This document shows positions 1 through 64,000 of a stretch of DNA of 64,000 nucleotides, in pieces (positions within the stretch are counted from its first letter, which is position 1; every line of letters starts with the position of its first letter). The DNA is from Streptomyces rubradiris (lineage in GTDB: Bacteria; Actinomycetota; Actinomycetes; Streptomycetales; Streptomycetaceae). The notes under the pieces are model-generated. The model was not told the origin of the DNA. It saw only the letters and a program-made list of their open reading frames with translations, and did not search any database. The position numbers were made by a program, and so were the translations under genes. Location: NCBI RefSeq assembly GCF_016860525.1, contig NZ_BNEA01000015.1:1178001-1242000 (forward strand). Direction: 5' to 3'.

Positions 1-66
1 GAACACGCCTGGAGTTACGGCCGCAGCCTGCGCTCGCTCACCCGCCGCGAGACCGCACGTGGCTGA
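1..66 (+). CDS. 3' end of an unidentified cluster gene (partial)
   Basis: Frame 1 is open from the window edge to TGA at 64-66 and encodes 21 residues rich in Arg and Ser, ending TARG. The stop overlaps the GTG start of the next gene (59) by 8 bases, the close packing seen throughout this cluster. Too little is visible to name it; the start lies to the left of the window. Confidence 0.45.
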   Translation, partial: EHAWSYGRSLRSLTRRETARG

Positions 67-1159
67 CGCCCAGATCACCCTCACCTACAGCCGGAACATC
101 GGCGTCGTCGCCATCGCCACCGGCAAGCACTACGAATCCGCGGAGAAGGTACTGGGCGCTACCGGGTTCCGCCGGGGTGAGGCCGGGACGTACCACGTGT
201 CCGACGCGGACGAGGCAGCGGCCAAAAAAGCCCTGGCCCGCCTGGTCCAGCGTGCCCAGGCGTCCGGAATCGAGGTGACGGCCAGCAGCCGGCGGTTCAT
301 CGGGGACGCCGCCCGCGACATCGCCCGCCTCCTGCCCGGCCAGTGGAACACGCAGGTCGAGATCTACGCCCACCCGGTGTGGCAGGAAGACCTCCTCCCC
401 TATCTGTGGGACAACGGCGACCTAGCCCACGCCGTGCGGACTGCCCGGATCCCCTACGCCGCCACCCTCACCAACCGGGCCACCGCCACCATCCTGCTGC
501 TGGCCGAACGCCCCGGTCGGCTCGGCTACCTGGTCGGTGCCCTCGCTCCCGCGGCGTTCGGCGAGGTGGACGGCGATCCGCACGCCCCGCGCAGCATCAC
601 CGTGGGGCCGTTCCCCGGCCCCGCCGCACAGGCGATCACCGAGCGGTATCTGCCCGCCTACGAACAGGCCGTCCACGAGCGTCGCATCACGATGGTGGCC
701 GAGGCCCTCGGCATCATCCAGTCGGAACTGGATCCCCGGCGCGAACCGCGTACCGCCACGGGCGCCGAGGGTGCCCTGCCAGAACAGTCCAGGCAGTGCG
801 CCCCGGCAGGCGACGCCTTCCTGGACCGCGCGTGGCGCGAGTTCCTCACCGTCGTGGACCACGCCCCGGTGCTGCTGGACCGGTGCCGTCCTGCGGCCAG
901 TGCGTGGCCGCAGGACGCCGAGGCCCTCGACCAGCTCGCCGCCGCGCTCCTCGCCGCTGAACAGGTACGCGATGACCTGACCCGAGGCGTCCCGCTGTCC
1001 CGCGCCGACCACCACCAGCGCACCTGGCCGGTGATCGCGACCTGGCTCACCCACAGCGACAGCTTCCTGCGCCAGGCCCGCGCCGCGGCACCAAGCCCGC
1101 CTCCCGCGCCCGCACTCCCCGCACCCCCGCCCCGCGCCCTGCCCGCACACCGCCTTTGA
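59..1159 (+). CDS. Cluster protein, N-terminal AGF/AGY-type domain plus second shared domain
   Basis: A 366-residue protein of unknown function starting at GTG 59. Residues about 1-75 form a small domain (AEKVLGATGF, then TYHV, then a helix and GIEV) that recurs in the genes at 1179, 1625, 9445, 10181, 10936, 18822 and 27562. Residues about 110-210 (ATILLLAERPGRLGYLVGAL, later ERYLPAYEQAV) resemble the N-terminal half of the protein at 10181, where the two domains occur in the opposite order. Residues about 270-330 are helical. The tail is Pro/Ala-rich and ends AHRL. No signal peptide or membrane segment. Its position suggests a part in the same apparatus as the DUF317 and ATPase genes; this is inference. 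Confidence 0.75.
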   Translation: MADAQITLTYSRNIGVVAIATGKHYESAEKVLGATGFRRGEAGTYHVSDADEAAAKKALARLVQRAQASGIEVTASSRRFIGDAARDIARLLPGQWNTQVEIYAHPVWQEDLLPYLWDNGDLAHAVRTARIPYAATLTNRATATILLLAERPGRLGYLVGALAPAAFGEVDGDPHAPRSITVGPFPGPAAQAITERYLPAYEQAVHERRITMVAEALGIIQSELDPRREPRTATGAEGALPEQSRQCAPAGDAFLDRAWREFLTVVDHAPVLLDRCRPAASAWPQDAEALDQLAAALLAAEQVRDDLTRGVPLSRADHHQRTWPVIATWLTHSDSFLRQARAAAPSPPPAPALPAPPPRALPAHRL

Positions 1160-1178
1160 CCGTAGGAAGGCCCCCTTC

Positions 1179-1628
1179 TTGGACCCTGGCACGCACTTCG
1201 CCTTCGGCACCCACCCCGAGCACGGCTTCGTCGCCGCGTTCACCACGACCATGCCCGCCCACCTGGGCCACTGGTTCCTCACCCGCGAGCAGTTCGAGCC
1301 CGTCCCCGGCCATCCCACGCTGTTCCGGCTCACCGAGCCCGACCGTGACGGTGCGCGCCGCGCCCGCCACGCCGTCAACGACCTGCGGGCCCTGGGCTAC
1401 ACGGTGGACGCCGACCTCCGCCTCGACCCGCACCCACCGTCGCGGTCGGCACGCCCGGCCCGGCCCCACGCTCTGCCGGAGCGGCGTAACCGGCTCGCCC
1501 AGGCGGCGGCCGTGCGCTCCCCGCAGCACCGGGCCACGCCGCCCACCACCACACCCGCCACACGGCCGATTCCGCCGAAGCCCGCCTACGCCCCGACCGT
1601 GCACCTGCACACGGGACGGTCGCGATGA
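1179..1628 (+). CDS. Small cluster protein with AGF/AGY-type domain
   Basis: 149 residues, starting at TTG 1179 behind GTAGGAAGG (1162-1170); no ATG or GTG lies as well placed. Residues about 1-85 follow the cluster's small-domain pattern: a beta-rich start, then ALGYTVDADLRLDP at the end. The remaining 60 residues are a disordered Pro/Thr/Arg-rich tail ending GRSR. The stop overlaps the next ATG (ATGA at 1625-1628). Function unknown. Confidence 0.65.
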   Translation: MDPGTHFAFGTHPEHGFVAAFTTTMPAHLGHWFLTREQFEPVPGHPTLFRLTEPDRDGARRARHAVNDLRALGYTVDADLRLDPHPPSRSARPARPHALPERRNRLAQAAAVRSPQHRATPPTTTPATRPIPPKPAYAPTVHLHTGRSR

Positions 1629-1966
1629 CACCCGACGACGAGACGATCCGCATCACCCGCGGGCAGGGCGGCGAGGTCGAAGTCAGCGGAAGGATCGACG
1701 CGGTGGCCAAGGAGCTGCTGCTCCGGGCCGGTTTCCTCTTCCTGCCGGCCCTGCGCGGCCGGGTCTGGGTCCGGCTGCCGTTCGACCTCGGCCGCGACTG
1801 GGAGAACAAGCACGCGACCTGGGCAGCGGACATGCTCTCCACCGCCCGCTACCACGTGCACCTCGACCCCGACCTGCGCTACACCCCACCCGACGAACCG
1901 GCCCCGCCCGCACGACCGCCGGCCATGACCGCCCAAACACCACCCAGCAGGCCACAGCGCCGCTGA
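1625..1966 (+). CDS. Small cluster protein with AGF/AGY-type domain
   Basis: 113 residues, ATG overlapping the previous stop. It is essentially one copy of the recurring domain: a beta-strand start (IRITRGQGGEVEV), AKELLLRAGFLFLP, a WVRLPF strand, a helix, and YHVHLDPDLRY. The tail is Pro-rich and ends SRPQRR. It is shorter than its relatives because it lacks an added helical domain. No enzyme motif is visible. Confidence 0.65.
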   Translation: MTPDDETIRITRGQGGEVEVSGRIDAVAKELLLRAGFLFLPALRGRVWVRLPFDLGRDWENKHATWAADMLSTARYHVHLDPDLRYTPPDEPAPPARPPAMTAQTPPSRPQRR

Positions 1967-1989
1967 AACCCTTCCTCCGGGAGAACCTG

Positions 1990-3162
1990 ATCCCTGACAC
2001 CACCCCGCCCAGCGCGGCACAACTCGCCGACCGGGCGCGGAGTTACCGGCTGCGGATGACGGTCATCGACCGCGAGACCGAGACCGCCCTCGACGCCAGC
2101 CGGGACCGCTACGGCCGCACCGTCCACCACGACGCCGCCACCGCCGCCCGGACCCGCCGAACCCAGGCCGCCCTCGCCACCTACGCCATCCATCTCGCCG
2201 AACACGGCCAGCAGCTGCTCACCGCCGCCCGCAGCGGCCTCGACCACCAGCCCCCGGCCCCGCACACCGAAGCCTGGCGTGACCTACTGGCCGCCCTCGC
2301 CACCTCCCACACCGAGATCACCCGCACCCTGACCCACCCAGCCGGACCGGGGTCAACCGAGCAACGTCAACAGCATGCTGCCGTGTGGCCGCACCTGGCC
2401 TTCTGGGCCGATTACGGCTCCATCGCGGCCGACCTCGCCGACCAGCACCATCACCCCGGCCCCGAACTGTCCGCCGAGGACAAGCACCGGTGGACCGACC
2501 AGGCCCGTGCCGCACGACGGCGGGCCGAGCTGGAGCCGATCGAGTCCTGGTACGCAGCCGACGGCCGCCTCATCACCCTCGCCTACCTGGTCCAGGACGA
2601 CACCTCCACCGTCATCGCCCTGGCCGGAGACCTGGATGCCGTATCAGGCTGGGAGGTCATCGGGCACTACGACGACGAACTGGCCGCCGGCCGGGCCCTG
2701 CCCCGCGCGGTCCCGCCCGGAGTCCTGCGCCCGGACGCCACCTCCCGCTTCAACCGGCCCGAGCCCACGCCCGAGCGCCCTGTACAGGAGCTGCTCCAGG
2801 AGGTGGTCGAGGCCCGCACCGCCAGCGAGGTCTCCGAGGCCCTGCTCACCGCCGCGCAGCCCGGCTACGAAGCCGGCCCCCTGGTCCGGCTGGAGCACCT
2901 CCTCGACACCGCGGCCCGCTTCTCCTACGCCCTGGACACCGTCCGCGGCCAGCAGATCGGCGCCCGGCTCGCCGCCCTCGGCCGGCAACTCGCCTTCCTC
3001 ACCCAGGAAGTCCACGACGCGGCAGAAGACCTCGGTGCAACCGTCGGCATCCTGCCCCCACACCGCACCCCGGCACCACCCCGCACACGGTCCCGCCCCG
3101 CAGTGAGCACCACCCCTCCCACACCACCGGCCCGCAGCACGGCCACCACCCGCCGCGCGTAG
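1990..3162 (+). CDS. Large cluster protein, helical; probable ATC start
   Basis: The frame is open from 1156, but the first 800 bases overlap two better genes. Translation most likely begins at ATC 1990, five bases after GGGAGA (1979-1984); the first in-frame ATG is 2056, with no clear ribosome binding site. About 390 residues: a helical N-terminal third, a middle beta-rich part (ESWYAADGRLITLAYLVQDD) resembling the second domain of the proteins at 59 and 10181, and a helical bundle (about residues 260-360) like those of 9445 and 10936. The tail is Pro/Thr-rich and ends TTRRA. Function unknown. Confidence 0.65.
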   Translation: MPDTTPPSAAQLADRARSYRLRMTVIDRETETALDASRDRYGRTVHHDAATAARTRRTQAALATYAIHLAEHGQQLLTAARSGLDHQPPAPHTEAWRDLLAALATSHTEITRTLTHPAGPGSTEQRQQHAAVWPHLAFWADYGSIAADLADQHHHPGPELSAEDKHRWTDQARAARRRAELEPIESWYAADGRLITLAYLVQDDTSTVIALAGDLDAVSGWEVIGHYDDELAAGRALPRAVPPGVLRPDATSRFNRPEPTPERPVQELLQEVVEARTASEVSEALLTAAQPGYEAGPLVRLEHLLDTAARFSYALDTVRGQQIGARLAALGRQLAFLTQEVHDAAEDLGATVGILPPHRTPAPPRTRSRPAVSTTPPTPPARSTATTRRA

Positions 3163-3230
3163 GCCCGACTGCGCTGCAGCGGACTCTCCCTCCCTCTGCA
3201 TTTCTACGACCTGTTCAAGGAGAATGATCC

Positions 3231-3728
3231 ATGGCTGTCCGCACGAAGTGGACCGTCGACCATGCCTGCGGCCACGAAGTCGTCCACGACCTGTCCGACC
3301 GCGCCGCCGACCGACGGGCCGGGTTCGCCCGCTGGCTCGCCGCACGGGACTGCACCGACTGCTGGAAGGCCACCCGCAGCACCGACACCGCCTCCAAGGA
3401 GGAGTGGCTCGCCGCCAAGCGCGCCGAGGAACAGCGGGCCGCCGCCGAGTGGGCCGCCCAGTTCGACATACCCCCGCTGGAAGGCCCCGAACGCGCCCTG
3501 GCCTGGGGCGAACGCTCCCGCCACCAGCTCATGACCGCAGCCCACACCGCCCTCGTCATCGAAGGCACCTGGGACGACGCCGACTGGGCGGAACTGGAAG
3601 AAAAGGCCCGCACCATCACCCGCGCCGGATGGTGGATCGACCAGCGCGACTCCGACGGCACCGACCTGCCCGAACTCCTCGACGCCGCCACCGAGCAGGA
3701 CCGCGGTACGGAGAACCCGTACCGCTAG
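3231..3728 (+). CDS. Zinc-ribbon-like hypothetical protein
   Basis: 165 residues from ATG 3231, with AAGGAGA about 8 bases upstream. The N-terminus has CGHEV near residue 13 and a CTDC pair near residue 43, a possible zinc-binding knuckle. The rest is charged and helical (KEEWLAAKRAEEQRAAAEW), followed by a Trp-rich segment. It lacks the Pro/Ala tail of its neighbours and is the last gene before a 470-base gap, so it may close the first transcription unit. Similar small proteins are common in Streptomyces accessory DNA; the function is unknown. Confidence 0.7.
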   Translation: MAVRTKWTVDHACGHEVVHDLSDRAADRRAGFARWLAARDCTDCWKATRSTDTASKEEWLAAKRAEEQRAAAEWAAQFDIPPLEGPERALAWGERSRHQLMTAAHTALVIEGTWDDADWAELEEKARTITRAGWWIDQRDSDGTDLPELLDAATEQDRGTENPYR

Positions 3729-4194
3729 TGCTCCGGCCTAGTTCGTGGCTTTCTTGGTCTGGCACACGGCTTGCCTTCAGTGATGGCTGGCTTGCGTTCG
3801 ACTCTGACGACGACATCACCGAGCGGGCCAAAAGAGCCGGGAGGTTCACGTCTACGCGGGCCAAGCGACCAGCACCTTGAGCCAGTCGTGAGCCTCGCTC
3901 CAGGTGAGCGGGTGAGCCCGTCGGGTGAGGGATGGCGGGCGTTCGTCGGCACGGCACTTCCCGACCAGACCACACCGAAACTTTAAGTAGTTTCATAGTA
4001 CTTAAAGCTTTCAATGCCACCGAGAACACTCTTTCGAGGGACGGCGGGCGCCATGCAGAACGGTCTAGTATTCCTTCCATTCTCGCCGATAGGTGAAAAT
4101 TTCACGACGGCGTGAAAACGGGGAGTCCGGTCAGGGAGACAGCATGCGAAACCAGGCCGTTTGCGCTGGTCAGGCACAGAAAGAGGGATTGAAA
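3729..4194. promoter_or_regulatory. Intergenic region with AT-rich inverted repeat (candidate operator)
   Basis: No convincing gene in 466 bases. The notable feature is a perfect 9-base inverted repeat, CTTTAAGTA at 3981-3989 and TACTTAAAG at 3999-4007, separated by 9 bases. It lies in the most AT-rich stretch of the area, about 190 bases before the DUF397 gene. It could be an operator for the XRE regulator encoded just downstream. The promoter itself cannot be assigned with confidence. Confidence 0.35.
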
Positions 4195-4428
4195 ATGAAG
4201 AGCACCCCCAATGGCATCTCCGCCGGGTCGCTGGTCGGCGCGCGATGGGTGAAGGCATCCGCGAGCGACGGCCGGGACGACTGCGTGGAACTTGCCGATC
4301 TCGGTGAAAACGTCGCGGTGCGCAATTCCCGCGACCCCGAGGGCCCTGCCCTGATCTTCACGCGCTCAGAGCTGGCCGCGTTCGTCGACGGCTCCAAGAA
4401 GGGCGAGTTCGACGTCATGACTGTCTGA
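4195..4428 (+). CDS. DUF397 domain protein
   Basis: 77 residues. ATG 4195 is chosen because AGAGGG (4182-4187) lies 7 bases upstream; TTG 4189 is too close. The sequence shows the DUF397 pattern: ARWVKASASD, DDCVELADL, VAVRNSRDPEGPALIFT, then AAFVDGSKKGEFD. In Streptomyces such proteins are usually encoded beside an XRE/DUF5753 regulator, as here, and the pair resembles the whiJ-type developmental regulators. It probably acts by binding its partner; that is family knowledge, not visible here. Confidence 0.88.
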   Translation: MKSTPNGISAGSLVGARWVKASASDGRDDCVELADLGENVAVRNSRDPEGPALIFTRSELAAFVDGSKKGEFDVMTV

Positions 4429-4522
4429 AAAAATTCGGCCATGGGTTGCGGGAGCACCATCGGACAGTCCACCCTATGGTTAACATGGACGGCAAAACGC
4501 CGTGCCGCTAAGGGAGTTGGAC

Positions 4523-5449
4523 TTGTCTCGTCATCTCGCCTCATTGCCGAATCCCGAAGGGAAAAGGCCGCGACGGCCCGCTCATCCGCTTGAACGGGCC
4601 GTCTCCGACATGCTCCAGCAGTATCGCGGCAACAAGCCTCAAGCCGAGGTTGTTGCTGCTGTTCCGGAGATCGGCTCGGTACCGACACTCAGTCGCTATG
4701 AGAACGCCGGCGTCGAGATGAAGCCCGAGAAGGTCGTAGCGCTCCTTCGTCACTATGACGCCCCGCAGAAGGATATCGACGAGGCACTAGACTGCCTGGC
4801 CCGGGCCAAGCAGTCGCCGGGCTGGAGTCCGCCAGCCGGTTCCTCCGAGGCGTTCCGGGCACTGTTTGCCATGGAGTCGCGCGCCAGAGTCATCAGGGTT
4901 TACCAAGAGTGCAATGTCCCCGGCATGCTACAGACCCGGGCCTACGCCAAGGCGCTCATGGAAGGTTTTAGTCGTACCCTTCCCGACGGCCAGCAGGGGA
5001 AGCACCAAAAAGAGCTGGCCGAGCGTCTTGAATTCCGGATGCGACGCCAAACCCTCCTCGACGGCGACAAGGCGCCGATCTACGAGGCAGTGATAGCTGA
5101 GGCTGTCCTGCTCGTACAGCGAGGTGGTGCGCGCACCCACCGGGAACAGCTTCGCCATCTGTATAACGTAGCAGAGAACAAGCCGAGTGTGCGGCTTCGC
5201 ATTTTGCGCGGCTCAGCCCCTAGTGCCGGATCGGCCCTCCACAACGCGATGACCCTGATCGCACCGTTCGACATGGAAAGGGGTCGGTTGGTTTACCTGG
5301 AGAACCGGAACCGGGGAGGCGAACTAGTCACCGACGAGGAAGAGATCGAAACCTACATGGCTTCGCTAGACGACCTCTGGGTCGATGCCTGCGATAAGAC
5401 GGAGTCCATGAAGATCCTCCAGCACTACATCAACCAACTGAGCGACTAA
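4523..5449 (+). CDS. XRE-family regulator with DUF5753 domain (WhiJ-like)
   Basis: 308 residues from TTG 4523, 6 bases after AGGGAG (4511-4516); a GTG at 4502 has no such site. Residues about 15-85 form the helix-turn-helix (VPEIGSVPTLSRYENAGVEMKPEKVVALLRHY). Residues about 105-300 are DUF5753 (MESRARVIRVYQECNVPGMLQTRAYAKALM, later LRILRGS and the acidic end LDDLWVDACDKTESMKILQH). Family members are cytoplasmic DNA-binding repressors paired with DUF397 proteins. The stop overlaps the convergent methyltransferase stop by 4 bases. Codon use is less GC-rich than the flanking cluster. Confidence 0.9.
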   Translation: MSRHLASLPNPEGKRPRRPAHPLERAVSDMLQQYRGNKPQAEVVAAVPEIGSVPTLSRYENAGVEMKPEKVVALLRHYDAPQKDIDEALDCLARAKQSPGWSPPAGSSEAFRALFAMESRARVIRVYQECNVPGMLQTRAYAKALMEGFSRTLPDGQQGKHQKELAERLEFRMRRQTLLDGDKAPIYEAVIAEAVLLVQRGGARTHREQLRHLYNVAENKPSVRLRILRGSAPSAGSALHNAMTLIAPFDMERGRLVYLENRNRGGELVTDEEEIETYMASLDDLWVDACDKTESMKILQHYINQLSD

Positions 5450-6231
5450 TTCGTCCGTTTCAAGGCCGTCTTAATGAGCGCAACGCCGCCGTACTCGATC
5501 CACTCCTTGCTTCTTTGGCGGGGACCCAGGTCACTGTCGGGATGCCAGAGGGAGACTTCCATCGGCTTCTGCTCCTCGGCCTCCAGCAGTTCAAGACCTT
5601 CGAAGAAGCGGGTCACTTCGCTCGGAGAGCGAACTCGCCCCCAGTTGCCGTCCGTGACTGCATGCATGAAGCCGGTGATCTCTGCGCGGAGGGCGGGGTC
5701 GTCGCTGGCGAGCTGCGAGACCACCATATAGCTGCCGGCGGGCAGCCGGTTGGCAACGCGGCGGATTAGTCCCCACGGATCGTCGGTGTCTGGAATGCAG
5801 TGGAGCACTGACACGAAAAGCGCCGCAACCGGCTGCCCTTCCCGAAGTAATTGCTTCACCTGGGGAGTTTCGAAAATCTTATCCGTCTCCCGCATATCCA
5901 TCTCCAGAACGGCAGTTGTCGACGGGTCCTCAGCCAGACCCATCCTTCCGTGAGCGGCCACTACAGGATCGTTGTCGATGTATACGACCTTGCATGACGG
6001 ATCTACTGCTTGCGCAACCTCGTGCACGTTTGGGCTGGTGGGCAAGCCCGATCCGTGGTCGATAAACCTGCGTACACCGCACTCCTCCGCAAGGTATCGG
6101 ACAGCGCGGACCAGAAATGCCCTGTTCACAAGAGCAAGTTCCCTGGTACTTGGCGCCAGTCGCAGTAATTCTTCGCACGCTTCGCGATCTACTTGGTAGT
6201 TGTCAGTACCACCGAGAAGGTAGTCGTACAT
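5446..6231 (-). CDS. DUF574-type SAM-dependent methyltransferase, uncertain N-terminus
   Basis: 261 residues from ATG 6231. MYDYLLGGTDNYQVDRE, FIDHGSGLPTSPNVHEVAQ and VVYIDNDPVV are hallmarks of the Streptomyces DUF574 (Methyltransf_19) family; two more copies lie at 59250 and 61111. The same frame continues upstream with ILDLSKPSVAR, normally part of this family's N-terminus, but no in-frame ATG, GTG or TTG precedes it. GAGGAGG (minus strand, 6300-6294) and an ATG at 6292 lie just upstream in another frame, so a one-base frameshift or an unusual start is possible. The substrate is unknown. The gene converges on the XRE/DUF5753 gene. Confidence 0.85.
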   Translation of the reverse strand: MYDYLLGGTDNYQVDREACEELLRLAPSTRELALVNRAFLVRAVRYLAEECGVRRFIDHGSGLPTSPNVHEVAQAVDPSCKVVYIDNDPVVAAHGRMGLAEDPSTTAVLEMDMRETDKIFETPQVKQLLREGQPVAALFVSVLHCIPDTDDPWGLIRRVANRLPAGSYMVVSQLASDDPALRAEITGFMHAVTDGNWGRVRSPSEVTRFFEGLELLEAEEQKPMEVSLWHPDSDLGPRQRSKEWIEYGGVALIKTALKRTN

Positions 6232-6449
6232 TCTCGCGACACTGGGCTTGCTGAGGTCAAGGATGAGAGGCTCCCCACGCTCCCGGCCGCATGCCTCCTC
6301 AGGAGCACAGCGGCCCTCCGAAGGTAGGGGTCACATGTTAGGAGGGTTCTCCTCACCAGGGCTACCCGCAGCCACCAACAGGCGAACCCGTTCGGAGGCA
6401 AACCTGACACCAATCTGACGAGGTGTGCTCCGGCGCACACCATCCCAGG

Positions 6450-6965
6450 TCAGATAGCATCCGACGCAGGCATATGCCAGATGCTGACGGCATTCGCCAG
6501 GGCCCGGCGCCGCAGCAGTTCGAATGCATCCGGTGTCAGTCCCATGAGCCGACTGGCTGTCAGTACCGAGCATCCGAGCCGATGCCTCAGAAGCAGTGCG
6601 TCCGCCTCTGGTGTGCGAAGGTTCCGGTACAAGACCCGAACGTTGTCTGTTCGATGCGGGCCGAGGGTCTCGGCCAGGAGGGTCCACGCGAAACCGGAGG
6701 GTGACGTGCTACGCAGGGCGACGAGCCACTGGACAGCCAGTTCTGTCAAGGCAGCACGTGCCAGATGCCGTCCGACCGATGCACTGCCGGTGATTGTTGC
6801 CGCGAACTTCGAGTAATGCGACTGATGTTCACGGTGGAAAGCCGCGTAAGCAGCCTCCGCGCACCGGCGGCGAGGATGTTGGTCACCGAGCTTGCGCAGC
6901 CAGTGATCGCTTTCCTCGTTCGTTTTCGGCCATAAATAGATGGGATGCTGCTGCAAGGTCGTCAC
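6450..6965 (-). CDS. Sigma-70 region 4-like regulatory protein
   Basis: 171 residues from GTG 6965, preceded by GGGGAA; the frame also extends to TTG 7028, which has no ribosome binding site. The C-terminal 60 residues (ADALLLRHRLGCSVLTASRL, then MGLTPDAFELLRRRALANA) resemble the helix-turn-helix of sigma factor region 4, with the alternation usually written LRYGLGLSVAETAAVMG. The N-terminal part has no recognisable sigma region 2. It may be a degenerate sigma factor or a stand-alone DNA-binding regulator. It is probably a partner of the nearby XRE/DUF397/DUF574 group. Confidence 0.55.
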   Translation of the reverse strand: MTTLQQHPIYLWPKTNEESDHWLRKLGDQHPRRRCAEAAYAAFHREHQSHYSKFAATITGSASVGRHLARAALTELAVQWLVALRSTSPSGFAWTLLAETLGPHRTDNVRVLYRNLRTPEADALLLRHRLGCSVLTASRLMGLTPDAFELLRRRALANAVSIWHMPASDAI

Positions 6966-7103
6966 CTCGTTCCCCGGTCGGCACCAAAGCGCGGCGATGG
7001 CCACGCACACGGGATTGACAGGGATCAAGTCGGCTGGCCCACAAGGGACGTCATGCTGCCGACCGCTGCAGGAGCTGGCGCAGCGGCCGGCAGGTTGCCC
7101 GGG

Positions 7104-7370
7104 TCAGCGGTAGCGGCTGACCTTGTAGAACACAAGGACGCTTCGGTCGGCACAGAGAGCAACCGAGGCGGTGAGGAGGACCGTTGTGGATACCGTCTCT
7201 GGCCTGACCAGGGACGCGACGGTCACTCCGGCCGAGAGGGCAGCTCCGAAACGAAAGCGCAGCAGAAGCACACTCTTTACAGTGGTTTGCACAGCGCGGG
7301 AAACCGGAATGGTAATCTCTGGCACCGCCGGAAGGGCGCTCGCGAGCTTTCGGCGGACGTGCTGGATCAT
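7104..7370 (-). CDS. Small hypothetical membrane protein
   Basis: 88 residues from ATG 7370, with a good GAGGAG site (7383-7378 on the minus strand) 7 bases upstream; this site is the main reason for calling it. Two hydrophobic stretches (VLLLRFRFGAALSAGVTVAS and VSTTVLLTASVAL) could be membrane segments, and the N-terminus is basic (MIQHVRRK). No family recognised. Confidence 0.4.
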   Translation of the reverse strand: MIQHVRRKLASALPAVPEITIPVSRAVQTTVKSVLLLRFRFGAALSAGVTVASLVRPETVSTTVLLTASVALCADRSVLVFYKVSRYR

Positions 7371-8030
7371 GCGCTAACTCCTCAGGTCGAGTGCTGGTCC
7401 GGCGCGGACACGCGGGGCTCCGAGGCTGACGCCAACCAAACTCGGGGCCCCGTTCCGTGCCTGTCTGGAGACTAGCGGCAGCGCGCGACCAGCAAGACGC
7501 GATGGCCCTGTGAAAGCGGAGCGGGGAACTCCTCATGCACATCACGCCTGGATCGAGGAGATGCAACCTCTTCGATCACGAGCAAAAAATGGCGCGCAAA
7601 GAAGAAAAAAACCGAACGCCTCCGGTCTGAAAATCGGCGTGCCGCTCTGAAAGTCATCTCGCGTCACCTCGGCCCTCTTCACTCTTCCGGGTTAATACTG
7701 ACGAGTAGAAGTGGCAGGCCGACTGCGCCAGTGGCGGCACCGAATAGGGCGCAGGGTCTGAAGTCCTGGCGTCCACCTGGCGGTCGTTCCACGCCCGCGC
7801 GGTCTCGGGATCCGGTTCCCTTGTGCACCGCGCTGCAGGGCAAAGCGGTGGTCACCCCTGCTGGTGACGTCCGGTCGATTGAGCAGGTACCCGCGCTGCG
7901 CTGCTATCGGCCGCCTTACCGATGCTTCGAGCGGACGGAACATAGCCGAGGATCGCCGGTTAGCCAAACCGGCGATCCTGCGGACCATTGATCCTCCCGC
8001 CGTTACACGCACCGCGTGGAAGGATCCGCT
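7371..8030. other. 660-base gap before the second half of the cluster
   Basis: No reading frame here has a ribosome binding site and convincing codon use. A mildly AT-rich patch (7580-7700) could hold promoters. The hairpin repeat at 7941-7979 lies near its end, about 50 bases before the first gene of the downstream cluster, so it may be a terminator or a recombination site bordering the cluster. Confidence 0.4.
7941..7979. repeat. Dispersed hairpin repeat, copy A
   Basis: CATAGCCGAG is followed by a perfect 13-base-pair stem (7949-7961 with 7967-7979) around the 5-base loop AGCCA. The same core, ATCGCCGGTTAGCCAAACCG, occurs at 31392 and 48072, each preceded by CATAGC. A CATTGAT follows shortly after copies A and B. 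Confidence 0.8.
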
Positions 8031-8471
8031 TTGCTCCCACCGCCCTGGACCCCGCCGTCCACCCCAGCCTTCGCGCCGACACCCGACCCGCTCACGCCCG
8101 CCCGGGACATCACCCACGAGCACTTCGAGGCCGGTGACCAGATCATGGTCATCAAGGGCGTCGCCGGCGGTCGGCTATGCGGGGACGCGATGCGGGTTGT
8201 CGCCCCGTCCTGGCACACCCCGACCGACGAGGACGGGTGGCGGCTGCGCGATCCCAACGGCGGTGCCCAGACGTTCATCACCGCCCACCCCCGCTACCTG
8301 GTGCACCTCTCGCGGCGCTGCCCGGACTGCCTGATCTTCCAGCGCGCCATGGAGGACCACCTGCTGCCGAGGTACGCCGGCCATGCCGACGCCATCATCG
8401 ACTGCGGCTGGTACACCACCACGGCCCTGGGCCAGCTCGTCCACATCGCCGACGCCCGCAGCGGCCGGTGA
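8031..8471 (+). CDS. Cluster protein with CxxC and HxR motifs, unknown function
   Basis: 146 residues from TTG 8031, 6 bases after GGAAGGA (8018-8024); the frame also has GTG 8016. A beta-rich first half (DQIMVIKGVAGGRLCGDAMR, then GWRLRDPNGGAQTFITAHPR) is followed by RRCPDC (about residue 100) and DCGWYTTTALGQLVHIADARSGR. The Cys pair could bind metal. It ends SGR like many neighbours and opens the second half of the gene cluster. Confidence 0.6.
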   Translation: MLPPPWTPPSTPAFAPTPDPLTPARDITHEHFEAGDQIMVIKGVAGGRLCGDAMRVVAPSWHTPTDEDGWRLRDPNGGAQTFITAHPRYLVHLSRRCPDCLIFQRAMEDHLLPRYAGHADAIIDCGWYTTTALGQLVHIADARSGR

Positions 8472-8578
8472 CGCTGGCCGCCCGCCGTCCCGGCCACGCC
8501 CCTGCCGTGGCGGACGTACGAACCCTGGCCGCCACCGAGCAGTACCCCCGTGCCTTCACCGGAGCCGTACCAGCATGA
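8468..8578 (+). CDS. Possible 36-residue coupled small protein
   Basis: GTG 8468 overlaps the previous stop (GTGA) and the TGA at 8576-8578 overlaps the next ATG (8575), so this frame exactly fills the gap between two cluster genes. It encodes 36 residues rich in Ala, Arg and Thr (LAARRPGHAPAVADVRTLAA). The coupled architecture is the only evidence; it may merely be a leader that carries ribosomes to the next gene. Confidence 0.3.
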   Translation: MTLAARRPGHAPAVADVRTLAATEQYPRAFTGAVPA

Positions 8579-9429
8579 TTTCCCGTCTCAACGAACCCTC
8601 CGGCACCCCGCACGGGCCGCTCGGCGAAGCCCTGGGGCGCGTGGTGAGCGCGGAGGAGGTGCTGACGAAGGACACGGTGGTCGCCTACTGGCCGGCCCTG
8701 GACGCCTACCTCCTGGACGGCGAAACCTCGGCGTGGACGGCCGCCCAGTGGGCCGAGCACCTCGAAGACCCGCTGCTGGAGCACCCCTTCGCCGCCGGTC
8801 CCGCCGGTGACCGGAGGGCCGTCGTCCACCTCTCTGTCCGGCTCCACCCTGATGACCGCCGGCCGAACGGTGCGGAGTGGTCCGAGATCGCCCACCGTTT
8901 CGCTCGCGCGGCAGGCTTCGAGAACCCCGGGGACACGGCCGGCTGCCGGTGGATCGCCATCCAGGCGCAGCCCGGGCGCCTGGATGTGATCGCCAACCTC
9001 ATCCGGCTGGATGGCGCCTGGCAGAATCTGCCCACCGGTCTGCTGAAACGGCTGGCGGCGGAGGCCCGGCGCATCGAGCAGGACCTGCGCTTGATCGCTC
9101 CTGCCGCTGTACCCGGCCGCCGGTGCCTGACCGGGTCAGTCCCGGATGCGTCCTCACAGCTGGCCGGTGTTCTCGCTCAGCTCACCGACGAGCGGTCCGG
9201 TCCGCTGGCCGCCGTGCGCGGTCTCATCGAGCGCACCGCGCACCGGGCAGCGCTCCAGCCCGGCACCGGCCCCGACATCGGGCACCGCCTGGAGCTGATC
9301 GCCCACCGCCTGCACCGCATCCAGCAGGATCTCGACGCCACCGCCACCCGTCTGACCGCCCGCCCCGGCCGGGTGCCGGCAGCCCCCGTTGTCCCCGCTG
9401 CCCGTGCCTCGGGCGGGCACTCACCGTAG
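8575..9429 (+). CDS. Relaxase/mobilisation-nuclease-like protein lacking the metal-binding histidines
   Basis: 284 residues from ATG 8575. Residues about 1-165 follow the layout of Streptomyces mobilisation relaxases: an MISRL start, WAEHLEDP, then VVHLSVRLHPDDRR, EWSEIAHRFARAAG, DTAGCRWIAIQ and AEARRIEQDLRL. Where the family normally has the histidine motif (DDHIHIVATLVREDG, from memory), this protein reads PGRLDVIANLIRLDG, so the nickase centre appears lost. Residues 180-260 are a helical bundle shared with other cluster proteins. The tail is Pro/Ala-rich. Inference: a catalytically dead relaxase descendant, perhaps a DNA-binding or structural subunit working with the TraG-like ATPase at 16652. 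Confidence 0.6.
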   Translation: MISRLNEPSGTPHGPLGEALGRVVSAEEVLTKDTVVAYWPALDAYLLDGETSAWTAAQWAEHLEDPLLEHPFAAGPAGDRRAVVHLSVRLHPDDRRPNGAEWSEIAHRFARAAGFENPGDTAGCRWIAIQAQPGRLDVIANLIRLDGAWQNLPTGLLKRLAAEARRIEQDLRLIAPAAVPGRRCLTGSVPDASSQLAGVLAQLTDERSGPLAAVRGLIERTAHRAALQPGTGPDIGHRLELIAHRLHRIQQDLDATATRLTARPGRVPAAPVVPAARASGGHSP

Positions 9430-9444
9430 GAGAAATGCTTCCCT

Positions 9445-10140
9445 TTGCCCCTGTCCGACCGCTACCTGACCATCCGCCGCGACCCGGACTCCGAGGAGGT
9501 CCTCGCCCGCGACGGGGACCTTGAAGCCCACAGCATCCTGCAACGCGCGGGCTTCGTGCCCGTCCACCGCCTGCACGAGACCTACCACCGGGCACCCACC
9601 GGCCTCCCGCCGGAGGAAGAGACCGGTCTCGCCACCGAGGCAGTGGCCCGGCTGCGCGCGGCCGGTTACCACGTCGACTGCGATGCCGACTTCGACACCA
9701 GCCACCGCCCCCTCCGGTGGCAGGTGCTGGGTGAGTCGGTCGCCCACCTCGCCGAGCGCCTCCGGCAGGCGACCAGCACCGGCGAGGCCGCCGAGATCCT
9801 GACGGAGCTGACCGCCCCCTGCGACGGCATCCTCGACGCCGTCGGTCACATCCTCATCGCCGCAGCCGAGTTCCACGACGGTCTCGGCACGGCCTCGGCC
9901 CCGTACACCGCGCGGCGGCTGCGCTACCTGGCCGAGGAGACCCTGCGCGTGATCCACACCGACCTCGTCCACACCCGCAACGACCTCGCCGACCAGCACG
10001 CCCCTCACCCCGGCCGCACCGAGTGCACCCAGGAAGTCCCCGCCGGGGAGCGCGAACGGTCCGCCGTGTGTGCGTGCCCGCCCCCGCCGCGCGCCCTTCC
10101 CGTCCCTCCGCCGCCCGTGGCCGGCGGACCGCGCCGCTGA
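9445..10140 (+). CDS. AGF/AGY-type domain plus helical-bundle protein
   Basis: 231 residues from TTG 9445, behind TAGGAGA (9427-9433). Residues about 5-88 are the clearest example of the small cluster domain: YLTIRRDPDSEEVL, SILQRAGFVPV, ETYHRAP, a helix, then LRAAGYHVDCDADFD. Residues about 95-190 form a helical bundle (LGESVAHLAERLRQ, TAPCDGILDAVGHILIAAAE, LRYLAEETLRVIHTDL) shared with 1990, 10936, 11784 and 14017. The tail is Pro-rich and ends GGPRR. It is the full-length paralogue of 10936. Function unknown. Confidence 0.7.
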   Translation: MPLSDRYLTIRRDPDSEEVLARDGDLEAHSILQRAGFVPVHRLHETYHRAPTGLPPEEETGLATEAVARLRAAGYHVDCDADFDTSHRPLRWQVLGESVAHLAERLRQATSTGEAAEILTELTAPCDGILDAVGHILIAAAEFHDGLGTASAPYTARRLRYLAEETLRVIHTDLVHTRNDLADQHAPHPGRTECTQEVPAGERERSAVCACPPPPRALPVPPPPVAGGPRR

Positions 10141-10180
10141 ACATCCCACCCCTCCCCCGCTCTTCTCGCTCAAGGACCTT

Positions 10181-10939
10181 ATGCACGACCACGAAGACTC
10201 CGAACGTCTCGCCTCCTTCGCCGACGTCCTGGCCGGCGAACTGCCCGGCGCCTGGAGCAGCACCCACCACCCCGCCGGACACCGAAAGGCCCTGGCCGCC
10301 CTGGACGAGCGGATCTGGGACCTGGACCTCGTCGCCGATTTCCTGGCCGAGCACCCGCTGCGGCAGGCGGCCGTCCTGTCCCGGCCGGACGGCGCCCAGC
10401 TCATCGTCATCGACCGGTACGACGAACTCGGCGGCTTCCTCATCGCCGCCATCGCCCCGCGCGAGCTGCCCGACGAGGCGTACCGCGGTGTGGCCGAGCC
10501 GAACGGGATCGCGGTGGCGGACGATCCCTTCCTCGGCGCCGAGCAGGTCGCCGGTGACCTGCTTCCCCGCTACGAGGCCGCCCTCGCCCAGGTCCGCCAC
10601 AACGCCCTCGACGCCATCGTGCCCTCGCAGCCGGACCGTCTGGTGCTGACCTGGCAGCCGGACGGCAGCCTCGCCGCCGCCCCCATCGGGGAAACGGCCG
10701 CGAACGTGCTGGTGGCCAACGGCTTCGTCCAGCTGGAGCAGACCGGCATCTACCGCCTGTCCGGCGACGACACCATCGAGCAGGCCCGTGCCGTCCGCAA
10801 GGCCGGCCGGGAACTGCGCGCCCACGGCATCGCCACCGCGCTCCAGCACCCCTCGGGCCGGATCACCCCGACCGCCACCGCGCCGTCCGCCCCTCCGGCC
10901 CCGGCCACGACCCGCACATCGGCGGCCCGGTCCCGGTGA
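10181..10939 (+). CDS. Two-domain cluster protein; domain order reversed relative to 59-1159
   Basis: 252 residues from ATG 10181, preceded by CAAGGA. Residues about 40-150 (QLIVIDRYDELGGFLIAAIA, then AGDLLPRYEAALAQVR) resemble the second domain of the protein at 59. Residues about 155-225 (LTWQPDGS, ANVLVANGFVQLEQTGIYRL, ELRAHGIATAL) are the small AGF/AGY domain, here at the C-terminal end. The tail ends TSAARSR. The stop overlaps the next GTG. The swapped order suggests the domains act as independent modules. Confidence 0.7.
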   Translation: MHDHEDSERLASFADVLAGELPGAWSSTHHPAGHRKALAALDERIWDLDLVADFLAEHPLRQAAVLSRPDGAQLIVIDRYDELGGFLIAAIAPRELPDEAYRGVAEPNGIAVADDPFLGAEQVAGDLLPRYEAALAQVRHNALDAIVPSQPDRLVLTWQPDGSLAAAPIGETAANVLVANGFVQLEQTGIYRLSGDDTIEQARAVRKAGRELRAHGIATALQHPSGRITPTATAPSAPPAPATTRTSAARSR

Positions 10940-11583
10940 AGCACGCCGAACCCGACTTCCACGTCCTGGACTACGTCACCATCACCAAGGACACGCGGAC
11001 CGGGCTGGTCCTCGCCCTGGGCGGCGCCGACCAGGCGGCCGGGATTCTTCAGCGCGCCGGCTTCCTCGACGCCCCCGGCCCCCGTGGCACCTACCACCGT
11101 CTTCCCCACCACCTGCCCGTTCAGGAACAAAGCCGCAGGGCCACGACCGCCTCGCACGCCCTGCTCGCCGCCGGATACAGCGTTCACCTCGACCCGTTCC
11201 TGAACGACCTGGCCGTATCGGACGGCAACCGGGAAACCGCGCTGCGGTACCTCGTCCAGCTGTCACAACGGGCCGGTGATACGTCAGACGCCCAGGAGCA
11301 GGCGGCATTGCTGACCGAGATCGCCGGTCCTGGCGAGGGACTGCTGCCACTCATCCGGCAGGCCGTCGCAGTCCTGTGCGTCGGGTCCTTCGCCGACGGA
11401 GCGGACCCCCAACCGGTCAGACAGCTCATGAACACAGCCGACGCGCTCTCGCGGGCCGCCGACCAGATCCTTCGGCTCCGTAACGACATCGCCAGCACCG
11501 CACCACCGAACTCCGCCGTAAAAACGCCGAGCCCGGCACCACGGCTACCGACCACGCCCGTCGATCACCGGAGGATCCCGTAA
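10936..11583 (+). CDS. AGF/AGY-type domain plus helical-bundle protein
   Basis: 215 residues, GTG overlapping the previous stop (GTGA). Residues about 8-88: YVTITKDTRTGLVLALGG, AGILQRAGFLDAPG, GTYHRLP, a helix and LLAAGYSVHLDPFL, close to the proteins at 9445 and 1625. Residues about 95-190 are the helical bundle (LTEIAGPGEGLLPLIRQAV, ADALSRAADQILRLRNDI). The tail is Pro/Thr-rich and ends HRRIP. Paralogue of 9445. Confidence 0.7.
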   Translation: MKHAEPDFHVLDYVTITKDTRTGLVLALGGADQAAGILQRAGFLDAPGPRGTYHRLPHHLPVQEQSRRATTASHALLAAGYSVHLDPFLNDLAVSDGNRETALRYLVQLSQRAGDTSDAQEQAALLTEIAGPGEGLLPLIRQAVAVLCVGSFADGADPQPVRQLMNTADALSRAADQILRLRNDIASTAPPNSAVKTPSPAPRLPTTPVDHRRIP

Positions 11584-11603
11584 CACCCCGCACACCCCCG
11601 CCG

Positions 11604-11756
11604 ATGAGCTGGCACCTCACGCCACGCCTGGCGACCGCACTGTTCCGCCGCTACCTGTGCGCCTGCACACCAACCGGCCCCGACCGCACCTGCCTGCTGG
11701 CCGGCGCGCGCCCCGAGACCACTCTCAGCGAAGCCCACCGGACCAGCCGCCGCTGA
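11604..11756 (+). CDS. 50-residue small protein
   Basis: ATG 11604 to TGA 11756, filling the 200-base gap between two cluster genes. It begins MSWHLTPRLATALFRRYLCA, has two more Cys residues (CTPTG and TCLLAG), and ends EAHRTSRR, the terminal arginine pattern of the cluster. No strong ribosome binding site precedes it. Codon use is compatible with coding. Function unknown. Confidence 0.4.
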   Translation: MSWHLTPRLATALFRRYLCACTPTGPDRTCLLAGARPETTLSEAHRTSRR

Positions 11757-11783
11757 TCTTCGATCCCACGCTCTTGGAGGAGC

Positions 11784-12167
11784 ATGCCCAACCCGAACCC
11801 TCACACCATCATGCTCACCAACCAGGTCACCCTGCGCATGCGGCAATTGTCCCGGGCTCTCGAACAACTCCCCGCCGACCAGGCCCTGAAGGTCATCGCA
11901 CGCATCCTCCACCCGGTCGACGGAGCGATGGGCAGCTTCACCCAGCTGGTGGAGACCGGGGCCCGTATCGCCAGGGACCAGGCCGAGCGCGGCGTGCTGG
12001 CGCCGGAGGTGTGTCTGGCCCTGGGCCGGGCCGCGAACGAACTGCACAGCATCGGCCTCGACCTGGCCGAGCACAAGGACACGCTCGCCCGGGCAGGCGC
12101 ACCGGCCGGTACGTCGGCGGCCCGCCCTGCATCGCCCGCGCCGCTGGTGGCGAGGCGGCACCGGTGA
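11784..12167 (+). CDS. Helical-bundle cluster protein
   Basis: 127 residues from ATG 11784, 6 bases after TTGGAGGAG. It consists of the helical domain alone (TLRMRQLSRALEQLPADQ, VIARILHPVDGAMGSFTQLV, then CLALGRAANELHSIGLDLAE), followed by an Ala/Pro tail ending LVARRHR. The same domain is fused to the AGF/AGY module in 9445 and 10936. The stop overlaps the next GTG. Likely structural or protein-binding; unproven. Confidence 0.65.
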   Translation: MPNPNPHTIMLTNQVTLRMRQLSRALEQLPADQALKVIARILHPVDGAMGSFTQLVETGARIARDQAERGVLAPEVCLALGRAANELHSIGLDLAEHKDTLARAGAPAGTSAARPASPAPLVARRHR

Positions 12168-12964
12168 GGAAGAGTCGTTGGCCGGGCTGGGGGCCGGGCG
12201 AGCAGGCCGAGCAGCACTACCTCATCCAGCCGCGGGCGCTGGCCGGCGGCGGGGACATCCGGCATGTCTCCGAATTCCTGCGTGCCTCGGGCTGGCGGGA
12301 CAAGTCCAAGAACGGCGGGCCTTTGGTCATGGAGAGCGCGGACCGTGCGATCCGCCTGACCTACGACCCCTACGTCCAGCCGGGCGGTTGGATGATCCAG
12401 GCCAGGGCGCGCGGGGAGCAGGCCGAGTGGTGGGCGATGTTCGGCCGGCAGACGCCGGTGGAGATCATCGCCGGGCTGACCGACGCACTGACCCAGCCCC
12501 GCTCCGCGCACGCCCCCAACGTCTGGGCGCCCCTGGCCCAGCAGGGCTGGGTGGCGCGGGCCGAGGGCCGGCACTACACCGCCACCAGCCCCGACGAGGC
12601 GGCCTGGCTGCACTTCCGACAGGACGGTGAGGGCAACGCGATGTGGTGGTCGGGCGCGCGGGACGAGCAGGGCAACGGCTGGAGCGCCCAGTTCTCTGCG
12701 AGCACCCCGCTGCACCTCGTCCAGGCGTTCTCCACGGCGCTGGCCTCGCCTGAGCCGGTAATGCGACCGCGCGGACGTGTCCCGCACAGCAGCAAGATCC
12801 AGACCACCTCCGTGTCCGTGCTGCCCTCCCAGCTCGGCGCCTGGCAGCAGGCCCGCATCGCCGCCGCCCGGGCCGCCGCCTGGGCCCGCAATTCGGCGCG
12901 CGGCGCCCGCCCCACCACCGCCCGGCCGCACGCGAAAACCGGCGCCTTCCGCGCACGCCGCTGA
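12164..12964 (+). CDS. DUF317 protein 1 (two repeats)
   Basis: 266 residues, GTG overlapping the previous stop. The first DUF317 repeat (about 15-110) has QPRALAGGGDIRHVSEFLRA, SGW, a GGWMIQA strand, then FGRQTPVEIIAGLTDAL. The second (about 115-190) is more diverged: LAQQGWVARA, WWSGARD, SASTPLHLVQAFSTALASPE. A helical Ala/Arg-rich region and a basic tail ending FRARR follow. DUF317 has no assigned biochemical function; the family is restricted mainly to actinomycetes and is common in plasmids and islands. Confidence 0.85.
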   Translation: MRKSRWPGWGPGEQAEQHYLIQPRALAGGGDIRHVSEFLRASGWRDKSKNGGPLVMESADRAIRLTYDPYVQPGGWMIQARARGEQAEWWAMFGRQTPVEIIAGLTDALTQPRSAHAPNVWAPLAQQGWVARAEGRHYTATSPDEAAWLHFRQDGEGNAMWWSGARDEQGNGWSAQFSASTPLHLVQAFSTALASPEPVMRPRGRVPHSSKIQTTSVSVLPSQLGAWQQARIAAARAAAWARNSARGARPTTARPHAKTGAFRARR

Positions 12965-12984
12965 CCACCCCTCCCTGGAGTTTC

Positions 12985-13092
12985 GTGCCCGACCTCACCC
13001 CGGATGACATCCGCACCGTCGCCAAGACCCTGTCCCGTCTGCCCGAGTACCTGTGCCAGCCGAGTGAGCCGGGGTGCGGCTCGTGCCGGTGA
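12985..13092 (+). CDS. 35-residue small protein
   Basis: GTG 12985, 4 bases after CTGGAG, to TGA 13092, which overlaps the GTG of the next gene. It begins VPDLTPDDIRTVAKTLSRLP and ends with CQPSEPGCGSCR. The three Cys residues near the end could bind metal. Coupled position and a visible ribosome binding site support it; otherwise unknown. Confidence 0.4.
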   Translation: MPDLTPDDIRTVAKTLSRLPEYLCQPSEPGCGSCR

Positions 13093-13898
13093 GCGAACAG
13101 CAGCTCGCGCAGTTCGCCAGGACGCACGAGTGGCGCATCCCCTTCGACGCCAGCCCGCGGCACCTCGCCGGCCCCGGTGACGCCCGGTACGTCACCCACG
13201 GTCTGGCCACCGCCGGGTGGAAACGCACCTCCGACCCGCTCAGCACCCAGCTCGTCCTCACCAGCCCCGACTACCGTTACCGTCTGGACTTCACGCCAGG
13301 GAACGGGATGTTCGCCTGGTGGCGGTTGTGGGCCGAGGCGACCGAGACCGAACGGAGCTGGGCCGCCGGGTTCGGCGAATTCGTGCCCGCCGAAATCCTC
13401 GGAGCCTTCACCGATGCCCTCATCGCCCCTCCACCACAGCGGCACAGCACCCCCCTTGACGTGCTGGACGCCGCCGGATGGCTGATCGACGCCCGAGGAG
13501 CGGCCAGTTCACCGGATGCGACCTGCCGCGTCGAACGGCACACCGACCGGCCCGACGACCCGCGGGCGGCCTGGCACGTAGAGGTCTGCGACCCCGACCG
13601 GCCTCGCTCCCGGCTGTGGCACGCCCACTTCGATACCGGCACACCCGTGCACCTGGTCACGGCGTTCGTCACCGCGCTCGCCGACCCCGCCCCGCTCCAG
13701 CGCGGCATGTACGACCGCACCGCCCTCCCAAGCGTCACCCAGCAGCGCAGCACGGTCACACCGGAGCAGATCATCGAGGCCCACAAGACGCGCCTCAACT
13801 CCCTGCACGCTCTGGCCCGCGCAGCCCGGCGGCACAGCACCACAGCCGCAGCCGCCCCGGCGTCATCGGCCGCCGCCCGTCCGGCTGCCCGCCGCTGA
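13089..13898 (+). CDS. DUF317 protein 2 (two repeats)
   Basis: 269 residues from GTG 13089 (GTGA overlap); GTG 13074 is an alternative. The first repeat has SPRHLAGPGDARYVTHGLAT, AGW, LVLTSPDYRYRLDFTPG, MFAWWRLWAEA and FVPAEILGAFTDALI. The second repeat starts at VLDAAGWLIDARG and includes AWHVEV and LWHAHFDTGTPVHLVTAFV. The C-terminus is a helical Arg/Ala segment and a tail ending ARPAARR, nearly identical in style to the protein at 14438. Function unknown. Confidence 0.85.
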   Translation: MSEQQLAQFARTHEWRIPFDASPRHLAGPGDARYVTHGLATAGWKRTSDPLSTQLVLTSPDYRYRLDFTPGNGMFAWWRLWAEATETERSWAAGFGEFVPAEILGAFTDALIAPPPQRHSTPLDVLDAAGWLIDARGAASSPDATCRVERHTDRPDDPRAAWHVEVCDPDRPRSRLWHAHFDTGTPVHLVTAFVTALADPAPLQRGMYDRTALPSVTQQRSTVTPEQIIEAHKTRLNSLHALARAARRHSTTAAAAPASSAAARPAARR

Positions 13899-14016
13899 CC
13901 TCGTGAGCGCCCACCGGCACCCAGCCCGGGTCAGGCCGGTGAGCCCGCGCTTCTTCGCCCGGTCACGGGTACCGCACGGCGAACCACCGCTTCCCCCTCT
14001 CGGAAGGAGGGCAGCC

Positions 14017-14370
14017 TTGCCCGCTTTCTCCACCCCCGATCCCAACCAGATCGCCCAGGCGACCAGCACCCTCGCCGACGTCAAGGAGTACCTGCGCGGC
14101 GATCCGCCAGCCGCCGATGCGCTGCCGCTGCTCGAACCGCTCCTGGACAAGGACACCGGTGTCCCGGTCCTGCTCGGTGACATCCTGCGCGACGCCGCCC
14201 GCCTGGCATCCGACCAGTCCGGCCGCCCGGAAACCGACGAGATACGCCTGATCATCGACGGCCTGCGCGAAGCCGCCCAGGAGGCCACCGACTGGCACGT
14301 CCTGCACTGGGACCTCCCCCGCCTGCACCAGCACTTCACCCACAGCGCCACGCCGCAGGACGAGCGATGA
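14017..14370 (+). CDS. Helical-bundle cluster protein
   Basis: 117 residues from TTG 14017, 6 bases after AAGGAGG (14004-14010), a much better start than GTG 13903. The whole protein is the helical domain: IAQATSTLADVKEYLRG, LPLLEPLLDKDTGVPVLLGD, LRDAARLASDQ, then LIIDGLREAAQEATDW. It ends TPQDER without a long tail. It sits between two DUF317 genes, so the alternation of DUF317 and helical proteins may reflect partners. Function unknown. Confidence 0.65.
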   Translation: MPAFSTPDPNQIAQATSTLADVKEYLRGDPPAADALPLLEPLLDKDTGVPVLLGDILRDAARLASDQSGRPETDEIRLIIDGLREAAQEATDWHVLHWDLPRLHQHFTHSATPQDER

Positions 14371-14444
14371 GGCCGACCCACCCGGCACCCGGCGACGGCA
14401 CCGATGCGGCACTGGACGACATCCGCCCCGGAGCGCGGTGGTGA
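14367..14444 (+). CDS. Possible 25-residue coupled small protein
   Basis: ATG 14367 overlaps the previous stop and TGA 14442-14444 overlaps the GTG starts of the next DUF317 gene. It encodes MRPTHPAPGDGTDAALDDIR followed by PGARWW. The exact fit between two genes is the only support; it may serve only to couple translation. Confidence 0.25.
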   Translation: MRPTHPAPGDGTDAALDDIRPGARW

Positions 14445-15253
14445 CACGGCCGTACATCCCCACCCGCGCCAACGACCCGTACGGCCTGATCTGGTTCGAG
14501 ACCCGCCCCCGGTATCTGGCCGGCGGCGGTGATCCCCGCCGGATCACCCAGACTCTGCGGGCCGCGGGATGGCACAACCTCTCCGACCCGGACTTCCCCC
14601 ACGTCGTCCTAGCCAGCCCCGACCGGAGTCACAGCCTGGTGCTGGAGCCCCAGCCGGGACCGTACGGGAGATGGTGGCGCATCCACGGACGGCATGAACA
14701 GCGCAGCTGGTACAGCGAGTTCGGGGCGAACACGCCTGTGGAGATCCTTGGCGCCCTCACCGACGCTCTGCTCGAACCCGTACCCGAGCACACCGAGGAC
14801 ATCTGGTCCCAGCTCACTGCGGCCGGCTGGCACTACCAGCGCGACGAACACGGCAACGAAGACGCCTCCCACCCCGACGGACACCTGCGCCTACGCCGCT
14901 TCGCCGACGATGCCCTGGGCTTCCACTGGCTCGCCGAAGCCACCACCGAGCGGCACGAACGAGTATGGACTGGCTGGCTTGAGGACCGCATGCCCCCGCA
15001 CCTGATCGCCGCCTTCACCAAGGCCCTGGCCAGTGACGAACCAGTCCAGCGAGCCCGGGCCGACGTCCCGCACCTCCACCTGGTCACCCAGGAAGAGCGC
15101 GGTCCGCAGGCCGAGAAACTCGCCGCCGAGCACGCCGCACGGCTCAAAGCGGTGCGCGCCACCGCCCGCAAATCCCGCCGCGCTGCCGCGCAGAGCACAC
15201 CCGGCGTACCGGCCGCCATCGCTTCCGCCCCACGCCCGGCCGCACGCCGCTGA
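14438..15253 (+). CDS. DUF317 protein 3 (two repeats)
   Basis: 271 residues from GTG 14438; a second GTG at 14441 overlaps the preceding TGA and may be the real start. The first repeat: RPRYLAGGGDPRRITQTLRA, AGW, VVLASPDRSHSLVLEPQPG, RWWRIHG, WYSEFGANTPVEILGALTDA. The second: LTAAGWHYQRDE, GHLRLRRFADDALGFHWLAE, MPPHLIAAFTKALAS. Then a helical Ala/Arg segment and a tail ending PRPAARR. Closest in the window to 13089 and 15839. Confidence 0.87.
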   Translation: MVTRPYIPTRANDPYGLIWFETRPRYLAGGGDPRRITQTLRAAGWHNLSDPDFPHVVLASPDRSHSLVLEPQPGPYGRWWRIHGRHEQRSWYSEFGANTPVEILGALTDALLEPVPEHTEDIWSQLTAAGWHYQRDEHGNEDASHPDGHLRLRRFADDALGFHWLAEATTERHERVWTGWLEDRMPPHLIAAFTKALASDEPVQRARADVPHLHLVTQEERGPQAEKLAAEHAARLKAVRATARKSRRAAAQSTPGVPAAIASAPRPAARR

Positions 15254-15275
15254 CCTACCGAAAGGCACCTCGCTC

Positions 15276-15842
15276 ATTTCCCCCGACCCCAACGCCCAGC
15301 GTGAGTTCCTGCGCCGCCTCGACCGGTACATCGGCGAGGCCAAGAGGATCCTCGACGCCTGGAACTCGTACTCCGACCTGCACACCGACCTCGACGGCTG
15401 GCCGTACGACGACCACGCCTACGGCCTGCGCCAGAGCCGCCGAGACGCCGAGACCGCCGCGGCGTTCGAGGAGGTACGTGCCGGCGCCAGGCACCTGCTG
15501 GACAGCGCCGAAAACCAGTTGCCCCTGGTGCCCGCCGACCGCGCGCAGACCCGCTGGATCCACCAGCTCGGCGTCCTACGAGACGCACTCGACCGCCTCG
15601 ACGCACTGGAAGAGGAGTGGCACGCCACCCAGGACAGCCTCCCGCGCGGCACCGAAGCCTTCGAGACCGCGCTCGCCGAACACCACGCCGAGTGCTGGAG
15701 CTACCTGGACGACTGGGCCACCCACGGCCACGTCATCGGTGAGATCAACACGGCCGTGAAGCGCCCCCCTACCTCCTGGTCCCGACCACCGGCCGCGCGA
15801 CCGGCCCCGGCCACCGGCCACACCACCATGGCGCGGAGGTGA
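15276..15842 (+). CDS. Helical cluster protein; probable ATT start
   Basis: About 188 residues. No in-frame ATG, GTG or TTG exists between the previous gene's stop and the middle of this protein; ATT 15276 follows GAAAGG (15260-15265) and is the best start. The protein is charged and helical (REFLRRLDRYIGEAKRILDA, DALDRLDALEEEWHATQDSL, HHAECWSYLDDWATHG). The tail is Pro/Ala-rich and ends HTTMARR. The stop overlaps the next GTG (15839). Function unknown. Confidence 0.65.
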   Translation: MSPDPNAQREFLRRLDRYIGEAKRILDAWNSYSDLHTDLDGWPYDDHAYGLRQSRRDAETAAAFEEVRAGARHLLDSAENQLPLVPADRAQTRWIHQLGVLRDALDRLDALEEEWHATQDSLPRGTEAFETALAEHHAECWSYLDDWATHGHVIGEINTAVKRPPTSWSRPPAARPAPATGHTTMARR

Positions 15843-16618
15843 CCGTGCACGAGTCCTCCCAGACGGTCGAGATCGACTTCGTCGCTCCGCGGTATCTGGC
15901 CGGCGGCGGTGACCCCGCCTGGATCACCGTCCCCCTGCACCGCGCCTGCGGCTGGAGCCACGGCCACGACCCCCTCATGCCGCGCGTCATCCTCTCCAGC
16001 CCCGACCAGAAAGCACTGCTGCGGCTGGAACCCGACCCGGACAGCGCATGGTGGACCATCCAGCACGCCGCCGGCCCCGACCGGCCCGCCTGGTACGCCA
16101 GCTTCGGCGCCCGCACCCCGGTCGAGATCATCGCGGCGTTCACCGACGCCCTCACCGCCCCCACCGGCGATGTGGCAGACGCCTGGGACCCCTTGGCTCC
16201 GCTCCGCGACGCGGGCTGGTCACCGACGACCCAGGACAACCGGCTCGCCTCCCCCGACGGCACGGTACGCGTCGACCTGCACGAGGCGACCGGCACCTGG
16301 TGGGTGACTACCACCCTGAACCAAGCCCAGCGACCGGTATGGCAGGCCCACTTCGGCGAGCACACCCCACCGCACCTGATCACCGCGTTCACCACCGCAC
16401 TCACCGACCCCACCCCGCTCGCCCGTATCAGCACGGTGGACAGCCTCCCCACCCGCGACCCGCACCTTGTCACCCACACCCGCGCCGAAGTACGGGCCTC
16501 CCAGATCGCCTTCGTGCTGGAGGACCGGGTCCGCACGCTCGCCGCCCGCCACAAGGCCCCGACGGCACCACCCGGCCTTCCCCGGCGGCCGTCCGCCGAC
16601 CCCGGCCACACCCGCTGA
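15839..16618 (+). CDS. DUF317 protein 4 (two repeats)
   Basis: 259 residues from GTG 15839 (GTGA overlap). The best consensus DUF317 of the set. First repeat: APRYLAGGGDPAWITVPLHR, CGWSHGHDPLMPRVILSSPD, LRLEPDPDSAWWTIQ, WYASFGARTPVEIIAAFTDA. The second repeat starts LRDAGWSPTTQDNRLASPDG and ends HFGEHTPPHLITAFTTALTD. A helical segment follows, then a tail ending DPGHTR. It lies directly before the TraG-like ATPase gene. Confidence 0.88.
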   Translation: MTVHESSQTVEIDFVAPRYLAGGGDPAWITVPLHRACGWSHGHDPLMPRVILSSPDQKALLRLEPDPDSAWWTIQHAAGPDRPAWYASFGARTPVEIIAAFTDALTAPTGDVADAWDPLAPLRDAGWSPTTQDNRLASPDGTVRVDLHEATGTWWVTTTLNQAQRPVWQAHFGEHTPPHLITAFTTALTDPTPLARISTVDSLPTRDPHLVTHTRAEVRASQIAFVLEDRVRTLAARHKAPTAPPGLPRRPSADPGHTR

Positions 16619-16651
16619 TCCCCCTCCCCCCCCACCGGAGCACGCAGCCCT

Positions 16652-18442
16652 TTGCCCCCTGCCTCCACCAACACCTCCGACGGCTACGACCTCGCCTTCC
16701 GTCTCCTCATGGGCGTCCTCGCCGTCGTCGTCCCCCTGTCCCACCTCGCCTGGCTGTCCGGCAACCTCACCGCCTACCTCACCGGGCACCCCTGGGCGCC
16801 CTACCAGCCGACCACCGCCCTGCTCCACCCCGACCAGCTCTGGCCCAACGTTGGTGAAACGTCCCTGCTGATCGGCGCCCGCATCCTCCCCGTCACCGTC
16901 CTGCTCGCCCTCGGCGCGACAGCCGGCCTGCTGTGGGCCCGGTACAAGAACAACGGCGGCGGCCGGAAAAAGAAGATCACGGCGATGGCCAAGCCGAGGG
17001 ACATCGAGCCCCTGATGGCCAAGGCGATCACCGACAAGGCGCGCTCGCTGCGCCCGAGTCTGAAGACCGCCAGGCACATCGCGCCGAAGGACACCGGCAT
17101 CCTTCTGGGCAACCTCCAGGGCACCCGGCACGAGGTCCGCATGGGGTACGAGGACGTGGCCGTCGCCATCATGGCCCCGCGGTCGGGTAAGACGACGTCG
17201 CTGGCGATCCCGTCCATCCTCAACGCCCCCGGCCCGGTCCTGCTGACGTCGAACAAGGCGGCCGGTGACGCCTACACCGCCACCCTCGATGCCCGCGCCA
17301 CGGTCGGACGGGTGTGGTCGATGGACCCGCAGCAGATCGCCCACGCGGCCCGCGAGATGTGGTGGAACCCGCTCGCCGACGCCAAGACCCTCGACGGGGC
17401 TGGCCGTCTGGCCGGTCACTTTCTCGCCGCGTCCGTGGACGCCTCCCAGCAGGGCGACTTCTGGTCCAAGGCCGGATCCAACATCCTCTCCCAGCTCTTC
17501 CTCGCCGCCGCGCTCGATGACCGGCCCATCACCGACGTGATGCAGTGGCTGGCCTTCCCCGCCGACCGCACCCCGCTCGACATCCTGCGCGACCACCAGT
17601 TCACCGCCGTCGCCGCCCAGCTCAAGGGCACCGTGGAAGGCCCGCCGGAGACCCGCGACGGCATCTACGAAACCGCCCGCCAGTACGCCGCCGCCCTCCT
17701 CAACAGCGAGATCGCCGCCTGGGTCACCCCACAGAAGGACGTCCCCGAGTTCCGCCCGTCGGAGTTCGTCACCTCCACCGACACCCTCTACCTGCTGTCG
17801 AAAGACGGCGGCGGAGGCGCCTCCGCGCTGATCGCGGCGTGCGCCGACTCGGTGATGCGGGCCGCGACCGCCCAGGCCGAACGCGCCGGCGGACGTCTGG
17901 ACCCGCCGATGCTGGCGATCCTGGACGAGGCCGCCAACGTCTGCAAGATCAGCGACCTGCCCGACCTGTACAGCCACCTCGGCTCACGCGGAATCATCCC
18001 GATCACGATCCTGCAGTCCTACCGCCAGGGCCAGAAGGTCTGGGGCGATGCGGGCATGGACGCGATGTGGTCCGCCGCCACCGTCAAGGTCATCGGCTCC
18101 GGTATCGATGACCCGGACTTCGCGGACAAGCTGTCCCGGCTGATCGGCGACCACGACGTCGCCACCACCTCCACCTCCACGTCCGAGTCGGGCAAGTCGA
18201 CCTCCGTCAGCATGCGGCAGGAGCGGATCCTGCCCGCCGATGCAATCCGCGCCCTGCCCAAGGGCACCGCCCTGCTCTTCGCCACCGGCATGCGCGCCGC
18301 CATGCTCGACCTGCGCCCCTGGTACGCCGAGCCCGGCGCCGGCGAACTGGCCGCCGCCTCCGCCCGCGCCTCCAAAGCCATCACCGCCCGCGCCGTCGCC
18401 AAACACACCCCCGCCCAGGCCGACTACGGGCAGGCCGCATGA
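16652..18442 (+). CDS. TraG/VirD4-like membrane ATPase (type IV coupling protein family)
   Basis: 596 residues from TTG 16652. Two hydrophobic segments (about 14-35 and 72-95) anchor the N-terminus. Walker A-type APRSGKTTS lies near residue 175, with Arg in the usual Gly-rich part, and Walker B-type PMLAILDEAAN near residue 418. ILQSYRQGQKVWG and AATVKVIGSG follow, as in VirD4/TraG proteins. Known role of the family: hexameric inner-membrane ATPase that recruits DNA-protein or protein substrates by C-terminal signals and feeds them to a translocation channel. No VirB4-like or channel gene is visible in the window. The stop overlaps the next ATG. The protein lacks the Arg tail of its neighbours. 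Confidence 0.88.
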   Translation: MPPASTNTSDGYDLAFRLLMGVLAVVVPLSHLAWLSGNLTAYLTGHPWAPYQPTTALLHPDQLWPNVGETSLLIGARILPVTVLLALGATAGLLWARYKNNGGGRKKKITAMAKPRDIEPLMAKAITDKARSLRPSLKTARHIAPKDTGILLGNLQGTRHEVRMGYEDVAVAIMAPRSGKTTSLAIPSILNAPGPVLLTSNKAAGDAYTATLDARATVGRVWSMDPQQIAHAAREMWWNPLADAKTLDGAGRLAGHFLAASVDASQQGDFWSKAGSNILSQLFLAAALDDRPITDVMQWLAFPADRTPLDILRDHQFTAVAAQLKGTVEGPPETRDGIYETARQYAAALLNSEIAAWVTPQKDVPEFRPSEFVTSTDTLYLLSKDGGGGASALIAACADSVMRAATAQAERAGGRLDPPMLAILDEAANVCKISDLPDLYSHLGSRGIIPITILQSYRQGQKVWGDAGMDAMWSAATVKVIGSGIDDPDFADKLSRLIGDHDVATTSTSTSESGKSTSVSMRQERILPADAIRALPKGTALLFATGMRAAMLDLRPWYAEPGAGELAAASARASKAITARAVAKHTPAQADYGQAA

Positions 18443-18921
18443 GCACACCCCGGCTGCACTTGGTACCGGTCCGCTCCCGCCAGGCCAAGGACTTCGTCCG
18501 GACCTGGCACCGCCACCACGCGCCCCCGGCCGGACAGATCTTCGCCGTCGGCGCCGCCGACGAGAACGGCACCCTGCGGGCGGTGGCGATCGTCGGCCGG
18601 CCCGTAGCCCGCCACCTTGACGATGGCGCCACCCTGGAAGTCACCCGCACCGCGAGCGACGGGGTACGCAACGCCAACTCGTTGCTCTACGCGGCGGCGT
18701 GGCGGGCGGCGAAGGCGCTCGGTTACCGCCGGCTGATCACCTACACGCAGGACGGCGAGAGCGGCGCGTCCCTGCGCGGCGCCGGATGGCGCCTCATCGC
18801 CGCCCGGCCGCCCCGGCCCGGATGGCACACCCCCTCCCGGCCCCGGACCGATCATCCACCGATGACGCCTATACGTTCGTCGTTCTCAACCGCCCCATCC
18901 GCGGCGCCAACAGTCTGCTGA
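18439..18921 (+). CDS. XF1762 family protein (GNAT-like fold)
   Basis: 160 residues, ATG overlapping the ATPase stop. FVRTWHRHHAPPAGQIFAVG, VAIVGRPVARHLDDGATLEV, TRTASDGVRNANSLLYAAAW, ALGYRRLITYT and GASLRGAGWRLIA are the family signature. Homologues are small proteins of phages and mobile elements, thought to be acetyltransferase-like; no substrate is known. The last 25 residues run into the next gene in another frame and look non-conserved, so the end may differ from the ancestral one. Confidence 0.85.
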   Translation: MSTPRLHLVPVRSRQAKDFVRTWHRHHAPPAGQIFAVGAADENGTLRAVAIVGRPVARHLDDGATLEVTRTASDGVRNANSLLYAAAWRAAKALGYRRLITYTQDGESGASLRGAGWRLIAARPPRPGWHTPSRPRTDHPPMTPIRSSFSTAPSAAPTVC

Positions 18922-19421
18922 CCGGTGCCGGATTCACCGCCCGCAAGATCAACGACCGCACGGTCTACCTGCTGGCGCCCACCACGTCCGAGGAAGCCAA
19001 CGAGCACGCCGGGATAGCGATGTACGGGCTTTTGGCCCACACCCACGACCTGGTCGACCTGTCCTGGACCACCCGGGCAAACCCACAAGAGCCCCGGCCG
19101 GATCCCGGCATCCGCTTCACGCTCACCTCCACCACCTTCAGCGCGACCGCCACCACCGAAGTGGCCCGACTGGTCCTGGAGCAGCACGGCTTCGCCCGCT
19201 CGGCGGACGGCACCTCCTACCAGCCGGCCACGCCGCTGGGCATGGCCCATCTCCTGGGCGCGGTGGTCCGGGCAGAGGCCCACGCCCACGCCTACGGCAT
19301 CACCGTCCGCGTCGATCTGGGCATCCCCACCCCCGACGCGATCCCGGCCCCATCCCCGCGTCCTTCCGCCACCGTCCCCGGCCGCCCCGGCGCGGAACCG
19401 GCACCGCGCCGATCCCAATGA
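18822..19421 (+). CDS. Protein with two tandem AGF/AGY-type domains
   Basis: 199 residues from ATG 18822, the only usable start; it overlaps the XF1762 gene by 100 bases and has no obvious ribosome binding site. The first domain (about 15-85): YTFVVLNRPIRGANSLLTGA, GF, VYLLAPTT, then a helix. The second (about 100-175): IRFTLTSTTF, ARLVLEQHGFARSADGTSYQ, a helix, AYGITVRVDLGIP. The tail is Pro/Ala-rich and ends PAPRRSQ. It is the only tandem version in the window. Confidence 0.65.
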   Translation: MAHPLPAPDRSSTDDAYTFVVLNRPIRGANSLLTGAGFTARKINDRTVYLLAPTTSEEANEHAGIAMYGLLAHTHDLVDLSWTTRANPQEPRPDPGIRFTLTSTTFSATATTEVARLVLEQHGFARSADGTSYQPATPLGMAHLLGAVVRAEAHAHAYGITVRVDLGIPTPDAIPAPSPRPSATVPGRPGAEPAPRRSQ

Positions 19422-19440
19422 CCCTCTCTGGAGCCCGACC

Positions 19441-20277
19441 ATCACCACCCGCCAGATCGATCTCCTCGAAACCGTCGACGGTCTGCGCCGGCTCGGCGCG
19501 GACTTCGACGCCCTCAAGACCGGCGTCACCCGCCTGAAGACGGATCCGGGCAGCGAGCTGCTGAAGCAGCTCGTCCCGGCCATCGCCCAGGTGCATGATC
19601 TGACCGGCCGTACCCTGCAGCAGCTGGCCGTCCTCGACGGCAGCCAGTACACCGTCGTCCCCGGCAGCCGCGCCTCCCTGAAGTGTTTGAGCACCGCCGT
19701 GGAAGCGGCCTGCCTGGCCGCCCTCGACCTCGCCGAAGCGGTGGCCGACAACCCGCTGGACGCGACCGGGTTCTCCGGCGAGCCGCTCCCGGACGCCGCC
19801 GCCCGGCAGGCCCAGGACGCCAAGACCCGTGCCCGGCTGGCGGACATCGTCGCCGATGCCGCCCACCAGCTAGATGTCTGCGCGACGGGCTGCCAGTACG
19901 CCGCCTCCGGCATCATCCGGGATCTCATCCGGCATCCGCAGCACATGCCGCCGATGCCTCAGCTCACCCGCGGCCAGTACACGGCGCTGGAGACCATCGC
20001 CCAGGACGGTGCCCGCTTGTGGCGTTCGCTGCGCGGGGGCCGGGAAACGATCCGGGCCGGTAACGGCAGCACCATCCGCAGCAAGCCGTTCCACGTCCTG
20101 GCGAAGAACCGGCTCGTCCGCGTCCAGGAGCGGGACTCCTCGCTCGGCGGCCAGGACGTCTCGGTCACCGCCGCCGGACAGCTGGTCCTGGACACCCAGC
20201 GGTCCTCGCGGACGCCACCGTCAGCACCGGCCCGGCCCGCTCCCTCTGCCTCCTCTACGGCCGGGCGGCGGCGATGA
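19441..20277 (+). CDS. Cluster protein with C-terminal winged-helix-like domain; probable ATC start
   Basis: 278 residues. The frame has no ATG, GTG or TTG until 19591, well inside the helical domain; ATC 19441 lies about 7 bases after TCTGGAG and is preferred. Residues 1-175 are helical (TGRTLQQLAVLDGSQYTVVP, CLAALDLAEAVADNP). Residues about 180-255 look like a winged helix: LTRGQYTALETIAQDGARLW, STIRSKPFHVLAKNRLVRVQ, then VSVTAAGQLVLD. The tail ends TAGRRR. Paralogous to 21017 and 22354. A nucleic-acid-binding role is inferred. Confidence 0.65.
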   Translation: MTTRQIDLLETVDGLRRLGADFDALKTGVTRLKTDPGSELLKQLVPAIAQVHDLTGRTLQQLAVLDGSQYTVVPGSRASLKCLSTAVEAACLAALDLAEAVADNPLDATGFSGEPLPDAAARQAQDAKTRARLADIVADAAHQLDVCATGCQYAASGIIRDLIRHPQHMPPMPQLTRGQYTALETIAQDGARLWRSLRGGRETIRAGNGSTIRSKPFHVLAKNRLVRVQERDSSLGGQDVSVTAAGQLVLDTQRSSRTPPSAPARPAPSASSTAGRRR

Positions 20278-21020
20278 CCACGTTCGCGCCCGAGGGCCTC
20301 GTGCTCGTCTCCCCCCGGTACCTGGCCGGGTCCGGAACCCGGATCGCCGACGCACTCGGCCCCCTGATCCACCTGTTCGACTGGTCCTACGACCACGACC
20401 CGGCCAGCGGGCACATCCGCCTCGACAGTCCCTGCGGCAGTGCCTTCCTCGACTTCGAACCGACCCGGTTCGACGGGTCGTGGTGGACCATCCGCCACCA
20501 CGACCCGTCCTGGACGGCCCGGTTCTCCCGGCAGACCCCCATCGAGGCCATCGCCGCCGTCGCCCAGGCCCTGCCCCAGCTCCTCGGCGACGCCCGGCAC
20601 GCCGACCGCATCCCCCTCACCACCAGCGCCCTGGACCAGACCGCCGCCCTCAACGGCTGGACCACCACCCGGACCGAGACCACCACGGTCTACGCCTCCC
20701 CCGACGGGCACTGCGTCCTGACCTACGAGCCGGGCGGTGAGCTGCCCTGGCGGTTCACGCACTCGCTGTACGACGGGTTCGACACGGAATGGACCGCGAC
20801 CCTCAGCCGCGACGCCCCCAAGGAGCTGGCCCGGCAATTCTTCGCCCACCTGGCCGACCCGGCACCGGTCGAACGGCTCTTCAAGGACCTGCCCTACCTC
20901 GTCCAACACGGCTCGGGTGCGCTGATCACCCCCCTGGCCGCAGCCGCCGTCAGCCCTCACGTCCACCACGCCGCCGCGCAGGCAACCCGCACGTCTGCCG
21001 GCCGACCCCAGAAACGATGA
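20274..21020 (+). CDS. DUF317 protein 5 (two repeats)
   Basis: 248 residues, ATG overlapping the previous stop (ATGA). First repeat: SPRYLAGSGTRIADALGPLI, FDWSYDHDPASGHIRLDSPC, FEPTRFDGSWWTIRHHD, FSRQTPIEAIAAVAQALPQL. Second: TAALNGWTTTRTETTTVYAS, GGELPWRFTHSLYD, LSRDAPKELARQFFAHLADP. It ends SAGRPQKR. More diverged than the four copies upstream of the ATPase and separated from them by it. Confidence 0.83.
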   Translation: MTTFAPEGLVLVSPRYLAGSGTRIADALGPLIHLFDWSYDHDPASGHIRLDSPCGSAFLDFEPTRFDGSWWTIRHHDPSWTARFSRQTPIEAIAAVAQALPQLLGDARHADRIPLTTSALDQTAALNGWTTTRTETTTVYASPDGHCVLTYEPGGELPWRFTHSLYDGFDTEWTATLSRDAPKELARQFFAHLADPAPVERLFKDLPYLVQHGSGALITPLAAAAVSPHVHHAAAQATRTSAGRPQKR

Positions 21021-21823
21021 CCTTGCCCGACCTTCCTCTGCCCGAGCGCCTTCTGCTCCTGGGTGCCGACTTCATCCGGCACCGCGACGTCCTCACCCGC
21101 ATCAACTCGGCACACACCGCCTACGCGACCGGGGCGGCAGCCGAGCACATCCCGGTCACCCAGGCCCTGGCTCGGGGCGCGCTCGATGCGCGCGACGCCA
21201 TCGGTACGGCGCCAGGGCTCCACCACTCACCGGACGTCGAACGCGCCATCGTCCGGATGACGCAGCTCGCCACGCTGGCCGTGGTCGCCGCCGACCACCT
21301 CATCGACGCGGTCGACCTGCTGTCCCACACCGTCTCCCACCACCCCGGGCAGGGACCGGCAACGGCTCCGCCCGCCGCGCAGACGGCGCAGGCCGCCAGA
21401 CACTCCCGCCTGGCCGAACAGCTGACCTCGCTCGGCGCCGAGGACTGCCTGGCCGCCGCCGGTCTCCTCGCCCGCGAACTGCGCCAACAGCACCCCGGCG
21501 CCTTCCGGCCGCCGCCGGCCCTGTCACCCACGCAGCGGGCGGCGCTCGAAGCCGTCGCCGCCGGCCGGGTCACCCTCGACCAGCACGGGGTCCTGGTCGA
21601 GCGTGGCACCGGGCGAATGGCCATCACCACGATCCGTTCCCTGGAAAGCCGTGGCCTGGTGCAACGGGAGCCCTGCGCGCTGTGGATGCACGACGAGCGG
21701 CCCCACCTCACCCCGGAGGGCTGCCAGGCCCTGGCCGCCACCCTGGGCCAGCCTCGTTCCGCCCCGCCCGCGGCCATCCCTCCCACGGCCAAGGCCGCCG
21801 TGACCCGGTCGGCAACCCGCTAA
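21017..21823 (+). CDS. Cluster protein with C-terminal winged-helix-like domain
   Basis: 268 residues from ATG 21017 (ATGA overlap). A helical N-terminal region (PERLLLLGADFIRHRDVLTR, AADHLIDAVDLLSHTVSHH, LGAEDCLAAAGLLARELRQQ) is followed by a winged-helix-like domain at about 175-245: LSPTQRAALEAVAAGRVTLD, TTIRSLESRGLVQRE, PHLTPEGCQALAATL. The tail ends TRSATR. The helix-turn-helix pattern is clearer here than in 19441. Confidence 0.68.
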   Translation: MTLPDLPLPERLLLLGADFIRHRDVLTRINSAHTAYATGAAAEHIPVTQALARGALDARDAIGTAPGLHHSPDVERAIVRMTQLATLAVVAADHLIDAVDLLSHTVSHHPGQGPATAPPAAQTAQAARHSRLAEQLTSLGAEDCLAAAGLLARELRQQHPGAFRPPPALSPTQRAALEAVAAGRVTLDQHGVLVERGTGRMAITTIRSLESRGLVQREPCALWMHDERPHLTPEGCQALAATLGQPRSAPPAAIPPTAKAAVTRSATR

Positions 21824-21847
21824 GCCCTCCCGAGGAACCCCGCCTTT

Positions 21848-22354
21848 TTGCACACCTACAAGCCGACCGACCTGGACGACATGACGATGGCGGAAGCGAT
21901 CGACGCCGTGATCGCCGACCTGCTCCACCACCCGGTCGCCGCTTCGCCCCACGGCGTGTTCACCGTGATGCGGCACATCGACCTGCTCTGTCACCTGACA
22001 GCCCGAGCGGTCGGCGATGCCCACTTCGGGCTCGCCTGCGAGCACGCCGATCCCGCGGACCAGGAACGCGTCGAGCCGCTCGGCCGGGCAGCCGCTCACC
22101 TCGGCCGCGCCACCGCCCACTACACCCTGGCGCTGGCCCCCGTCATCGCCCTGAGCAAGTCCGATGCCCGAAGCGCCAAACAGCTCGACGTCTTCGACGC
22201 GCTGAGCCAGCTCACCAAGCAGGTCCATGACGCCCTGCTCGCTCTGTCGGACGCCCGTACCTGTCTGACCACGCCCCTGCCGCCCGGCGGGCAAGCCGCG
22301 CCGGCAGCACCCCCGTCCGTTCCGGCCCCACCCGCCGCCAAGCCCCGCCACTGA
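21848..22354 (+). CDS. Helical cluster protein
   Basis: 168 residues from TTG 21848, with GAGGA about 13 bases upstream, a long spacing. All-helical: TMAEAIDAVIADLLHHPVAA, FTVMRHIDLLCHLTARAVGD, LGRATAHYTLALAPVIALSK, LTKQVHDALLALSDAR. The His and Cys residues show no fixed metal pattern. The tail is Pro/Ala-rich and ends KPRH. The stop overlaps the next ATG (TGATG). Function unknown. Confidence 0.6.
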   Translation: MHTYKPTDLDDMTMAEAIDAVIADLLHHPVAASPHGVFTVMRHIDLLCHLTARAVGDAHFGLACEHADPADQERVEPLGRAAAHLGRATAHYTLALAPVIALSKSDARSAKQLDVFDALSQLTKQVHDALLALSDARTCLTTPLPPGGQAAPAAPPSVPAPPAAKPRH

Positions 22355-23190
22355 TGACGACACCGCCCGACCCCGACACCCCGCTGTTCGACGTGGCCGC
22401 ACCCGCCGCGCTGACGCCCGTGGAACGGCTGCTGGCACTCGCCGACCTCTACACCCAGCACAACGACGCGATCGACCTGCTGTTCGCCGGCCGCGCCCTA
22501 CTCCCCGAGGATGCCTACGTGTCCTCCTCCCACCGTCTGGAGCGGGAGACCCTTGCCGGCATCAAGACGGTACGACAGCAGTCCCTGCCGGCCGTCGAGC
22601 CGGTCACCAGCGCCGTCGTCCGGCTGAAGCAGACCGCCTACCTGGCCGGTGGCGCCACGCGCTACCTCACCGCCGCCCGGCAAGCCCGGCCCACCGACGA
22701 CGCCGAACCGACCCACCCTGATCCGCGCCGCGGGTTCGGCCAGTACCTGCGGCTGGCCCGTGAACTGACCACCCTCGCACCAGCGACCATCGTCGCCTCC
22801 GCCGCACAGATCGCCACCAGGCTGCCCCAGCGGGCACGCAGCACCACCACGGTCCCCGGCCTGGATACGGCCCAGCGGGGTGCTCTCCTCGAAGTCGCCC
22901 AGGGCCACGTTGCCGTCACCGATCAATACGGTCAGCGCGCTTACGGCCACAGCGTGCCGGTGCCCGTCGACGTCCTGCGCCAACTGGAAGCCCAGGGCCT
23001 GGTGGAGCGCCAGTCCACGACCGTGCCCCCGCTTTTCCCCGGCGGCTCCTCACGCGACCGCGTACGCCTGACCACCCTCGGCACCTGCGTCCTGAGCACG
23101 GTCATCGACACCCCCCACATCCCCAGCCCACCCGCGGCCAGCCCGGTCCCCGCCCCGGCCACGGTCAGCACCGCCCGCGCCCGCCGCTGA
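22354..23190 (+). CDS. Cluster protein with C-terminal winged-helix-like domain
   Basis: 278 residues from ATG 22354. The N-terminus (VERLLALADLYTQHNDAIDL) matches the start of the protein at 21017. A helical middle is followed by a winged-helix-like region (about 170-250): LDTAQRGALLEVAQGHVAVT, VDVLRQLEAQGLVERQ, VRLTTLGTCVLSTV. The tail is Pro/Ala-rich and ends STARARR. Third member of the local family 19441/21017/22354, suggesting duplication in place. Confidence 0.68.
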   Translation: MTTPPDPDTPLFDVAAPAALTPVERLLALADLYTQHNDAIDLLFAGRALLPEDAYVSSSHRLERETLAGIKTVRQQSLPAVEPVTSAVVRLKQTAYLAGGATRYLTAARQARPTDDAEPTHPDPRRGFGQYLRLARELTTLAPATIVASAAQIATRLPQRARSTTTVPGLDTAQRGALLEVAQGHVAVTDQYGQRAYGHSVPVPVDVLRQLEAQGLVERQSTTVPPLFPGGSSRDRVRLTTLGTCVLSTVIDTPHIPSPPAASPVPAPATVSTARARR

Positions 23191-23230
23191 CGCGTCCCGT
23201 TGCTGCCTCGTTCACGCAAGGAAGTCCCTG

Positions 23231-24157
23231 ATTCCCGCTTCGCCCACGCTCATCTGCATCTCGCTCGGTGCCGGCGTCCAGTCCAGCACCCTGCTCGCCC
23301 TGTCCGCCAACGGCGTTCTCCCGAAGGCCGATTACGCCATCTTCGCCGACACTGGCTGGGAGCCCCGCGCCGTCTACCAGCACCTGGACCGGCTGGAGAA
23401 GGAGATTGCCGCTCCCGCCGGGATACCCGTCCTGCGGGTCTCCTCCGGCAACATCCGCCGTGACGCCCTCGACCCGAACCACCGCTTCGCGTCCATGCCC
23501 CTGTACGTCCTCAACCAGGACGGCAGGCCGGGCATGACCCGGCGCCAGTGCACCGGGGAATACAAGATAAAACCGATAAAACGACAAGTCCGTGAACTGC
23601 TCGGCTACCCCCACCCGCAGCGCGTCCCGAAGGACGTCTTCGTCGAGCAGTGGGTGGGCATCTCCACCGACGAGTTCCACCGCGCCAAGGACGCCGACGT
23701 CCGCTACATGCGCAACCGCCACCCCCTGATCGACCTGGGCTGGTCGCGCAGCGACTGCCTGCGCTACCTCACCTCGCTCGGCCTCGCCGACACCCCGAAG
23801 TCCAGTTGCCTGGGCTGCCCGTACCACGGCAACGCGCAGTGGCGGCACATCCGGGAAAACCCCGAGGAGTGGCGTGACGTCGTGGAGTTCGACGCGGCGA
23901 TCCGGGCGGGCAACGCCCGCGCGAACGCCTCCGGCACCCGGCTGCTCGGGCAGGCGTTCCTCCACCGCTCCCGAGTCCCGCTCAGCGAGGCGCCGATCGA
24001 CCACGTCACGGCGGCCGAGTGGGCCGCCCGCCAGCAGGAGATCGATGACCGCACCGCGGTGGTGGAGGACCTGGAGAACGGGGTGGTGGACGGCTGCTCC
24101 CCGTGGGCCTGCCGGTCAGGCGACCCCGTGCGGAGCGATTTCGACCTCACCGCGTGA
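23231..24157 (+). CDS. PP-loop (PAPS reductase-like) ATP-pyrophosphatase family enzyme; probable ATT start
   Basis: 308 residues. ATT 23231 lies 6 bases after AAGGAAG (23218-23224); the next in-frame ATG would remove the nucleotide-binding loop. ISLGAGVQSSTLLALSANG (about 11-29) is the PP-loop, then YAIFADTGWEPRAVYQHLD. RRQCTGEYKIKPIKRQVREL, SSCLGCPYHGN and CSPWAC supply Cys residues typical of PAPS-reductase/DndC-like proteins, which activate a substrate with ATP and often carry an iron-sulfur site. Relatives occur in phages and mobile DNA. The neighbouring DNA methyltransferase hints at a nucleic acid substrate, which is not shown. No Arg tail. Confidence 0.82.
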   Translation: MPASPTLICISLGAGVQSSTLLALSANGVLPKADYAIFADTGWEPRAVYQHLDRLEKEIAAPAGIPVLRVSSGNIRRDALDPNHRFASMPLYVLNQDGRPGMTRRQCTGEYKIKPIKRQVRELLGYPHPQRVPKDVFVEQWVGISTDEFHRAKDADVRYMRNRHPLIDLGWSRSDCLRYLTSLGLADTPKSSCLGCPYHGNAQWRHIRENPEEWRDVVEFDAAIRAGNARANASGTRLLGQAFLHRSRVPLSEAPIDHVTAAEWAARQQEIDDRTAVVEDLENGVVDGCSPWACRSGDPVRSDFDLTA

Positions 24158-24203
24158 CCACACCCGCCCCATCCGCCGGACCGAATGCCCGAGAGCACTG
24201 ATC

Positions 24204-24785
24204 ATGACCAGCATCACCCAGGCCCTGGCCCTCTATGACATGGCCGGCCAGATCGAACGCCTCCGATTCCAGCTGCGCGCCCTGCCGCCGGCTCCCACCA
24301 TCCCAGACCTGGACAGCGTCACCGCGCAGGTGCACTCCCTGGCCGGAATCCTCACCGCTGTCAGCGACCAGGTCAGCCACCGCCTGGGCCTGTCTTCCGC
24401 GGACGCGAAGAAGGCGGTGGTGGTGTACAGCGCTGCCCTCGTCCCGCTCGGTGAGGCCATGACCGAACTCGGCCGCCTGCAGGCCGAAGTAACGTTCTTC
24501 AACTTCACCACCTACCCCAAGTATCACAACAGCCCCTCGGACTTGGAACGCCAACTCCGGTACGTCAACGAGATCATCACCGGCTGTCGTGACGCAGCCG
24601 ACGAGGCACTCGAAGTCGCAGCCGATGAGCTGCAGGCAGCGGCGGTCGAACTGGCGCACCCACCCGCTCGCGTACAAGCCGCTGCCCCCGCCCGCACACC
24701 CGGCCCCGTCAACTCCGCACAGGCCAACCCCGCGCCCGCCATACTGCCCCCCGCCGTGGCACCGCGCGCAGCGAAAAGCCGCTGA
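24204..24785 (+). CDS. Helical cluster protein
   Basis: 193 residues from ATG 24204. Helical throughout (MTSITQALALYDMAGQIERL, SLAGILTAVSDQVSHRLGLS, YVNEIITGCRDAADEALEVA) with a short aromatic insertion (FFNFTTYPKYHN). The tail is Pro/Ala-rich and ends PRAAKSR. It lies between the PP-loop enzyme and the methyltransferase but has the tail of the non-enzymatic cluster proteins. Function unknown. Confidence 0.6.
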   Translation: MTSITQALALYDMAGQIERLRFQLRALPPAPTIPDLDSVTAQVHSLAGILTAVSDQVSHRLGLSSADAKKAVVVYSAALVPLGEAMTELGRLQAEVTFFNFTTYPKYHNSPSDLERQLRYVNEIITGCRDAADEALEVAADELQAAAVELAHPPARVQAAAPARTPGPVNSAQANPAPAILPPAVAPRAAKSR

Positions 24786-24786
24786 C

Positions 24787-25041
24787 ATGCCCGCCCTTCA
24801 ATGGCCGACCCCGCGTTCAGCTCCGGACACGGCGGCTGAACGCCGGTGCGCCGGGCCACCTCGGCGACACCCTGACCCGCCGAGACCCGCGGGCGCCTGC
24901 GGGGCCGAAGTTCTCGACCCTCCTCTGTCAGCTGCTTCTCAGATGAAAGGCCAGCCCCTGCCTCAATCCGACATATCCCGCCCAGTCCATACAACCGTGC
25001 AGTTGCGGCACATCCGGAGCGACTTCGGGGTGACCGTGTGA
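24787..25041 (+). CDS. 84-residue hypothetical protein
   Basis: ATG 24787 directly after the previous stop, to TGA 25041, which overlaps the GTG of the methyltransferase. Low-complexity, Pro/Arg-rich first half (RRHPDPPRPAGACGAEV), then PVHTTVQLRHIRSDFGVTV. No domain recognised. The fit between two genes favours translation, but the composition leaves room for doubt. Confidence 0.4.
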   Translation: MPALQWPTPRSAPDTAAERRCAGPPRRHPDPPRPAGACGAEVLDPPLSAASQMKGQPLPQSDISRPVHTTVQLRHIRSDFGVTV

Positions 25042-26318
25042 GGCGGATCATCCTTGATTTGTTCGCCGGCTGTGGTGGTTGGAGCCACGCCCTCAGCGTT
25101 CTCGGGGCCCGCGACATCGGCCTGGAATGGGACACCTGGGCCTGCGAAACCCGCGCCGCAGCCGGGCAGTTGACCCTCCAGACCGATGTCGCCCGCTACC
25201 CCGCGTGGATCTTCTCCGGGCGTGTCCTGGGGCTGATCGCCTCCCCGCCGTGCCAGGCGTGGTCGATGGCCGGCAAGCGCCTGGGTCTGGTCGACCAGCC
25301 CCTCGTCCACCAGGCCGTCGCCGACCTCGCCGCCGGTCGTGACACCCGCGACCAGCTCCTGGCCGCGTGCGCCGACCCGCGCTCCCTGCTCGCCGCCGAG
25401 CCCATGCGCTACCTGCACGCCCTGAACGCGGTGGGCGAGCCGGAGTGGGTGGCCATGGAGGAGGTCCCCGACGTCCTGCCCCTGTGGCGGCAGTACGCCG
25501 CCATCCTGCGCACCTGGGGGTTCTCCGTGTGGACCGGGATCCTCAACGCCGCCGACTACGGCGTCCCCCAGACCCGTCGCCGCGCGTTCCTGCTCGCCTC
25601 CCGGGTGCGTACCGCCGCACCCCCGCCGCCCACGCACGCCCAGGTCGCCGAGCCGGAGTCGCTGTTCGGGCCCGGCCGCGCCCGGTGGGTGTCGATGGCC
25701 GAGGCCCTGGGGTGGGGCCGGACCGACGGCCCGGTGCCCACCGTGTGTGCCGGCGGGGGCCCGGGAGGCGGCCCCGAGCCCTTCCCCTCCGGCTCCCGCA
25801 AGACCCTCGCCGATGCCCGCGACCGGGGAACCTGGACTCCCCACCCGGGCGGAGCCGTCCTGCGATCCCGTCGTGAAGGGCCGGCCTGGGCCGCCCGGCC
25901 CGGCTCCGACCTGCCCGCCGACCGTCCAGCGCCGACGTTCACCGCCGAAGCACACCGCTGGGTCTGGTCCCTGCGCAGCAACAACCAGACCAACGCCACC
26001 GTCCGGTCGATCCGGGAGCCGGCCGGGACGCTGTTCTTCGGGCACCGCGCGAACGAGTGCACCTGGGTCGCCGAACCCGCCGCCCCCAGCCCCGGCGACA
26101 CCGCGGGCAAGACCATGGTGGTACCCGAGCCGATCAAGATCACCGCCCGGGAGGCGGGCATCCTGCAGTCCTTCCCGGCCGACTACCCCTGGCAGGGCAA
26201 CAAGGGCCAGCAGTTCTCCCAGATCGGCAACGCCGTCCCGCCCCGGCTCGCAGCCCACCTCCTCGCCCCGCACCTGAACGTCCCCTTCCGCCCCGACGAC
26301 TTCACGCTCGCAGCCTGA
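25038..26318 (+). CDS. DNA (cytosine-5) methyltransferase
   Basis: 426 residues from GTG 25038. Motif I DLFAGCGGWS (7-16), catalytic motif IV SPPCQAWS (about 68-75), motif VI reading EEVPDVLP instead of the common ENV (about 142), motif VIII QTRRRAFLLAS (about 177) and motif X SQIGNAVPPRLAAHL near the end. It transfers a methyl group from SAM to cytosine C5. No restriction enzyme gene is adjacent, so it is likely an orphan, protecting the element or modifying DNA with the PP-loop enzyme encoded 0.9 kb upstream. The stop overlaps the next ATG. The Glu-Glu-Val variant should be noted but is compatible with activity. Confidence 0.93.
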   Translation: MRRIILDLFAGCGGWSHALSVLGARDIGLEWDTWACETRAAAGQLTLQTDVARYPAWIFSGRVLGLIASPPCQAWSMAGKRLGLVDQPLVHQAVADLAAGRDTRDQLLAACADPRSLLAAEPMRYLHALNAVGEPEWVAMEEVPDVLPLWRQYAAILRTWGFSVWTGILNAADYGVPQTRRRAFLLASRVRTAAPPPPTHAQVAEPESLFGPGRARWVSMAEALGWGRTDGPVPTVCAGGGPGGGPEPFPSGSRKTLADARDRGTWTPHPGGAVLRSRREGPAWAARPGSDLPADRPAPTFTAEAHRWVWSLRSNNQTNATVRSIREPAGTLFFGHRANECTWVAEPAAPSPGDTAGKTMVVPEPIKITAREAGILQSFPADYPWQGNKGQQFSQIGNAVPPRLAAHLLAPHLNVPFRPDDFTLAA

Positions 26319-27496
26319 TGCCCCGCACCACCCACCCGCACAAGGACGGCCTCGGCGCCAGCGCACCGTCGCCGCCGGGCTACTTCGCCGAGCAGGCCCT
26401 GCTCGGCGCCCTCCTGTCCGAACCGCACCGCCTGCCCGACGTGACCGGCATCAGCCCCGACGCGTTCACCACCCCGGCGCACGCCGCGGTGTTCGCCGCG
26501 ATCCAAGCCCTGCCGACCCCCGCCCCCGTCGAGACCGCCGATCACGCCGCCGCGCTCGCCGCCCTGCGTGCACGGCCTGCCGCCCCCGGCCCGGGCAAGC
26601 ACGCCGAGCACATTGCCTGGCTGGGCAAGGTGCTCACCGTCGCCCGCGGGCAGGCCCGCGGGCTGACCGCCGCCCACCTGCACACCCTCATCAGCGCATG
26701 CCCCACCCCCCGGCACGCGCCCGCGTACACGCGGATCATCCAGGCCGAGCACGCCCGCCGCCGCCTGCACAAGGCCGCCCAGCGCCTGACGCACACCGCG
26801 CGGGACACCTCGCTCCCCCACCCCGTGCCGAGCACCCTGGCCGAAGCCGACGCCCTCGCCGGTGTCGTGGACGCCATCGCCGCCGCGTTCCCGCCGCACT
26901 CCGGCTCCCTGCCCCGCACCCCCCTACCCCCGCAGGAACCTCCACCCGATGGCGAAGAGGCCACCCAGGAGGAGCGGCTGCTGCTCGCCACGGCCACCGC
27001 ACGGCCAGCCGAGACGGAGCAGATGCGCTGGCTGACGGAAGAGGACTTCACCCTCCCCCTGCACGCCGGACTCTGGCGATGCCTGACCACACTGGTGCGC
27101 CAGCGCGCCCCCGTCGATCCCGTAACCGTCCTCTGGCAGGCCCAGCAGCGCGGTGTCCTGAACGGTGTCGATGACCCACGGGAGGTGCTCGGTTTCCTCA
27201 CCCGGCCGGACGTGTCCGCGCCCTACCTCGGCGAGCGGATCCTGCGCCGGTCCGTCCTCGCCACCGCCCACCACGCCGGCCGCCGCATCGAAGCCTTCAG
27301 CGACGACCCGGCCAACAGCCCCTACCAGCTCGTGGTCGGCAGCCGCCGCGCCCTCGCCGAACTGACGGCCATCCGCACCCGCTGGCAGCAAGCCACCTCC
27401 CCGGCAACCGGCCCCCCGCCCCGCACGACCCGGGCGGTCCGGCGCACCGGCCCCGCTCCCACCACGGCAGCCTCCGCCGGCCGCCTCACACGCTGA
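26318..27496 (+). CDS. Tandem DnaB N-terminal-like domain protein without helicase domain
   Basis: 392 residues from ATG 26318 (TGATG overlap). Residues about 20-115 resemble the DnaB N-terminal domain (AEQALLGALLSEPHRLPDVT, FTTPAHAAVFAAIQAL). Residues about 205-320 are a second copy (ATQEERLLLATATARPAETE, LTEEDFTLPLHAGLWRCLTT, LTRPDVSAPYLGERIL). No RecA-like ATPase domain follows: no Walker motifs are seen. In DnaB this domain forms the collar and binds primase, so this protein may imitate or capture replisome parts. The tail ends AGRLTR. Confidence 0.72.
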   Translation: MPRTTHPHKDGLGASAPSPPGYFAEQALLGALLSEPHRLPDVTGISPDAFTTPAHAAVFAAIQALPTPAPVETADHAAALAALRARPAAPGPGKHAEHIAWLGKVLTVARGQARGLTAAHLHTLISACPTPRHAPAYTRIIQAEHARRRLHKAAQRLTHTARDTSLPHPVPSTLAEADALAGVVDAIAAAFPPHSGSLPRTPLPPQEPPPDGEEATQEERLLLATATARPAETEQMRWLTEEDFTLPLHAGLWRCLTTLVRQRAPVDPVTVLWQAQQRGVLNGVDDPREVLGFLTRPDVSAPYLGERILRRSVLATAHHAGRRIEAFSDDPANSPYQLVVGSRRALAELTAIRTRWQQATSPATGPPPRTTRAVRRTGPAPTTAASAGRLTR

Positions 27497-27561
27497 CCCC
27501 GACCATGCCGGTGGACGGGCCCCGACCGGGTCCGGCCACCGGCAGAAAGAGCACATCCCGA

Positions 27562-28944
27562 GTGACCGAACCTGCCCTCGACGCCCACGTCCGCCTCGAC
27601 ACCCACCCCACGCACTCCAGCGCCGTGACCGCGACCGTCACGGGCACCAAAGCTGATCGTGCCCTGGCCATCCTCCTGGCCGACGGCTGGGAGAACGCCG
27701 CCGAGAACACGCTCGTCCTGGTCCGTATCGACCACGAGGAGCCCTACTGGGCCAACGAAACCGCCGGCAAACTCCACGCGGCCGGGATCCCCACCCAGAT
27801 CAGCGACCGGCTCCGCAAGGCCATCCACGAGGAGTGGACCTGGGCCGACTACCCCATGCCCTGGCTCACCCGGTCCGAGATCCGGGAGGTCTCCGACCAG
27901 GCCCAGAAGCTCTACGACGACATCCGGCACAGGCGGCTCCTCATCCACGCCCACGCCCACGACGGCCACACCACCGTCGCGGTCGGCACCTACCTCAATA
28001 CAGGCAAGAGCGTCTACCTCCACGGAGAGAACCACCTGCGGCAGATCGCCGACACCTTCGACTCCCCCGCCCAGGCCCTCACCATGTTCGAACGCGTCCA
28101 CGGCGACAGCATGCGCCCCGGCCCCGCGCCCCTGACCGACACCGAGCGCCAGACCGCCCAAGCCCGCACCATCCTCGGCACACCGGACACCGGCACGGAA
28201 TCGCCTGTGGCCCAGCCCGAGCCCGCCCCCGAACCAGAAGTCGTGCCGGCGTACGCCGCCGACCCCGGCGACCACGACGCCCTACTGGAGGAGTTCCTCG
28301 CCGCACACGGCGAGTGGCAAAAGTGGAGCACCTGGTCCGACGACACCACCCACGCCATCCACGAGTCCCAGACCCTGCGCATCGAACGCGTCCACCAGGC
28401 AGACCCCCGGGAGACGTCCTGGACCGTGGCCGCGTACGAAACGCCGGTCTCCGAACGCATGTGGCACCTCACCGCCACCGACACCGCGCCCGCCCCCGTG
28501 CTGAAGGCCCTGCTGGACCAGCTGGACGACACAGACACGTGGGAAACAGTCGCTGGCAGCCCGATCACGGACAAGACCGTCACCGAAGCCACGCGCCCCC
28601 TCACTGATGCCGGGTGGAAGCACACGGTGGACGGACGATGGATCCGCTGGGAAACCCCCCAGAAAGACGCCGGCGTGCAATTCGATGCCTTCGCCGCCCA
28701 GAACCCCGGCCACTACCTCCCCACCTGGACCCTGTGGGCCGGACAGAACCCCGACCGCCCCACCTGGGCCATCCACGCCTCCACCTACACCCCCGCCACC
28801 CTGCTCTCCCACCTCACCGGAGAACTCGCCGAGGGAATCGGAATACGTCAGCCCCGTCCACCGCAGGCGAAAAAGGCACACCACTACGCTCCCGCTACGC
28901 CCTCCGGAGCACCTCAGCAGCCACCAGCCCATCTACGGCGTTGA
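27562..28944 (+). CDS. AGF/AGY-type domain fused to DUF317-like C-terminus
   Basis: About 460 residues from GTG 27562; ATG 27505 is in frame but has no ribosome binding site. Residues about 5-85 match the small cluster domain (ALAILLADGWENAAENTLVL, AAGIPTQI). The middle (YDDIRHRRLLIHAHAHDGHT) is unique. Residues about 330-435 look like diverged DUF317 repeats: LTDAGWKHTVDGRWIRWETP, then PTWTLWAGQNPDRPTWAIHA and YTPATLLSHLTGELAEG. The tail ends QQPPAHLRR. Last gene of the cluster, joining its two main domain types in one chain. Confidence 0.68.
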   Translation: MTEPALDAHVRLDTHPTHSSAVTATVTGTKADRALAILLADGWENAAENTLVLVRIDHEEPYWANETAGKLHAAGIPTQISDRLRKAIHEEWTWADYPMPWLTRSEIREVSDQAQKLYDDIRHRRLLIHAHAHDGHTTVAVGTYLNTGKSVYLHGENHLRQIADTFDSPAQALTMFERVHGDSMRPGPAPLTDTERQTAQARTILGTPDTGTESPVAQPEPAPEPEVVPAYAADPGDHDALLEEFLAAHGEWQKWSTWSDDTTHAIHESQTLRIERVHQADPRETSWTVAAYETPVSERMWHLTATDTAPAPVLKALLDQLDDTDTWETVAGSPITDKTVTEATRPLTDAGWKHTVDGRWIRWETPQKDAGVQFDAFAAQNPGHYLPTWTLWAGQNPDRPTWAIHASTYTPATLLSHLTGELAEGIGIRQPRPPQAKKAHHYAPATPSGAPQQPPAHLRR

Positions 28945-28982
28945 CCGGTCGGTGGCCCAGCTGGGAGGGGAATCGTGATGTG

Positions 28983-29090
28983 AGGTGGGTGGGCGGCGTG
29001 GCCGCCATTCCCGCGTAGGGGCTCGCAGGCCCTGGGATAAACGGGCGTACCGCGCGCCCACCCACCTCTCCCGCCCGGGCCGAGGGCGGG
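28983..29090. other. Structured non-coding flank between the cluster and IS110 (candidate RNA or terminator)
   Basis: A perfect 13-base-pair stem (28983-28995 with 29055-29067) encloses 59 bases that can form an inner hairpin. It is followed by a second hairpin, CCCGCCC (29070-29076) with GGGCGGG (29084-29090). It ends the plus-strand cluster and also lies 3' of the minus-strand IS110 transposase. It could be a terminator or part of the IS non-coding end, where IS110-family elements encode a bridge RNA. The two cannot be separated by eye. Confidence 0.35.
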
Positions 29091-29146
29091 GGCCTTCGCC
29101 GCTTCAATCGGCGGACGCCTCCGCTCTCGGATCGGCGGCCTGCCCG

Positions 29147-30529
29147 TCAGGCAGCCCAGGGGCGGCCGAGGACGTGCCGGTAGATCGTCTGCCTGCTGAC
29201 ATCGAACGCCTTGGCCACTGCCACGACGGTGGCGCCGGGTTGGGCGAGGAGTTCGCGCGCGTGGCTGATCTCGTCCGGGGACAGCGGGCTTCGCCTCTGC
29301 AGCGCGGGGGCATCCGGCCGCTCCGGGTCGTAGCCGAAGGCGACCGCGTCGTCGTACGGCAGGCCGGTGGACATGCACCGGTACAGGCATAGAACGAGTC
29401 GGCGGCCGAGCTTGCGCAGGGCGGTGGCGTGCGCATCTCCGGCGGCACGTCGCCGCCGGTAGTAGTGCTGTGCTCCCGGCGACTGCATGGCCAGGCTGAA
29501 CGCGGCCGTGTGCAGTGTGCTGCGGAGGTGGACGGAGGAGGCCCGGCGGAAGGCGACACGGGTGGTGGTGCCGGAGGCCCAGGTGAGCGGAGCGACGCCG
29601 GCGTAGGCGGCCAGGGAGCGCCCGCTGCCGAAACGTTCCTCGGGCCGGTCCCCGATCTCGGCAAGCAGGTAGGCCCCCAGGACAGGACCGATCCCCGGGA
29701 TTCGGGAGATGAGCGGGTAGTGCCGCTGGCGGGTGTAGTGCGCGTGCATGTCCTTCTCCAGGGCTGCGGCCCTGGAGACCGCGCGGTCCAGGACGGCCAC
29801 CAGGTCCCTGATCCGCACCGACTCGGCTTCCTCCACCTGCGGGTCGAGAAGCATGGCGGGCCGACAGAACAGCAGGTGCAGCCGCTCGGCTTCGTCCTCC
29901 ACGGCCCTGGTCCGGCCGGCCTGCCGCAGGAGTTCTGCCAGCCGGGCCCGGGTGAGCTTGCTGGCGGCGCGAGGTCCGGGAGCTGCGGCCAGCACCGTCA
30001 TGGCCTGGGCGTTGCGCAGCCCGCCGAGCCGGGAGGGCCAGGCAGCCGCAGCCGCAGGCCAGAACCGGGTCAGGGCGGCACGCAGACTGTGTGCGGCTTC
30101 TACGCGGGCCGCGACGGCGGCGCGGTGCGTGTGGGTGAGGGTCCGCAGCGCCTGGGCTTCGGGGCTGCTGGCGACGACCGGCCGGCAGACCCCGGCGCGG
30201 ACCATGGCCGCGAGCATCCGCGCGTCGGCACGGTCCGACTTCGCGATTCCCAGAGCACTCCGGTGGCGGGCCGCGCGCGTCGGATCCACGTGCACCACCT
30301 TCATGCCAGCCGCCGCCAGGGCACGCGCGAAGAGGATGCCGGTGTCCTCGATCCCCGTGACGGCCGACCTCCACCGCCGCTCCAACGGGGCGAGAAACGC
30401 CTGGTATTCGGCCACCGGGTCGGGGGCGTCGGCGTAGGTGATGCGGCGCTCGGCCATCACGGTGCCGGCGTCGTTGAGCACGGCGAAGTCGAGCCATTTG
30501 TCCGACCAGTCGCATCCAACGAACAGCAC
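29147..30529 (-). CDS. IS110-family transposase with C-terminal helix-turn-helix
   Basis: 460 residues from GTG 30529 behind AAGGGGG. The N-terminal RuvC-like DEDD domain shows VGCDWSDKWLDFAV, VTGIEDTGILFARAL and AKSDRADARMLAAM. The C-terminal transposase part shows ISRIPGIGPVLGAYLLAEIG and YAGVAPLTWASGTTTRVAFR, with the conserved Ser region and LHTAAFSLAMQSPGAQHYY. An additional resolvase-like helix-turn-helix ends the protein (AGATVVAVAKAFDVSRQTIY, RHVLGRPW). The reading frame is intact, so the element may be active. IS ends are not obvious by eye. Confidence 0.93.
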   Translation of the reverse strand: MLFVGCDWSDKWLDFAVLNDAGTVMAERRITYADAPDPVAEYQAFLAPLERRWRSAVTGIEDTGILFARALAAAGMKVVHVDPTRAARHRSALGIAKSDRADARMLAAMVRAGVCRPVVASSPEAQALRTLTHTHRAAVAARVEAAHSLRAALTRFWPAAAAAWPSRLGGLRNAQAMTVLAAAPGPRAASKLTRARLAELLRQAGRTRAVEDEAERLHLLFCRPAMLLDPQVEEAESVRIRDLVAVLDRAVSRAAALEKDMHAHYTRQRHYPLISRIPGIGPVLGAYLLAEIGDRPEERFGSGRSLAAYAGVAPLTWASGTTTRVAFRRASSVHLRSTLHTAAFSLAMQSPGAQHYYRRRRAAGDAHATALRKLGRRLVLCLYRCMSTGLPYDDAVAFGYDPERPDAPALQRRSPLSPDEISHARELLAQPGATVVAVAKAFDVSRQTIYRHVLGRPWAA

Positions 30530-30555
30530 AGTGCATCCCCCTTCATCACACAAAC

Positions 30556-30577
30556 GGTGGTAGAAAAAATTACCACC
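30556..30577. repeat. Short inverted repeat upstream of IS110 transposase
   Basis: GGTGGTA (30556-30562) and TACCACC (30571-30577) form a 7-base-pair stem with an A-rich 8-base loop, 27 bases upstream of the transposase start. It may be a subterminal repeat of the IS or a regulatory hairpin. Confidence 0.45.
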
Positions 30578-30613
30578 CGGGATCGCGCGGGTCACGCATG
30601 GGGATCAGGGAAA

Positions 30614-30979
30614 ATGAGACGTTCGAGGCACCAGGAGATAACGGTCACAGCGGGGTGGGACATGGCGCGGGAGGTGATCCCCCGGGACCACCTCGCCCAC
30701 GGTGAATGGCCGTCCGGGGACCTGGCGGCCGACGCGCCACCCGGCGCTCACCTCGGCCAGGCTCTCGCGAAGAACCTCGCAGCGGCCATGGCCCAGCGGC
30801 GCCTCGGGCTCCGCGAACTCGCCCGGCTGGCCCAGTCGTCCCACCCCACGGTCAAGGCCGTCCTGGAGGGAACCCGGCTGCCCGCCTCACACACGATCCT
30901 CCTGCTCGAACTCGCACTGGACCTGCCGCTGTACCCCTCGCGGCTCTTCGAGCAGCTACGACCCACGGCCGACGACTGA
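30614..30979 (+). CDS. XRE-like helix-turn-helix protein
   Basis: 121 residues from ATG 30614 (AGGGA just upstream); ATG 30662 is an alternative start. Residues about 50-100 form the helix-turn-helix: AKNLAAAMAQRRLGLRELAR, LAQSSHPTVKAVLEG, LPASHTILLLELALDLPL. It ends RLFEQLRPTADD. Likely a small cytoplasmic DNA-binding regulator. Its start lies about 85 bases from the divergent IS110 gene, so the IS could affect its expression. Confidence 0.72.
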   Translation: MRRSRHQEITVTAGWDMAREVIPRDHLAHGEWPSGDLAADAPPGAHLGQALAKNLAAAMAQRRLGLRELARLAQSSHPTVKAVLEGTRLPASHTILLLELALDLPLYPSRLFEQLRPTADD

Positions 30980-31143
30980 CCGGACGACGCCCCCTTCAGC
31001 CACGTGGACAGGGACGGGGACTCGCACGCCCATGCGCCGCCAAAGCCAGGCCGCAGAGCCGATTCCGCCCGAACACCGTGCAGCTGTCCAGGCGGTGCGA
31101 ACAAGGCCGGCAGTCCGGACGCGCGGGGTGCAGGGGTGGAGGA

Positions 31144-31344
31144 GTGCGCCTTTCACCACCCATCGAGCCGCTACTGACCCGCTCCATGGCGGCGCTGCCG
31201 CTCTCCGATCCCGTGCTGTTCGAGCAGAGGGCCGACGACTTCCGCGTCATCGCGTTCACCGGCCGCGCCACGTTCCGGGTGGGAGATCGCGTGCCACTCG
31301 AGCGTTGGGCGCGGAAGGCGCCGCACACACCCTCATCATCGTAG
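31144..31344 (+). pseudogene. Remnant of an ATP-dependent DNA ligase N-terminus
   Basis: 66 codons from GTG 31144. LSPPIEPLLTRSMAALPLSD, then VLFEQRADDFRVIAFTGR, follows the start of Streptomyces ATP-dependent ligases (PPLEPMLA, then YEPKWDGFRALAF, from memory). The nucleotidyl lysine position is Arg here and the domain breaks off after about 60 residues, so it cannot be active. The frame stops 37 bases before hairpin repeat copy B. Confidence 0.45.
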
Positions 31345-31380
31345 TCAGCAGACACTGAGCGCTTCGCCGCGGTCGGGCAA

Positions 31381-31418
31381 CATAGCTCGGGATCGCCGGT
31401 TAGCCAAACCGGCGATCC
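31381..31418. repeat. Dispersed hairpin repeat, copy B
   Basis: CATAGCTCGG followed by a perfect 12-base-pair stem (31390-31401 with 31407-31418) and the loop AGCCA. It shares GGGCAACATAGC with copy C and CATTGAT downstream with copy A. With copy A it brackets the second half of the DUF317 cluster. Confidence 0.8.
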
Positions 31419-31515
31419 TGAACATCATTGATAGTCCACCGCCACCCTTCCATCCCTGCGTCGAAAGGCTCGCTGAAAACCACGCTTCCACAGAACGCCA
31501 CGGACAGGAGCCGGC

Positions 31516-32406
31516 TCATGCCGCCGCGTAGCTGACTCGAAACAGGTCCTGCGCGCGCTCGACGTCCCTTTGCGTACGCAGTTGGACCTCCAGGTCGCCC
31601 GTGCCGTGATGGCCGAGTCCCGCCACATCGCGAGTGAAGCCGGGCACCAGGTCGACCTCCTTCGGATCGACCTTCAGGTAGACGAGGAGCTTGGTCCTCT
31701 GTGGCGGACAGACGCAGGCGAAGTTCCGCAGGCGCTGATACGCCCGGTACGTCTTGCGCTGAACGCGGGTCACGCCGTCCCCGAGACCGAGCAGTGTCTC
31801 GTCGAGAGCCTGCACCAGGTCGTCCAGCGCCGCGCTCGGGCCGGCGCCTCCTGCCCGCGCGACCGGCTTCCTGCGGGCCGCTCGCACTGCTGGCTGCCCG
31901 CCGCTGACGGAGGCCACGGTCTCAAGTCCGAGCAGGTCCCTGCCGAAGTACCGGTAGCGGACCAGGTCGATGCTGCGCCGGTGCTCACGCACGGCGTGCA
32001 CGTCGTAGCGGGTGAAGTCCCCAGCGATGCAGATCAGCCTCGGACTGCTCCACAGCACCTGGGCCGCGGCCGGAGCCCCGAGCCGGTCGCGGACCAGGCG
32101 CTCGAACTCGGCCCGGTGGTCCACGAGCCAGCTCAGGTAGAACAGGCCCTGGTTGATGACGCCGGCGTCGACACCGCGCTTGTACTCCACGATGACAGGC
32201 GACCCGTTCTCGTCCAGACCGAGTGAATCGATCCTGCCCCCATGGACCGGCCCCGTGCTGTACTCACTCGCCAGGAACCGGACGCCCAGCAACGTCTCCA
32301 TGTGCGCCTCAACATGGCCCTGCACATCCGCTTCCGTCTCAGCAAGACGCGGCGCGACCTCGGCCGCGCCGCTCTGTGTCATATGGAACAGCTTCAGGCC
32401 CCACAC
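31516..32406 (-). CDS. DUF5655 / predicted nuclease-fold protein
   Basis: 296 residues from GTG 32406, just after GAGGAAGGGA. The N-terminal half resembles PD-(D/E)XK-type nuclease-fold proteins: EAHMETLLGVRFLASEYSTG, GRIDSLGLDENGSPVIVEYK (the D...EYK pattern), NQGLFYLSWLVDHRAEFERL. The C-terminal part (VQRKTYRAYQRLRNFACVCP, TKLLVYLKVDPKEVDL, TGDLEVQLRTQRDVERAQDL) is DUF5655. Similar two-domain proteins are common in bacteria, often in defence or mobile regions; their activity is not established. Confidence 0.85.
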   Translation of the reverse strand: MWGLKLFHMTQSGAAEVAPRLAETEADVQGHVEAHMETLLGVRFLASEYSTGPVHGGRIDSLGLDENGSPVIVEYKRGVDAGVINQGLFYLSWLVDHRAEFERLVRDRLGAPAAAQVLWSSPRLICIAGDFTRYDVHAVREHRRSIDLVRYRYFGRDLLGLETVASVSGGQPAVRAARRKPVARAGGAGPSAALDDLVQALDETLLGLGDGVTRVQRKTYRAYQRLRNFACVCPPQRTKLLVYLKVDPKEVDLVPGFTRDVAGLGHHGTGDLEVQLRTQRDVERAQDLFRVSYAAA

Positions 32407-32633
32407 CTTCCCTTCCTCGGCTTCAAGATCCGTAACGCCGAGGGGCGCGGGATTGTTTCAACGAAGGTCGGCTAATCCGAAGGTGATGTGAGACCCTGCG
32501 CGTACGGACGTCCGATGCACATCGCGTCCCCCAGTCATCGGGAAGATACGTTTCCCCCATGCGTCCCCCGGCGTCCGAGGGGACGGCGGATAAAATCACG
32601 TTTTCCCAGGTCAGAGCCCATTCCACAAGCACT

Positions 32634-32662
32634 GGAGCGGGCGCCTTCTAAGCGCCCGCTCC
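32634..32662. terminator. Strong hairpin, probable terminator
   Basis: GGAGCGGGCGC (32634-32644) and GCGCCCGCTCC (32652-32662) form a perfect 11-base-pair stem with a 7-base loop. It lies in the 300-base non-coding stretch (32407-32706) between the DUF5655 gene and the CRISPR-like array; no other feature was seen there. No run of T follows, which is usual in Streptomyces. Confidence 0.55.
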
Positions 32663-32804
32663 GTCTCAATCACACGCACCGGCGTACGCAAGTTGTCCAT
32701 GTCGATGTTGCGATCCTCTAACGCCCAAAAGGGCAACCGTCAGGCTGCGGCTCGACTCCCACGATGGGGAACAGGAGGGGGTTGCCAGCCTCGGCCGCCC
32801 CTAA

Positions 32805-33664
32805 GACGCCATTTCACTTGGCGTGATCTTGCGGCAGTCTGGGGTGATGACTGCTGCGCTTGTCGAGCGGATGGCACCGGATGACCTGTGGACGTTGTTC
32901 CAGCGGGTGGTGCCACCAGCGCCGGTGCGCCCGCAGGGTGGAGGGCATCGTCGGCGAGGGGACCGCGAGGTGCTGGCCGCGATCATCTTCGTGGCCACCT
33001 CGGGCTGCACCTGGAACCAGTTACCACCGGGATTCGGCCTGTCGGGCGTGACGGCCTTCCGGCGGTTCACCGAGTGGACCGAGGCCCGGGTGTGGGCCAA
33101 GCTCCACCGCCTGGTCCTGGACGAACTCGGTGCCCGGGGCGAGCTGGACTGGTCGCGGTGCGCAATCGACTCCGTCAGCGTCCGGGCCCTCAAAGGGGGC
33201 AGCTGACGGGACCGAATCCGACCGACCGCGGCAAGAAGGGATCGAAAATCCACCTCATCGTCGACCGCCAGGGCCTGCCCCTGTCGATCGGCATCTCCGC
33301 CGCCAACCTCCACGACAGCCAGGCCCTCATCCCACTGGTCCGCGGCATCCCGCCCATCCGCTCCAGCCGCGGCCCACGGCGCAGGCGGCCCGGCAAACTG
33401 CACGGTGACAAGGGCTACGACTACCGTCACCTGCGGCAATGGCTCGCATCCCGTGGCATCCGGCATCGTCTTGCCCGCAAGGACATCGAGTCCTCCCGGC
33501 ACCTGGGCCGGCACCGCTGGGTGGTGGAGCGGACCGTGTCCTGGCTGTCTGGCTGCCGCCGTCTGCACCGCCGCTACGAACGCAAGCCAGAACACTTCCT
33601 CGCCTTCACCGCCATCGCCGCGACCCTCATATGCCACCGCAGACTGACCAAGTGAAATGGCGTC
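32805..33664 (+). mobile_element. IS5-family insertion sequence inside a CRISPR repeat
   Basis: Terminal inverted repeat GACGCCATTTCACTTGG at 32805-32821, with its exact complement at 33648-33664. TAA flanks both sides (32802-32804 and 33665-33667), a target duplication within the CTAA expected of IS5-type elements. Removing the IS and one TAA restores a 37-base CRISPR repeat. The element is 860 bases with one transposase gene, and its ends look intact. Confidence 0.9.
32847..33655 (+). CDS. IS5-family transposase made by -1 frameshift
   Basis: Two overlapping frames. The first runs from ATG 32847 to TGA 33206 (MAPDDLWTLFQRVVPPAPVR, TSGCTWNQLPPGF, CAIDSVSVRALKGG). The second continues in the -1 frame to 33655 (LTGPNPTDRGKKGSKIHLIV, HGDKGYDYRHLRQWL, RHRWVVERTVSWLSGCRRLH). 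The switch lies at AAAGGGGG (33192-33199), a classic slippery run for these elements. The DDE residues are Asp in AIDS, Asp in GDKGY and Glu in VVERT. Likely functional. Confidence 0.9.
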
Positions 33665-33962
33665 TAAGGGCGACCGCCAGGGCCAGTCCTCGAAGGCGTC
33701 GATGGCGCGGGGGTCGTTGCGGTCCTCGGCCGCCCCGAAGGGCGACCGCCAGTGACGGCCTTGCCGCCGGCGTTGCTGTACCAGTGATCGTTGCGATCCT
33801 CGGCCGCCCGGGGGGCCGCCAGCCCCAGCAGGGACGGCCAGATCAGGCGCTTCCACTTGTTGCGATCCTCGGCCGCCCCGGAGGGCGACCGCCACGCTGC
33901 CTGAGCAGCAAAATCAGCCTACCGTTCGCTCCCGAGTAGTGGAGCGACAGGCGACAGAGCTA

Positions 33963-34060
33963 CTGGAGGAGGGTGCCGCGCACGGTGGCCGCGTCGTCGG
34001 TGAAGGAGTCCTCGAGGAGGATCAGCCCGCACTGGCGTGGGCAGTAGGTGTAGTGCTCCA
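33963..34060 (-). pseudogene. cas4: Remnant of cas4
   Basis: About 32 codons read LEHYTYCPRQCGLILLEDSF, then TDDAATVRGTLLQ, before a stop at 33962-33960. This matches the N-terminus of Cas4 (YCPR with the first iron-sulfur Cys, then the RG motif; comparison from memory). The upstream part of the frame is unrelated and the catalytic core is missing. Cas4 is an exonuclease aiding spacer acquisition, so this remnant beside the array shows that a CRISPR-Cas locus once stood here. Confidence 0.65.
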
Positions 34061-34061
34061 G

Positions 34062-34360
34062 CCTGTCGGACCGCTGCGGGCGCTGCACCGGGCGGGCGTC
34101 CCGCTGCTCCGCGGGACCGACGCCACCCCGTTCGCGCCGGCCCACGGCGCGGGCCTCCACCGCGGGCCGGCCCTGCTCACCAGGGCGGGCGGCCCGCCGC
34201 GCGTACCGGGGATCTCATCGCCGGGCGGCTGGGAGTGCTTCCTCGGGGACATGGTCGAGGCGGGCCCCGGCTCATGGTGGACGGTCGGCTCAACCCGGCC
34301 AGGCTCAACCGGATCGCCGGCCGACAGGGCATCACGTACGCGAAGTCGTCGTAGCCGGAG
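34062..34360 (+). pseudogene. Possible remnant of an amidohydrolase
   Basis: A plus-strand frame reads LRALHRAGVPLLRGTDATPF, then APAHGAGLHRGPALLTRAG, resembling the metal-site Asp region and following helix of imidazolonepropionase-like amidohydrolases (AGTDAN...HGASLHRELELL, from memory). The continuation loses similarity. Tentative. Confidence 0.35.
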
Positions 34361-34651
34361 TCCCTTTTCGATAGCTCGGATCGCTCGGCACGGATGACAC
34401 GCTCCGCTCTGACGGACGCGGCGGCCGCCGGGGCCCACGGTCCGGAACCGCGGGGCGCGGCACCCGCATTCATCGGCCTACGCCTCGCGGTGTCGGGTTC
34501 GGTCGTCGCTGTCGCCTGGCTGTACCGCGAGTCCGGCGGTGGCGGCCCGACGTCGGCCTGAGTCTCGTACACCCGCGCGGATGTGCTGGGGCTTCCCGCC
34601 GGCCGTAGAGTTCAGGCGCCCTGATCAATCACCTGGAGGAGGAGCACCCGC
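34361..34651. other. Non-coding or decayed stretch
   Basis: No frame here has both a start site and recognisable sequence. It contains the ribosome binding site of the next gene (GGAGGAGG at about 34634). It is probably part of the same decayed zone as the cas4 remnant. Confidence 0.3.
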
Positions 34652-35053
34652 ATGCGGGCAGGCGCGATAACCATTGCCGTTGCTGCGCTGCTGGTCGTCG
34701 GCATCGGCACTGGAGCGACAGCGTGCGCGAGCGGTTCGGGGGCTGCCTCCCCCGCCCCGAGTCCCTCGCCAAGCACACAAAGGAGCAAGCCCGAGCCGTC
34801 TCGCCAGACGACGGAGGAAAGTCCTTCACCGAGCCCAGCGGACGCCTCTCCGTCGCCTTCCTACTCACGGCCGGCAACACCCAGTCCGTCCACGCCGCAA
34901 CACGTGGTCCCCTCCTCCAGCGGCAACCCTACAGAGTGGCCGAAGAATGCCACGGTGGAGGAACTTCGTACCATGCGACCGGGCGTCGACCGGCCGAAGT
35001 CCTCAGGTGAGACTCAATGCGACTGGTTGCGTGAGCAGGGCATAGCGTGCTGA
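34652..35053 (+). CDS. Small secreted lipoprotein, Pro/Ser-rich
   Basis: 133 residues from ATG 34652, with GGAGGAGG about 10 bases upstream. A signal peptide (MRAGAITIAVAALLVVGIGT) ends in a lipobox-like ATAC, predicting lipidation at Cys 25. A Ser/Pro-rich linker of about 55 residues and a short C-terminal part (PTEWPKNATVEELRTMRPG, then a Cys pair CDWLREQGIAC) follow. Typical of surface-tethered hypothetical proteins in Streptomyces. Role unknown. Confidence 0.75.
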   Translation: MRAGAITIAVAALLVVGIGTGATACASGSGAASPAPSPSPSTQRSKPEPSRQTTEESPSPSPADASPSPSYSRPATPSPSTPQHVVPSSSGNPTEWPKNATVEELRTMRPGVDRPKSSGETQCDWLREQGIAC

Positions 35054-35149
35054 TTCCCTAGTGACAGACCCGAACGGCACCGCGGGCGCTCGACGACCTC
35101 TCCTGCGGCAGTCGCACTGCGGCGAACGCGACTTTCATGGCGAGGTAGA

Positions 35150-35984
35150 TCATGGCTTCCGAGCGGGCGGGCCGGGTCTCGTAGTCGCGGGCCAGACGAC
35201 GAAGGTGTGGGTGCCGCCGCCGGAGTCGGTGCGGATCAGGGTCTGCCGTCCCGCCGGTACTGTTTCGGCAGCTGGGCCAGGGCCAGTCGGGTTCGGCAGC
35301 TGGGCCAGGGCCAGTCGGGCGGCGGTGTTGGAGCCCGCGCTCCCCGGCCTCAGCAGGCCCGTCACCGGCTCCCCGGACCCGCCGCGGCCATGGCCGACGA
35401 ACCCCATCAGCGGATGGTGGCCGAAGGACTTCTTCCAGGTCGCCGCCGCATCCCGCTTCTCGGAGTGGGCCAGGACGGTGACGCCTTCCAGGTCCACGGT
35501 CACCTGCCCGCCGGTGTCCGGCGCCGCGTCACCGGCCGGCTTCCACACGTGCTCGCGCACGTTGGCCCGGGCAGCGCGGAGGGCTGTCCGGACCCGTGTC
35601 CCGCCGACGGCGAGGGTGTCGACGAGCCGGGAGACGGTCGGGTCGGAGGCCACCGGCCCGAACACCGCCGGCTCTGCCCGCAGCATGGCGACATCGCGCC
35701 AGGCAGCTCCCGCCCAGCGCCACCGCGAGCGCCACATTCAGCAGGACCTTGCCCGGATCGTGCACCGCCCGCGGTTTGCGCCACGGCGTCAGGGCTGCGG
35801 ATATCGCGTGGTCCAGGTCGGTCTTGCGGACCGTCTCGACCAGCAGCACGGCCCGGCCTGGAAGACCACCGACCGCCCCGCCGCCCTCGACGCGGGCATG
35901 CGGGTAGGGCACCGCGCCGGGAGGGGCCGCTGGTCGGCCGTAGCAGGGGAAGCGGCCACAGAGACCAACTCCTTCAGTGGACAT
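35150..35984 (-). pseudogene. Broken IS1380-family transposase
   Basis: N-terminal part (minus strand, 35984 to about 35715): AVLLVETVRKTDLDHAISAA, LTPWRKPRAVHDPGKVLLNV, ALAVALGGSC. After a frameshift the other frame continues: DVAMLRAEPAVFGPVASDPT, VSRLVDTLAVGG, GGQVTVDLEGVTVLAHSEKR, LRPGSAGSNTAARLALAQLP and LIRTDSGGGTH. The rest of the transposase is missing. A 28-base tandem duplication at 35264-35318 adds further damage. Non-functional. Confidence 0.82.
35264..35318. repeat. 28-base tandem duplication in the IS1380 remnant
   Basis: TTCGGCAGCTGGGCCAGGGC followed by CAGTCGG occurs at 35264-35290 and again at 35292-35318, a period of 28. This looks like a recent slippage within the pseudogene. 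Confidence 0.85.
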
Positions 35985-36035
35985 GCCGAAGGGGGCCTCC
36001 CGGGTGGGCGTGGTGCCCGGGAGGCCCCCTTCGGC
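35985..36035. terminator. Perfect 20-base-pair hairpin
   Basis: The arm at 35985-36004 (GCCGAAGGGGGCCTCCCGGG) is exactly complementary to 36016-36035, with an 11-base loop. It lies just upstream of the broken IS1380 and about 375 bases from the end of the DNRLRE gene. It probably acts as a strong bidirectional terminator; it could also be a hairpin belonging to an IS end. The remaining 36036-36410 contains no convincing gene. Confidence 0.6.
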
Positions 36036-36410
36036 GATGAGTTGGAGTCAGTGGCTGGTGAGTTCACGCCGGCGGTCCGCCAGGCGGCGGTCGGACCGGC
36101 CCAGCAGGCCGTCGTCGTACTGGTCAGCCAGGCGGTCGGCCTCCCCCGGCAGACCGCCCATGGGGACCGCCTGGTGGGCGCCGGCGCGAGCGCGGTACCG
36201 GCGAAATCATCCAGCGCCTCGATCAGCGTCGGCCTCTCATCGAAGGTCGGGTCTCCGCCCTCCGCGTCGGCCAGATCCTCTTCGACCTGCGCCCACTATG
36301 CGTCCGCTGCCCTCAGCTCTCCATTGGTCAGATGCTGGAGGTGGAGGCAGTAGGCGGCCGCGCCGTGATCGGCGCCTGCGGCGAGCCCCACCAACCGGGT
36401 GCGGCGTTCG

Positions 36411-39400
36411 TCAGCTCAGTGTCTGGAAGTCCAACCAGCCATGGGTACCGACCGCGGTAGGTGTACCGTGACCGGCGTTCGTAACGGCTGGGTAGAAGTA
36501 CAGCCCTTTGCCGGTATCGGGGCTGGTTGCCCACAGGTCCGGCTTGCCGTCGCTGTCTGCGTCCCCACCCGATGTGATCAAAGGCCGGCTTGTGGGAGTC
36601 CAGCCGGTGCCGATTTGGGTTCGCGTCGTACTGTTACCCAGGCCTTCGCCGGACGGGCCGGATCCTGGGTAGTAGTAGAGGGTGCCGGTTGATCTCCGTC
36701 GGGCCAGGATGTCGACGTATTGGTTGTTGTCGACATCTCCGGGGGCGATGATGTCGTAGTCGGACCACCCACCGTTGCCGACGAGGACTGGCTCGTAGGT
36801 CTCATCGAGGTGGTAACTGCTGGCACCGTAGTAAAGCCAGAGCAGGTTGCCCTCCTTGACGAGGAGGTCGGGGAAGCCGGGAATGTCGACGCTGCCGTCA
36901 TCGTCAACATCCAAGGGGCCGTCGACGTCGCCGATGGCGATGATCTGGTCGGCATCTTGCCAGTGGCTGTTGCCAGGATCGTAGACGGTGAGTTCCTGCC
37001 GACCGGTAGTACAGGCACCGGTGCTGGCCTGTTCGCCGACAGTGGTGCAGGCATAGCCGTAGCCGTTGTTGGAGTAGAGCTGCAGAGTCTTACTGCCGTC
37101 CGTGCCGCTGAGTGCGACAAGGTCTTCGTAACCGTCGTCGGTCCAGTCGCCGCGGTGGGTGATGGAGGCACCCTTGAAGTTGGTTGAGCCGGCTTCGGTG
37201 TATGCGCTCAGGGTTCCGTTACCAGTGCCGGAGTACTGCCAGAGGGCGCCATCGGATCGCACTCCGTACAGATCACTGTTGCCGTCACCGTTGAGGTCGC
37301 CCGGCTTGTCCTGGATGCTTGGGCTATTGACGTAGAAGAGGTATGCGGTGCGGTCGGAGACGTTGCCGCCCTGGTCGATGCTGCGGGCGTAAAGGAAGTG
37401 GGGTCCGGCCGAGGTCGGTGTCAGCCTGGCGTCCGTCGGCCCTCCGAGGGATGCGGGCGTGGCGGTGCGGACGGTGGCGTCCCAGTCCGTCCAGTACTCG
37501 TACTTCTTGACGTCGTTGACACCGCCGCTACCGAGGGTGAAGGTGCCTTGGGTCCTCACGAGGCTAGTGTCCTGCGGCCAACCGTCACTGCCGTCGGGGA
37601 ACTGAGTTGAGGTGACAGTCGGTGGGTGGCTCGGGCGGGTGCTGTCGAATTGGAAGTGGCACTCAGAACTGAAGGCGCTGGTAGCGGAGCCGTCCTCGGC
37701 CCGTGCGTACCAGGTGAAAGTTCCGGTGCCGGCGATACCGGCGTCCTTGAGCAGCGCGGCGAGTTTGGTTTTGGAGACGACGATCTTGCTGATGGTCCCA
37801 GACGTGGTGGAGACGGTGCTGTTGACCTCGTTGGCCGCTCCACCGTGGCCTGTCGGCCACAGAAGGAAGTGGGCCTTGACGGTGCCGCCGTCAGAGTCGG
37901 TAAACCTACCGCCCAGGGTTACGTCGGTGTTGCCGAGCACCGTATACGGAGTGCTGATCCCGCAGTTCTTGCCGCTGTCCGGAGACGTGTACAGACCGGT
38001 GGGAGGGTTGGGGACGGTGTTGTAGGACGTGGAGAGGACCGCGCTGTGGGCGTCGAACTTTTTCCACGCGTAGACGTCGCTCTCGTTGTCTGCGCGCATG
38101 CCCAATGTAATGTTGGACCATTTCTTCGAAGCGGCGTCCTTGGCGGCCGATGTTACGTCGAAGGCGAGGTTTCCGGCCGGGCAGTTGCTGCCCCAGCCTA
38201 ACGATTCATTGACAGACGACAGCGTCCGAGCCCAGGTCGGGCGGTTGTTCCACGTAGTGGAGGAGCTGATTCCCCCGGTGAGGCCGACCTGAACAATGCG
38301 GTCCGTGCATGACCACGACCAGGTGTTCTTGATCCTGAAGGTGGAATTGATGATCTGCTTGTTGGTGTCCCACAGCTTATTGGAGTCCATACGGAAGAAG
38401 GACTCGGCCAGGCCGTTTGTTTCGTTCTCGTAGCCCACACGTGCGGTGGTGGTGGAGGACCCGGAGCCGCCCCAGCCGACGCCGTTGTAGAAAGAGGAGT
38501 TCGGATACTTCTTATAGGCAATCGCCCATGCCTCGCGGGCGCCCGAGACGTATGGGTCGATGTAAACCGGGAACTCGGTGCTCGGATCGGTCAGTAGTTC
38601 CTTGTCCGGAGTGATCGACAGATGCGTGTCGGTCAATGTCACGTCCATCGCGGCCTGCTTAGCACCGTAACCGGGCTCGAACTCGCCAGTAGGAACGCCT
38701 GTCTCTTCATCCTCATTCTGGGGGCCCTGTGCGTTCGTACGGGACACTGCCCCAGGGGAGGCCGCAGTGGTGCTGTCCCACATGCGGGGAGTGGGGCTGG
38801 TGAACACCTCCTGCCCCGCAGGGTTGAGGGCAGTGAGGTTACCGTTGCTGTCGGCGTGCACTTCGACGCCGTCGGCGACCATGCCGTACTGCAGGGACGC
38901 CAGTCGTGAATTCTTCGCCGCCTCTGGGGTCTTCACCACCAGAAGCTGAGCGAAGCCGCTGGCTCCGGCCTGGAGCTTAAGATCCACATCCGGCAGTACA
39001 TCCGGATACGTCACGCTGTCTGCGGCTACTACGGGATCGGGCAATGCGGTCGGCCAGGACAGGGAGATGCTGCGCCCGTCACGTGTGACCGTGGCCAGCG
39101 GTCCGTTGCCGCCTCCAGAGAAGGTCACGCTTACGGTGGTGGCCTTGGTCGACAGACTTCCATCGGAGTTGAGCTGGAGTGTAGCGTCGATTGGAACCAG
39201 TTTGTTGCCCTTGCGGACTCTCTCCGGAAGAGCGTGCTGGTTTTCAGTGTAGGTCCCGTCCGGATTCGCGTAGACCTCGCTGTCTTCGGTTCTCTTGGCA
39301 GCCACCTCGACTGGCTGTCCGGTCTTTACGGCTTCCTGAGAGGCTACCGCGAGCGGATCTTGCTGGACATCAGCAGACCCTTCTGCAGCGGGCGCCGCCA

Positions 39401-39518
39401 GGACAGCTGTCGATACGACCACCGGCAATATCAAGGACCCGACAGCCAGGGCAGATGCCCTTGGTAAAATTCTGCGTCGATGGCGACTCTCCCATGGCCA
39501 CAGTCTTGGAATTTTCAC
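36411..39518 (-). CDS. Large secreted DNRLRE and FG-GAP/VCBS repeat protein
   Basis: 1035 residues from GTG 39518, 6 bases after GAAAGG; the frame upstream to 39632 is less likely. A twin-basic start (VKIPRLWPWESRHRRR) and hydrophobic core (ASALAVGSLILPVVVSTAVL) form a signal peptide. The N-terminal region contains DPLAVASQEAVKTGQPVEV and TYTENQHALPERV, common to this family. A DNRLRE-like domain (about 340-520) has SSTTTARVGYENETNGLAES and TTWNNRPTWA. The C-terminal third has FG-GAP/VCBS-type beta-propeller repeats with Ca-binding loops (GDLNGDGNSDLYGV, GDVDGPLDVDDDG, GDADSDGKPDLWA). It is a probable surface or extracellular partner of the divergent RHS protein. Confidence 0.87.
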   Translation of the reverse strand: MKIPRLWPWESRHRRRILPRASALAVGSLILPVVVSTAVLAAPAAEGSADVQQDPLAVASQEAVKTGQPVEVAAKRTEDSEVYANPDGTYTENQHALPERVRKGNKLVPIDATLQLNSDGSLSTKATTVSVTFSGGGNGPLATVTRDGRSISLSWPTALPDPVVAADSVTYPDVLPDVDLKLQAGASGFAQLLVVKTPEAAKNSRLASLQYGMVADGVEVHADSNGNLTALNPAGQEVFTSPTPRMWDSTTAASPGAVSRTNAQGPQNEDEETGVPTGEFEPGYGAKQAAMDVTLTDTHLSITPDKELLTDPSTEFPVYIDPYVSGAREAWAIAYKKYPNSSFYNGVGWGGSGSSTTTARVGYENETNGLAESFFRMDSNKLWDTNKQIINSTFRIKNTWSWSCTDRIVQVGLTGGISSSTTWNNRPTWARTLSSVNESLGWGSNCPAGNLAFDVTSAAKDAASKKWSNITLGMRADNESDVYAWKKFDAHSAVLSTSYNTVPNPPTGLYTSPDSGKNCGISTPYTVLGNTDVTLGGRFTDSDGGTVKAHFLLWPTGHGGAANEVNSTVSTTSGTISKIVVSKTKLAALLKDAGIAGTGTFTWYARAEDGSATSAFSSECHFQFDSTRPSHPPTVTSTQFPDGSDGWPQDTSLVRTQGTFTLGSGGVNDVKKYEYWTDWDATVRTATPASLGGPTDARLTPTSAGPHFLYARSIDQGGNVSDRTAYLFYVNSPSIQDKPGDLNGDGNSDLYGVRSDGALWQYSGTGNGTLSAYTEAGSTNFKGASITHRGDWTDDGYEDLVALSGTDGSKTLQLYSNNGYGYACTTVGEQASTGACTTGRQELTVYDPGNSHWQDADQIIAIGDVDGPLDVDDDGSVDIPGFPDLLVKEGNLLWLYYGASSYHLDETYEPVLVGNGGWSDYDIIAPGDVDNNQYVDILARRRSTGTLYYYPGSGPSGEGLGNSTTRTQIGTGWTPTSRPLITSGGDADSDGKPDLWATSPDTGKGLYFYPAVTNAGHGTPTAVGTHGWLDFQTLS

Positions 39519-39977
39519 AGCAGACCTTTCTCTGATGAGGATGCCCTGGGCGCGCCGACCGGCCCCGGCCGCACTCCTCAGACCCTGGATGCTGGCCGTC
39601 CCCCTCCGGCGTAACTCGTGACGAGACGGCATGCGTAAGGAAGATACATAGCAAACTTCTCATTGAACCCCCTTACGGAATCTTCACAGACTCACGTGCA
39701 CCGCGCAACCCGTTCGAATATCAGGCATCCCGAGCTGCACCGAATTCCCCAATCTATGCGAACCTAACAATTAGGGCCATTGCGTTCGATATCGGGATTA
39801 ATGGGATGTGGCTCATTTCATTTTGAGAACCTATTTTCGGTCAATGACTCAGGCTGGCTCGAAATTTATTTGTCGCCCTCTTGGGACCCCCTTGATGGCG
39901 ATGTAAAGTTCCGGACGATCTACACGCTTGTGAAATTTTCGTGGGGGGGAAGTGTCCGATTTGTGGGGGGGGGATTC
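39519..39977. promoter_or_regulatory. Divergent intergenic region between DNRLRE and RHS genes
   Basis: 459 bases with markedly lower GC (for example 39640-39790 and 39820-39950), which must hold promoters for both giant genes. The RHS frame is open back to 39780, but its upstream part lacks signal-peptide features. A run of nine G (39965-39973) serves as, or lies within, the RHS ribosome binding site. No clean -35/-10 pair can be fixed by eye. Confidence 0.5.
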
Positions 39978-42900
39978 GTGCATCGTGGCAGTTCGATGGG
40001 CAGACAGGCGCGAGTCGCGAGATGGATCGCTGCCTCGCTGGTGGCCTATCTCGTGGCCGGCTTGCTGGGTGGGCCGGTAGCCGCAGCGGCGGAACTGTCG
40101 CTGGCCAAGCTCAGGAAGCCGAAGCCCGTACCGACGTCTGCGGAAAGGGCTCAGCAGCTGCATAAGCCGGACGAGGCGGCTCGGCATGCCTGGAAGGCTG
40201 TGCCCAGATCCGCGTGGCCACACCCGGGCAAAGCCACTGTGCAGCTGAGCAATAGTGGCAAGTTACCTGTAGGAAGTACACCGCTGAGGATCGGCCGGGC
40301 TGGCTCAAGTAAAGGGAAAGCGAAAGGCGGCCCGGACACGGCGCAGGTAGAAGTGCTGGACCAGCAAGTCGCGAGGAACCTTGGCATCGATGGGGTGGTG
40401 CTGGCGCTCCGATCCGCAGGAGCCGGCGGCCAGGTCGACATCGAGGTCGACTACTCGACGTTTCAGTACATGTTCGGCGGTGACTGGGCTTCCCGGCTGT
40501 CACTACGCCAGCTGCCCGAGTGCGCGCTGGCAACCCCCAGCAAGACGACTTGCCGTACAGGCCGAGAGCTCCGGACCGAGAACGACACCAAGGCCAAAAC
40601 TCTGGCAGCCACAGTCTCCCTACCGGCTGCCGACGGACAGGGCTCGCAGCCTGATACGCCATCACCCTCCACGTTGGCATCCGGCGCGCCAGCATCCATT
40701 ACTGCTCAGAGCACCACCGACAGCAACACCGTGCTGCTCGCTGCGACGGCCGCTGCCTCCGGCAGCCAGGGCAACTTCTCGGCCACGCCGCTCGCTCCGA
40801 CGGCTTCGTGGACTGCGGGCGGCTCCAGTGGTGCCTTCACCTGGTCGTACGACGTCGACACGCCCGAGGTGCCCGGTGGGGTTGAACCGGACCTGAGCCT
40901 GTCCTACTCCTCGCAGGCGGTCGACGGACGCACCGCGGCGACGAACAACCAGGCCAACTGGGTCGGTGACGGCTGGTCATTGGCGCCCGGATACATCGAG
41001 CGTCGCTACGTCTCCTGCTCCGACGACGTGAAGGACGGCAACGGCACCGACAAGAGCGGCGACCTGTGCTGGAAGAAGGACAACGCCGTACTGGAACTCG
41101 GCGGAAAGACCAACGTGCTCGTCCACGACGACAGCACGGGCGAATGGCACCTGCAGAACGACAACGGCACCAAGGCCGAAAAACTCACCGACACGAGCCT
41201 CGCCAACGGTGACGACAACGGCGAGTACTGGAAGGTAACCACCCCGGACGGCACCCAGTACTACTTCGGCTACAACCACCTGCCCGGCTGGACAAGCGGC
41301 AGGACAGAGACCAACTCAACCTGGGCAGTCCCCGTCTTCGGCAACCACGCGGGCGAACCGTGCCATGCGGCCGCGTTCAAGGACTCTTGGTGCCGGCAGG
41401 CGTGGCGGTGGAACCTCGACTACGTCGTCGACCCGCACTCCGACGCCATGGCCTACTACTGGGGCCCCAAGGAGACCAATTACTACGGTCTCGACGTCAA
41501 TTCCAGCTCCGGGGCCTCCACCGCCACCGAGTACGATCGCGGCGGCTACCTGGACCATATCGAGTACGGCCTGCGTTCCAGCAGCGTCTACAGCGCCAAG
41601 GCGGCCGGCCGGGTGGACTTCACCGTGTCCGAGCGCTGCCTCCTGAGTGACTGCGGCGTCTTCGACTCCGCCCACGCCAAGAACTGGCCCGATGTGCCCT
41701 TCGATCGATACTGCAAGAAGGGCGACGACTGCAAGAGCCGCTACTCGCCGTCGTTCTGGACACGTAAGCGGCTGACCAAGATCGACACCTCCATCCTCAC
41801 CGGCGGCGCCTACAAGCCGGTCGACACCTGGACCCTGACGCATCAGTTCCCCGCCACCGGCGATGGGTCTGCGCCCGCGCTGTGGCTGGCGTCGATCACG
41901 CGCACGGGACACACCGGCACTGGCGATGTCAGCCTGCCCGCGGTCACCTTCAAGGGCCAGCAGCTGGCCAACCGGGTCGAAGGTGCCACCACCGGTGGCA
42001 GCCCGGATCCGGTGCCTCCGTTGACGCGGTATCGCGTTTACGGCATCACCACCGAGACCGGGGCCACCATCGGCGTCACCTACTCGCGGCCCGACTGCAA
42101 AGCCGGCGACGTGCCCGCTCCTTCGACCAATACTCGCCGCTGCTACCCGGTGATCTGGTCTCCGCCGGAGGCCCCGGCCGCTGACTACGAGCCATACCTG
42201 GACTGGTTCCACACCTACGTCGTCACGCAGATCCTGGAGTCGGACAACACTGGCGGAGCCCCGACCAAAGAGACCGACTACAGCTATCTGGACGGCATGG
42301 CATGGGATAAAGACGAGGACGAGTTCACCAAGGCCAAGTACCTCACCTACAGTGATCGTAAGGGATACGGTCGTGTCCAGGTCCGCGGCGGCAGTCCTGC
42401 CTCGACGAAACAGACGCTGAGGGAGTACCGCTACTTCCGCGGCATCGACGGAGCCCAGGTCAAAGACCATCAGGAAAGCGCTGTCGCCGATCACCGTGCT
42501 TTCGCCGGCATGACGAGGGAAGAGGCCACTTTCGACGGTAACGGCGGCAGGCTGGAGACCACCACCAGCTACACCGCCTGGCACAGCACGGCCACCGCCA
42601 GCCAGTCCCGCAGTGGCTTGCCTGTCCTGAACGCCTATGCAACCGGCACGCAGCTTGAGGAAACTCGGACAGCCGTCGGCGACTCCTGGCGCACCACTCG
42701 TACCGCGCGGTCTTTCGACAACTATGGCTTGGTCCTGACAGAGTCCGACCTCGGTGACGTCGTGGTCACGGGTGACGAGGAGTGCACCGCTACTGACTAC
42801 GCCCGCAACTCGGCTGCGAACATTCTTACGCTGATCAAGGCCGAGCGAACCGTCGCAGTCCCCTGCGACAAGACGCCGTCACTTCCTGCCGACCTGATCT

Positions 42901-45900
42901 CCGTCGGACGGTACTACTACGACGATGCCACCAGCCTGGACACTTCGCCGGCCAAGGGTGACGTCACACGCTTGGACGAGCAGGACGCGAAGGGCACCGG
43001 TTACCTGACCACCGCCCGCCACACCTATGACCAGCACGGCCGAGAGCTCACTGAGACCGACGCGAGGGGCAACACCAGCACCACCACGTATACGCCGACT
43101 ACGACCGAGGCACCCTCCTTGCAGAGGGAGACCAACGCCCTCGGCCACATCACCATGACCTACTACGATCCAACTCGCGCGGTGCCGACGGCCATGGTCG
43201 ACGCCAACGGTAAGCGCACCGACGCCGTGTATGACGGACTGGGGCGCACGCTGCAGGTGTGGAAGCCCGGCTGGGCCAATGCAGACCACCCCTCCCAGCC
43301 CTCGACCGAGTACCGGTACACCATTTCGCAGAGCGCGGCCAACGCTGTGGCGACCAAGACACTGCAATACGACGGTTCCTACAGCACCAGCTACCAGCTC
43401 TACGACGGTCTGATGCGACCGCGTGAAACACAGGCTCCGGCGATCGGCACCAGCAACCGGATCGTGACGGAGACGCTTTACGACACCCTCGGCAACCCAT
43501 GGAAGTCCCACGCTCCCTACTACACCGATGGAGCGCCTTCGGAGAGCTTGGTCAAGGCAGCTGACAACACGGTGCCGACGATGACGCAGAACGTCTACGA
43601 CGGCATGGGGCGCGTCACCGATGCCATCGCTCTCTCCTACGGCGAGGAGAAGTACCGCACCACGACTCTCTACGACGGTGACCGTACTACGGTGATTCCA
43701 CCGAAGGGCGGCATCGCTACCACGGTGATCACCGACGCCCAGGGCCGCACCACCGATCGGTTGGAGTACACCGATGCGGCCCGCACCGCCTCGCAGCGGA
43801 CCCACTACAGCTACGGCATGTGGGACGAGCCACTGACAGTCACCGACCCGGCGGGCAACGTCTGGTCCTACGGCTTCGACGCCCGGGGCCAGAAGACCGA
43901 CATCGACGACCCCGACAAGGGCAAGAGCCACATCACCTACGACGAGCTGGGAAACCCCGTCACGGTTACGGACGCCCGCGGCATCACGCTGACCACCGGA
44001 TACGACCAGCTCGGCCGCAGGACCACCGTGAAGAAGGGCAACTCCCTGCTGGCAGAGTGGGCCTACGACACGATCGCGAAGGGCCAGCTGACCAGCAGCA
44101 CGCGCTACATCGGCGGCAATCCGTACACCTCCGCCGTCGACTCGTACAACGACGCTTACCAGCCGACCTCCAGCACCGTCACCATTCCCGCCGAGGCGGG
44201 CGCGGTCGCCGGCAGCTACACCTGGACCTACGGCTACAACGCCTACACCAGTCTGCAGGAGTGGATCAAACACCCTGCGGTCGGCGATCTGCCTGCTGAA
44301 CGCCAGACCACCGTCTACGGACCGGGCAACCTCCCGCAGAAGACCACCGCCGGCGCCGTCACCCTCATCAACGCCACCAGTCACGACGTCTTCTCACGCC
44401 CTGTGCGCACGGAGTACGGCACGCTCGGCAAGAAGGTCTACCGGACCCAGGTATACGACGAATTCACCGGTCGGTTGCACCAGCAGACCACCGATCGCGA
44501 CCTGGCCCCCCAGCGCATCGACGACGTGACCTACGCCTACGACGACGCCGATAACATCACCGGGATCACCACCGCCAGCGGTCAGGACGCTGGTCGGACA
44601 GTCGACACCCAGTGCTTCGCTAACGACGCCCTGGGCCGGCTCATCCAGGCGTGGACCGCCAAGACCGACTGCGACGCGCAGCCGTCGGCGTCGGCCGTCG
44701 GCGGCCCGGACGCGTACTGGCAGTCCTTCACATACGACACTGTCGGCAACCGCATCGAGCAGACCGACCACGGGACCAGCTTCCTGGCTGGTACCGACAC
44801 CACCACGACCTACGTCCACAACAACCCCAAGTCGGAGCTGCCGCACGCGGTGCAGTCCGCCACCGTCAGAGGCGGCGCTGATGACGGCCGCACCAGCGCG
44901 TTCGCCTACGACGCTGCGGGCAACACCACCAAGCGCACCGTCGGCACCAGCACCCAGAATCTCACCTGGGACGACGAAGGCCACCTCGCCACCCTCACCG
45001 AGAACGGCAGGACCACCAGCTACCAGTACGACGCCGAGGGCAACCGCCTCATAGCCAAAGACGCCGACGGCACCACCACCCTCACCCTGCCCGGTAACAA
45101 CGAACTCAAGATCAAAACCGACGGCACCAAGGAAGGTGTGCGCTACTACACCCACGAAGGCCAGACTGTCGCCGTCCGCACCAGCAGCGGCTTCTCCTTC
45201 CTCGTCCCCGACCAGCAGGGCACCGCCATGGCCGCCGTCGCCATGACCACCCTCGCCGTCACCCGCCGCAAGCAACTCCCCTTCGGCCAGCTCCGTTCCC
45301 TCCAGGCCGAGACCATCCCCGGCACCCGCGGCTTCGTCGGCGGCACACCAGACCCCACCGGCCTCGTTCACCTCGGCGCCCGCGAATACGACCCCACCAC
45401 CGGCCAATTCATCTCCGTCGACCCGATCATCGACATCGATGACCCCGCCCAGATGAACGCCTACAGCTACGCCCACAACAGTCCCATCACCCACGCTGAT
45501 CCGTCAGGCTTGTGCCTCGCCGATATCTGCGGCGTCGGCTACCCCATCGGAGGCACTGGCACCGGCCCGAACAACCCGAAGCGATACGTCCAGGACGGGC
45601 CCGTCGACCCAGGCGGCAAGAACCACTCCGTCTGCCACCACGGCATGTGCTCCGACGGCCACCGCCTCGGATACAGCAAAGGCAACATCAGCAAAAAGAC
45701 CTACAACCCGCAAGCGGAAGCCCGAGCCGTCCGCGCAGCAGAACTCAAAGCCCAAGCAGAGGTCCGACGCAGGGCAGAAGCAGAACGCCGCAAGAAGGAC
45801 GGAATCTTCGGCAGCATCATGAAGGGCCACTTCAGTGACGCTTGGCAGAACACCAAGGACAAGGTGACCGACAAGCACTGGTTGATCGACAAGGGGGTGG

Positions 45901-46244
45901 GAATCCTCGCCGCAACAGGAACCGCAGTCTGCATAGCGTCAGTGGCGTGCGGAGCCGGACTCTTCGTCGTGGGTGCGGGAGCGCTGTTCGCTGGTGGACT
46001 CATGGCGCATTACGCTGCGTCTTCAAGCGAAGAGCGCCATCAAGGAATGGCTCAATATTTGGTAGGTACTGCAAAAGCGGAAGGGATGGGGATCCTAGCC
46101 GGTAGTCTCTGCGGCAGAGGAGTAGGTGGGTGCGTCGCTCTGGGGCCAAAGGCTGGTTTCCCGCTCGCGGGCACCCCTCGAACACAGCTAGGCAGTGCGG
46201 CGCTACGACAAGTGGGTGTCACCGTGAAGGAATGGATGTTCTGA
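39978..46244 (+). CDS. RHS-repeat polymorphic toxin-like secreted protein
   Basis: 2088 residues from GTG 39978; ATG 39996 is possible. Signal peptide VARWIAASLVAYLVAGLLGG. An N-terminal SpvB/TcdB-like part (DVDTPEVPGGVEPDLSLSYS, DGWSLAPGYIERRYVSC) is followed by about 15 YD/RHS repeats (for example YDQHGRELTETDARGNTSTT, YDGLGRTLQVWKPG, YDAEGNRLIAKDADGTTTLT). The RHS core LVHLGAREYDPTTGQFISVD, then YSYAHNSPITHADPSG, ends near residue 1840. The remaining 240 residues are the variable tip: a charged helix (AEARAVRAAELKAQAEVRRR), hydrophobic Gly/Ala segments (GILAATGTAVCIASVACGAG) and VGTAKAEGMGILAGSL. No known toxin fold recognised. Likely shells and delivers this tip. Confidence 0.93.
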   Translation: MHRGSSMGRQARVARWIAASLVAYLVAGLLGGPVAAAAELSLAKLRKPKPVPTSAERAQQLHKPDEAARHAWKAVPRSAWPHPGKATVQLSNSGKLPVGSTPLRIGRAGSSKGKAKGGPDTAQVEVLDQQVARNLGIDGVVLALRSAGAGGQVDIEVDYSTFQYMFGGDWASRLSLRQLPECALATPSKTTCRTGRELRTENDTKAKTLAATVSLPAADGQGSQPDTPSPSTLASGAPASITAQSTTDSNTVLLAATAAASGSQGNFSATPLAPTASWTAGGSSGAFTWSYDVDTPEVPGGVEPDLSLSYSSQAVDGRTAATNNQANWVGDGWSLAPGYIERRYVSCSDDVKDGNGTDKSGDLCWKKDNAVLELGGKTNVLVHDDSTGEWHLQNDNGTKAEKLTDTSLANGDDNGEYWKVTTPDGTQYYFGYNHLPGWTSGRTETNSTWAVPVFGNHAGEPCHAAAFKDSWCRQAWRWNLDYVVDPHSDAMAYYWGPKETNYYGLDVNSSSGASTATEYDRGGYLDHIEYGLRSSSVYSAKAAGRVDFTVSERCLLSDCGVFDSAHAKNWPDVPFDRYCKKGDDCKSRYSPSFWTRKRLTKIDTSILTGGAYKPVDTWTLTHQFPATGDGSAPALWLASITRTGHTGTGDVSLPAVTFKGQQLANRVEGATTGGSPDPVPPLTRYRVYGITTETGATIGVTYSRPDCKAGDVPAPSTNTRRCYPVIWSPPEAPAADYEPYLDWFHTYVVTQILESDNTGGAPTKETDYSYLDGMAWDKDEDEFTKAKYLTYSDRKGYGRVQVRGGSPASTKQTLREYRYFRGIDGAQVKDHQESAVADHRAFAGMTREEATFDGNGGRLETTTSYTAWHSTATASQSRSGLPVLNAYATGTQLEETRTAVGDSWRTTRTARSFDNYGLVLTESDLGDVVVTGDEECTATDYARNSAANILTLIKAERTVAVPCDKTPSLPADLISVGRYYYDDATSLDTSPAKGDVTRLDEQDAKGTGYLTTARHTYDQHGRELTETDARGNTSTTTYTPTTTEAPSLQRETNALGHITMTYYDPTRAVPTAMVDANGKRTDAVYDGLGRTLQVWKPGWANADHPSQPSTEYRYTISQSAANAVATKTLQYDGSYSTSYQLYDGLMRPRETQAPAIGTSNRIVTETLYDTLGNPWKSHAPYYTDGAPSESLVKAADNTVPTMTQNVYDGMGRVTDAIALSYGEEKYRTTTLYDGDRTTVIPPKGGIATTVITDAQGRTTDRLEYTDAARTASQRTHYSYGMWDEPLTVTDPAGNVWSYGFDARGQKTDIDDPDKGKSHITYDELGNPVTVTDARGITLTTGYDQLGRRTTVKKGNSLLAEWAYDTIAKGQLTSSTRYIGGNPYTSAVDSYNDAYQPTSSTVTIPAEAGAVAGSYTWTYGYNAYTSLQEWIKHPAVGDLPAERQTTVYGPGNLPQKTTAGAVTLINATSHDVFSRPVRTEYGTLGKKVYRTQVYDEFTGRLHQQTTDRDLAPQRIDDVTYAYDDADNITGITTASGQDAGRTVDTQCFANDALGRLIQAWTAKTDCDAQPSASAVGGPDAYWQSFTYDTVGNRIEQTDHGTSFLAGTDTTTTYVHNNPKSELPHAVQSATVRGGADDGRTSAFAYDAAGNTTKRTVGTSTQNLTWDDEGHLATLTENGRTTSYQYDAEGNRLIAKDADGTTTLTLPGNNELKIKTDGTKEGVRYYTHEGQTVAVRTSSGFSFLVPDQQGTAMAAVAMTTLAVTRRKQLPFGQLRSLQAETIPGTRGFVGGTPDPTGLVHLGAREYDPTTGQFISVDPIIDIDDPAQMNAYSYAHNSPITHADPSGLCLADICGVGYPIGGTGTGPNNPKRYVQDGPVDPGGKNHSVCHHGMCSDGHRLGYSKGNISKKTYNPQAEARAVRAAELKAQAEVRRRAEAERRKKDGIFGSIMKGHFSDAWQNTKDKVTDKHWLIDKGVGILAATGTAVCIASVACGAGLFVVGAGALFAGGLMAHYAASSSEERHQGMAQYLVGTAKAEGMGILAGSLCGRGVGGCVALGPKAGFPLAGTPRTQLGSAALRQVGVTVKEWMF

Positions 46245-46295
46245 ATCGAACTGCGGTTACCGCCTCGCATGCGAGGCGGTAACCGCAGTTCGATT
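46244..46295. terminator. Perfect 52-base palindrome after the RHS gene
   Basis: 26 bases (46244-46269, starting AATCGAACTGCGG) are exactly repeated in complement at 46270-46295, centred on GCATGC. It starts within the RHS stop codon and probably terminates RHS transcription, separating it from the small downstream gene. Confidence 0.8.
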
Positions 46296-46335
46296 GCGTT
46301 GCAAACGTTCGCAATGGTTGTAATGTGAGGTTAAC

Positions 46336-46623
46336 GTGGCTGATCGTTCATACCCGCGAGTGATGAAGGGATGGAGCAATTCCCCTGTCGAATGCTCTGA
46401 CGATGAGTGGGCTTCCCAGTATGAGGCGGCTCAAGAACTTGACATTTCTGTATTCCGGGTAGGGTGGCGTATAACTACTGGGCATCTGACACCCGCCCAC
46501 AACAGCAGGCGGGAGGCAGGTGTAACGCGGGCCAGCATCACCAAAGACCGTGAATGGCTTGCTAACGCGTCATGGCGGGCCAAGCTTTTCCGGGTTCTTA
46601 AGGGCCTGGTCCGCTGGATCTGA
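46336..46623 (+). CDS. Candidate immunity protein gene (possibly truncated)
   Basis: 95 residues from ATG 46336, downstream of the RHS gene in the place where immunity genes usually lie. It begins MADRSYPRVMKGWSNSPVEC, has an acidic patch (SDDEWASQYEAAQELDISVF) and ends WRAKLFRVLKGLVRWI. AGGTTAACG precedes the start, a weak ribosome binding site. Codon use is less GC-rich than the chromosome, as in the RHS tip. Transposase remnants begin just after its stop, so the end may be altered. Immunity function is inferred from position only. Confidence 0.5.
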   Translation: MADRSYPRVMKGWSNSPVECSDDEWASQYEAAQELDISVFRVGWRITTGHLTPAHNSRREAGVTRASITKDREWLANASWRAKLFRVLKGLVRWI

Positions 46624-46689
46624 CCTCGACGTTTCGTGGCGGGTCGTTGACGGAGTCGGTGGACCGTTTTGGTGGCGTGGGGCGAGGCT

Positions 46690-47190
46690 GTGCGGGTGCG
46701 GCGCAGGAGCAGGTTGCGCAGGCCGGTGGTCCGGGCGGCCCGGACGCGGTCCTCGGCCCTTTCCCGCAGCCGGCGACGGAGCTCGCGCTCCACGACCGGC
46801 CGGCCAACGATGTTGGTGGCGGATCAGGTCAGCCGCATCCCCTCCGGCTAGCCCCGAAGCACGTCGCCGGTGAGTTCGGCGACCCAGGCGCCATCGCGGA
46901 TCCCGCCGTCCGCCTCGGCGGCCCGCGTCCATGCCCTGGCCGGAACCCTCAGCACGTGCTGGTGGATCGCCTCGGTGACCACCATGCCGACCGAGCAGTT
47001 CAGCCACCGTCCCCGCCGGGCCAGCCAGGCGACGGCAGTCGTGGGTACCGCCCGCGGAGTCGGCGCGGACCATGCTCTGTCGCCCGCGCCGGTACTTCTT
47101 CGGCAGCTGGGCCAGGGCCGGGCCGGCGGCGGTGATGCGGTCGGCGGCCGTGTTCGAGCCCCCGCGTTGCCTGGTCCGAGCAGGGCAGCC
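46690..47190 (-). pseudogene. Remnant of an IS1380-family transposase
   Basis: Minus-strand fragments in several frames: SNTAADRITAAGPALAQLPK, VRADSAGGTHD, WLARRGRWLNCSVGMVVTEA, IHQHVLRVPARAW, DGAWVAELTGDVL, and further on ELRRRLRERAEDRVRAARTT, GLRNLLL. These cover the middle and part of the C-terminal half of an IS1380 transposase with frameshifts and a deletion. Related to the broken copy at 35150 but not its missing part. Confidence 0.72.
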
Positions 47191-47390
47191 ACCGATGCGT
47201 GGTGCAGCTGCTGCGGGACTCCTTCCGCTACGCCGCCCGCCAGGACTGGGACTAAAGCGCTTCTGGAGCCGGTCCACACGGAGCCGACCGAGAAGGCCGC
47301 CCTGGAGCGGTCCGCGAAGTTCGCCGATGCTTGGGGCAGGAAGTATCCATCGATCGTGAAGCTGTGGGAGAACGCAGGGACTTCGCACTC
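47190..47390 (+). pseudogene. Remnant of an IS256-family transposase
   Basis: RCVVQLLRDSFRYAARQDWD, a stop and frameshift, then LLEPVHTEPTEKAALERSAK, FADAWGRKYPSIVKLWENA. This is the typical central region of IS256-family transposases around the RYAARQDW and KYP...LW motifs. Both ends are missing. Confidence 0.72.
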
Positions 47391-47394
47391 GTTG

Positions 47395-47750
47395 CACTCG
47401 CCGCGCATGGTCCAGCGGGCCTGGCCCTTGCTCCTGGGCACCCCGGACCGCCTGGACCGCGACTTCGTCGCCCCGGTCCCCAATCGCACCTGGGTCACCG
47501 ACTTCACCCACGTCGCCGCCTGGCGGGAGTCGTCTATGTCGCCTTCGTCGTGGACACCTTCTCCCGCCGCATCGTCGGCTGGTCCGCCTCGATGTCGCAG
47601 GAGACCCATCTCGTCTTGGACGCATAGGACATGGGCTGGTGGCAGCGCGGCCGCGAAGGCCGCCCGCCCATCCCCGGCGAGCTGATTCCACCACTCGGAT
47701 ACGGGTTCGAAATACACGTCGTTCCGCGCTGGGCGAACGGCCCCGATGTC
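47395..47750 (+). pseudogene. Remnant of an IS3-family transposase (OrfB)
   Basis: DRLDRDFVAPVPNRTWVTDF, THVAAWR, then in another frame GVVYVAFVVDTFSRRIVGWS, ASMSQETHLVLDA. After a stop come WWQRGREGRPPIPGELI and, frameshifted, HHSDTGSKYTS-like codons. The DDE catalytic domain of IS3 OrfB is recognisable, including the first Asp in TDF. Heavily decayed. Confidence 0.75.
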
Positions 47751-47827
47751 CTCGGCAGCCCGCCACGCCTACGAAACCAGGAGCCCACCTGAACAGCGAC
47801 GCGATACACCTGACGCACCATCAAAGC

Positions 47828-47884
47828 GAGCGTCAAATGAGCGTCAAGATACCGCGCAGAGCGTCATTCGAGCGTCAAGATATC
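47828..47884. repeat. Four direct repeats GAGCGTCA(A/T)
   Basis: Copies at 47828, 47839, 47859 and 47870. Spacings of 11, 20 and 11 make two pairs, each near one helical turn; the copies at 47839 and 47870 continue as AAGATA(C/T)CGC. Regular spacing suggests a protein-binding array, for example arm sites of the nearby integrase or sites for a regulator. The rest of 47751-48271 holds a methyltransferase remnant and hairpin repeat C but no complete gene. Confidence 0.5.
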
Positions 47885-47933
47885 GCCCGTAACGCCCATA
47901 GCGCACATCATGCACACCCACCGAAACCGCAGG

Positions 47934-48011
47934 TCAGCGGCCCTTTTCGGCCGGCTCCAGAATCGCCACGCACTCCACATGATGCGTCATCGTAAACAGG
48001 TCGATAGAGGA
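47934..48011 (-). pseudogene. 3' remnant of an RNA methyltransferase gene (TrmA/RlmD-like)
   Basis: The minus strand reads SSIDLFTMTHHVECVAILEP, AEKGR, stop at 47936-47934. DLFxMTHHVECVA is the usual C-terminal end of TrmA-like class I SAM-dependent RNA (uracil-5) methyltransferases (from memory). Upstream sequence no longer matches, so only the last 25 or so codons survive, probably carried in from a chromosomal junction elsewhere. Confidence 0.5.
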
Positions 48012-48060
48012 GTCCAGTGGCTGGCTCTTCACGCCCCGTCATGTCGCGTCAGCCGGGCAA

Positions 48061-48098
48061 CATAGCCCGTAATCGCCGGTTAGCCAAACCGGCGTATC
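48061..48098. repeat. Dispersed hairpin repeat, copy C
   Basis: CATAGCCCGTAATCGCCGGT, then TAGCCAAACCGGCG. The central stem CGCCGGTT/AACCGGCG (48074-48081 with 48087-48094) and the loop are identical to copies A and B, but the outer stem is eroded (AAT on the left, TAT on the right). Preceded by CGGGCAA as in copy B. Confidence 0.78.
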
Positions 48099-48271
48099 CG
48101 GAGACGACTATCTGGTCAACGCCCGTTTCGGAGCACAACCGCGAGTGATGGTGACCGGCATCAGCGCTGCTGCCGGGCGCGACACGCCCTCCGTTCCCGG
48201 AACGTGTCGCCCGCATCCGACCTCTTCACCGACCCGCCTGGTGCTCCGTACTGCCCGGAGATCACCCGCAC

Positions 48272-48587
48272 TTGCCTGACCCGATAGCAACAAGCACCAA
48301 CGCCGAACCCCATCACGAGAAGAAGACCACAGCACAACCCGCATCTCCCCGCCGGCATGCCGTCCCCGCCGATAACCAAGCACCCCTCCTGACCAACGCC
48401 TGGTACTCGACCAGCGACCTGGCCGCTCGTCTCCGGGTGGACGCCTCGACACTGCGCCGATGATGCACCGCCCGGCCTCCCCAAGGGCCGCCGTTCGTCG
48501 CTCTCTCGGAACGTGTCGTCATGTACAGCGCCCTCGATGTCGAGGAATGGCTGCGCAGCCGTCGTACCTCCCCCACCAAGGGGATCC

Positions 48588-48598
<11 letters not shown>
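48272..48598 (+). pseudogene. Excisionase-like helix-turn-helix gene with in-frame TGA
   Basis: One frame from TTG 48272 to TAG 48598, interrupted only by TGA at 48461-48463. Before it: LLTNAWYSTSDLAARLRVDA, STLRR. After it: CTARPPQGPPFVALSERVVM, YSALDVEEWLRSRR. Together they make a complete MerR/excisionase-type (HTH_17) protein, in which Trp is expected at the stop position (LRRW), so TGG to TGA explains the break. Its end overlaps the integrase ATG, the usual xis-int arrangement. Xis proteins direct excision. Confidence 0.75.
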
Positions 48599-49937
<1,339 letters not shown>

Positions 49938-50081
49938 TCGTGCGGGCAGTACTTTACCCCACGTTGGCGGGTGCGCCGAAGAGGGCCGGGCAGGGAGTCG
50001 TACAAGACGGGGTGAAGCGGGATTGCCGGTCGGGTGGGAGCCGGGGCGCGGCAGGGAAGACGGCGGGGCACAATCGGCGGT

Positions 50082-50639
50082 ATGACGAACTCGGGGGCAT
50101 CGGATGCCAGGGACCGGGACACGGCCGGGCGGGCCCGGAACGCGCGGCCCCGGGACGGGCTGGGGCGTCCGCTGCCCTACGGCGCCGAGGGCGTTCCCCG
50201 GCAGCCGGAGGGGATCGTGCGGGCACCTCGGGAGACCGTCGGTGAGGCACAGGCGCTGCTGGCCGCCGGACGGCCGTTCCACGCGCACGAGGTGTTCGAG
50301 GACGCCTGGAAGTCGGGGCCGGGGGAGGAACGCCCGCTCTGGCGGGGGCTGGCCCAGCTGGCCGTCGGGCTCACCCACGCGGCCCGGGGCAACGCCGTCG
50401 GCGGGGCCCGGCTGCTGCGGCGGGGCGCCGGCGCGGTCGAGGAATGGGCGGCCGGGCAGGGCGAGGACCGGCCCTACGGACTTGATCTGCCCGGGCTGAC
50501 CCGGTGGGCCCGGGAGCTGGCGGGGCGGGTGGAGCGCGGCTCGGCACCGGTCGACCCGCGCGCCGAGGCTCCCTGGCTGGGCCCCGCCGAGGCCTCCCGG
50601 CCGGGTCCTGCCGGGGCTCCCTGGCCAGGCTCCGCGTAG
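50082..50639 (+). CDS. DUF309 domain protein
   Basis: 185 residues from ATG 50082. The DUF309 core (about 50-140) has AQALLAAGRPFHAHEVFEDA, WKSGPGEERPLWRGLAQLAV, GLTHAARGNAVGGARLLRRG. The family is a small helical fold with a conserved HEVxExxW; biochemical function unknown. The last 25 residues are a Pro/Gly repeat (PWLGPAEASRPGPAGAPWPG). First chromosomal gene right of the tRNA. Confidence 0.87.
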   Translation: MTNSGASDARDRDTAGRARNARPRDGLGRPLPYGAEGVPRQPEGIVRAPRETVGEAQALLAAGRPFHAHEVFEDAWKSGPGEERPLWRGLAQLAVGLTHAARGNAVGGARLLRRGAGAVEEWAAGQGEDRPYGLDLPGLTRWARELAGRVERGSAPVDPRAEAPWLGPAEASRPGPAGAPWPGSA

Positions 50640-50752
50640 GCGTCCCGGCCGGGCCCCTGACCCGGGGGGCTCCCCGGGTGCCACCGAGGGGTCGTCGCTG
50701 CGCGTACGGAGGCGGTGGACGCACTGTCAGTGGCATGCGGCAGACTCGGGGC

Positions 50753-51541
50753 GTGCGAAAGATTCATGTCATCGGTATCGGCGCGGGCGACCCCGACCAG
50801 CTGACCCTCCAAGCGGTCAAGGCGCTGCGGGGCACGGACGTGTTCTTCCTTCTCGACAAGGGCGAGGTGAAGAGCGATCTGACCCAGCTCCGCCGGGACA
50901 TGCTGGACGCGCATCTGCCGGCCGGGTCGTACCGGGTGGTGGAGGCCCGCGACCCGGAGCGGGACCGCTCCGCGGGCGGGGCGGCGTACTCCCCGGCCGT
51001 CGGCGACTGGCGCAGCGCCCGCGCCGGGATCTACGAGCGGCTGATCGCCGGGGAGCTGGACGACGACGGCACCGGCGCGTTCCTCGTATGGGGCGACCCG
51101 GCGCTGTACGACAGCACGCTGGGCATCCTGGAGGAGGTGCTGGCGCGGGGCGCGGTGGAGTTCACGTACGACGTGGTGCCCGGCATCAGCAGCGTCTCCG
51201 CCCTGGTCGCCCGGCATCGCACGGGTCTGAACCGGGTCGCCCGGCCGGTGCAGATCACCACGGGGCGGCGGCTGGCCGAGGGCTTCCCGGAGGGGGTGGA
51301 CGACGTGGTCGTGATGCTGGACGCGCACCAGGCCTTCCGGCGGTACGCCGAGGAGGACATGGACATCTACTGGGGCGCCTACATAGGCACGCCGGACGAG
51401 ATCCTCGTCTCCGGTCCGATCGCCGAGGCCGCTCCGCGCATCGAGCGCCTGCGGGCCGAGGCCCGCGAGCGCAAGGGCTGGATCATGGACACGTACCTGC
51501 TGCGCAGGAATCCGGCGGAGGGCCGGCCCGCGCGGGACTGA
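50753..51541 (+). CDS. cobF: Precorrin-6A synthase (deacetylating)
   Basis: 262 residues from GTG 50753 (ATG 50735 also possible). The tetrapyrrole methylase fold shows VRKIHVIGIGAGDPDQLTLQ, VFFLLDKGEVKSDL, FLVWGDPALYDSTLGIL, DVVPGISSVSALVARH and RKGWIMDTYLLRRN. It catalyses C1 methylation and deacetylation of precorrin-5 in aerobic cobalamin synthesis. Its product, precorrin-6A, is the substrate of the reductase encoded convergently at 51678. Confidence 0.93.
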   Translation: MRKIHVIGIGAGDPDQLTLQAVKALRGTDVFFLLDKGEVKSDLTQLRRDMLDAHLPAGSYRVVEARDPERDRSAGGAAYSPAVGDWRSARAGIYERLIAGELDDDGTGAFLVWGDPALYDSTLGILEEVLARGAVEFTYDVVPGISSVSALVARHRTGLNRVARPVQITTGRRLAEGFPEGVDDVVVMLDAHQAFRRYAEEDMDIYWGAYIGTPDEILVSGPIAEAAPRIERLRAEARERKGWIMDTYLLRRNPAEGRPARD

Positions 51542-51677
51542 CAGGAGACAGGAAGGGGACCAGGCAGCCCGGCCGGGAACGGGGCGGGCCGCCCGCACAG
51601 GGGCGCGACCGAACAGCGCGGGGCCGGCAGGTGCTCCGGAAACCGGCAGGTGCTCCGGCGACCGGCACCCGGCCGGG

Positions 51678-52439
51678 TCAGGCGCCCGGTCCGTCGTGTG
51701 GTGCGAAGCCCAGACGTTCCAGGGCGCTCGCCACGTCGGGTACCGCTTCGACTCCGTCCGGCAGCGGGGGGCGGCGGACGACGACGACGGGCAGCCCCAG
51801 GTCGCGCGCGGCCGTGAGTTTCGCCGCCGTGGCCTGGCCTCCGCTGTCCTTGGTGACCAGGACGTCGATCCGGTGGGCGCGCAGGAGCCGCGTCTCGTCC
51901 GGGACCGTGAACGGGCCGCGGGCCAGGATCACCCGGGTGTCCGGCGGCAGGGGCGGCTCGGGCGGTTCCACCGAGCGGACAAGGAAGTGCAGGCCGGTCA
52001 GGGAGGCGAAGGCCGCGAGCCCCAGGCGTCCGGTGGTGAGGAAGACCCGGCTGCCGAGACCGGGCAGGGCCTCGGCGGCACCGGCCAGGGACGCCACGTC
52101 GTACCAGCGGTCTCCGGGGCCCGGCCGCCAGCCGGGGCGGCGCAGTACCACGGCGGGGACTCCGGTGGCCCGTGCCGCGCGCGCCGCGTGGGCGGTGATC
52201 GTCCCGGCGAAGGGGTGGGTGGCGTCCACCAGGGCGTCCACCCGGTGCTCGCGCAGCCAGCCGGCCAGGCCCTCCGGCCCGCCGAAGCCGCCGACGCGCA
52301 CCTCGCCGGGCAGTGCCCCGGGCCGGGTGACCCGGCCGGCGAGCGAGGTGGTGACCCGTACCCCGGGCCGGACGGCGAGGTCGGCGGCGAGGCGACGGGC
52401 CTCGGTGGTGCCGCCGAGGATCAGCACATGCGCGGGCAT
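51678..52439 (-). CDS. cobK: Precorrin-6A reductase
   Basis: 253 residues from ATG 52439. VLILGGTTEARRLAADLAVR, TTSLAGRVTRPG, VDALVDATHPFAGTITAHAA, RRPGWRPGPGDRWYDV, RVFLTTGRLGLAAF, VLVTKDSGGQATAAKLTAAR. These are the CobK/CbiJ signature, an NADPH-dependent reductase of cobalamin synthesis. It converges on cobF with 136 bases between; the order suggests independent promoters. Cytoplasmic. Confidence 0.94.
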   Translation of the reverse strand: MPAHVLILGGTTEARRLAADLAVRPGVRVTTSLAGRVTRPGALPGEVRVGGFGGPEGLAGWLREHRVDALVDATHPFAGTITAHAARAARATGVPAVVLRRPGWRPGPGDRWYDVASLAGAAEALPGLGSRVFLTTGRLGLAAFASLTGLHFLVRSVEPPEPPLPPDTRVILARGPFTVPDETRLLRAHRIDVLVTKDSGGQATAAKLTAARDLGLPVVVVRRPPLPDGVEAVPDVASALERLGFAPHDGPGA

Positions 52440-52630
52440 AGGGGTGAGCGTACGAGGTTCCGTTCGGCGGCCGGACGGCCGGGGTACGGCGTCCGTGGCG
52501 TCCGTACGTGCCGTCCCGAGCGTCCTGCGCGGGTGCTCACCGTGTCCTGGCCCGGAGCCGCCGGCTCGGTTCCACCGGCAGTGCGGGACCTGACGTCCGG
52601 CCGCCACCGTCACCGCCGCCCGCCCTGAGG

Positions 52631-53404
52631 CTAGGGCAGCAACAGTTGCACGCCGCCCACGATCGTCGCCGCGATGACGAGTTGTTCGAAGAGTCGCTGG
52701 TTGATTCGGTTCACAGCCCATTTACCGAACAGCGCACCGGGCACGACGAACAGCACGAGCGCGGCGTCAAGGAGCAGGGCGCGTCCGTCGATCAGTCCCA
52801 GGCCCACGCTGAACGGCACCTTCGACACGTTCACGATGAGGAAGAAGAAGGCGGAGGTGCCGAGGAAGCCGAGCTTCCGGAAGCCTGCGGACAGCAGATA
52901 CAGCGACATCACCGGTCCGGCCGCGTTGGCGACCATCGTGGTGAACCCGCCGAGCACACCGTAGGAGTGGGCCTTCACACGGCCCGCCCGGTTCGGTTCC
53001 GCCTCGGGGGCGGGCGGGGTCTCGGCCGTCCGCCGGCGCCAGATCGTCACCCCGGCCATGAAGAGCAGGATCGCGCCGATCGAGACCCGCACCATGCCGT
53101 CGCCGGCCCACACCAGGAACAGGGTGCCGGCCACCACGCCCGCCGCCACGGCCGGGAACAGACGCCACAGCGTGGGCCAGTGGGCGTGCCGCCGGTAGGT
53201 GAAGACGGCGAGTACGTCACCGGCGATCAGCAGGGGCAGCAGTACGCCGGTGGAGGCGCGGGCGGGCAGGACCGCCGCGAAGATCGCGAGGCTCACCGTG
53301 TTGGCCCCGCTGACCGCGGTTTTGGAGAAGCCGACGAGTACGGCCGCGAAGGCGAGCGCGGCGAACTCCCAGCCGGATATGTGCCAGAGCGTCATCGTGT
53401 TCAT
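52631..53404 (-). CDS. TauE/SafE-type membrane permease
   Basis: 257 residues from ATG 53404. Eight or so hydrophobic segments (for example FAALAFAAVLVGFSKTAVSG, LVIAATIVGGVQLLLP) and the conserved GGFTTMVANAAGPVMSLYLL of the second repeat identify the sulfite exporter TauE/SafE family. Members move sulfite, sulfonates or other small anions, and the substrate here cannot be told. The C-terminal VPGALFGKWAVNRINQRLFE is typical. Confidence 0.9.
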   Translation of the reverse strand: MNTMTLWHISGWEFAALAFAAVLVGFSKTAVSGANTVSLAIFAAVLPARASTGVLLPLLIAGDVLAVFTYRRHAHWPTLWRLFPAVAAGVVAGTLFLVWAGDGMVRVSIGAILLFMAGVTIWRRRTAETPPAPEAEPNRAGRVKAHSYGVLGGFTTMVANAAGPVMSLYLLSAGFRKLGFLGTSAFFFLIVNVSKVPFSVGLGLIDGRALLLDAALVLFVVPGALFGKWAVNRINQRLFEQLVIAATIVGGVQLLLP

Positions 53405-53657
53405 TCGGGGGCCGATGCTATGTGCATGATCAACCCACACGTAAGGTCCGTCTCGCGGGCCGGCCCGCTCCACGACGCCGAGCCGCCTCCGCCCGGCCGA
53501 CGGCACGGGCTCATGGCACTCACCGCCGGACCGCACACCCGCCGGCGCCCTGGACCGGCACCCGTCGGCGGCCCCATGCCGCAGGGCGGCCTCCATGCCA
53601 CCAAGCGGCCCCATACCGCCGGGCGGCCCCCGTACCCGCCGCTGCGGCCCCGTAGCG

Positions 53658-55169
53658 TTACCGCCCCGTGTACCGCGCCCGCAACGCCCGCTTGAGTACC
53701 TTCATGCTGGGGCCGAGCGGCAGGGTGTCCGTGAACTCCACGCGGCGCGGGTACTTGTGCCGGCCCAGGTGTTCCCTGGACCACTCGGTGAGGGCGGCGG
53801 CGTCCGGGGTGGTGCCCGGGGCCGGGACGACGACGGCGCAGACCTCCTCGCCGTGCAGTTCGTCCGGCAGGCCGATGACGGCGACCTGGGCGATCTCCGG
53901 GTGCCGCATCAGGACCTCCTCGACCTCCCGCGGATAGACGTTGTAGCCGCCGCGGATGATGATGTCCTTCTTGCGGTCGACGATCCGCAGGAAGCCCTCG
54001 TCGTCCTTGGTGCCGAGGTCGCCGGTGCGGAACCAGCCGTCCACCAGGGCCTCGGCGGTGGCCTCGGGGCGGCCGAGGTAGCCGGAGAAGACGTTGTGGC
54101 CGCGGATGACGACCTCGCCCAGCTCACCGGGCGGCAGCAGCTCGATCCGGTCCTCCACGTCGGCGCGGGCTATCTCCGCGTCGACGCCCCACAGCGGGTG
54201 CCCGATGGTGCCGGCCTTGGCGCCGAACACGGGCTGGTTGACGGTCGCGGCCGGAGAGGTCTCCGACAGCCCGTAGCCCTCGTAGATCCGCGCCCCGAAC
54301 GTGGCCTCGAACCGCTCCAGTACCGCGACCGGCAGCGAGGCCCCGCCGGAGACGCACAGTCGCAGCCCGGGGAGCCGCTCGGCGTCGGCGGCGGCCGCCG
54401 CGAGGGCGACGAACATGGTGGGCACCCCGTGGAAGGTGTTCACGCCCTCCTCGACCATCAGCTCGATGGCCCGGGCCGCGTCGAAACGGGGCAGCAGCAC
54501 CAGCGTGGCGCCCGCCCGCCAGGTGGAGTTCAGCGAGACCGTCTGGCCGAAGGCGTGGAACAGCGGCAGCGCGCCGAGGGCGATGTCGTCGGCGCGGACG
54601 TCGTGCGCGTCGAAGGCGTTGACGGTCGCGTTCATCACCAGGTTGAAGTGGCTGAGGACGGCGCCCTTGGGCACACCGGTCGTACCGCTGGTGTAGAAGA
54701 TCACCGCCGGGTCGTCGGCGGCCCGGGTGACGTACGACGGCAACGGCTCGGCGTCGACCGCGAGTTTGTCCAGCTCCTCGCCCAGGGTGACCACTCGGAC
54801 GCCGGCCGCCTCGGCCGCCGCCCGGCCGGTGTCCGCCTGGGCCGGGTGGACGAGCAGCACGGTGGCGCCGCTGTCCTTCAGGACGTGCTCGACCTCCTCG
54901 GCCGACAGCAGCAGGTGGACGGGGACGACGACACCGCCCGCCGCGGCGATCGCGTAGTAGGCGACCGGGAACTCGGCGGTGTTGGGGGCCATCAGGGCGA
55001 CATGGTCGCCGGGCCGTACGCCGAGGCCGGTGAGCGCGCCCGCCCGGGCCAGCGCCCGCTGCCACACCTCGGCGAAGGTGAGCCGCAGTTCCCCCTCGAC
55101 CAGGGCGGTCTTGCCGGGGCGGCGCCGGGCGTTCTCGGCGAGGATGGCGGCGACGGACAGGGTTGCCAT
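53658..55169 (-). CDS. Long-chain acyl-CoA synthetase-like adenylating enzyme
   Basis: 503 residues from ATG 55169. AMP-binding motifs: FYTSGTTGVPKGAVLSH (P-loop), YEGYGLSETSPAATVNQP, GWFRTGDLGTKDDEGFLRIV, DRKKDIIIRGGYNVYPREVE, and the C-terminal lysine region LPLGPSMKVLKRALRARY. It activates a carboxylic acid with ATP and CoA. The thiolase gene lies upstream in the same direction, 145 bases away, suggesting a fatty or aromatic acid degradation pair. Chain length specificity not readable. Confidence 0.9.
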   Translation of the reverse strand: MATLSVAAILAENARRRPGKTALVEGELRLTFAEVWQRALARAGALTGLGVRPGDHVALMAPNTAEFPVAYYAIAAAGGVVVPVHLLLSAEEVEHVLKDSGATVLLVHPAQADTGRAAAEAAGVRVVTLGEELDKLAVDAEPLPSYVTRAADDPAVIFYTSGTTGVPKGAVLSHFNLVMNATVNAFDAHDVRADDIALGALPLFHAFGQTVSLNSTWRAGATLVLLPRFDAARAIELMVEEGVNTFHGVPTMFVALAAAAADAERLPGLRLCVSGGASLPVAVLERFEATFGARIYEGYGLSETSPAATVNQPVFGAKAGTIGHPLWGVDAEIARADVEDRIELLPPGELGEVVIRGHNVFSGYLGRPEATAEALVDGWFRTGDLGTKDDEGFLRIVDRKKDIIIRGGYNVYPREVEEVLMRHPEIAQVAVIGLPDELHGEEVCAVVVPAPGTTPDAAALTEWSREHLGRHKYPRRVEFTDTLPLGPSMKVLKRALRARYTGR

Positions 55170-55208
55170 GGAGTGCTGCTCCGTTTCCTTGCTGCGGCTC
55201 GTACTACC

Positions 55209-55304
55209 GGACCCCCGTGCGGGGCTCCCGCTGGACCCATGCGGTGAGCCCCCGTCGGACCCGTGCGGGGAGCTCCCGTCGAACCCTCGCGGGAATTCCC
55301 CTGT
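55209..55304. repeat. Four 24-base imperfect tandem repeats
   Basis: Units start at 55209, 55233, 55257 and 55281, each based on GGACCCGTGCGGGGAGCTCC followed by CGTC. Each unit can form a small hairpin. They occupy the gap between thiolase and acyl-CoA synthetase genes and may affect read-through between them. Confidence 0.7.
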
Positions 55305-55314
55305 TGATGACTCC

Positions 55315-56502
55315 TCAGTGTCGCTCGACCAGCACCGCGCTGCCCTGCCCCACGCCCACGCACATGGTCGCGAGGCCCCGCCGGGCGCCGGTGCGCCGCA
55401 TGCGGTGCAGCAGGGTGGTCAGGATGCGGGCGCCGGAGCAGCCGAGGGGGTGGCCGAGGGCGATGGCGCCGCCGGTGGGGTTCACCAGGCCGGGATCGAG
55501 GCCCAGTTGATCGACGCAGGCGAGCGTCTGGGCGGCGAACGCCTCGTTCAGCTCGGCCTCCTGGAGGTCGCCGGTCTCCCAGCCGGCCCGGCGGAGCACC
55601 TTCCGGGTGGCGGGCACCGGGCCGAGGCCCATCACATCGGGGTGGACGCCGGCGGAGGCGCCCGCGACGTACCGGCCGAGGGACTCCAGGCCCAGTTCGT
55701 TCAGGGCCTCTTCGCTGACCAGCAGCAGCCCGGCGGCACCGTCGTTCATCGGCGAGGCGTTCCCGGCGGTGACGGTGCCGTCCGCGCGGAAGGCCGGCTT
55801 GAGACGGGCCAGCTTCTCCAGGGAGGTGTCCTCACGGACGCACTCGTCGTGCTCGACGGTGACCCCGTCCGGGCGCTCCACAGGAAGGAGTTCGTCGTCG
55901 AAGTGGCCGTTCTTGCGGGCGGCGGCGGCGAGTTGGTGGCTGCGCAGGGCGAACTCGTCCTGCCGGGCGCGGGAGATGCCGTGGCGGTCGGCGACCTCCT
56001 CGGCGGTCTCGCCCATGGAGAACAGGCCGTGCAGCTCCTTCATGGCGGGGTTGACCAGCCGCCAGCCGAGCCGGGTGTCGTAGGTCTCCATGCGGTGCGG
56101 CAGGGCCTCGTCGGGCCGGGGCAGCACGAAGGGGGCGCGGCTCATGGACTCGGAGCCGCCCGCGATCACGATGTCGGCCTCGCCCGCGGCGATGGTGCGG
56201 GCGGCGGCGGTGACCGCTTCGAGTCCGGAGGCGCACAGCCGGTTGACGGTGGCGCCGGGCACGGAGTCGGGCAGGCCGGCGAGCAGGGCGGCCATACGGG
56301 CGACGTTCCGGTTGTCCTCGCCGGCCTGGTTGGCGGCGCCCCAGTAGACGTCGTCGACGCGGGCCGGGTCGAGCGCGGGCACGTCGGCCACCAGGTGGCG
56401 GATCACGGTCGCGGCCAGATCGTCGGGGCGGACCGAGGAGAGGGCGCCGCGTACCTTGCCGATGGGGGTGCGGCGGGCGGTCGCGAAGTGGACGGGACGC
56501 AC
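55315..56502 (-). CDS. Acetyl-CoA C-acyltransferase (thiolase)
   Basis: 395 residues from ATG 56502. The active-site Cys lies in [17 protein letters not shown] (about 88), followed by [77 protein letters not shown], and the C-terminal [16 protein letters not shown]. It cleaves 3-ketoacyl-CoA with CoA, or the reverse. The upstream gap to the divergent lipase is AT-rich, a likely promoter area (56510-56590). Confidence 0.95.
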
Positions 56503-56644
56503 GGCGGGACTCCTGACCTACGACATTGTGGATCACGGAACTGCGCAGCACCCATTAATTAGCACTGCTAGTTTTGGACTATAGACCTCGGCCGCCCCGC
56601 TGGGAAGCTCCCCCGGGACCGGAGCCGGGGCGACGGGAGGAGAC

Positions 56645-57474
56645 ATGCGCCACGTCCGCGAGCACGTCCTCGACGGCACGCACGGGGCCCTCGCCGTACG
56701 CGAGTGGCCGCATCCGGACCCCCGCCTGCTGGCGCTCCTGGTGCACGGGTACGGCGAGCACTCCGGCCGCTACGACGAACTGGCCGGCGTGCTGACCGGG
56801 TACGGAGCCGCCGTGTACGCGCCCGACCACGCCGGTCACGGCCGGTCGGCCGGGGAGCGGGCACTGATCGAGGACTTCGAGGACGTGGTCACCGATGTGC
56901 ACGCGGTCGCGGACCTGGCCCGGGCCGCGCGTCCCGGCCCGCCGCTGGTCCTGCTCGGGCACTCGATGGGCGGGCTGATCGCGGCCCGCTACGCCCAGCG
57001 GTACGGCGACGGGCTGAGCGCGCTGGTGCTGTCCGCGCCGGTGATCGGCGCCTGGGAACTGCCGGGACGGCTGCTGGCCCTGGACGAGATCCCGGACACC
57101 CCGGTCAGCCCGTCCGCGCTGTCCCGTAACCCGGCGGTGGGCGCGGCCTCGCTGCCGATCCGCTGGTGTGGCACGGGCCCATGAAGCGGCCGACGCTCCG
57201 GGCGTTCGCCCGCACCCTGGAAACGGTCGCGCAAGGCGGTGACGTGGGCCGGCTGCCGGTGCTGTGGCTGCACGGCGACGACGACCGCCTGGTACCGCTG
57301 TCCGGAAGCCGGCCCGGGGTGGAGCGGCTGAGCGGCGGCCGGCTGACCGAACGGATCTTTCCCGGAGCACGGCACGAGGTCTTCCACGAGACGGACCGCG
57401 CCACGGCCCACGCGGAGCTACTCCGCTTCCTGGACCGGGTACTGCCCGGCCGACCAGGGGTACTGCCCGGCTGA
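56645..57474 (+). pseudogene. Alpha/beta hydrolase (monoacylglycerol lipase-like) with frameshift
   Basis: Two frames make one lipase. The first from ATG 56645: LLALLVHGYGEHSGRYDELA, YAPDHAGHGRSAGERALIED and the nucleophile elbow LLGHSMGGLIAARYAQRYGD, ending when the frame shifts near 57150. The second continues LVWHGPMKRPTLRAFARTLE, LPVLWLHGDDDRLVPLSGS (acid) and FPGARHEVFHETDR (His) to 57474. The family has a TAC-like codon where GCCTCGCT occurs, so a one-base deletion is likely. Either a true pseudogene or a sequencing error. Divergent from the thiolase gene. Confidence 0.83.
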
Positions 57475-57638
57475 CCGGGCCGGGTCGCGACACCTCCGGG
57501 TCCTGCCCACGCCACCCGGCCGGTGCCCCACGTCCCCGCCGCCGCCCCCGCTGATCAGCCGGTTTGCCACCGCACAGCGGGGGCACCCGCCCTTTCGGAC
57601 GTCACTGAGGAAAGCCGAGGAAAGGGGTTCCGCGCACC

Positions 57639-58130
57639 ATGACCGTGGTCAAGAGCACACTTACCGAAGAGGCGCTCGGTGTCACCGGCACCGCCCTCCA
57701 GGACACCCTGGTCGACCTGCTCGGGCTGTCGCTGGTCGGCAAGCAGGCGCACTGGAACATCGTCGGCCCGCGGTTCCGCTCGATCCACCTCCAGCTGGAC
57801 GAGGTGGTCGCGACGGCCCGCGCCCACTCCGACACGGTGGCCGAGCGGGCCGCCGCGCTGGGCGTGCCGCCGGACGGCCGGCCGGAGACCATCGCCGCGA
57901 CCTTCGCGCTGCCCGGCACCAAGGACGGCTGGCTGCGCGACACGGAGGTCGTGGAGCTGATGGTGTCCTCGCTGGAGGCGGCCATCGGCCGGCTGCGGGA
58001 GCGGATCGAGGCGACCGAGAAGGCCGACCCGGTCACCCAGGACCTGCTGATCACCGTCACCGCCGACCTGGAGAAGCAGCGCTGGATGTTCGAGGCCGAG
58101 AACCACCCGCGCGACACGTCCGCCGGCTGA
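57639..58130 (+). CDS. Dps-family DNA-binding ferritin-like protein
   Basis: 163 residues from ATG 57639 behind a purine-rich GAGGAAAGCCGAGGAAAGG. VGKQAHWNIVGPRFRSIHLQ and LDEVVATARAHSDTVAERAA hold the His/Asp/Glu residues of the ferroxidase site; DLLITVTADLEKQRWMFEAE is the final helix. Dps dodecamers oxidise and store iron and protect DNA under stress. A full-length family member with a short N-terminal tail. Confidence 0.93.
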   Translation: MTVVKSTLTEEALGVTGTALQDTLVDLLGLSLVGKQAHWNIVGPRFRSIHLQLDEVVATARAHSDTVAERAAALGVPPDGRPETIAATFALPGTKDGWLRDTEVVELMVSSLEAAIGRLRERIEATEKADPVTQDLLITVTADLEKQRWMFEAENHPRDTSAG

Positions 58131-58187
58131 TCCACGGCCCCGCACACTTCCCCGCCCGGGGCAAGGCACACACGGAAGGGGACAACC

Positions 58188-58529
58188 ATGGCCGACTCGC
58201 TGGAATTCGAAGCGCTGTGGGACGACTTCCACCGCGTGGTCAACATGAGCTCGGCGGAGCTCGCGGCCTGGCTGAAGGTCCGGGACGCCGACGAGGAGAG
58301 CGAACCGCTGCCGGAGCGGGCGGGCGGCGAGACCGGGCAGCACGTCCTGGCCCTCCTGCGGAAGCGCCGCACCGACCTGACCGAGGACGACGTACGGGTC
58401 ATGCGGCAGGTCGTCGACACGGTCGGTGAGCTGGTGGACGCGGAGAACGAGCCCGAGCCGGAGAGCGCCGGGGACACCGGCCGCCGGCACCGGCTGATGA
58501 CGCTGGGCCACGACCCGCTCAAGCCGTAG
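58188..58529 (+). CDS. DUF3140 protein
   Basis: 113 residues from ATG 58188, with GGAAGGGGA upstream. EFEALWDDFHRVVNMSSAEL, AAWLKVRDADEESEPLP, GQHVLALLRKRRTDLTEDDV, RVMRQVVDTVGELVDAEN and HRLMTLGHDPLKP are characteristic. The family is usually found in Streptomyces and relatives next to stress genes; the function is unknown. Only 3 bases separate it from the next start, so they form an operon, probably with dps. Confidence 0.88.
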   Translation: MADSLEFEALWDDFHRVVNMSSAELAAWLKVRDADEESEPLPERAGGETGQHVLALLRKRRTDLTEDDVRVMRQVVDTVGELVDAENEPEPESAGDTGRRHRLMTLGHDPLKP

Positions 58530-58532
58530 GCG

Positions 58533-59180
58533 ATGAACCGCGACGAGCGCGTGCTGCGGGAGCTGGTGTCCGAGCACGGGCGGACGTTCGCCGAGGAGGC
58601 GGGCATCCGGCTGAAGGACACCCCGCAGCCGCTGTACCGGCTGCTGGTGCTGTCCCTGCTGCTCAGCGCCCGCATCCGAACCTCGGTCGCGGTGGCCACC
58701 GCCCGCGCCCTGCACGAGGAGCACCTGGACAGCCCGCGCCGGATGGCCGAGGCCGGATGGCAGCGGCGGGTGGACGCGCTCGGCCGGGGCGGCTACCGGC
58801 GGTACGACGAGCGGACGGCCACCCAGCTCGGGGACGGCGCCGAGCTGCTCGGCCGGCGCTGGAGCGGCGATCTGCGCCGGCTGCACCGGGAGGCGGAGGG
58901 CGACGTCGGCACACTGCGGGAGCTACTCCAGGAGGAGCCGGGCATCGGGCCGGCCGGCGCCGACATCTTCCTGCGCGAGGCGCAGCGGGTGTGGCCGGAC
59001 GTGGCGCCGTACCTGGACGGCAAGGCGCTGTCCGGCGCCGGGCGGCTCGGCCTGCCCGAGGACCCGCGGAAGCTGACCGGCCTGGCCCGGGACAGCCAGC
59101 CTGCCGTACTGGCCGCCGCGCTGGTCCGGGCGGCGCTCGACGAACGGGTGGCCGAGGACTGTCTGCGCCGCGCCGGCTGA
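58533..59180 (+). CDS. Endonuclease III-like HhH-GPD protein without Fe-S cluster
   Basis: 215 residues from ATG 58533. LYRLLVLSLLLSARIRTSVA matches the first helices of the HhH-GPD fold, and LLQEEPGIGPAGADIFLREA is the helix-hairpin-helix (about 132-151). The usual Asp after the hairpin may be D156 or D162 (QRVWPDVAPYLDGKAL). No C-terminal four-Cys cluster. Likely a base-excision-repair-like protein; activity uncertain. Confidence 0.78.
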   Translation: MNRDERVLRELVSEHGRTFAEEAGIRLKDTPQPLYRLLVLSLLLSARIRTSVAVATARALHEEHLDSPRRMAEAGWQRRVDALGRGGYRRYDERTATQLGDGAELLGRRWSGDLRRLHREAEGDVGTLRELLQEEPGIGPAGADIFLREAQRVWPDVAPYLDGKALSGAGRLGLPEDPRKLTGLARDSQPAVLAAALVRAALDERVAEDCLRRAG

Positions 59181-59249
59181 CCGTGCCAGACTGCTCCCCG
59201 CGCGACCCGGACACCGATCGCCGGGACCGAAACGGGGAGGAGCCTGCGC

Positions 59250-60065
59250 ATGACGGAGACCGGAGCGGACATCCAGGACACGGACCGGGTCATCGACACC
59301 ACGCGGCCGCATCCGGCCCGGGTGTACGACTGGTACCTCGGCGGCAAGGACAACTACCCGGTCGACGAGGAACTGGGCCGGCGCATCGCGGCGATCGACG
59401 GGGGCTCGGCGCCGAAGGCCGCCCGCGCCAACCGGGCGTTCATGCGCCGGGCCACCCGCGCGCTGGCGGCCGGGCCCGGCATCCGCCAGTTCCTGGACAT
59501 CGGCACCGGCATACCGACCGAACCCAACCTGCACCAGATCGCCCAGTCGGTGGTCCCGGACGCCCGCGTGGTCTACGTCGACAACGACCCCATCGTGCTC
59601 GCCCACGCGAGCGCCCTGCTGCGCGGCACCCCGCAGGGCGTGACGGAGTACGTGCAGGCCGATGCCCGCGATCCGCACACCATCCTGGAACAGGCCGCGC
59701 GTGTCCTCGACTTCGGCCGCCCGGTGGCCCTCTCCCTCATCGCCCTGCTGCACTTCGTCGCCGACGAGGACGGCGCCCACGACCTGGTCCGCACGCTGGT
59801 CGAGGCGCTGGCCCCGGGCAGCGCCCTCGTGCTGTCGACCATGACCGCCGACTTCGAGCCGGAGAACGTACGCAAGGGCATCGCCGCCTACGCGGCCGGC
59901 GGGGTGACCCTGGTGGCCCGCTCGCACGCCGAGGTGGGCGCGTTCTTCGACGGGCTCGGCCTGCTGGAGCCGGGCATCGTCCCGGTGTCGCGGTGGCGCC
60001 CCGAGGAGCCGCCGGCCGGGGACGGCCCGGTCTCGCTGTACGGCGGGGTCGCGCTCAAGCCCTGA
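59250..60065 (+). CDS. DUF574-type SAM-dependent methyltransferase
   Basis: 271 residues from ATG 59250. RPHPARVYDWYLGGKDNYPV, NRAFMRRATRALAAGPGIRQ, FLDIGTGIPTEPNLHQIAQS, VVYVDNDPIVLAHASALLRG and FVADEDGAHDLVRTLVEAL are the family signature, complete at the N-terminus. Function within the family is unknown. It converges on the HAD gene with 6 bases between the stops. Confidence 0.92.
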   Translation: MTETGADIQDTDRVIDTTRPHPARVYDWYLGGKDNYPVDEELGRRIAAIDGGSAPKAARANRAFMRRATRALAAGPGIRQFLDIGTGIPTEPNLHQIAQSVVPDARVVYVDNDPIVLAHASALLRGTPQGVTEYVQADARDPHTILEQAARVLDFGRPVALSLIALLHFVADEDGAHDLVRTLVEALAPGSALVLSTMTADFEPENVRKGIAAYAAGGVTLVARSHAEVGAFFDGLGLLEPGIVPVSRWRPEEPPAGDGPVSLYGGVALKP

Positions 60066-60071
60066 ACCCGG

Positions 60072-60926
60072 TCAGAGGCCCAGCACGTGGGCGATCGTCC
60101 GCAGCACGCCGGCGTCGTTGTTGGACGGGGCCAGGTGCCGGGCCCGGCGGATCACCTCGGGGTGGGCGCCGGCCATGGCGAAGGACCACTCGGCGGCGTC
60201 GAGCATCTCCAGGTCGTTCAGGTAGTCGCCGAACACCATGGTCTGGGCGGGCGTGACGCCGAGCGCCCGCTGCAGACGGCGCAGGGCGGTGCCCTTGTTC
60301 GCGGTGCGGTTCATCACGTCCACCCAGTGCTCGCCGGAGACGACGACCTGGTGGGTGCCGGCGAAGGGGGCGAGGGCCGGGGCGACGGTGTGCTCGGCGG
60401 ACGCAAAGTCGAACACCGCCACCTTGATCATGTCGTCCTCGACGGCGGTGACGTCCTCGACGACCCGGTGCTGGGCGTAGTACTGGCGCACCTCGGCGAG
60501 GAACGCCTCGTCGGTCCGCTCGACGTACGCCGCCCGCTTGCCGCACAGGACGGCGCCGACGTCCGCGCCGCCCGCGGCGAGCCCTCGTACCGTCCGTGCG
60601 ATCTCCACCGCGACGGGTCCGTCCAGCGGGTCGGAGCTGAGCTCCACGCCGTCGCGGACCACGTAGGTGCCGTTCTCCGCGATGAACACCATGCCCTCGG
60701 CGACCCGCTCGAACTGCCGGTGCAGGGTCGCGTACTGCCGTCCGCTGGCCGGGCTGAACAGCACCCCGCGGCGGCGCAGCTCGGCGAGCATCGGCCACAG
60801 CCCGTCGGGGATCCGCTTGGCGTCGTCCAGCAGCGTGCCGTCCATGTCGGTGACGATCAGCCGGATGTCGGCGGGGCCCGCGGGCAGCGCGGCGGTGTCG
60901 AGGAAGGGGGCGGGTATGGCGGACAT
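60072..60926 (-). CDS. HAD-family phosphatase (Cof type)
   Basis: 284 residues from ATG 60926. The nucleophile motif IVTDMDGTLLDDAKRIPDGL (about 24-43), FSPASGRQYATL, the cap region (GLAAGGADVGAVLCGKRAAY), NKGTALRRLQRALG and the acid motif MVFGDYLNDLEMLDAAEWSF identify a Cof-type HAD hydrolase. It removes phosphate from small metabolites such as sugar phosphates or cofactors. Substrate unknown. Transcribed away from the second DUF574 gene. Confidence 0.93.
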   Translation of the reverse strand: MSAIPAPFLDTAALPAGPADIRLIVTDMDGTLLDDAKRIPDGLWPMLAELRRRGVLFSPASGRQYATLHRQFERVAEGMVFIAENGTYVVRDGVELSSDPLDGPVAVEIARTVRGLAAGGADVGAVLCGKRAAYVERTDEAFLAEVRQYYAQHRVVEDVTAVEDDMIKVAVFDFASAEHTVAPALAPFAGTHQVVVSGEHWVDVMNRTANKGTALRRLQRALGVTPAQTMVFGDYLNDLEMLDAAEWSFAMAGAHPEVIRRARHLAPSNNDAGVLRTIAHVLGL

Positions 60927-61110
60927 GTGCTGCTTCCGGTCGGGTGCGGGGATACCGGTCCAGTGTTCCTCATCCGCCCGACGGGCCCCGGACCGCCCGG
61001 GGGTGCGTTCCCGGCGCATCCGTCTCTCCGGGTGATCCGTTTCCCGGGACAGAACGATCAACGGGAGGGACAATGACGGCGGACGAACCGCATGTGAGAA
61101 GGGCGGACAG

Positions 61111-61920
61111 GTGAGCGAGGGGCACTCCCCGACGGCCGGGACGGCACGGCTGGACACCAGCGTGGCGCACAACGCACGGGTCTGGAACCACTGGCTGGGC
61201 GGCAAGGACAACTACGAGGTCGACCAGCGGGTGGGCGACCACATCGCCGGGATGTTCCCGGTGATCCGGGCGGTGGCCCGCGCGGACCGGGACTTCCTGG
61301 GCCGGGCGGTGCGGTTCCTGGCCGCCGAGCGCGGGATACGGCAGTTCCTCGACATCGGCACCGGGCTGCCCACGGCCGACAACACCCACGAGATAGCCCA
61401 GCGGATCGCGCCCGAGTCGCGGATCGTGTACGTCGACAACGACCCGATCGTGCTGGTGCACGCCCGCTCGCTGCTGACCAGTTCCCCCGAGGGCGTCACC
61501 GACTACCTCGACGCCGACGTGCGCGACCCGGACGTCATCATGCGGGACGCCGCCCGGACCCTCGACCTGGACCAACCGGTCGCGGTGATGATGCTGGGCA
61601 TCCTCAACTTCGTGCCGGACACCGGCGAGGCCCGGGACATCGTGCGGCGGATCATGGCGGCCGTCCCCTCCGGCAGCCACCTGGTGCTCACCCACCCGAC
61701 CTACGACGCCGAGGCGGGCGGCGCGGGCAACGTCGCCGCGATGGAGTTCTGGAACGCCCACGCCACCCCGCCGATCACCGCCCGCGGCCACGCCGAGATC
61801 GCCGGCTTCCTCGACGGCCTGGAGCCGGTCGAGCCCGGACTCGTGCCGTGCTCGCGGTGGCGCGCCGCGGCGGAGGCCGCCGTGGTGCCGCAGTACGGCG
61901 CGGTCGCCGTGAAACCCTGA
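61111..61920 (+). CDS. DUF574-type SAM-dependent methyltransferase
   Basis: 269 residues from GTG 61111, after AGAAGGGCGGACAG. VAHNARVWNHWLGGKDNYEV, FLAAERGIRQFLDIGTGLPT, RIVYVDNDPIVLVHARSLLT and GILNFVPDTGEARDIVRRIM show the full family pattern. Its closest relative in the window is the gene at 59250, so the pair probably arose by duplication with the HAD gene between. The substrate is unknown. Confidence 0.92.
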   Translation: MSEGHSPTAGTARLDTSVAHNARVWNHWLGGKDNYEVDQRVGDHIAGMFPVIRAVARADRDFLGRAVRFLAAERGIRQFLDIGTGLPTADNTHEIAQRIAPESRIVYVDNDPIVLVHARSLLTSSPEGVTDYLDADVRDPDVIMRDAARTLDLDQPVAVMMLGILNFVPDTGEARDIVRRIMAAVPSGSHLVLTHPTYDAEAGGAGNVAAMEFWNAHATPPITARGHAEIAGFLDGLEPVEPGLVPCSRWRAAAEAAVVPQYGAVAVKP

Positions 61921-61969
61921 CCCCGGGGCCCGGCCGTCCCCCGCCGGCCGGGCCCGCCGAGGAGGACGC

Positions 61970-63373
61970 ATGACCACGCTCGCCGACCCCCGACCCGGTG
62001 GCCGCCCCGGCGACCTGGACCGGGTGCCCGCCCTCACCGCGGACCTGGCGGCCCGGGGCGTGCACGGCATCGTCCTGGCGTACGTGGACACGGCGGGCGT
62101 CTGCCGGGTCAAGACCATCCCGACGGCACGGCTGGAGGCGGCCGTGGCGTGGGGGGTCGGCATGTCGCCGGTGTTCGACACGTTCCTCGCCGACGACTCC
62201 ATCGTCACCACCGACGTCCTCGGCTCCCCCGACGGCGACCTCAGGCTCTTCCCCGACCTCGACCACCTCGTGCCGCTGGCCGGACAGCCCGGCTGGGCCT
62301 GGGCGCCGGTGGACCGGATCACCCAGGAGGGTGAGCGGCACCCCGGCTGCGCCCGGACCTTCCTGCGCCGGACCGTCACGGACGCCGCCGACCGGCACGG
62401 CCTCGCCTTCAAGGCGGCGATCGAGATCGAGTGGGCCGTCGGCGCCGGTTCGGCACCCGCCGACGAGTTCGTCCCGGCGGCCACCGGGCCGGCCTACGGC
62501 GCCGTCCGGCAGGTGGAGCTGAGCGACTACACCGCCGATCTGCTGGCCGCGCTCGCCGCCCAGGGCGTGGACGTCGACCAGATCCATCCCGAGTACGCGC
62601 CGGCGCAGTTCGAGGTGTCGGTGGGCGCGCTGGACCCGGTGGCGGCAGCCGACCGCAGCGTGCTGGTGCGGCAGACGATCCGGGCGGTGGCCCAGCGGCA
62701 CGGGCTGCGGGTCTCCTTCGCGCCGGCCTACCTCCCCGAGGGGGTCGGCAACGGCGGTCACCTGCACCTGTCCTGCTGGCGGGACGGGGTGAACCTGCAC
62801 TCCGGCGGCGAGGGCCGGTACGGCATGACGGCCACGGCCGAGGCGTTCCTGGCCGGGATCCTCGCCCATCTGCCCGGCCTGACCGCGGTGACCGCGCCGA
62901 GCCCGGCCAGCTATCTGCGGCTCCAGCCCTCCCAGTGGGCGGGGGTGTTCACCGCCTGGGGCCGGGAGACCCGCGAGGCCGCCGTGCGGGTCGTCACCGG
63001 CACCGCGGGCCGCCGGGACCGGGACGCCAACCTGGAGGTCAAGCCCGTCGACCTGGCCGCCAACCCGTATCTGGCCCTCGGCTGTGTGATCGCCGCCGGG
63101 CTCGACGGCATCACGGCCGGCCGCCCGCTGCCCGGGGAGATCACCGGCGACCCGGTACGGTACGGCCCCGACGAGGCGGCCGCGCTGGGCGTACGACGGC
63201 TCCCGCGATCGCTGCCGCGGGCCGTGGAGGAGTTCCGCGCGGACCCGGTGCTGCGGGCCGCGCTGGGCCCGGTCCTCGCCGACGCGGTGAGCGCCGTACG
63301 GCTCGGCGAGGCGGCGGCCGTGGAAGGGCTCTCCCCCACCGCGCTGGCGGCGTTCTACCGCTGGGCGTACTGA
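61970..63373 (+). CDS. Glutamine synthetase-like enzyme (FluG/GlnA-like)
   Basis: 467 residues from ATG 61970 behind GAGGAGG. The N-terminal beta-grasp (GIVLAYVDTAGVCRVKTIPT) precedes the catalytic domain: FKAAIEIEWAVG (metal Glu), DQIHPEYAPAQFEVSVGALD, NGGHLHLSCW, PSPASYLRLQPSQWAGVFTA and DANLEVKPVDLAANPYLALG. Family enzymes ligate amines to glutamate, and these GlnA-like homologues often use amines or polyamines rather than ammonia. The amidohydrolase encoded next completes a FluG-like pair, suggesting amine breakdown; inference. Confidence 0.9.
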   Translation: MTTLADPRPGGRPGDLDRVPALTADLAARGVHGIVLAYVDTAGVCRVKTIPTARLEAAVAWGVGMSPVFDTFLADDSIVTTDVLGSPDGDLRLFPDLDHLVPLAGQPGWAWAPVDRITQEGERHPGCARTFLRRTVTDAADRHGLAFKAAIEIEWAVGAGSAPADEFVPAATGPAYGAVRQVELSDYTADLLAALAAQGVDVDQIHPEYAPAQFEVSVGALDPVAAADRSVLVRQTIRAVAQRHGLRVSFAPAYLPEGVGNGGHLHLSCWRDGVNLHSGGEGRYGMTATAEAFLAGILAHLPGLTAVTAPSPASYLRLQPSQWAGVFTAWGRETREAAVRVVTGTAGRRDRDANLEVKPVDLAANPYLALGCVIAAGLDGITAGRPLPGEITGDPVRYGPDEAAALGVRRLPRSLPRAVEEFRADPVLRAALGPVLADAVSAVRLGEAAAVEGLSPTALAAFYRWAY

Positions 63374-63375
63374 CC

Positions 63376-64000
63376 GTGGCCGCCCCGGGACCGGTCCACG
63401 AGGCCCTCGCCGCGCTGCCGCTGGTGGACCACCACTGCCACGGCGCGGTGACCGCCGATCTGACCGCCGCCCAGTTCGCGTCCCTGCTCACCGAGGGCGC
63501 GGCCTGGCCCGGCGTCTCCCCCTTCGACACCCCCGCCGGCGTGGCCGTGCGCCGGCACTGCGCGCCTCTGCTGGACCTGCCCCGGCACGCCCCGCCCGCC
63601 GACTACGCGGCCCGGCGCGCGGAGCTCGGCTGGCGGGAGGTCAACCGGCGGTTCCTCACGGCGGCCGGGGCCGAGGTGTTCTGCGTGGACACCGGCTTCA
63701 CCGCGCACCCGCTCACCACGCCCACCGAACTGGCGGCGGCGGCCGGCGCCACCGCCCGCGAGGTGGTACGGCTGGAGCGGGTCGCCGAGGCGGTCCTGGC
63801 GCGGGGCGTGGAAGCGGGCGAGTACGCGGCCGTGTTCCGCGCCGCCGCCGAGGAGGCCGTACGGCGGCCGGGCGTGGTGGCGGTGAAGTCGGTCGCGGCC
63901 TACCGCACGGGCTTCGCCCTGGACCCCGAGCGCCCCACGGACGCCGAGGTGACCCGGGCGGTCCGGCACCGGCCGGCGCGCGACGGACGCCTGGCCGACC
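63376..64000 (+). CDS. Amidohydrolase, 5' part (FluG N-terminal-like), truncated by window end
   Basis: GTG 63376, two bases after the previous stop; the frame is open to the window end. ALAALPLVDHHCHGAVTADL carries the HxH metal motif of the amidohydrolase superfamily. LGWREVNRRFLTAAGAEVFC, VDTGFTAHPLTTP and VVAVKSVAAYRTGFALDP continue the TIM barrel. In FluG-type proteins this domain is fused before a glutamine synthetase domain; here the genes are separate and in reverse order, and likely co-transcribed. The remainder lies to the right of the window. Confidence 0.88.
   Translation, partial: MAAPGPVHEALAALPLVDHHCHGAVTADLTAAQFASLLTEGAAWPGVSPFDTPAGVAVRRHCAPLLDLPRHAPPADYAARRAELGWREVNRRFLTAAGAEVFCVDTGFTAHPLTTPTELAAAAGATAREVVRLERVAEAVLARGVEAGEYAAVFRAAAEEAVRRPGVVAVKSVAAYRTGFALDPERPTDAEVTRAVRHRPARDGRLAD

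What the first reader, a model, noticed from the sequence alone, without database searches (positions are those of the whole stretch)
59..28944. A gene cluster in which most non-enzyme proteins share a Pro/Ala-rich tail ending in arginine
Of about 30 plus-strand genes, around 20 end in a low-complexity Pro/Ala/Thr tail closing with R, RR, RRR or SR within the last few residues. Examples: 1625 PQRR, 9445 GGPRR, 10181 AARSR, 12164 FRARR, 13089 and 14438 PAARR, 15276 MARR, 19441 GRRR, 22354 ARARR, 24204 AAKSR, 26318 GRLTR, 27562 HLRR. The clear enzymes (ATPase 16652, XF1762 18439, PP-loop 23231, methyltransferase 25038) lack it. Substrates of type IV coupling proteins are recruited by positively charged C-terminal signals, so the tails could be a shared recruitment signal read by the TraG-like ATPase. 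This may be an undescribed multi-substrate transfer system.
Basis: partly seen in the sequence, partly recalled or inferred. Interest (0 to 1): 0.85.

Follow-up and report, generated by a model that had tools for sequence, protein, structure and literature searches.

The report
Arginine-ended tails on transfer-element proteins
In a Streptomyces mobile element that encodes a DNA- and protein-exporting machine, some twenty small proteins of several unrelated families end in a floppy tail whose last residue is usually arginine, and most of one class of proteins that pilot DNA through related machines end the same way, so the tail is probably a shipping label; this is not yet tested at the bench.

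Summary
20 of 30 plus-strand genes called in the stretch end in Arg; the cluster continues upstream on both strands. Pro/Ala/Ser/Thr tails occur in 24 of 44 cluster proteins against 18 of 655 sampled elsewhere in the genome; 18 of 24 against 2 of 18 end in Arg/Lys. The terminal Arg is kept while the linker drifts (30 of 30 fetched loci of the 10181 family) and survives a control for translational coupling. The surroundings are type IV secretion genes: split VirB4 (SCO6880 family), TrbL, NlpC/P60 and a VirD4 coupling protein. Main support came from outside: MOBP relaxases, textbook clients of coupling proteins, mostly end the same way (106 of 109, 119 of 120, 89 of 120; 11 of 13 clusters at 60% identity). 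Against: MOBF relaxases mostly do not (1 of 5), coupling proteins of tail-less relatives themselves end in Arg in 5 of 8 cases, and nothing tests binding. The element's own relaxase-like protein lacks the catalytic motif's histidines. A second C-terminal motif, like the host's ssrA tag, marks the coupling protein and enzymes. Best reading: a recruitment signal for the coupling protein.

The parts
59..1159 (+). tailed protein, ends ..PAHRL (tail present, terminal R not kept)
1179..1628 (+). tailed protein, ends GRSR; overlaps next gene
1625..1966 (+). tailed protein, ends PQRR
2056..3162 (+). tailed protein, ends TTRRA
3231..3728 (+). conserved protein without PAST tail but ending NPYR; 10 of 12 members (window copy included) end in R/K
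8145..8471 (+). conserved protein ending RSGR without PAST tail; 10 of 14 members end in R/K
8383..9429 (+). relaxase-like protein in which the histidines of the MOBP motif VRH..DHIH are replaced in every orthologue compared; ends GGHSP
   Evidence: hhalign 98.3%, E 1.1e-14
9445..10140 (+). tailed protein, ends GGPRR; 8 of 9 members end in R/K
10181..10939 (+). tailed protein, ends R-x-R; all 30 fetched loci end R-x-R
11784..12167 (+). tailed protein, ends RRHR; 7 of 7 members end in R (only 1 of the 7 passes the tail definition)
12164..12964 (+). SPDY (DUF317) protein, tail ends RARR; 12 of 12 members
13074..13898 (+). SPDY protein, tail ends AARR; 9 of 9 members
14017..14370 (+). small conserved protein ending DER, no PAST tail; 7 of 8 members end in R/K
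14438..15253 (+). SPDY protein, tail ends AARR; 4 of 4 members
15845..16618 (+). SPDY protein, tail ends HTR; 7 of 7 members
16652..18442 (+). VirD4/TraG coupling protein (T4CP), ends ADYGQAA (ssrA-like class)
   Evidence: (TraG-D_C 1.2e-34)
18439..18921 (+). XF1762 family protein, no tail, ends PTVC
18822..19421 (+). tailed protein, ends RRSQ
19591..20277 (+). tailed protein, ends GRRR
20274..21020 (+). SPDY protein, tail ends QKR
21017..21823 (+). tailed protein, ends SATR
21848..22354 (+). tailed protein, ends KPRH
22354..23190 (+). tailed protein, ends RARR
23495..24157 (+). PP-loop/PAPS-reductase-like protein (weak match; frame open upstream), ends SDFDLTA (ssrA-like class)
25038..26318 (+). 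cytosine-5 DNA methyltransferase, ends DDFTLAA (ssrA-like class)
26318..27496 (+). DnaB N-terminal-domain protein with tail ending LTR; 8 of 8 members end in R
27562..28944 (+). SPDY protein, tail ends HLRR

Best explanation
The tails are a C-terminal recruitment signal for the element's VirD4-type coupling protein (T4CP). A 20-30 residue disordered Pro/Ala/Ser/Thr linker holds out a free C-terminal Arg, often as RR or R-x-R, which the T4CP recognises before feeding the protein into the split-VirB4 type IV channel. The same ending on MOBP relaxases would be how related systems pick up the relaxase-DNA complex; in this clade some twenty accessory proteins in the window (SPDY/DUF317 proteins, a DnaB N-domain protein, others of unknown fold) have the same label and would be sent to the recipient with or instead of DNA. 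Shown: the tails, their enrichment, conservation of the terminal Arg, the T4SS genes, the same terminus on most MOBP relaxases. Inferred: disorder, recognition by the T4CP, export, purpose in the recipient.
For: Enrichment over 655 sampled background genes and over shuffles. In tailed proteins R/K is 0.75 and 0.62 at -1/-2 but 0.00-0.17 from -5 to -19 (background 0.10-0.18 there); a second, weaker rise lies at -24 to -26 (0.21-0.33). Terminal Arg kept in 12/12, 9/9, 7/7, 7/7, 8/8 and 14/14 members of six families (window copy included) with linker identity of 34-54%, and in 30 of 30 fetched loci of the 10181 family, the closest of the matches found in 70 genomes. Not a start-site artefact: with the next gene >15 nt away, 14/19 cluster tails and 54/69 orthologous-cluster tails end in R against 2/13 background tails. 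T4SS set nearby: NlpC/P60, DUF6112, TrbL, SCO6880, VirB4 ATPase, T4CP. MOBP relaxases: 106/109, 119/120, 89/120; clusters of all 360 at 60% identity 11/13, at 70% 17/22, at 80% 41/48, against 103/655 background genes. 15 of the 19 relaxases read in 30 Streptomyces loci. 13 of 15 actinobacterial plasmid relaxases read singly and 7 of 8 same-strand genes after them, against 4 of 14 MobC proteins. Five of the six readable relaxases 15-23 kb from a 60-72% T4CP end PRR. SPDY proteins outside the element in the same genome lack the tail: 0/3. By eye, 68 of 70 genomes with a 10181 homologue also have a T4CP match, against 73 of the other 225. Positively charged C-terminal signals are known for A. tumefaciens VirB/D4 (PMC10025392, passages).
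Against: No binding or export data. MOBF relaxases mostly do not follow: 1 of 5 actinobacterial ones, and a further Thermobifida relaxase-domain protein of unchecked class ends in P. T4CPs of tail-less relatives, not expected to be cargo, end in R in 5 of 8, and so does the DUF6238 protein of this element's T4SS operon, although the seven apparatus proteins I counted do not. The 53-56% T4CP family has no tailed cluster: tails 7/51, one ending in R/K. 31 of 120 relaxases of the third search do not end in R (17 in E or D, 1 in K). The end is not specific to Actinobacteria: a Klebsiella IncQ2 frame ends in R, a cyanobacterial MOBP relaxase does not; of four non-actinobacterial TraA/MobF proteins one ends in R and one in K. 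The element's relaxase-like protein ends in P, 2 of its 8 members in R/K. A tailed regulator of the HxlR family is an odd cargo. In G012 tailed genes also lie far from its T4CP. In the 10181 family codon -1 is CGA and codon -3 AGG in 20 of 30 each, so start overlap may add to the R-x-R there (inference).
Confidence: 0.5

Rival explanations
1. Protective cap: the proteins merely have disordered linkers, and a charged terminal Arg shields such exposed ends from C-terminal proteases (ClpXP, Tsp) or from tmRNA tagging. No reader protein is involved.
For: R/K is mildly enriched at -1 in the genome sample (0.19). Other proteins of the same element carry the opposite, ssrA-like ends. Terminal R on T4CPs of tail-less relatives fits a cap better than a cargo label.
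Against: Other tails of this kind in the genome sample do not show it: 2/18; with a looser definition 20/101, about the base rate (119/655), against 18/27 in the cluster. It does not explain why R-x-R with a free middle residue is kept.
Confidence: 0.2
2. The tail is a degron or adaptor tag read by a host AAA+ protease, so that the element's proteins are short-lived until needed.
For: Long disordered ends are what AAA+ unfoldases engage (general knowledge). Another set of element proteins has ends like the host tmRNA tag ANTKRDSFALAA.
Against: I recall no protease motif ending in Arg; relaxases with the same end act in transfer. No half-life data.
Confidence: 0.1
3. Basic tails bind DNA: the proteins form an element-specific nucleoid coat or are DNA-binding regulators.
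For: One tailed protein is an HxlR-family regulator (L003:2195-3040, E 4.5e-19); others have weak regulator matches; relaxases also bind DNA.
Against: Basic residues cluster in the last four positions; from -5 to -19 R/K is 0.00-0.17 against 0.10-0.18 in the background, unlike Lys-rich DNA-binding tails.
Confidence: 0.08
4. Artefact of base composition, translational coupling or gene calling: a C-rich coding strand gives P/A/T/R, and SD or ATGA overlaps give Arg codons at gene ends.
For: Coding-strand GC skew is about -0.1 to -0.23 over most of the cluster. In the 10181 family codon -3 is often AGG and codon -1 CGA.
Against: The effect is as strong without coupling; terminal codons of uncoupled tails are CGC in 35 of 54, with synonyms; many ends on a related plasmid are the same in NCBI annotation; Arg is position-specific under shuffling. 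Tail DNA of different genes shares only matches of 13-22 bases at the E-value used (59 tails).
Confidence: 0.05

Closest known systems
VirB/D4 C-terminal translocation signal of Agrobacterium (VirF, VirE2, VirD2) and of the relaxase MobA
   Same: C-terminal, positively charged, carried both by protein effectors and by a relaxase (PMC10025392, passages).
   Different: There several Arg spread over about 20 residues (consensus recalled, not looked up); here one to four basic residues at the very end after a Pro/Ala/Ser/Thr linker.
T4SS-based ICEs and conjugative plasmids of Actinobacteria (PMC3218068, PMC9513070; passages)
   Same: VirD4-type T4CP, VirB4-type ATPase, integrase; insertion in tRNA genes.
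   Different: The T4CP lies about 20 kb from VirB4 behind a block of tailed genes, whereas in four plasmid relatives without that block it directly follows the VirB4 ATPase gene; in the window's element the only relaxase-like protein found lacks the histidines of the motif.
X-T4SS effectors with XVIPCD domain (Xanthomonas)
   Same: Many substrates of one T4SS share a C-terminal module read by VirD4.
   Different: XVIPCD is a domain of about 120 residues (PMC10025392, passage); here no shared domain was found, only tail and terminal residue, and no toxin or immunity domain above cut-off in the Pfam scans made (one sub-threshold ParE_toxin match, E 0.044, in L003:5914-6399).
cmd/SLP2 and SCO6878-6881 clusters of S. 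coelicolor (PMC2782261, passages)
   Same: SCO6880-family protein; SLP2.19-23 are required for transfer of a linear plasmid.
   Different: No tailed cluster is described in the passages seen; null mutants of SCO6878 or SCO6881 showed no sporulation or pigment phenotype.

Membership tests
Type IV secretion element of Actinobacteria | VirD4-type coupling protein | tested here: met
   16652-18442, TraG-D_C E 1.2e-34; the only TraG-D_C match in the genome
Type IV secretion element of Actinobacteria | VirB4 ATPase | tested here: met
   split: SCO6880 family 430 bits (L003:12043-13524) and a VirB4-like C-terminal half, below the curated cut-off (L003:14633-16150)
Type IV secretion element of Actinobacteria | VirB6/TrbL and cell-wall hydrolase | tested here: met
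   TrbL_4 just over its cut-off and NlpC/P60; pilin-like DUF6112 E 2e-7
Conjugative ICE | functional relaxase | tested here: inconclusive
   MOBP: not met, the only PF03432 match in the genome (E <= 1) is 8383-9429, below cut-off, motif histidines replaced. Other relaxase families were sought only through Pfam scans of most of the element's genes
Conjugative ICE | integrase and flanking att repeats | tested here: inconclusive
   integrase 48588-49937 over a tRNA-Pro gene; no tRNA-Pro repeat found in the 104 kb searched
C-terminal T4CP recruitment signal (VirB/D4 type) | positively charged extreme C-terminus shared by unrelated proteins of one T4SS element | tested here: met
C-terminal T4CP recruitment signal (VirB/D4 type) | same signal on the relaxase | tested here: met
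   for most MOBP relatives; not for most MOBF nor for the element's own relaxase-like protein
C-terminal T4CP recruitment signal (VirB/D4 type) | tail-dependent export through the T4SS | not testable with these tools
   needs a bench assay
ssrA-like ClpX degron (second C-terminal class) | C-terminus like the host tmRNA tag | tested here: met
   tag ends DSFALAA; DDFTLAA, SDFDLTA, ADYGQAA, GGFGLAS, DDMVLTA; 5/44 vs 0/471 with a loose expression chosen after seeing them
ssrA-like ClpX degron (second C-terminal class) | ClpXP-dependent turnover | not testable with these tools
   needs a bench assay

The most novel reading that the evidence does not exclude
In this Streptomyces clade a conjugation machine has given up its MOBP relaxase and become a multi-protein delivery system: a free C-terminal arginine on a disordered tail is the shipping label for some twenty proteins, while an ssrA-mimicking end marks the coupling protein and the modification enzymes for destruction or retention in the donor. 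Two C-terminal codes would thus sort one element's proteome.
Probability: 0.2. Interest if true: 0.9.

Novelty: new variant of a known kind. Interest (0 to 1): 0.7.

Why it matters
How T4SSs of Actinobacteria choose substrates appears little described: in the main text of the 2025 review searched here neither 'translocation signal' nor 'arginine' occurs (PMC12857230, word search). If right, the last residues of a protein help to predict export, MOBP relaxases become the positive control, and a large set of unstudied Streptomyces proteins (SPDY/DUF317 and others) becomes a set of candidates delivered between mycelia. It can be tested by removing one or two residues.

Tried and rejected
Shine-Dalgarno or ATGA-overlap origin of terminal Arg: rejected as the general cause, kept as a possible contributor in the 10181 family. 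Shared tail DNA or recent gene conversion: only 13-22 base matches between tails. SPDY domain as the carrier of the tail: rejected, three SPDY proteins elsewhere in the genome end without it, as do those of G006, G007 and G013 that could be read outside a T4CP cluster, while G012 has tailed SPDY genes at 6.88 and 8.39 Mb, far from its T4CP at 7.65 Mb. Extension of the rule to MOBF relaxases: negative, 1 of 5. Tailed loci in genomes without the own-type T4CP (G055, G197, G278): the 10181 homologue keeps R, but the loci look decayed, so this decides nothing. The S. angustmyceticus relaxase first looked like a counter-example (ends ADH); its 97% relative P0121 and 118 others of the 120 listed end in R, so I read it as an aberrant end in a family that follows the rule. 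Left attachment site: not found. A genome-contig scan for non-actinobacterial controls with a cyanobacterial MOBP relaxase found nothing, and so did one for more MOBF relaxases, so controls outside Actinobacteria are few. A first reading of the Klebsiella relaxase used a wrong frame and was replaced. Structure prediction was not used.

Full report
What is there. The window is part of a 9.05-Mb genome that I take for a Streptomyces from its named relatives. The stretch 59-28944 belongs to a longer block that starts at least 25 kb upstream (loci L002 and L003). Upstream on the plus strand lie an NlpC/P60 hydrolase, a DUF6112 pilin-like protein, a TrbL/VirB6 protein, a SCO6880-family protein (N-terminal half of a split VirB4), DUF6238 and the VirB4 ATPase half. 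In the window lie six SPDY (DUF317) proteins, a VirD4/TraG coupling protein, T4CP, an XF1762 protein, a PP-loop-like protein and a cytosine methyltransferase and a DnaB N-domain protein. The minus strand upstream has further tailed genes, one of them an HxlR-family regulator.

The observation. With a codon-model gene finder trained on the same genome, 20 of 30 plus-strand genes up to 29 kb end in Arg. Against 655 genes sampled from the genome, compositional tails are 24/44 vs 18/655, and tails ending in R/K are 18/24 vs 2/18. An earlier count with 265 background genes and 56 cluster genes, weaker gene calls included, gave 35/56 vs 8/265, and 27/35 vs 1/8 ending in R. The tail definition was fixed after the tails had been seen. 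The basic residues cluster at the end: 0.75 at -1, 0.62 at -2, 0.25 at -3 and -4, 0.00-0.17 from -5 to -19, with a second rise (0.21-0.33) at -24 to -26; acidic residues are nearly absent. Shuffling the last 25 residues never reaches the observed count (33 vs maximum 19).

Orthologues. A T4CP homologue is present in 141 of 295 genomes of the genus. Twenty 20-kb orthologous regions were read. In the 13 regions whose T4CP is 77-91% identical, 130 of 246 genes have the tail and 92 of these end in R/K; in four regions at 62-72%, 22 of 55 and 13; in three at 53-56%, 7 of 51 and 1. In the 62-72% group R/K is 0.59, 0.00, 0.41 and 0.32 at -1 to -4, an R-x-R pattern. Among families with at least four members (window copy included) the terminal residue is often fixed while the linker drifts: 10181 14/14, 12164 12/12, 13074 9/9, 11784 7/7, 15845 7/7, 26318 8/8, with linker identities of 34-54%; others are looser (9445 8/9, 15528 6/9, 18822 3/5, 59 2/4, 8575 2/8). 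For the 10181 family the 30 loci fetched, the closest of the matches in 70 of 295 genomes, all end R-x-R with S, A, T, G or Y in the middle. By eye, 68 of these 70 genomes also have a T4CP match, against 73 of the other 225; since both genes usually sit on one element this is weak evidence.

Controls. Translational coupling was the most serious mundane cause. Genes with the next start more than 15 nt away show the effect undiminished: 14/19 cluster tails, 54/69 tails of orthologous clusters, 2/13 background tails; terminal codons in the orthologous clusters are CGC 35, CGA 8, CGG 7, CGT 3, AGG 1. In the 10181 family the codon at -3 is AGG and at -1 CGA in 20 of 30 each, so start overlap may help there. 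SPDY proteins elsewhere in the genome have no such tail (0/3). Seven apparatus proteins of the element do not end in R, but DUF6238, encoded among them, ends in VR, and T4CPs of tail-less relatives end in R in 5 of 8 cases (L069-L071, L198-L201, L205). NCBI gene models on a related plasmid show the same kind of ends.

The outside test. If the tail is a T4CP signal, relaxases, the established T4CP clients, should have it. A plasmid relative, S. reticuli pIV (T4CP 44% identical), has a MOBP relaxase ending PRRAR (Pfam). Of its homologues, 106 of the 109 that are 580-600 residues long end in R, with R/K 0.97 at -1, 0.00 at -2, 0.97 at -3 and 0.87 at -4 (the best 120 of 1401 were listed, 11 of other lengths left out). 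A second MOBP family, taken from a plasmid that carries a 64% T4CP, ends mostly RPPRR-like, 119 of 120 listed ending in R. A third search with a Rhodococcus relaxase gave 89 of 120 listed. Taken together, 11 of 13 clusters at 60% identity, 17 of 22 at 70% and 41 of 48 at 80% end in R, against 103 of 655 background genes. Actinobacterial plasmid relaxases read one by one end in R in 13 of 15 cases, the next gene on the same strand in 7 of 8, MobC of the same operons in 4 of 14. In 30 Streptomyces relaxase loci the catalytic motif was found in 19, of which 15 end in R. Eight relaxases lie 13-23 kb from a 60-72% T4CP; six could be read and five of these end PRR, the sixth HLA. In a class-wide sample of 118 genomes five had a PF03432 match; four of the five frames end in R. 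Results against: of five actinobacterial MOBF relaxases one ends in R, and a Thermobifida relaxase-domain protein ends in P; 31 of 120 in the third search; outside Actinobacteria one of two MOBP proteins ends in R, and of four TraA/MobF proteins one ends in R and one in K, so the feature is neither universal among relaxases nor confined to Actinobacteria.

The relaxase of this element. The one PF03432-like protein of the genome (8383-9429) scores below cut-off. Profile comparison aligns it to MOBP relaxases (98.3%, E 1.1e-14), but the histidines of the motif VRH..DHIH are replaced in it and in every orthologue compared. Only 2 of 8 members end in R/K. Among the T4CPs listed at 76-91% identity, I found only two, in G014 and G253, with a PF03432 match on the same contig within 100 kb (compared by eye). 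So the own-type elements lack an evident MOBP relaxase in cis. DNA transfer may rely on a helper, on a relaxase of another family (not searched genome-wide), or may no longer be the task.

Second C-terminal class. Several proteins that lack the Arg end share another end: T4CP ADYGQAA (orthologues DDFGLAS, SDFGSAA), methyltransferase DDFTLAA, PP-loop-like protein SDFDLTA (orthologues DDFGLAT), DUF4913 protein GGFGLAS, N4/N6 methyltransferase QDDMVLTA. The XF1762 protein has neither. The host tmRNA tag is ANTKRDSFALAA. The expression used found it in 5/44 cluster and 0/471 background proteins, defined after seeing it. T4CPs of eight tail-less relatives lack it. I read it as a likely ClpXP degron; turnover was not tested.

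Mechanism and verdict. Best supported: the T4CP recognises a free C-terminal Arg on a disordered lead and threads the protein into the T4SS. Recognition and export are inferred. Known: T4SS-type ICEs in Actinobacteria (PMC3218068, PMC9513070, passages), positively charged C-terminal T4SS signals (PMC10025392, passages), a chromosomal SCO6878-6881 cluster (PMC2782261, passages). Not found in print: searches for DUF317 with Streptomyces, SPDY domain with Streptomyces, and relaxase with C-terminal arginine and coupling protein returned no papers in the held open library; a further search timed out. Most subscription papers are not in that library.

Noticed in passing
window 16652-18442, 23495-24157, 25038-26318; L003 6396-7004 and 7151-7906 (-): Unrelated element proteins share an ssrA-like C-terminus (such as DDFTLAA), close to the end of the host tmRNA tag, DSFALAA.
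   Followed up: partly
window 8383-9429: Relaxase-like protein conserved across orthologous clusters with the histidines of the catalytic motif replaced in every copy compared.
   Followed up: yes
L069-L071, L198-L201, L205 (T4CP genes): Coupling proteins of relatives without the tailed cluster end in R in 5 of 8 cases.
   Followed up: no
window 48588-49937 and 49835-49909: Tyrosine integrase gene whose 3' end runs over a tRNA-Pro gene on the other strand; a matching left repeat was not found.
   Followed up: partly
window 39768-46244: A single open frame of about 2,150 codons, not examined.
   Followed up: no
window 29147-30595 (-): IS110-family transposase just right of the tailed cluster.
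   Followed up: no
window 4502-6231: DUF5753/HTH regulator and a Methyltransf_19 gene in a stretch of lower G+C (0.60-0.63) that interrupts the cluster.
   Followed up: no
L002 17057-19952 (-): ATP-grasp ligase, MFS transporter and HAD hydrolase genes beside tailed SPDY genes; a BLAST relative of the ATP-grasp protein lies in L065.
   Followed up: no
G000:C15:1135488-1136009, C15:3842944-3843456, C7:5822-6334: Three SPDY (DUF317) loci outside the element whose proteins end LLRAPAI, without tail.
   Followed up: yes
window 10181-10939 orthologues: The codon at -1 is CGA and the codon at -3 is AGG in 20 of 30 loci each, which could double as a start overlap and a Shine-Dalgarno for the next gene.
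   Followed up: partly
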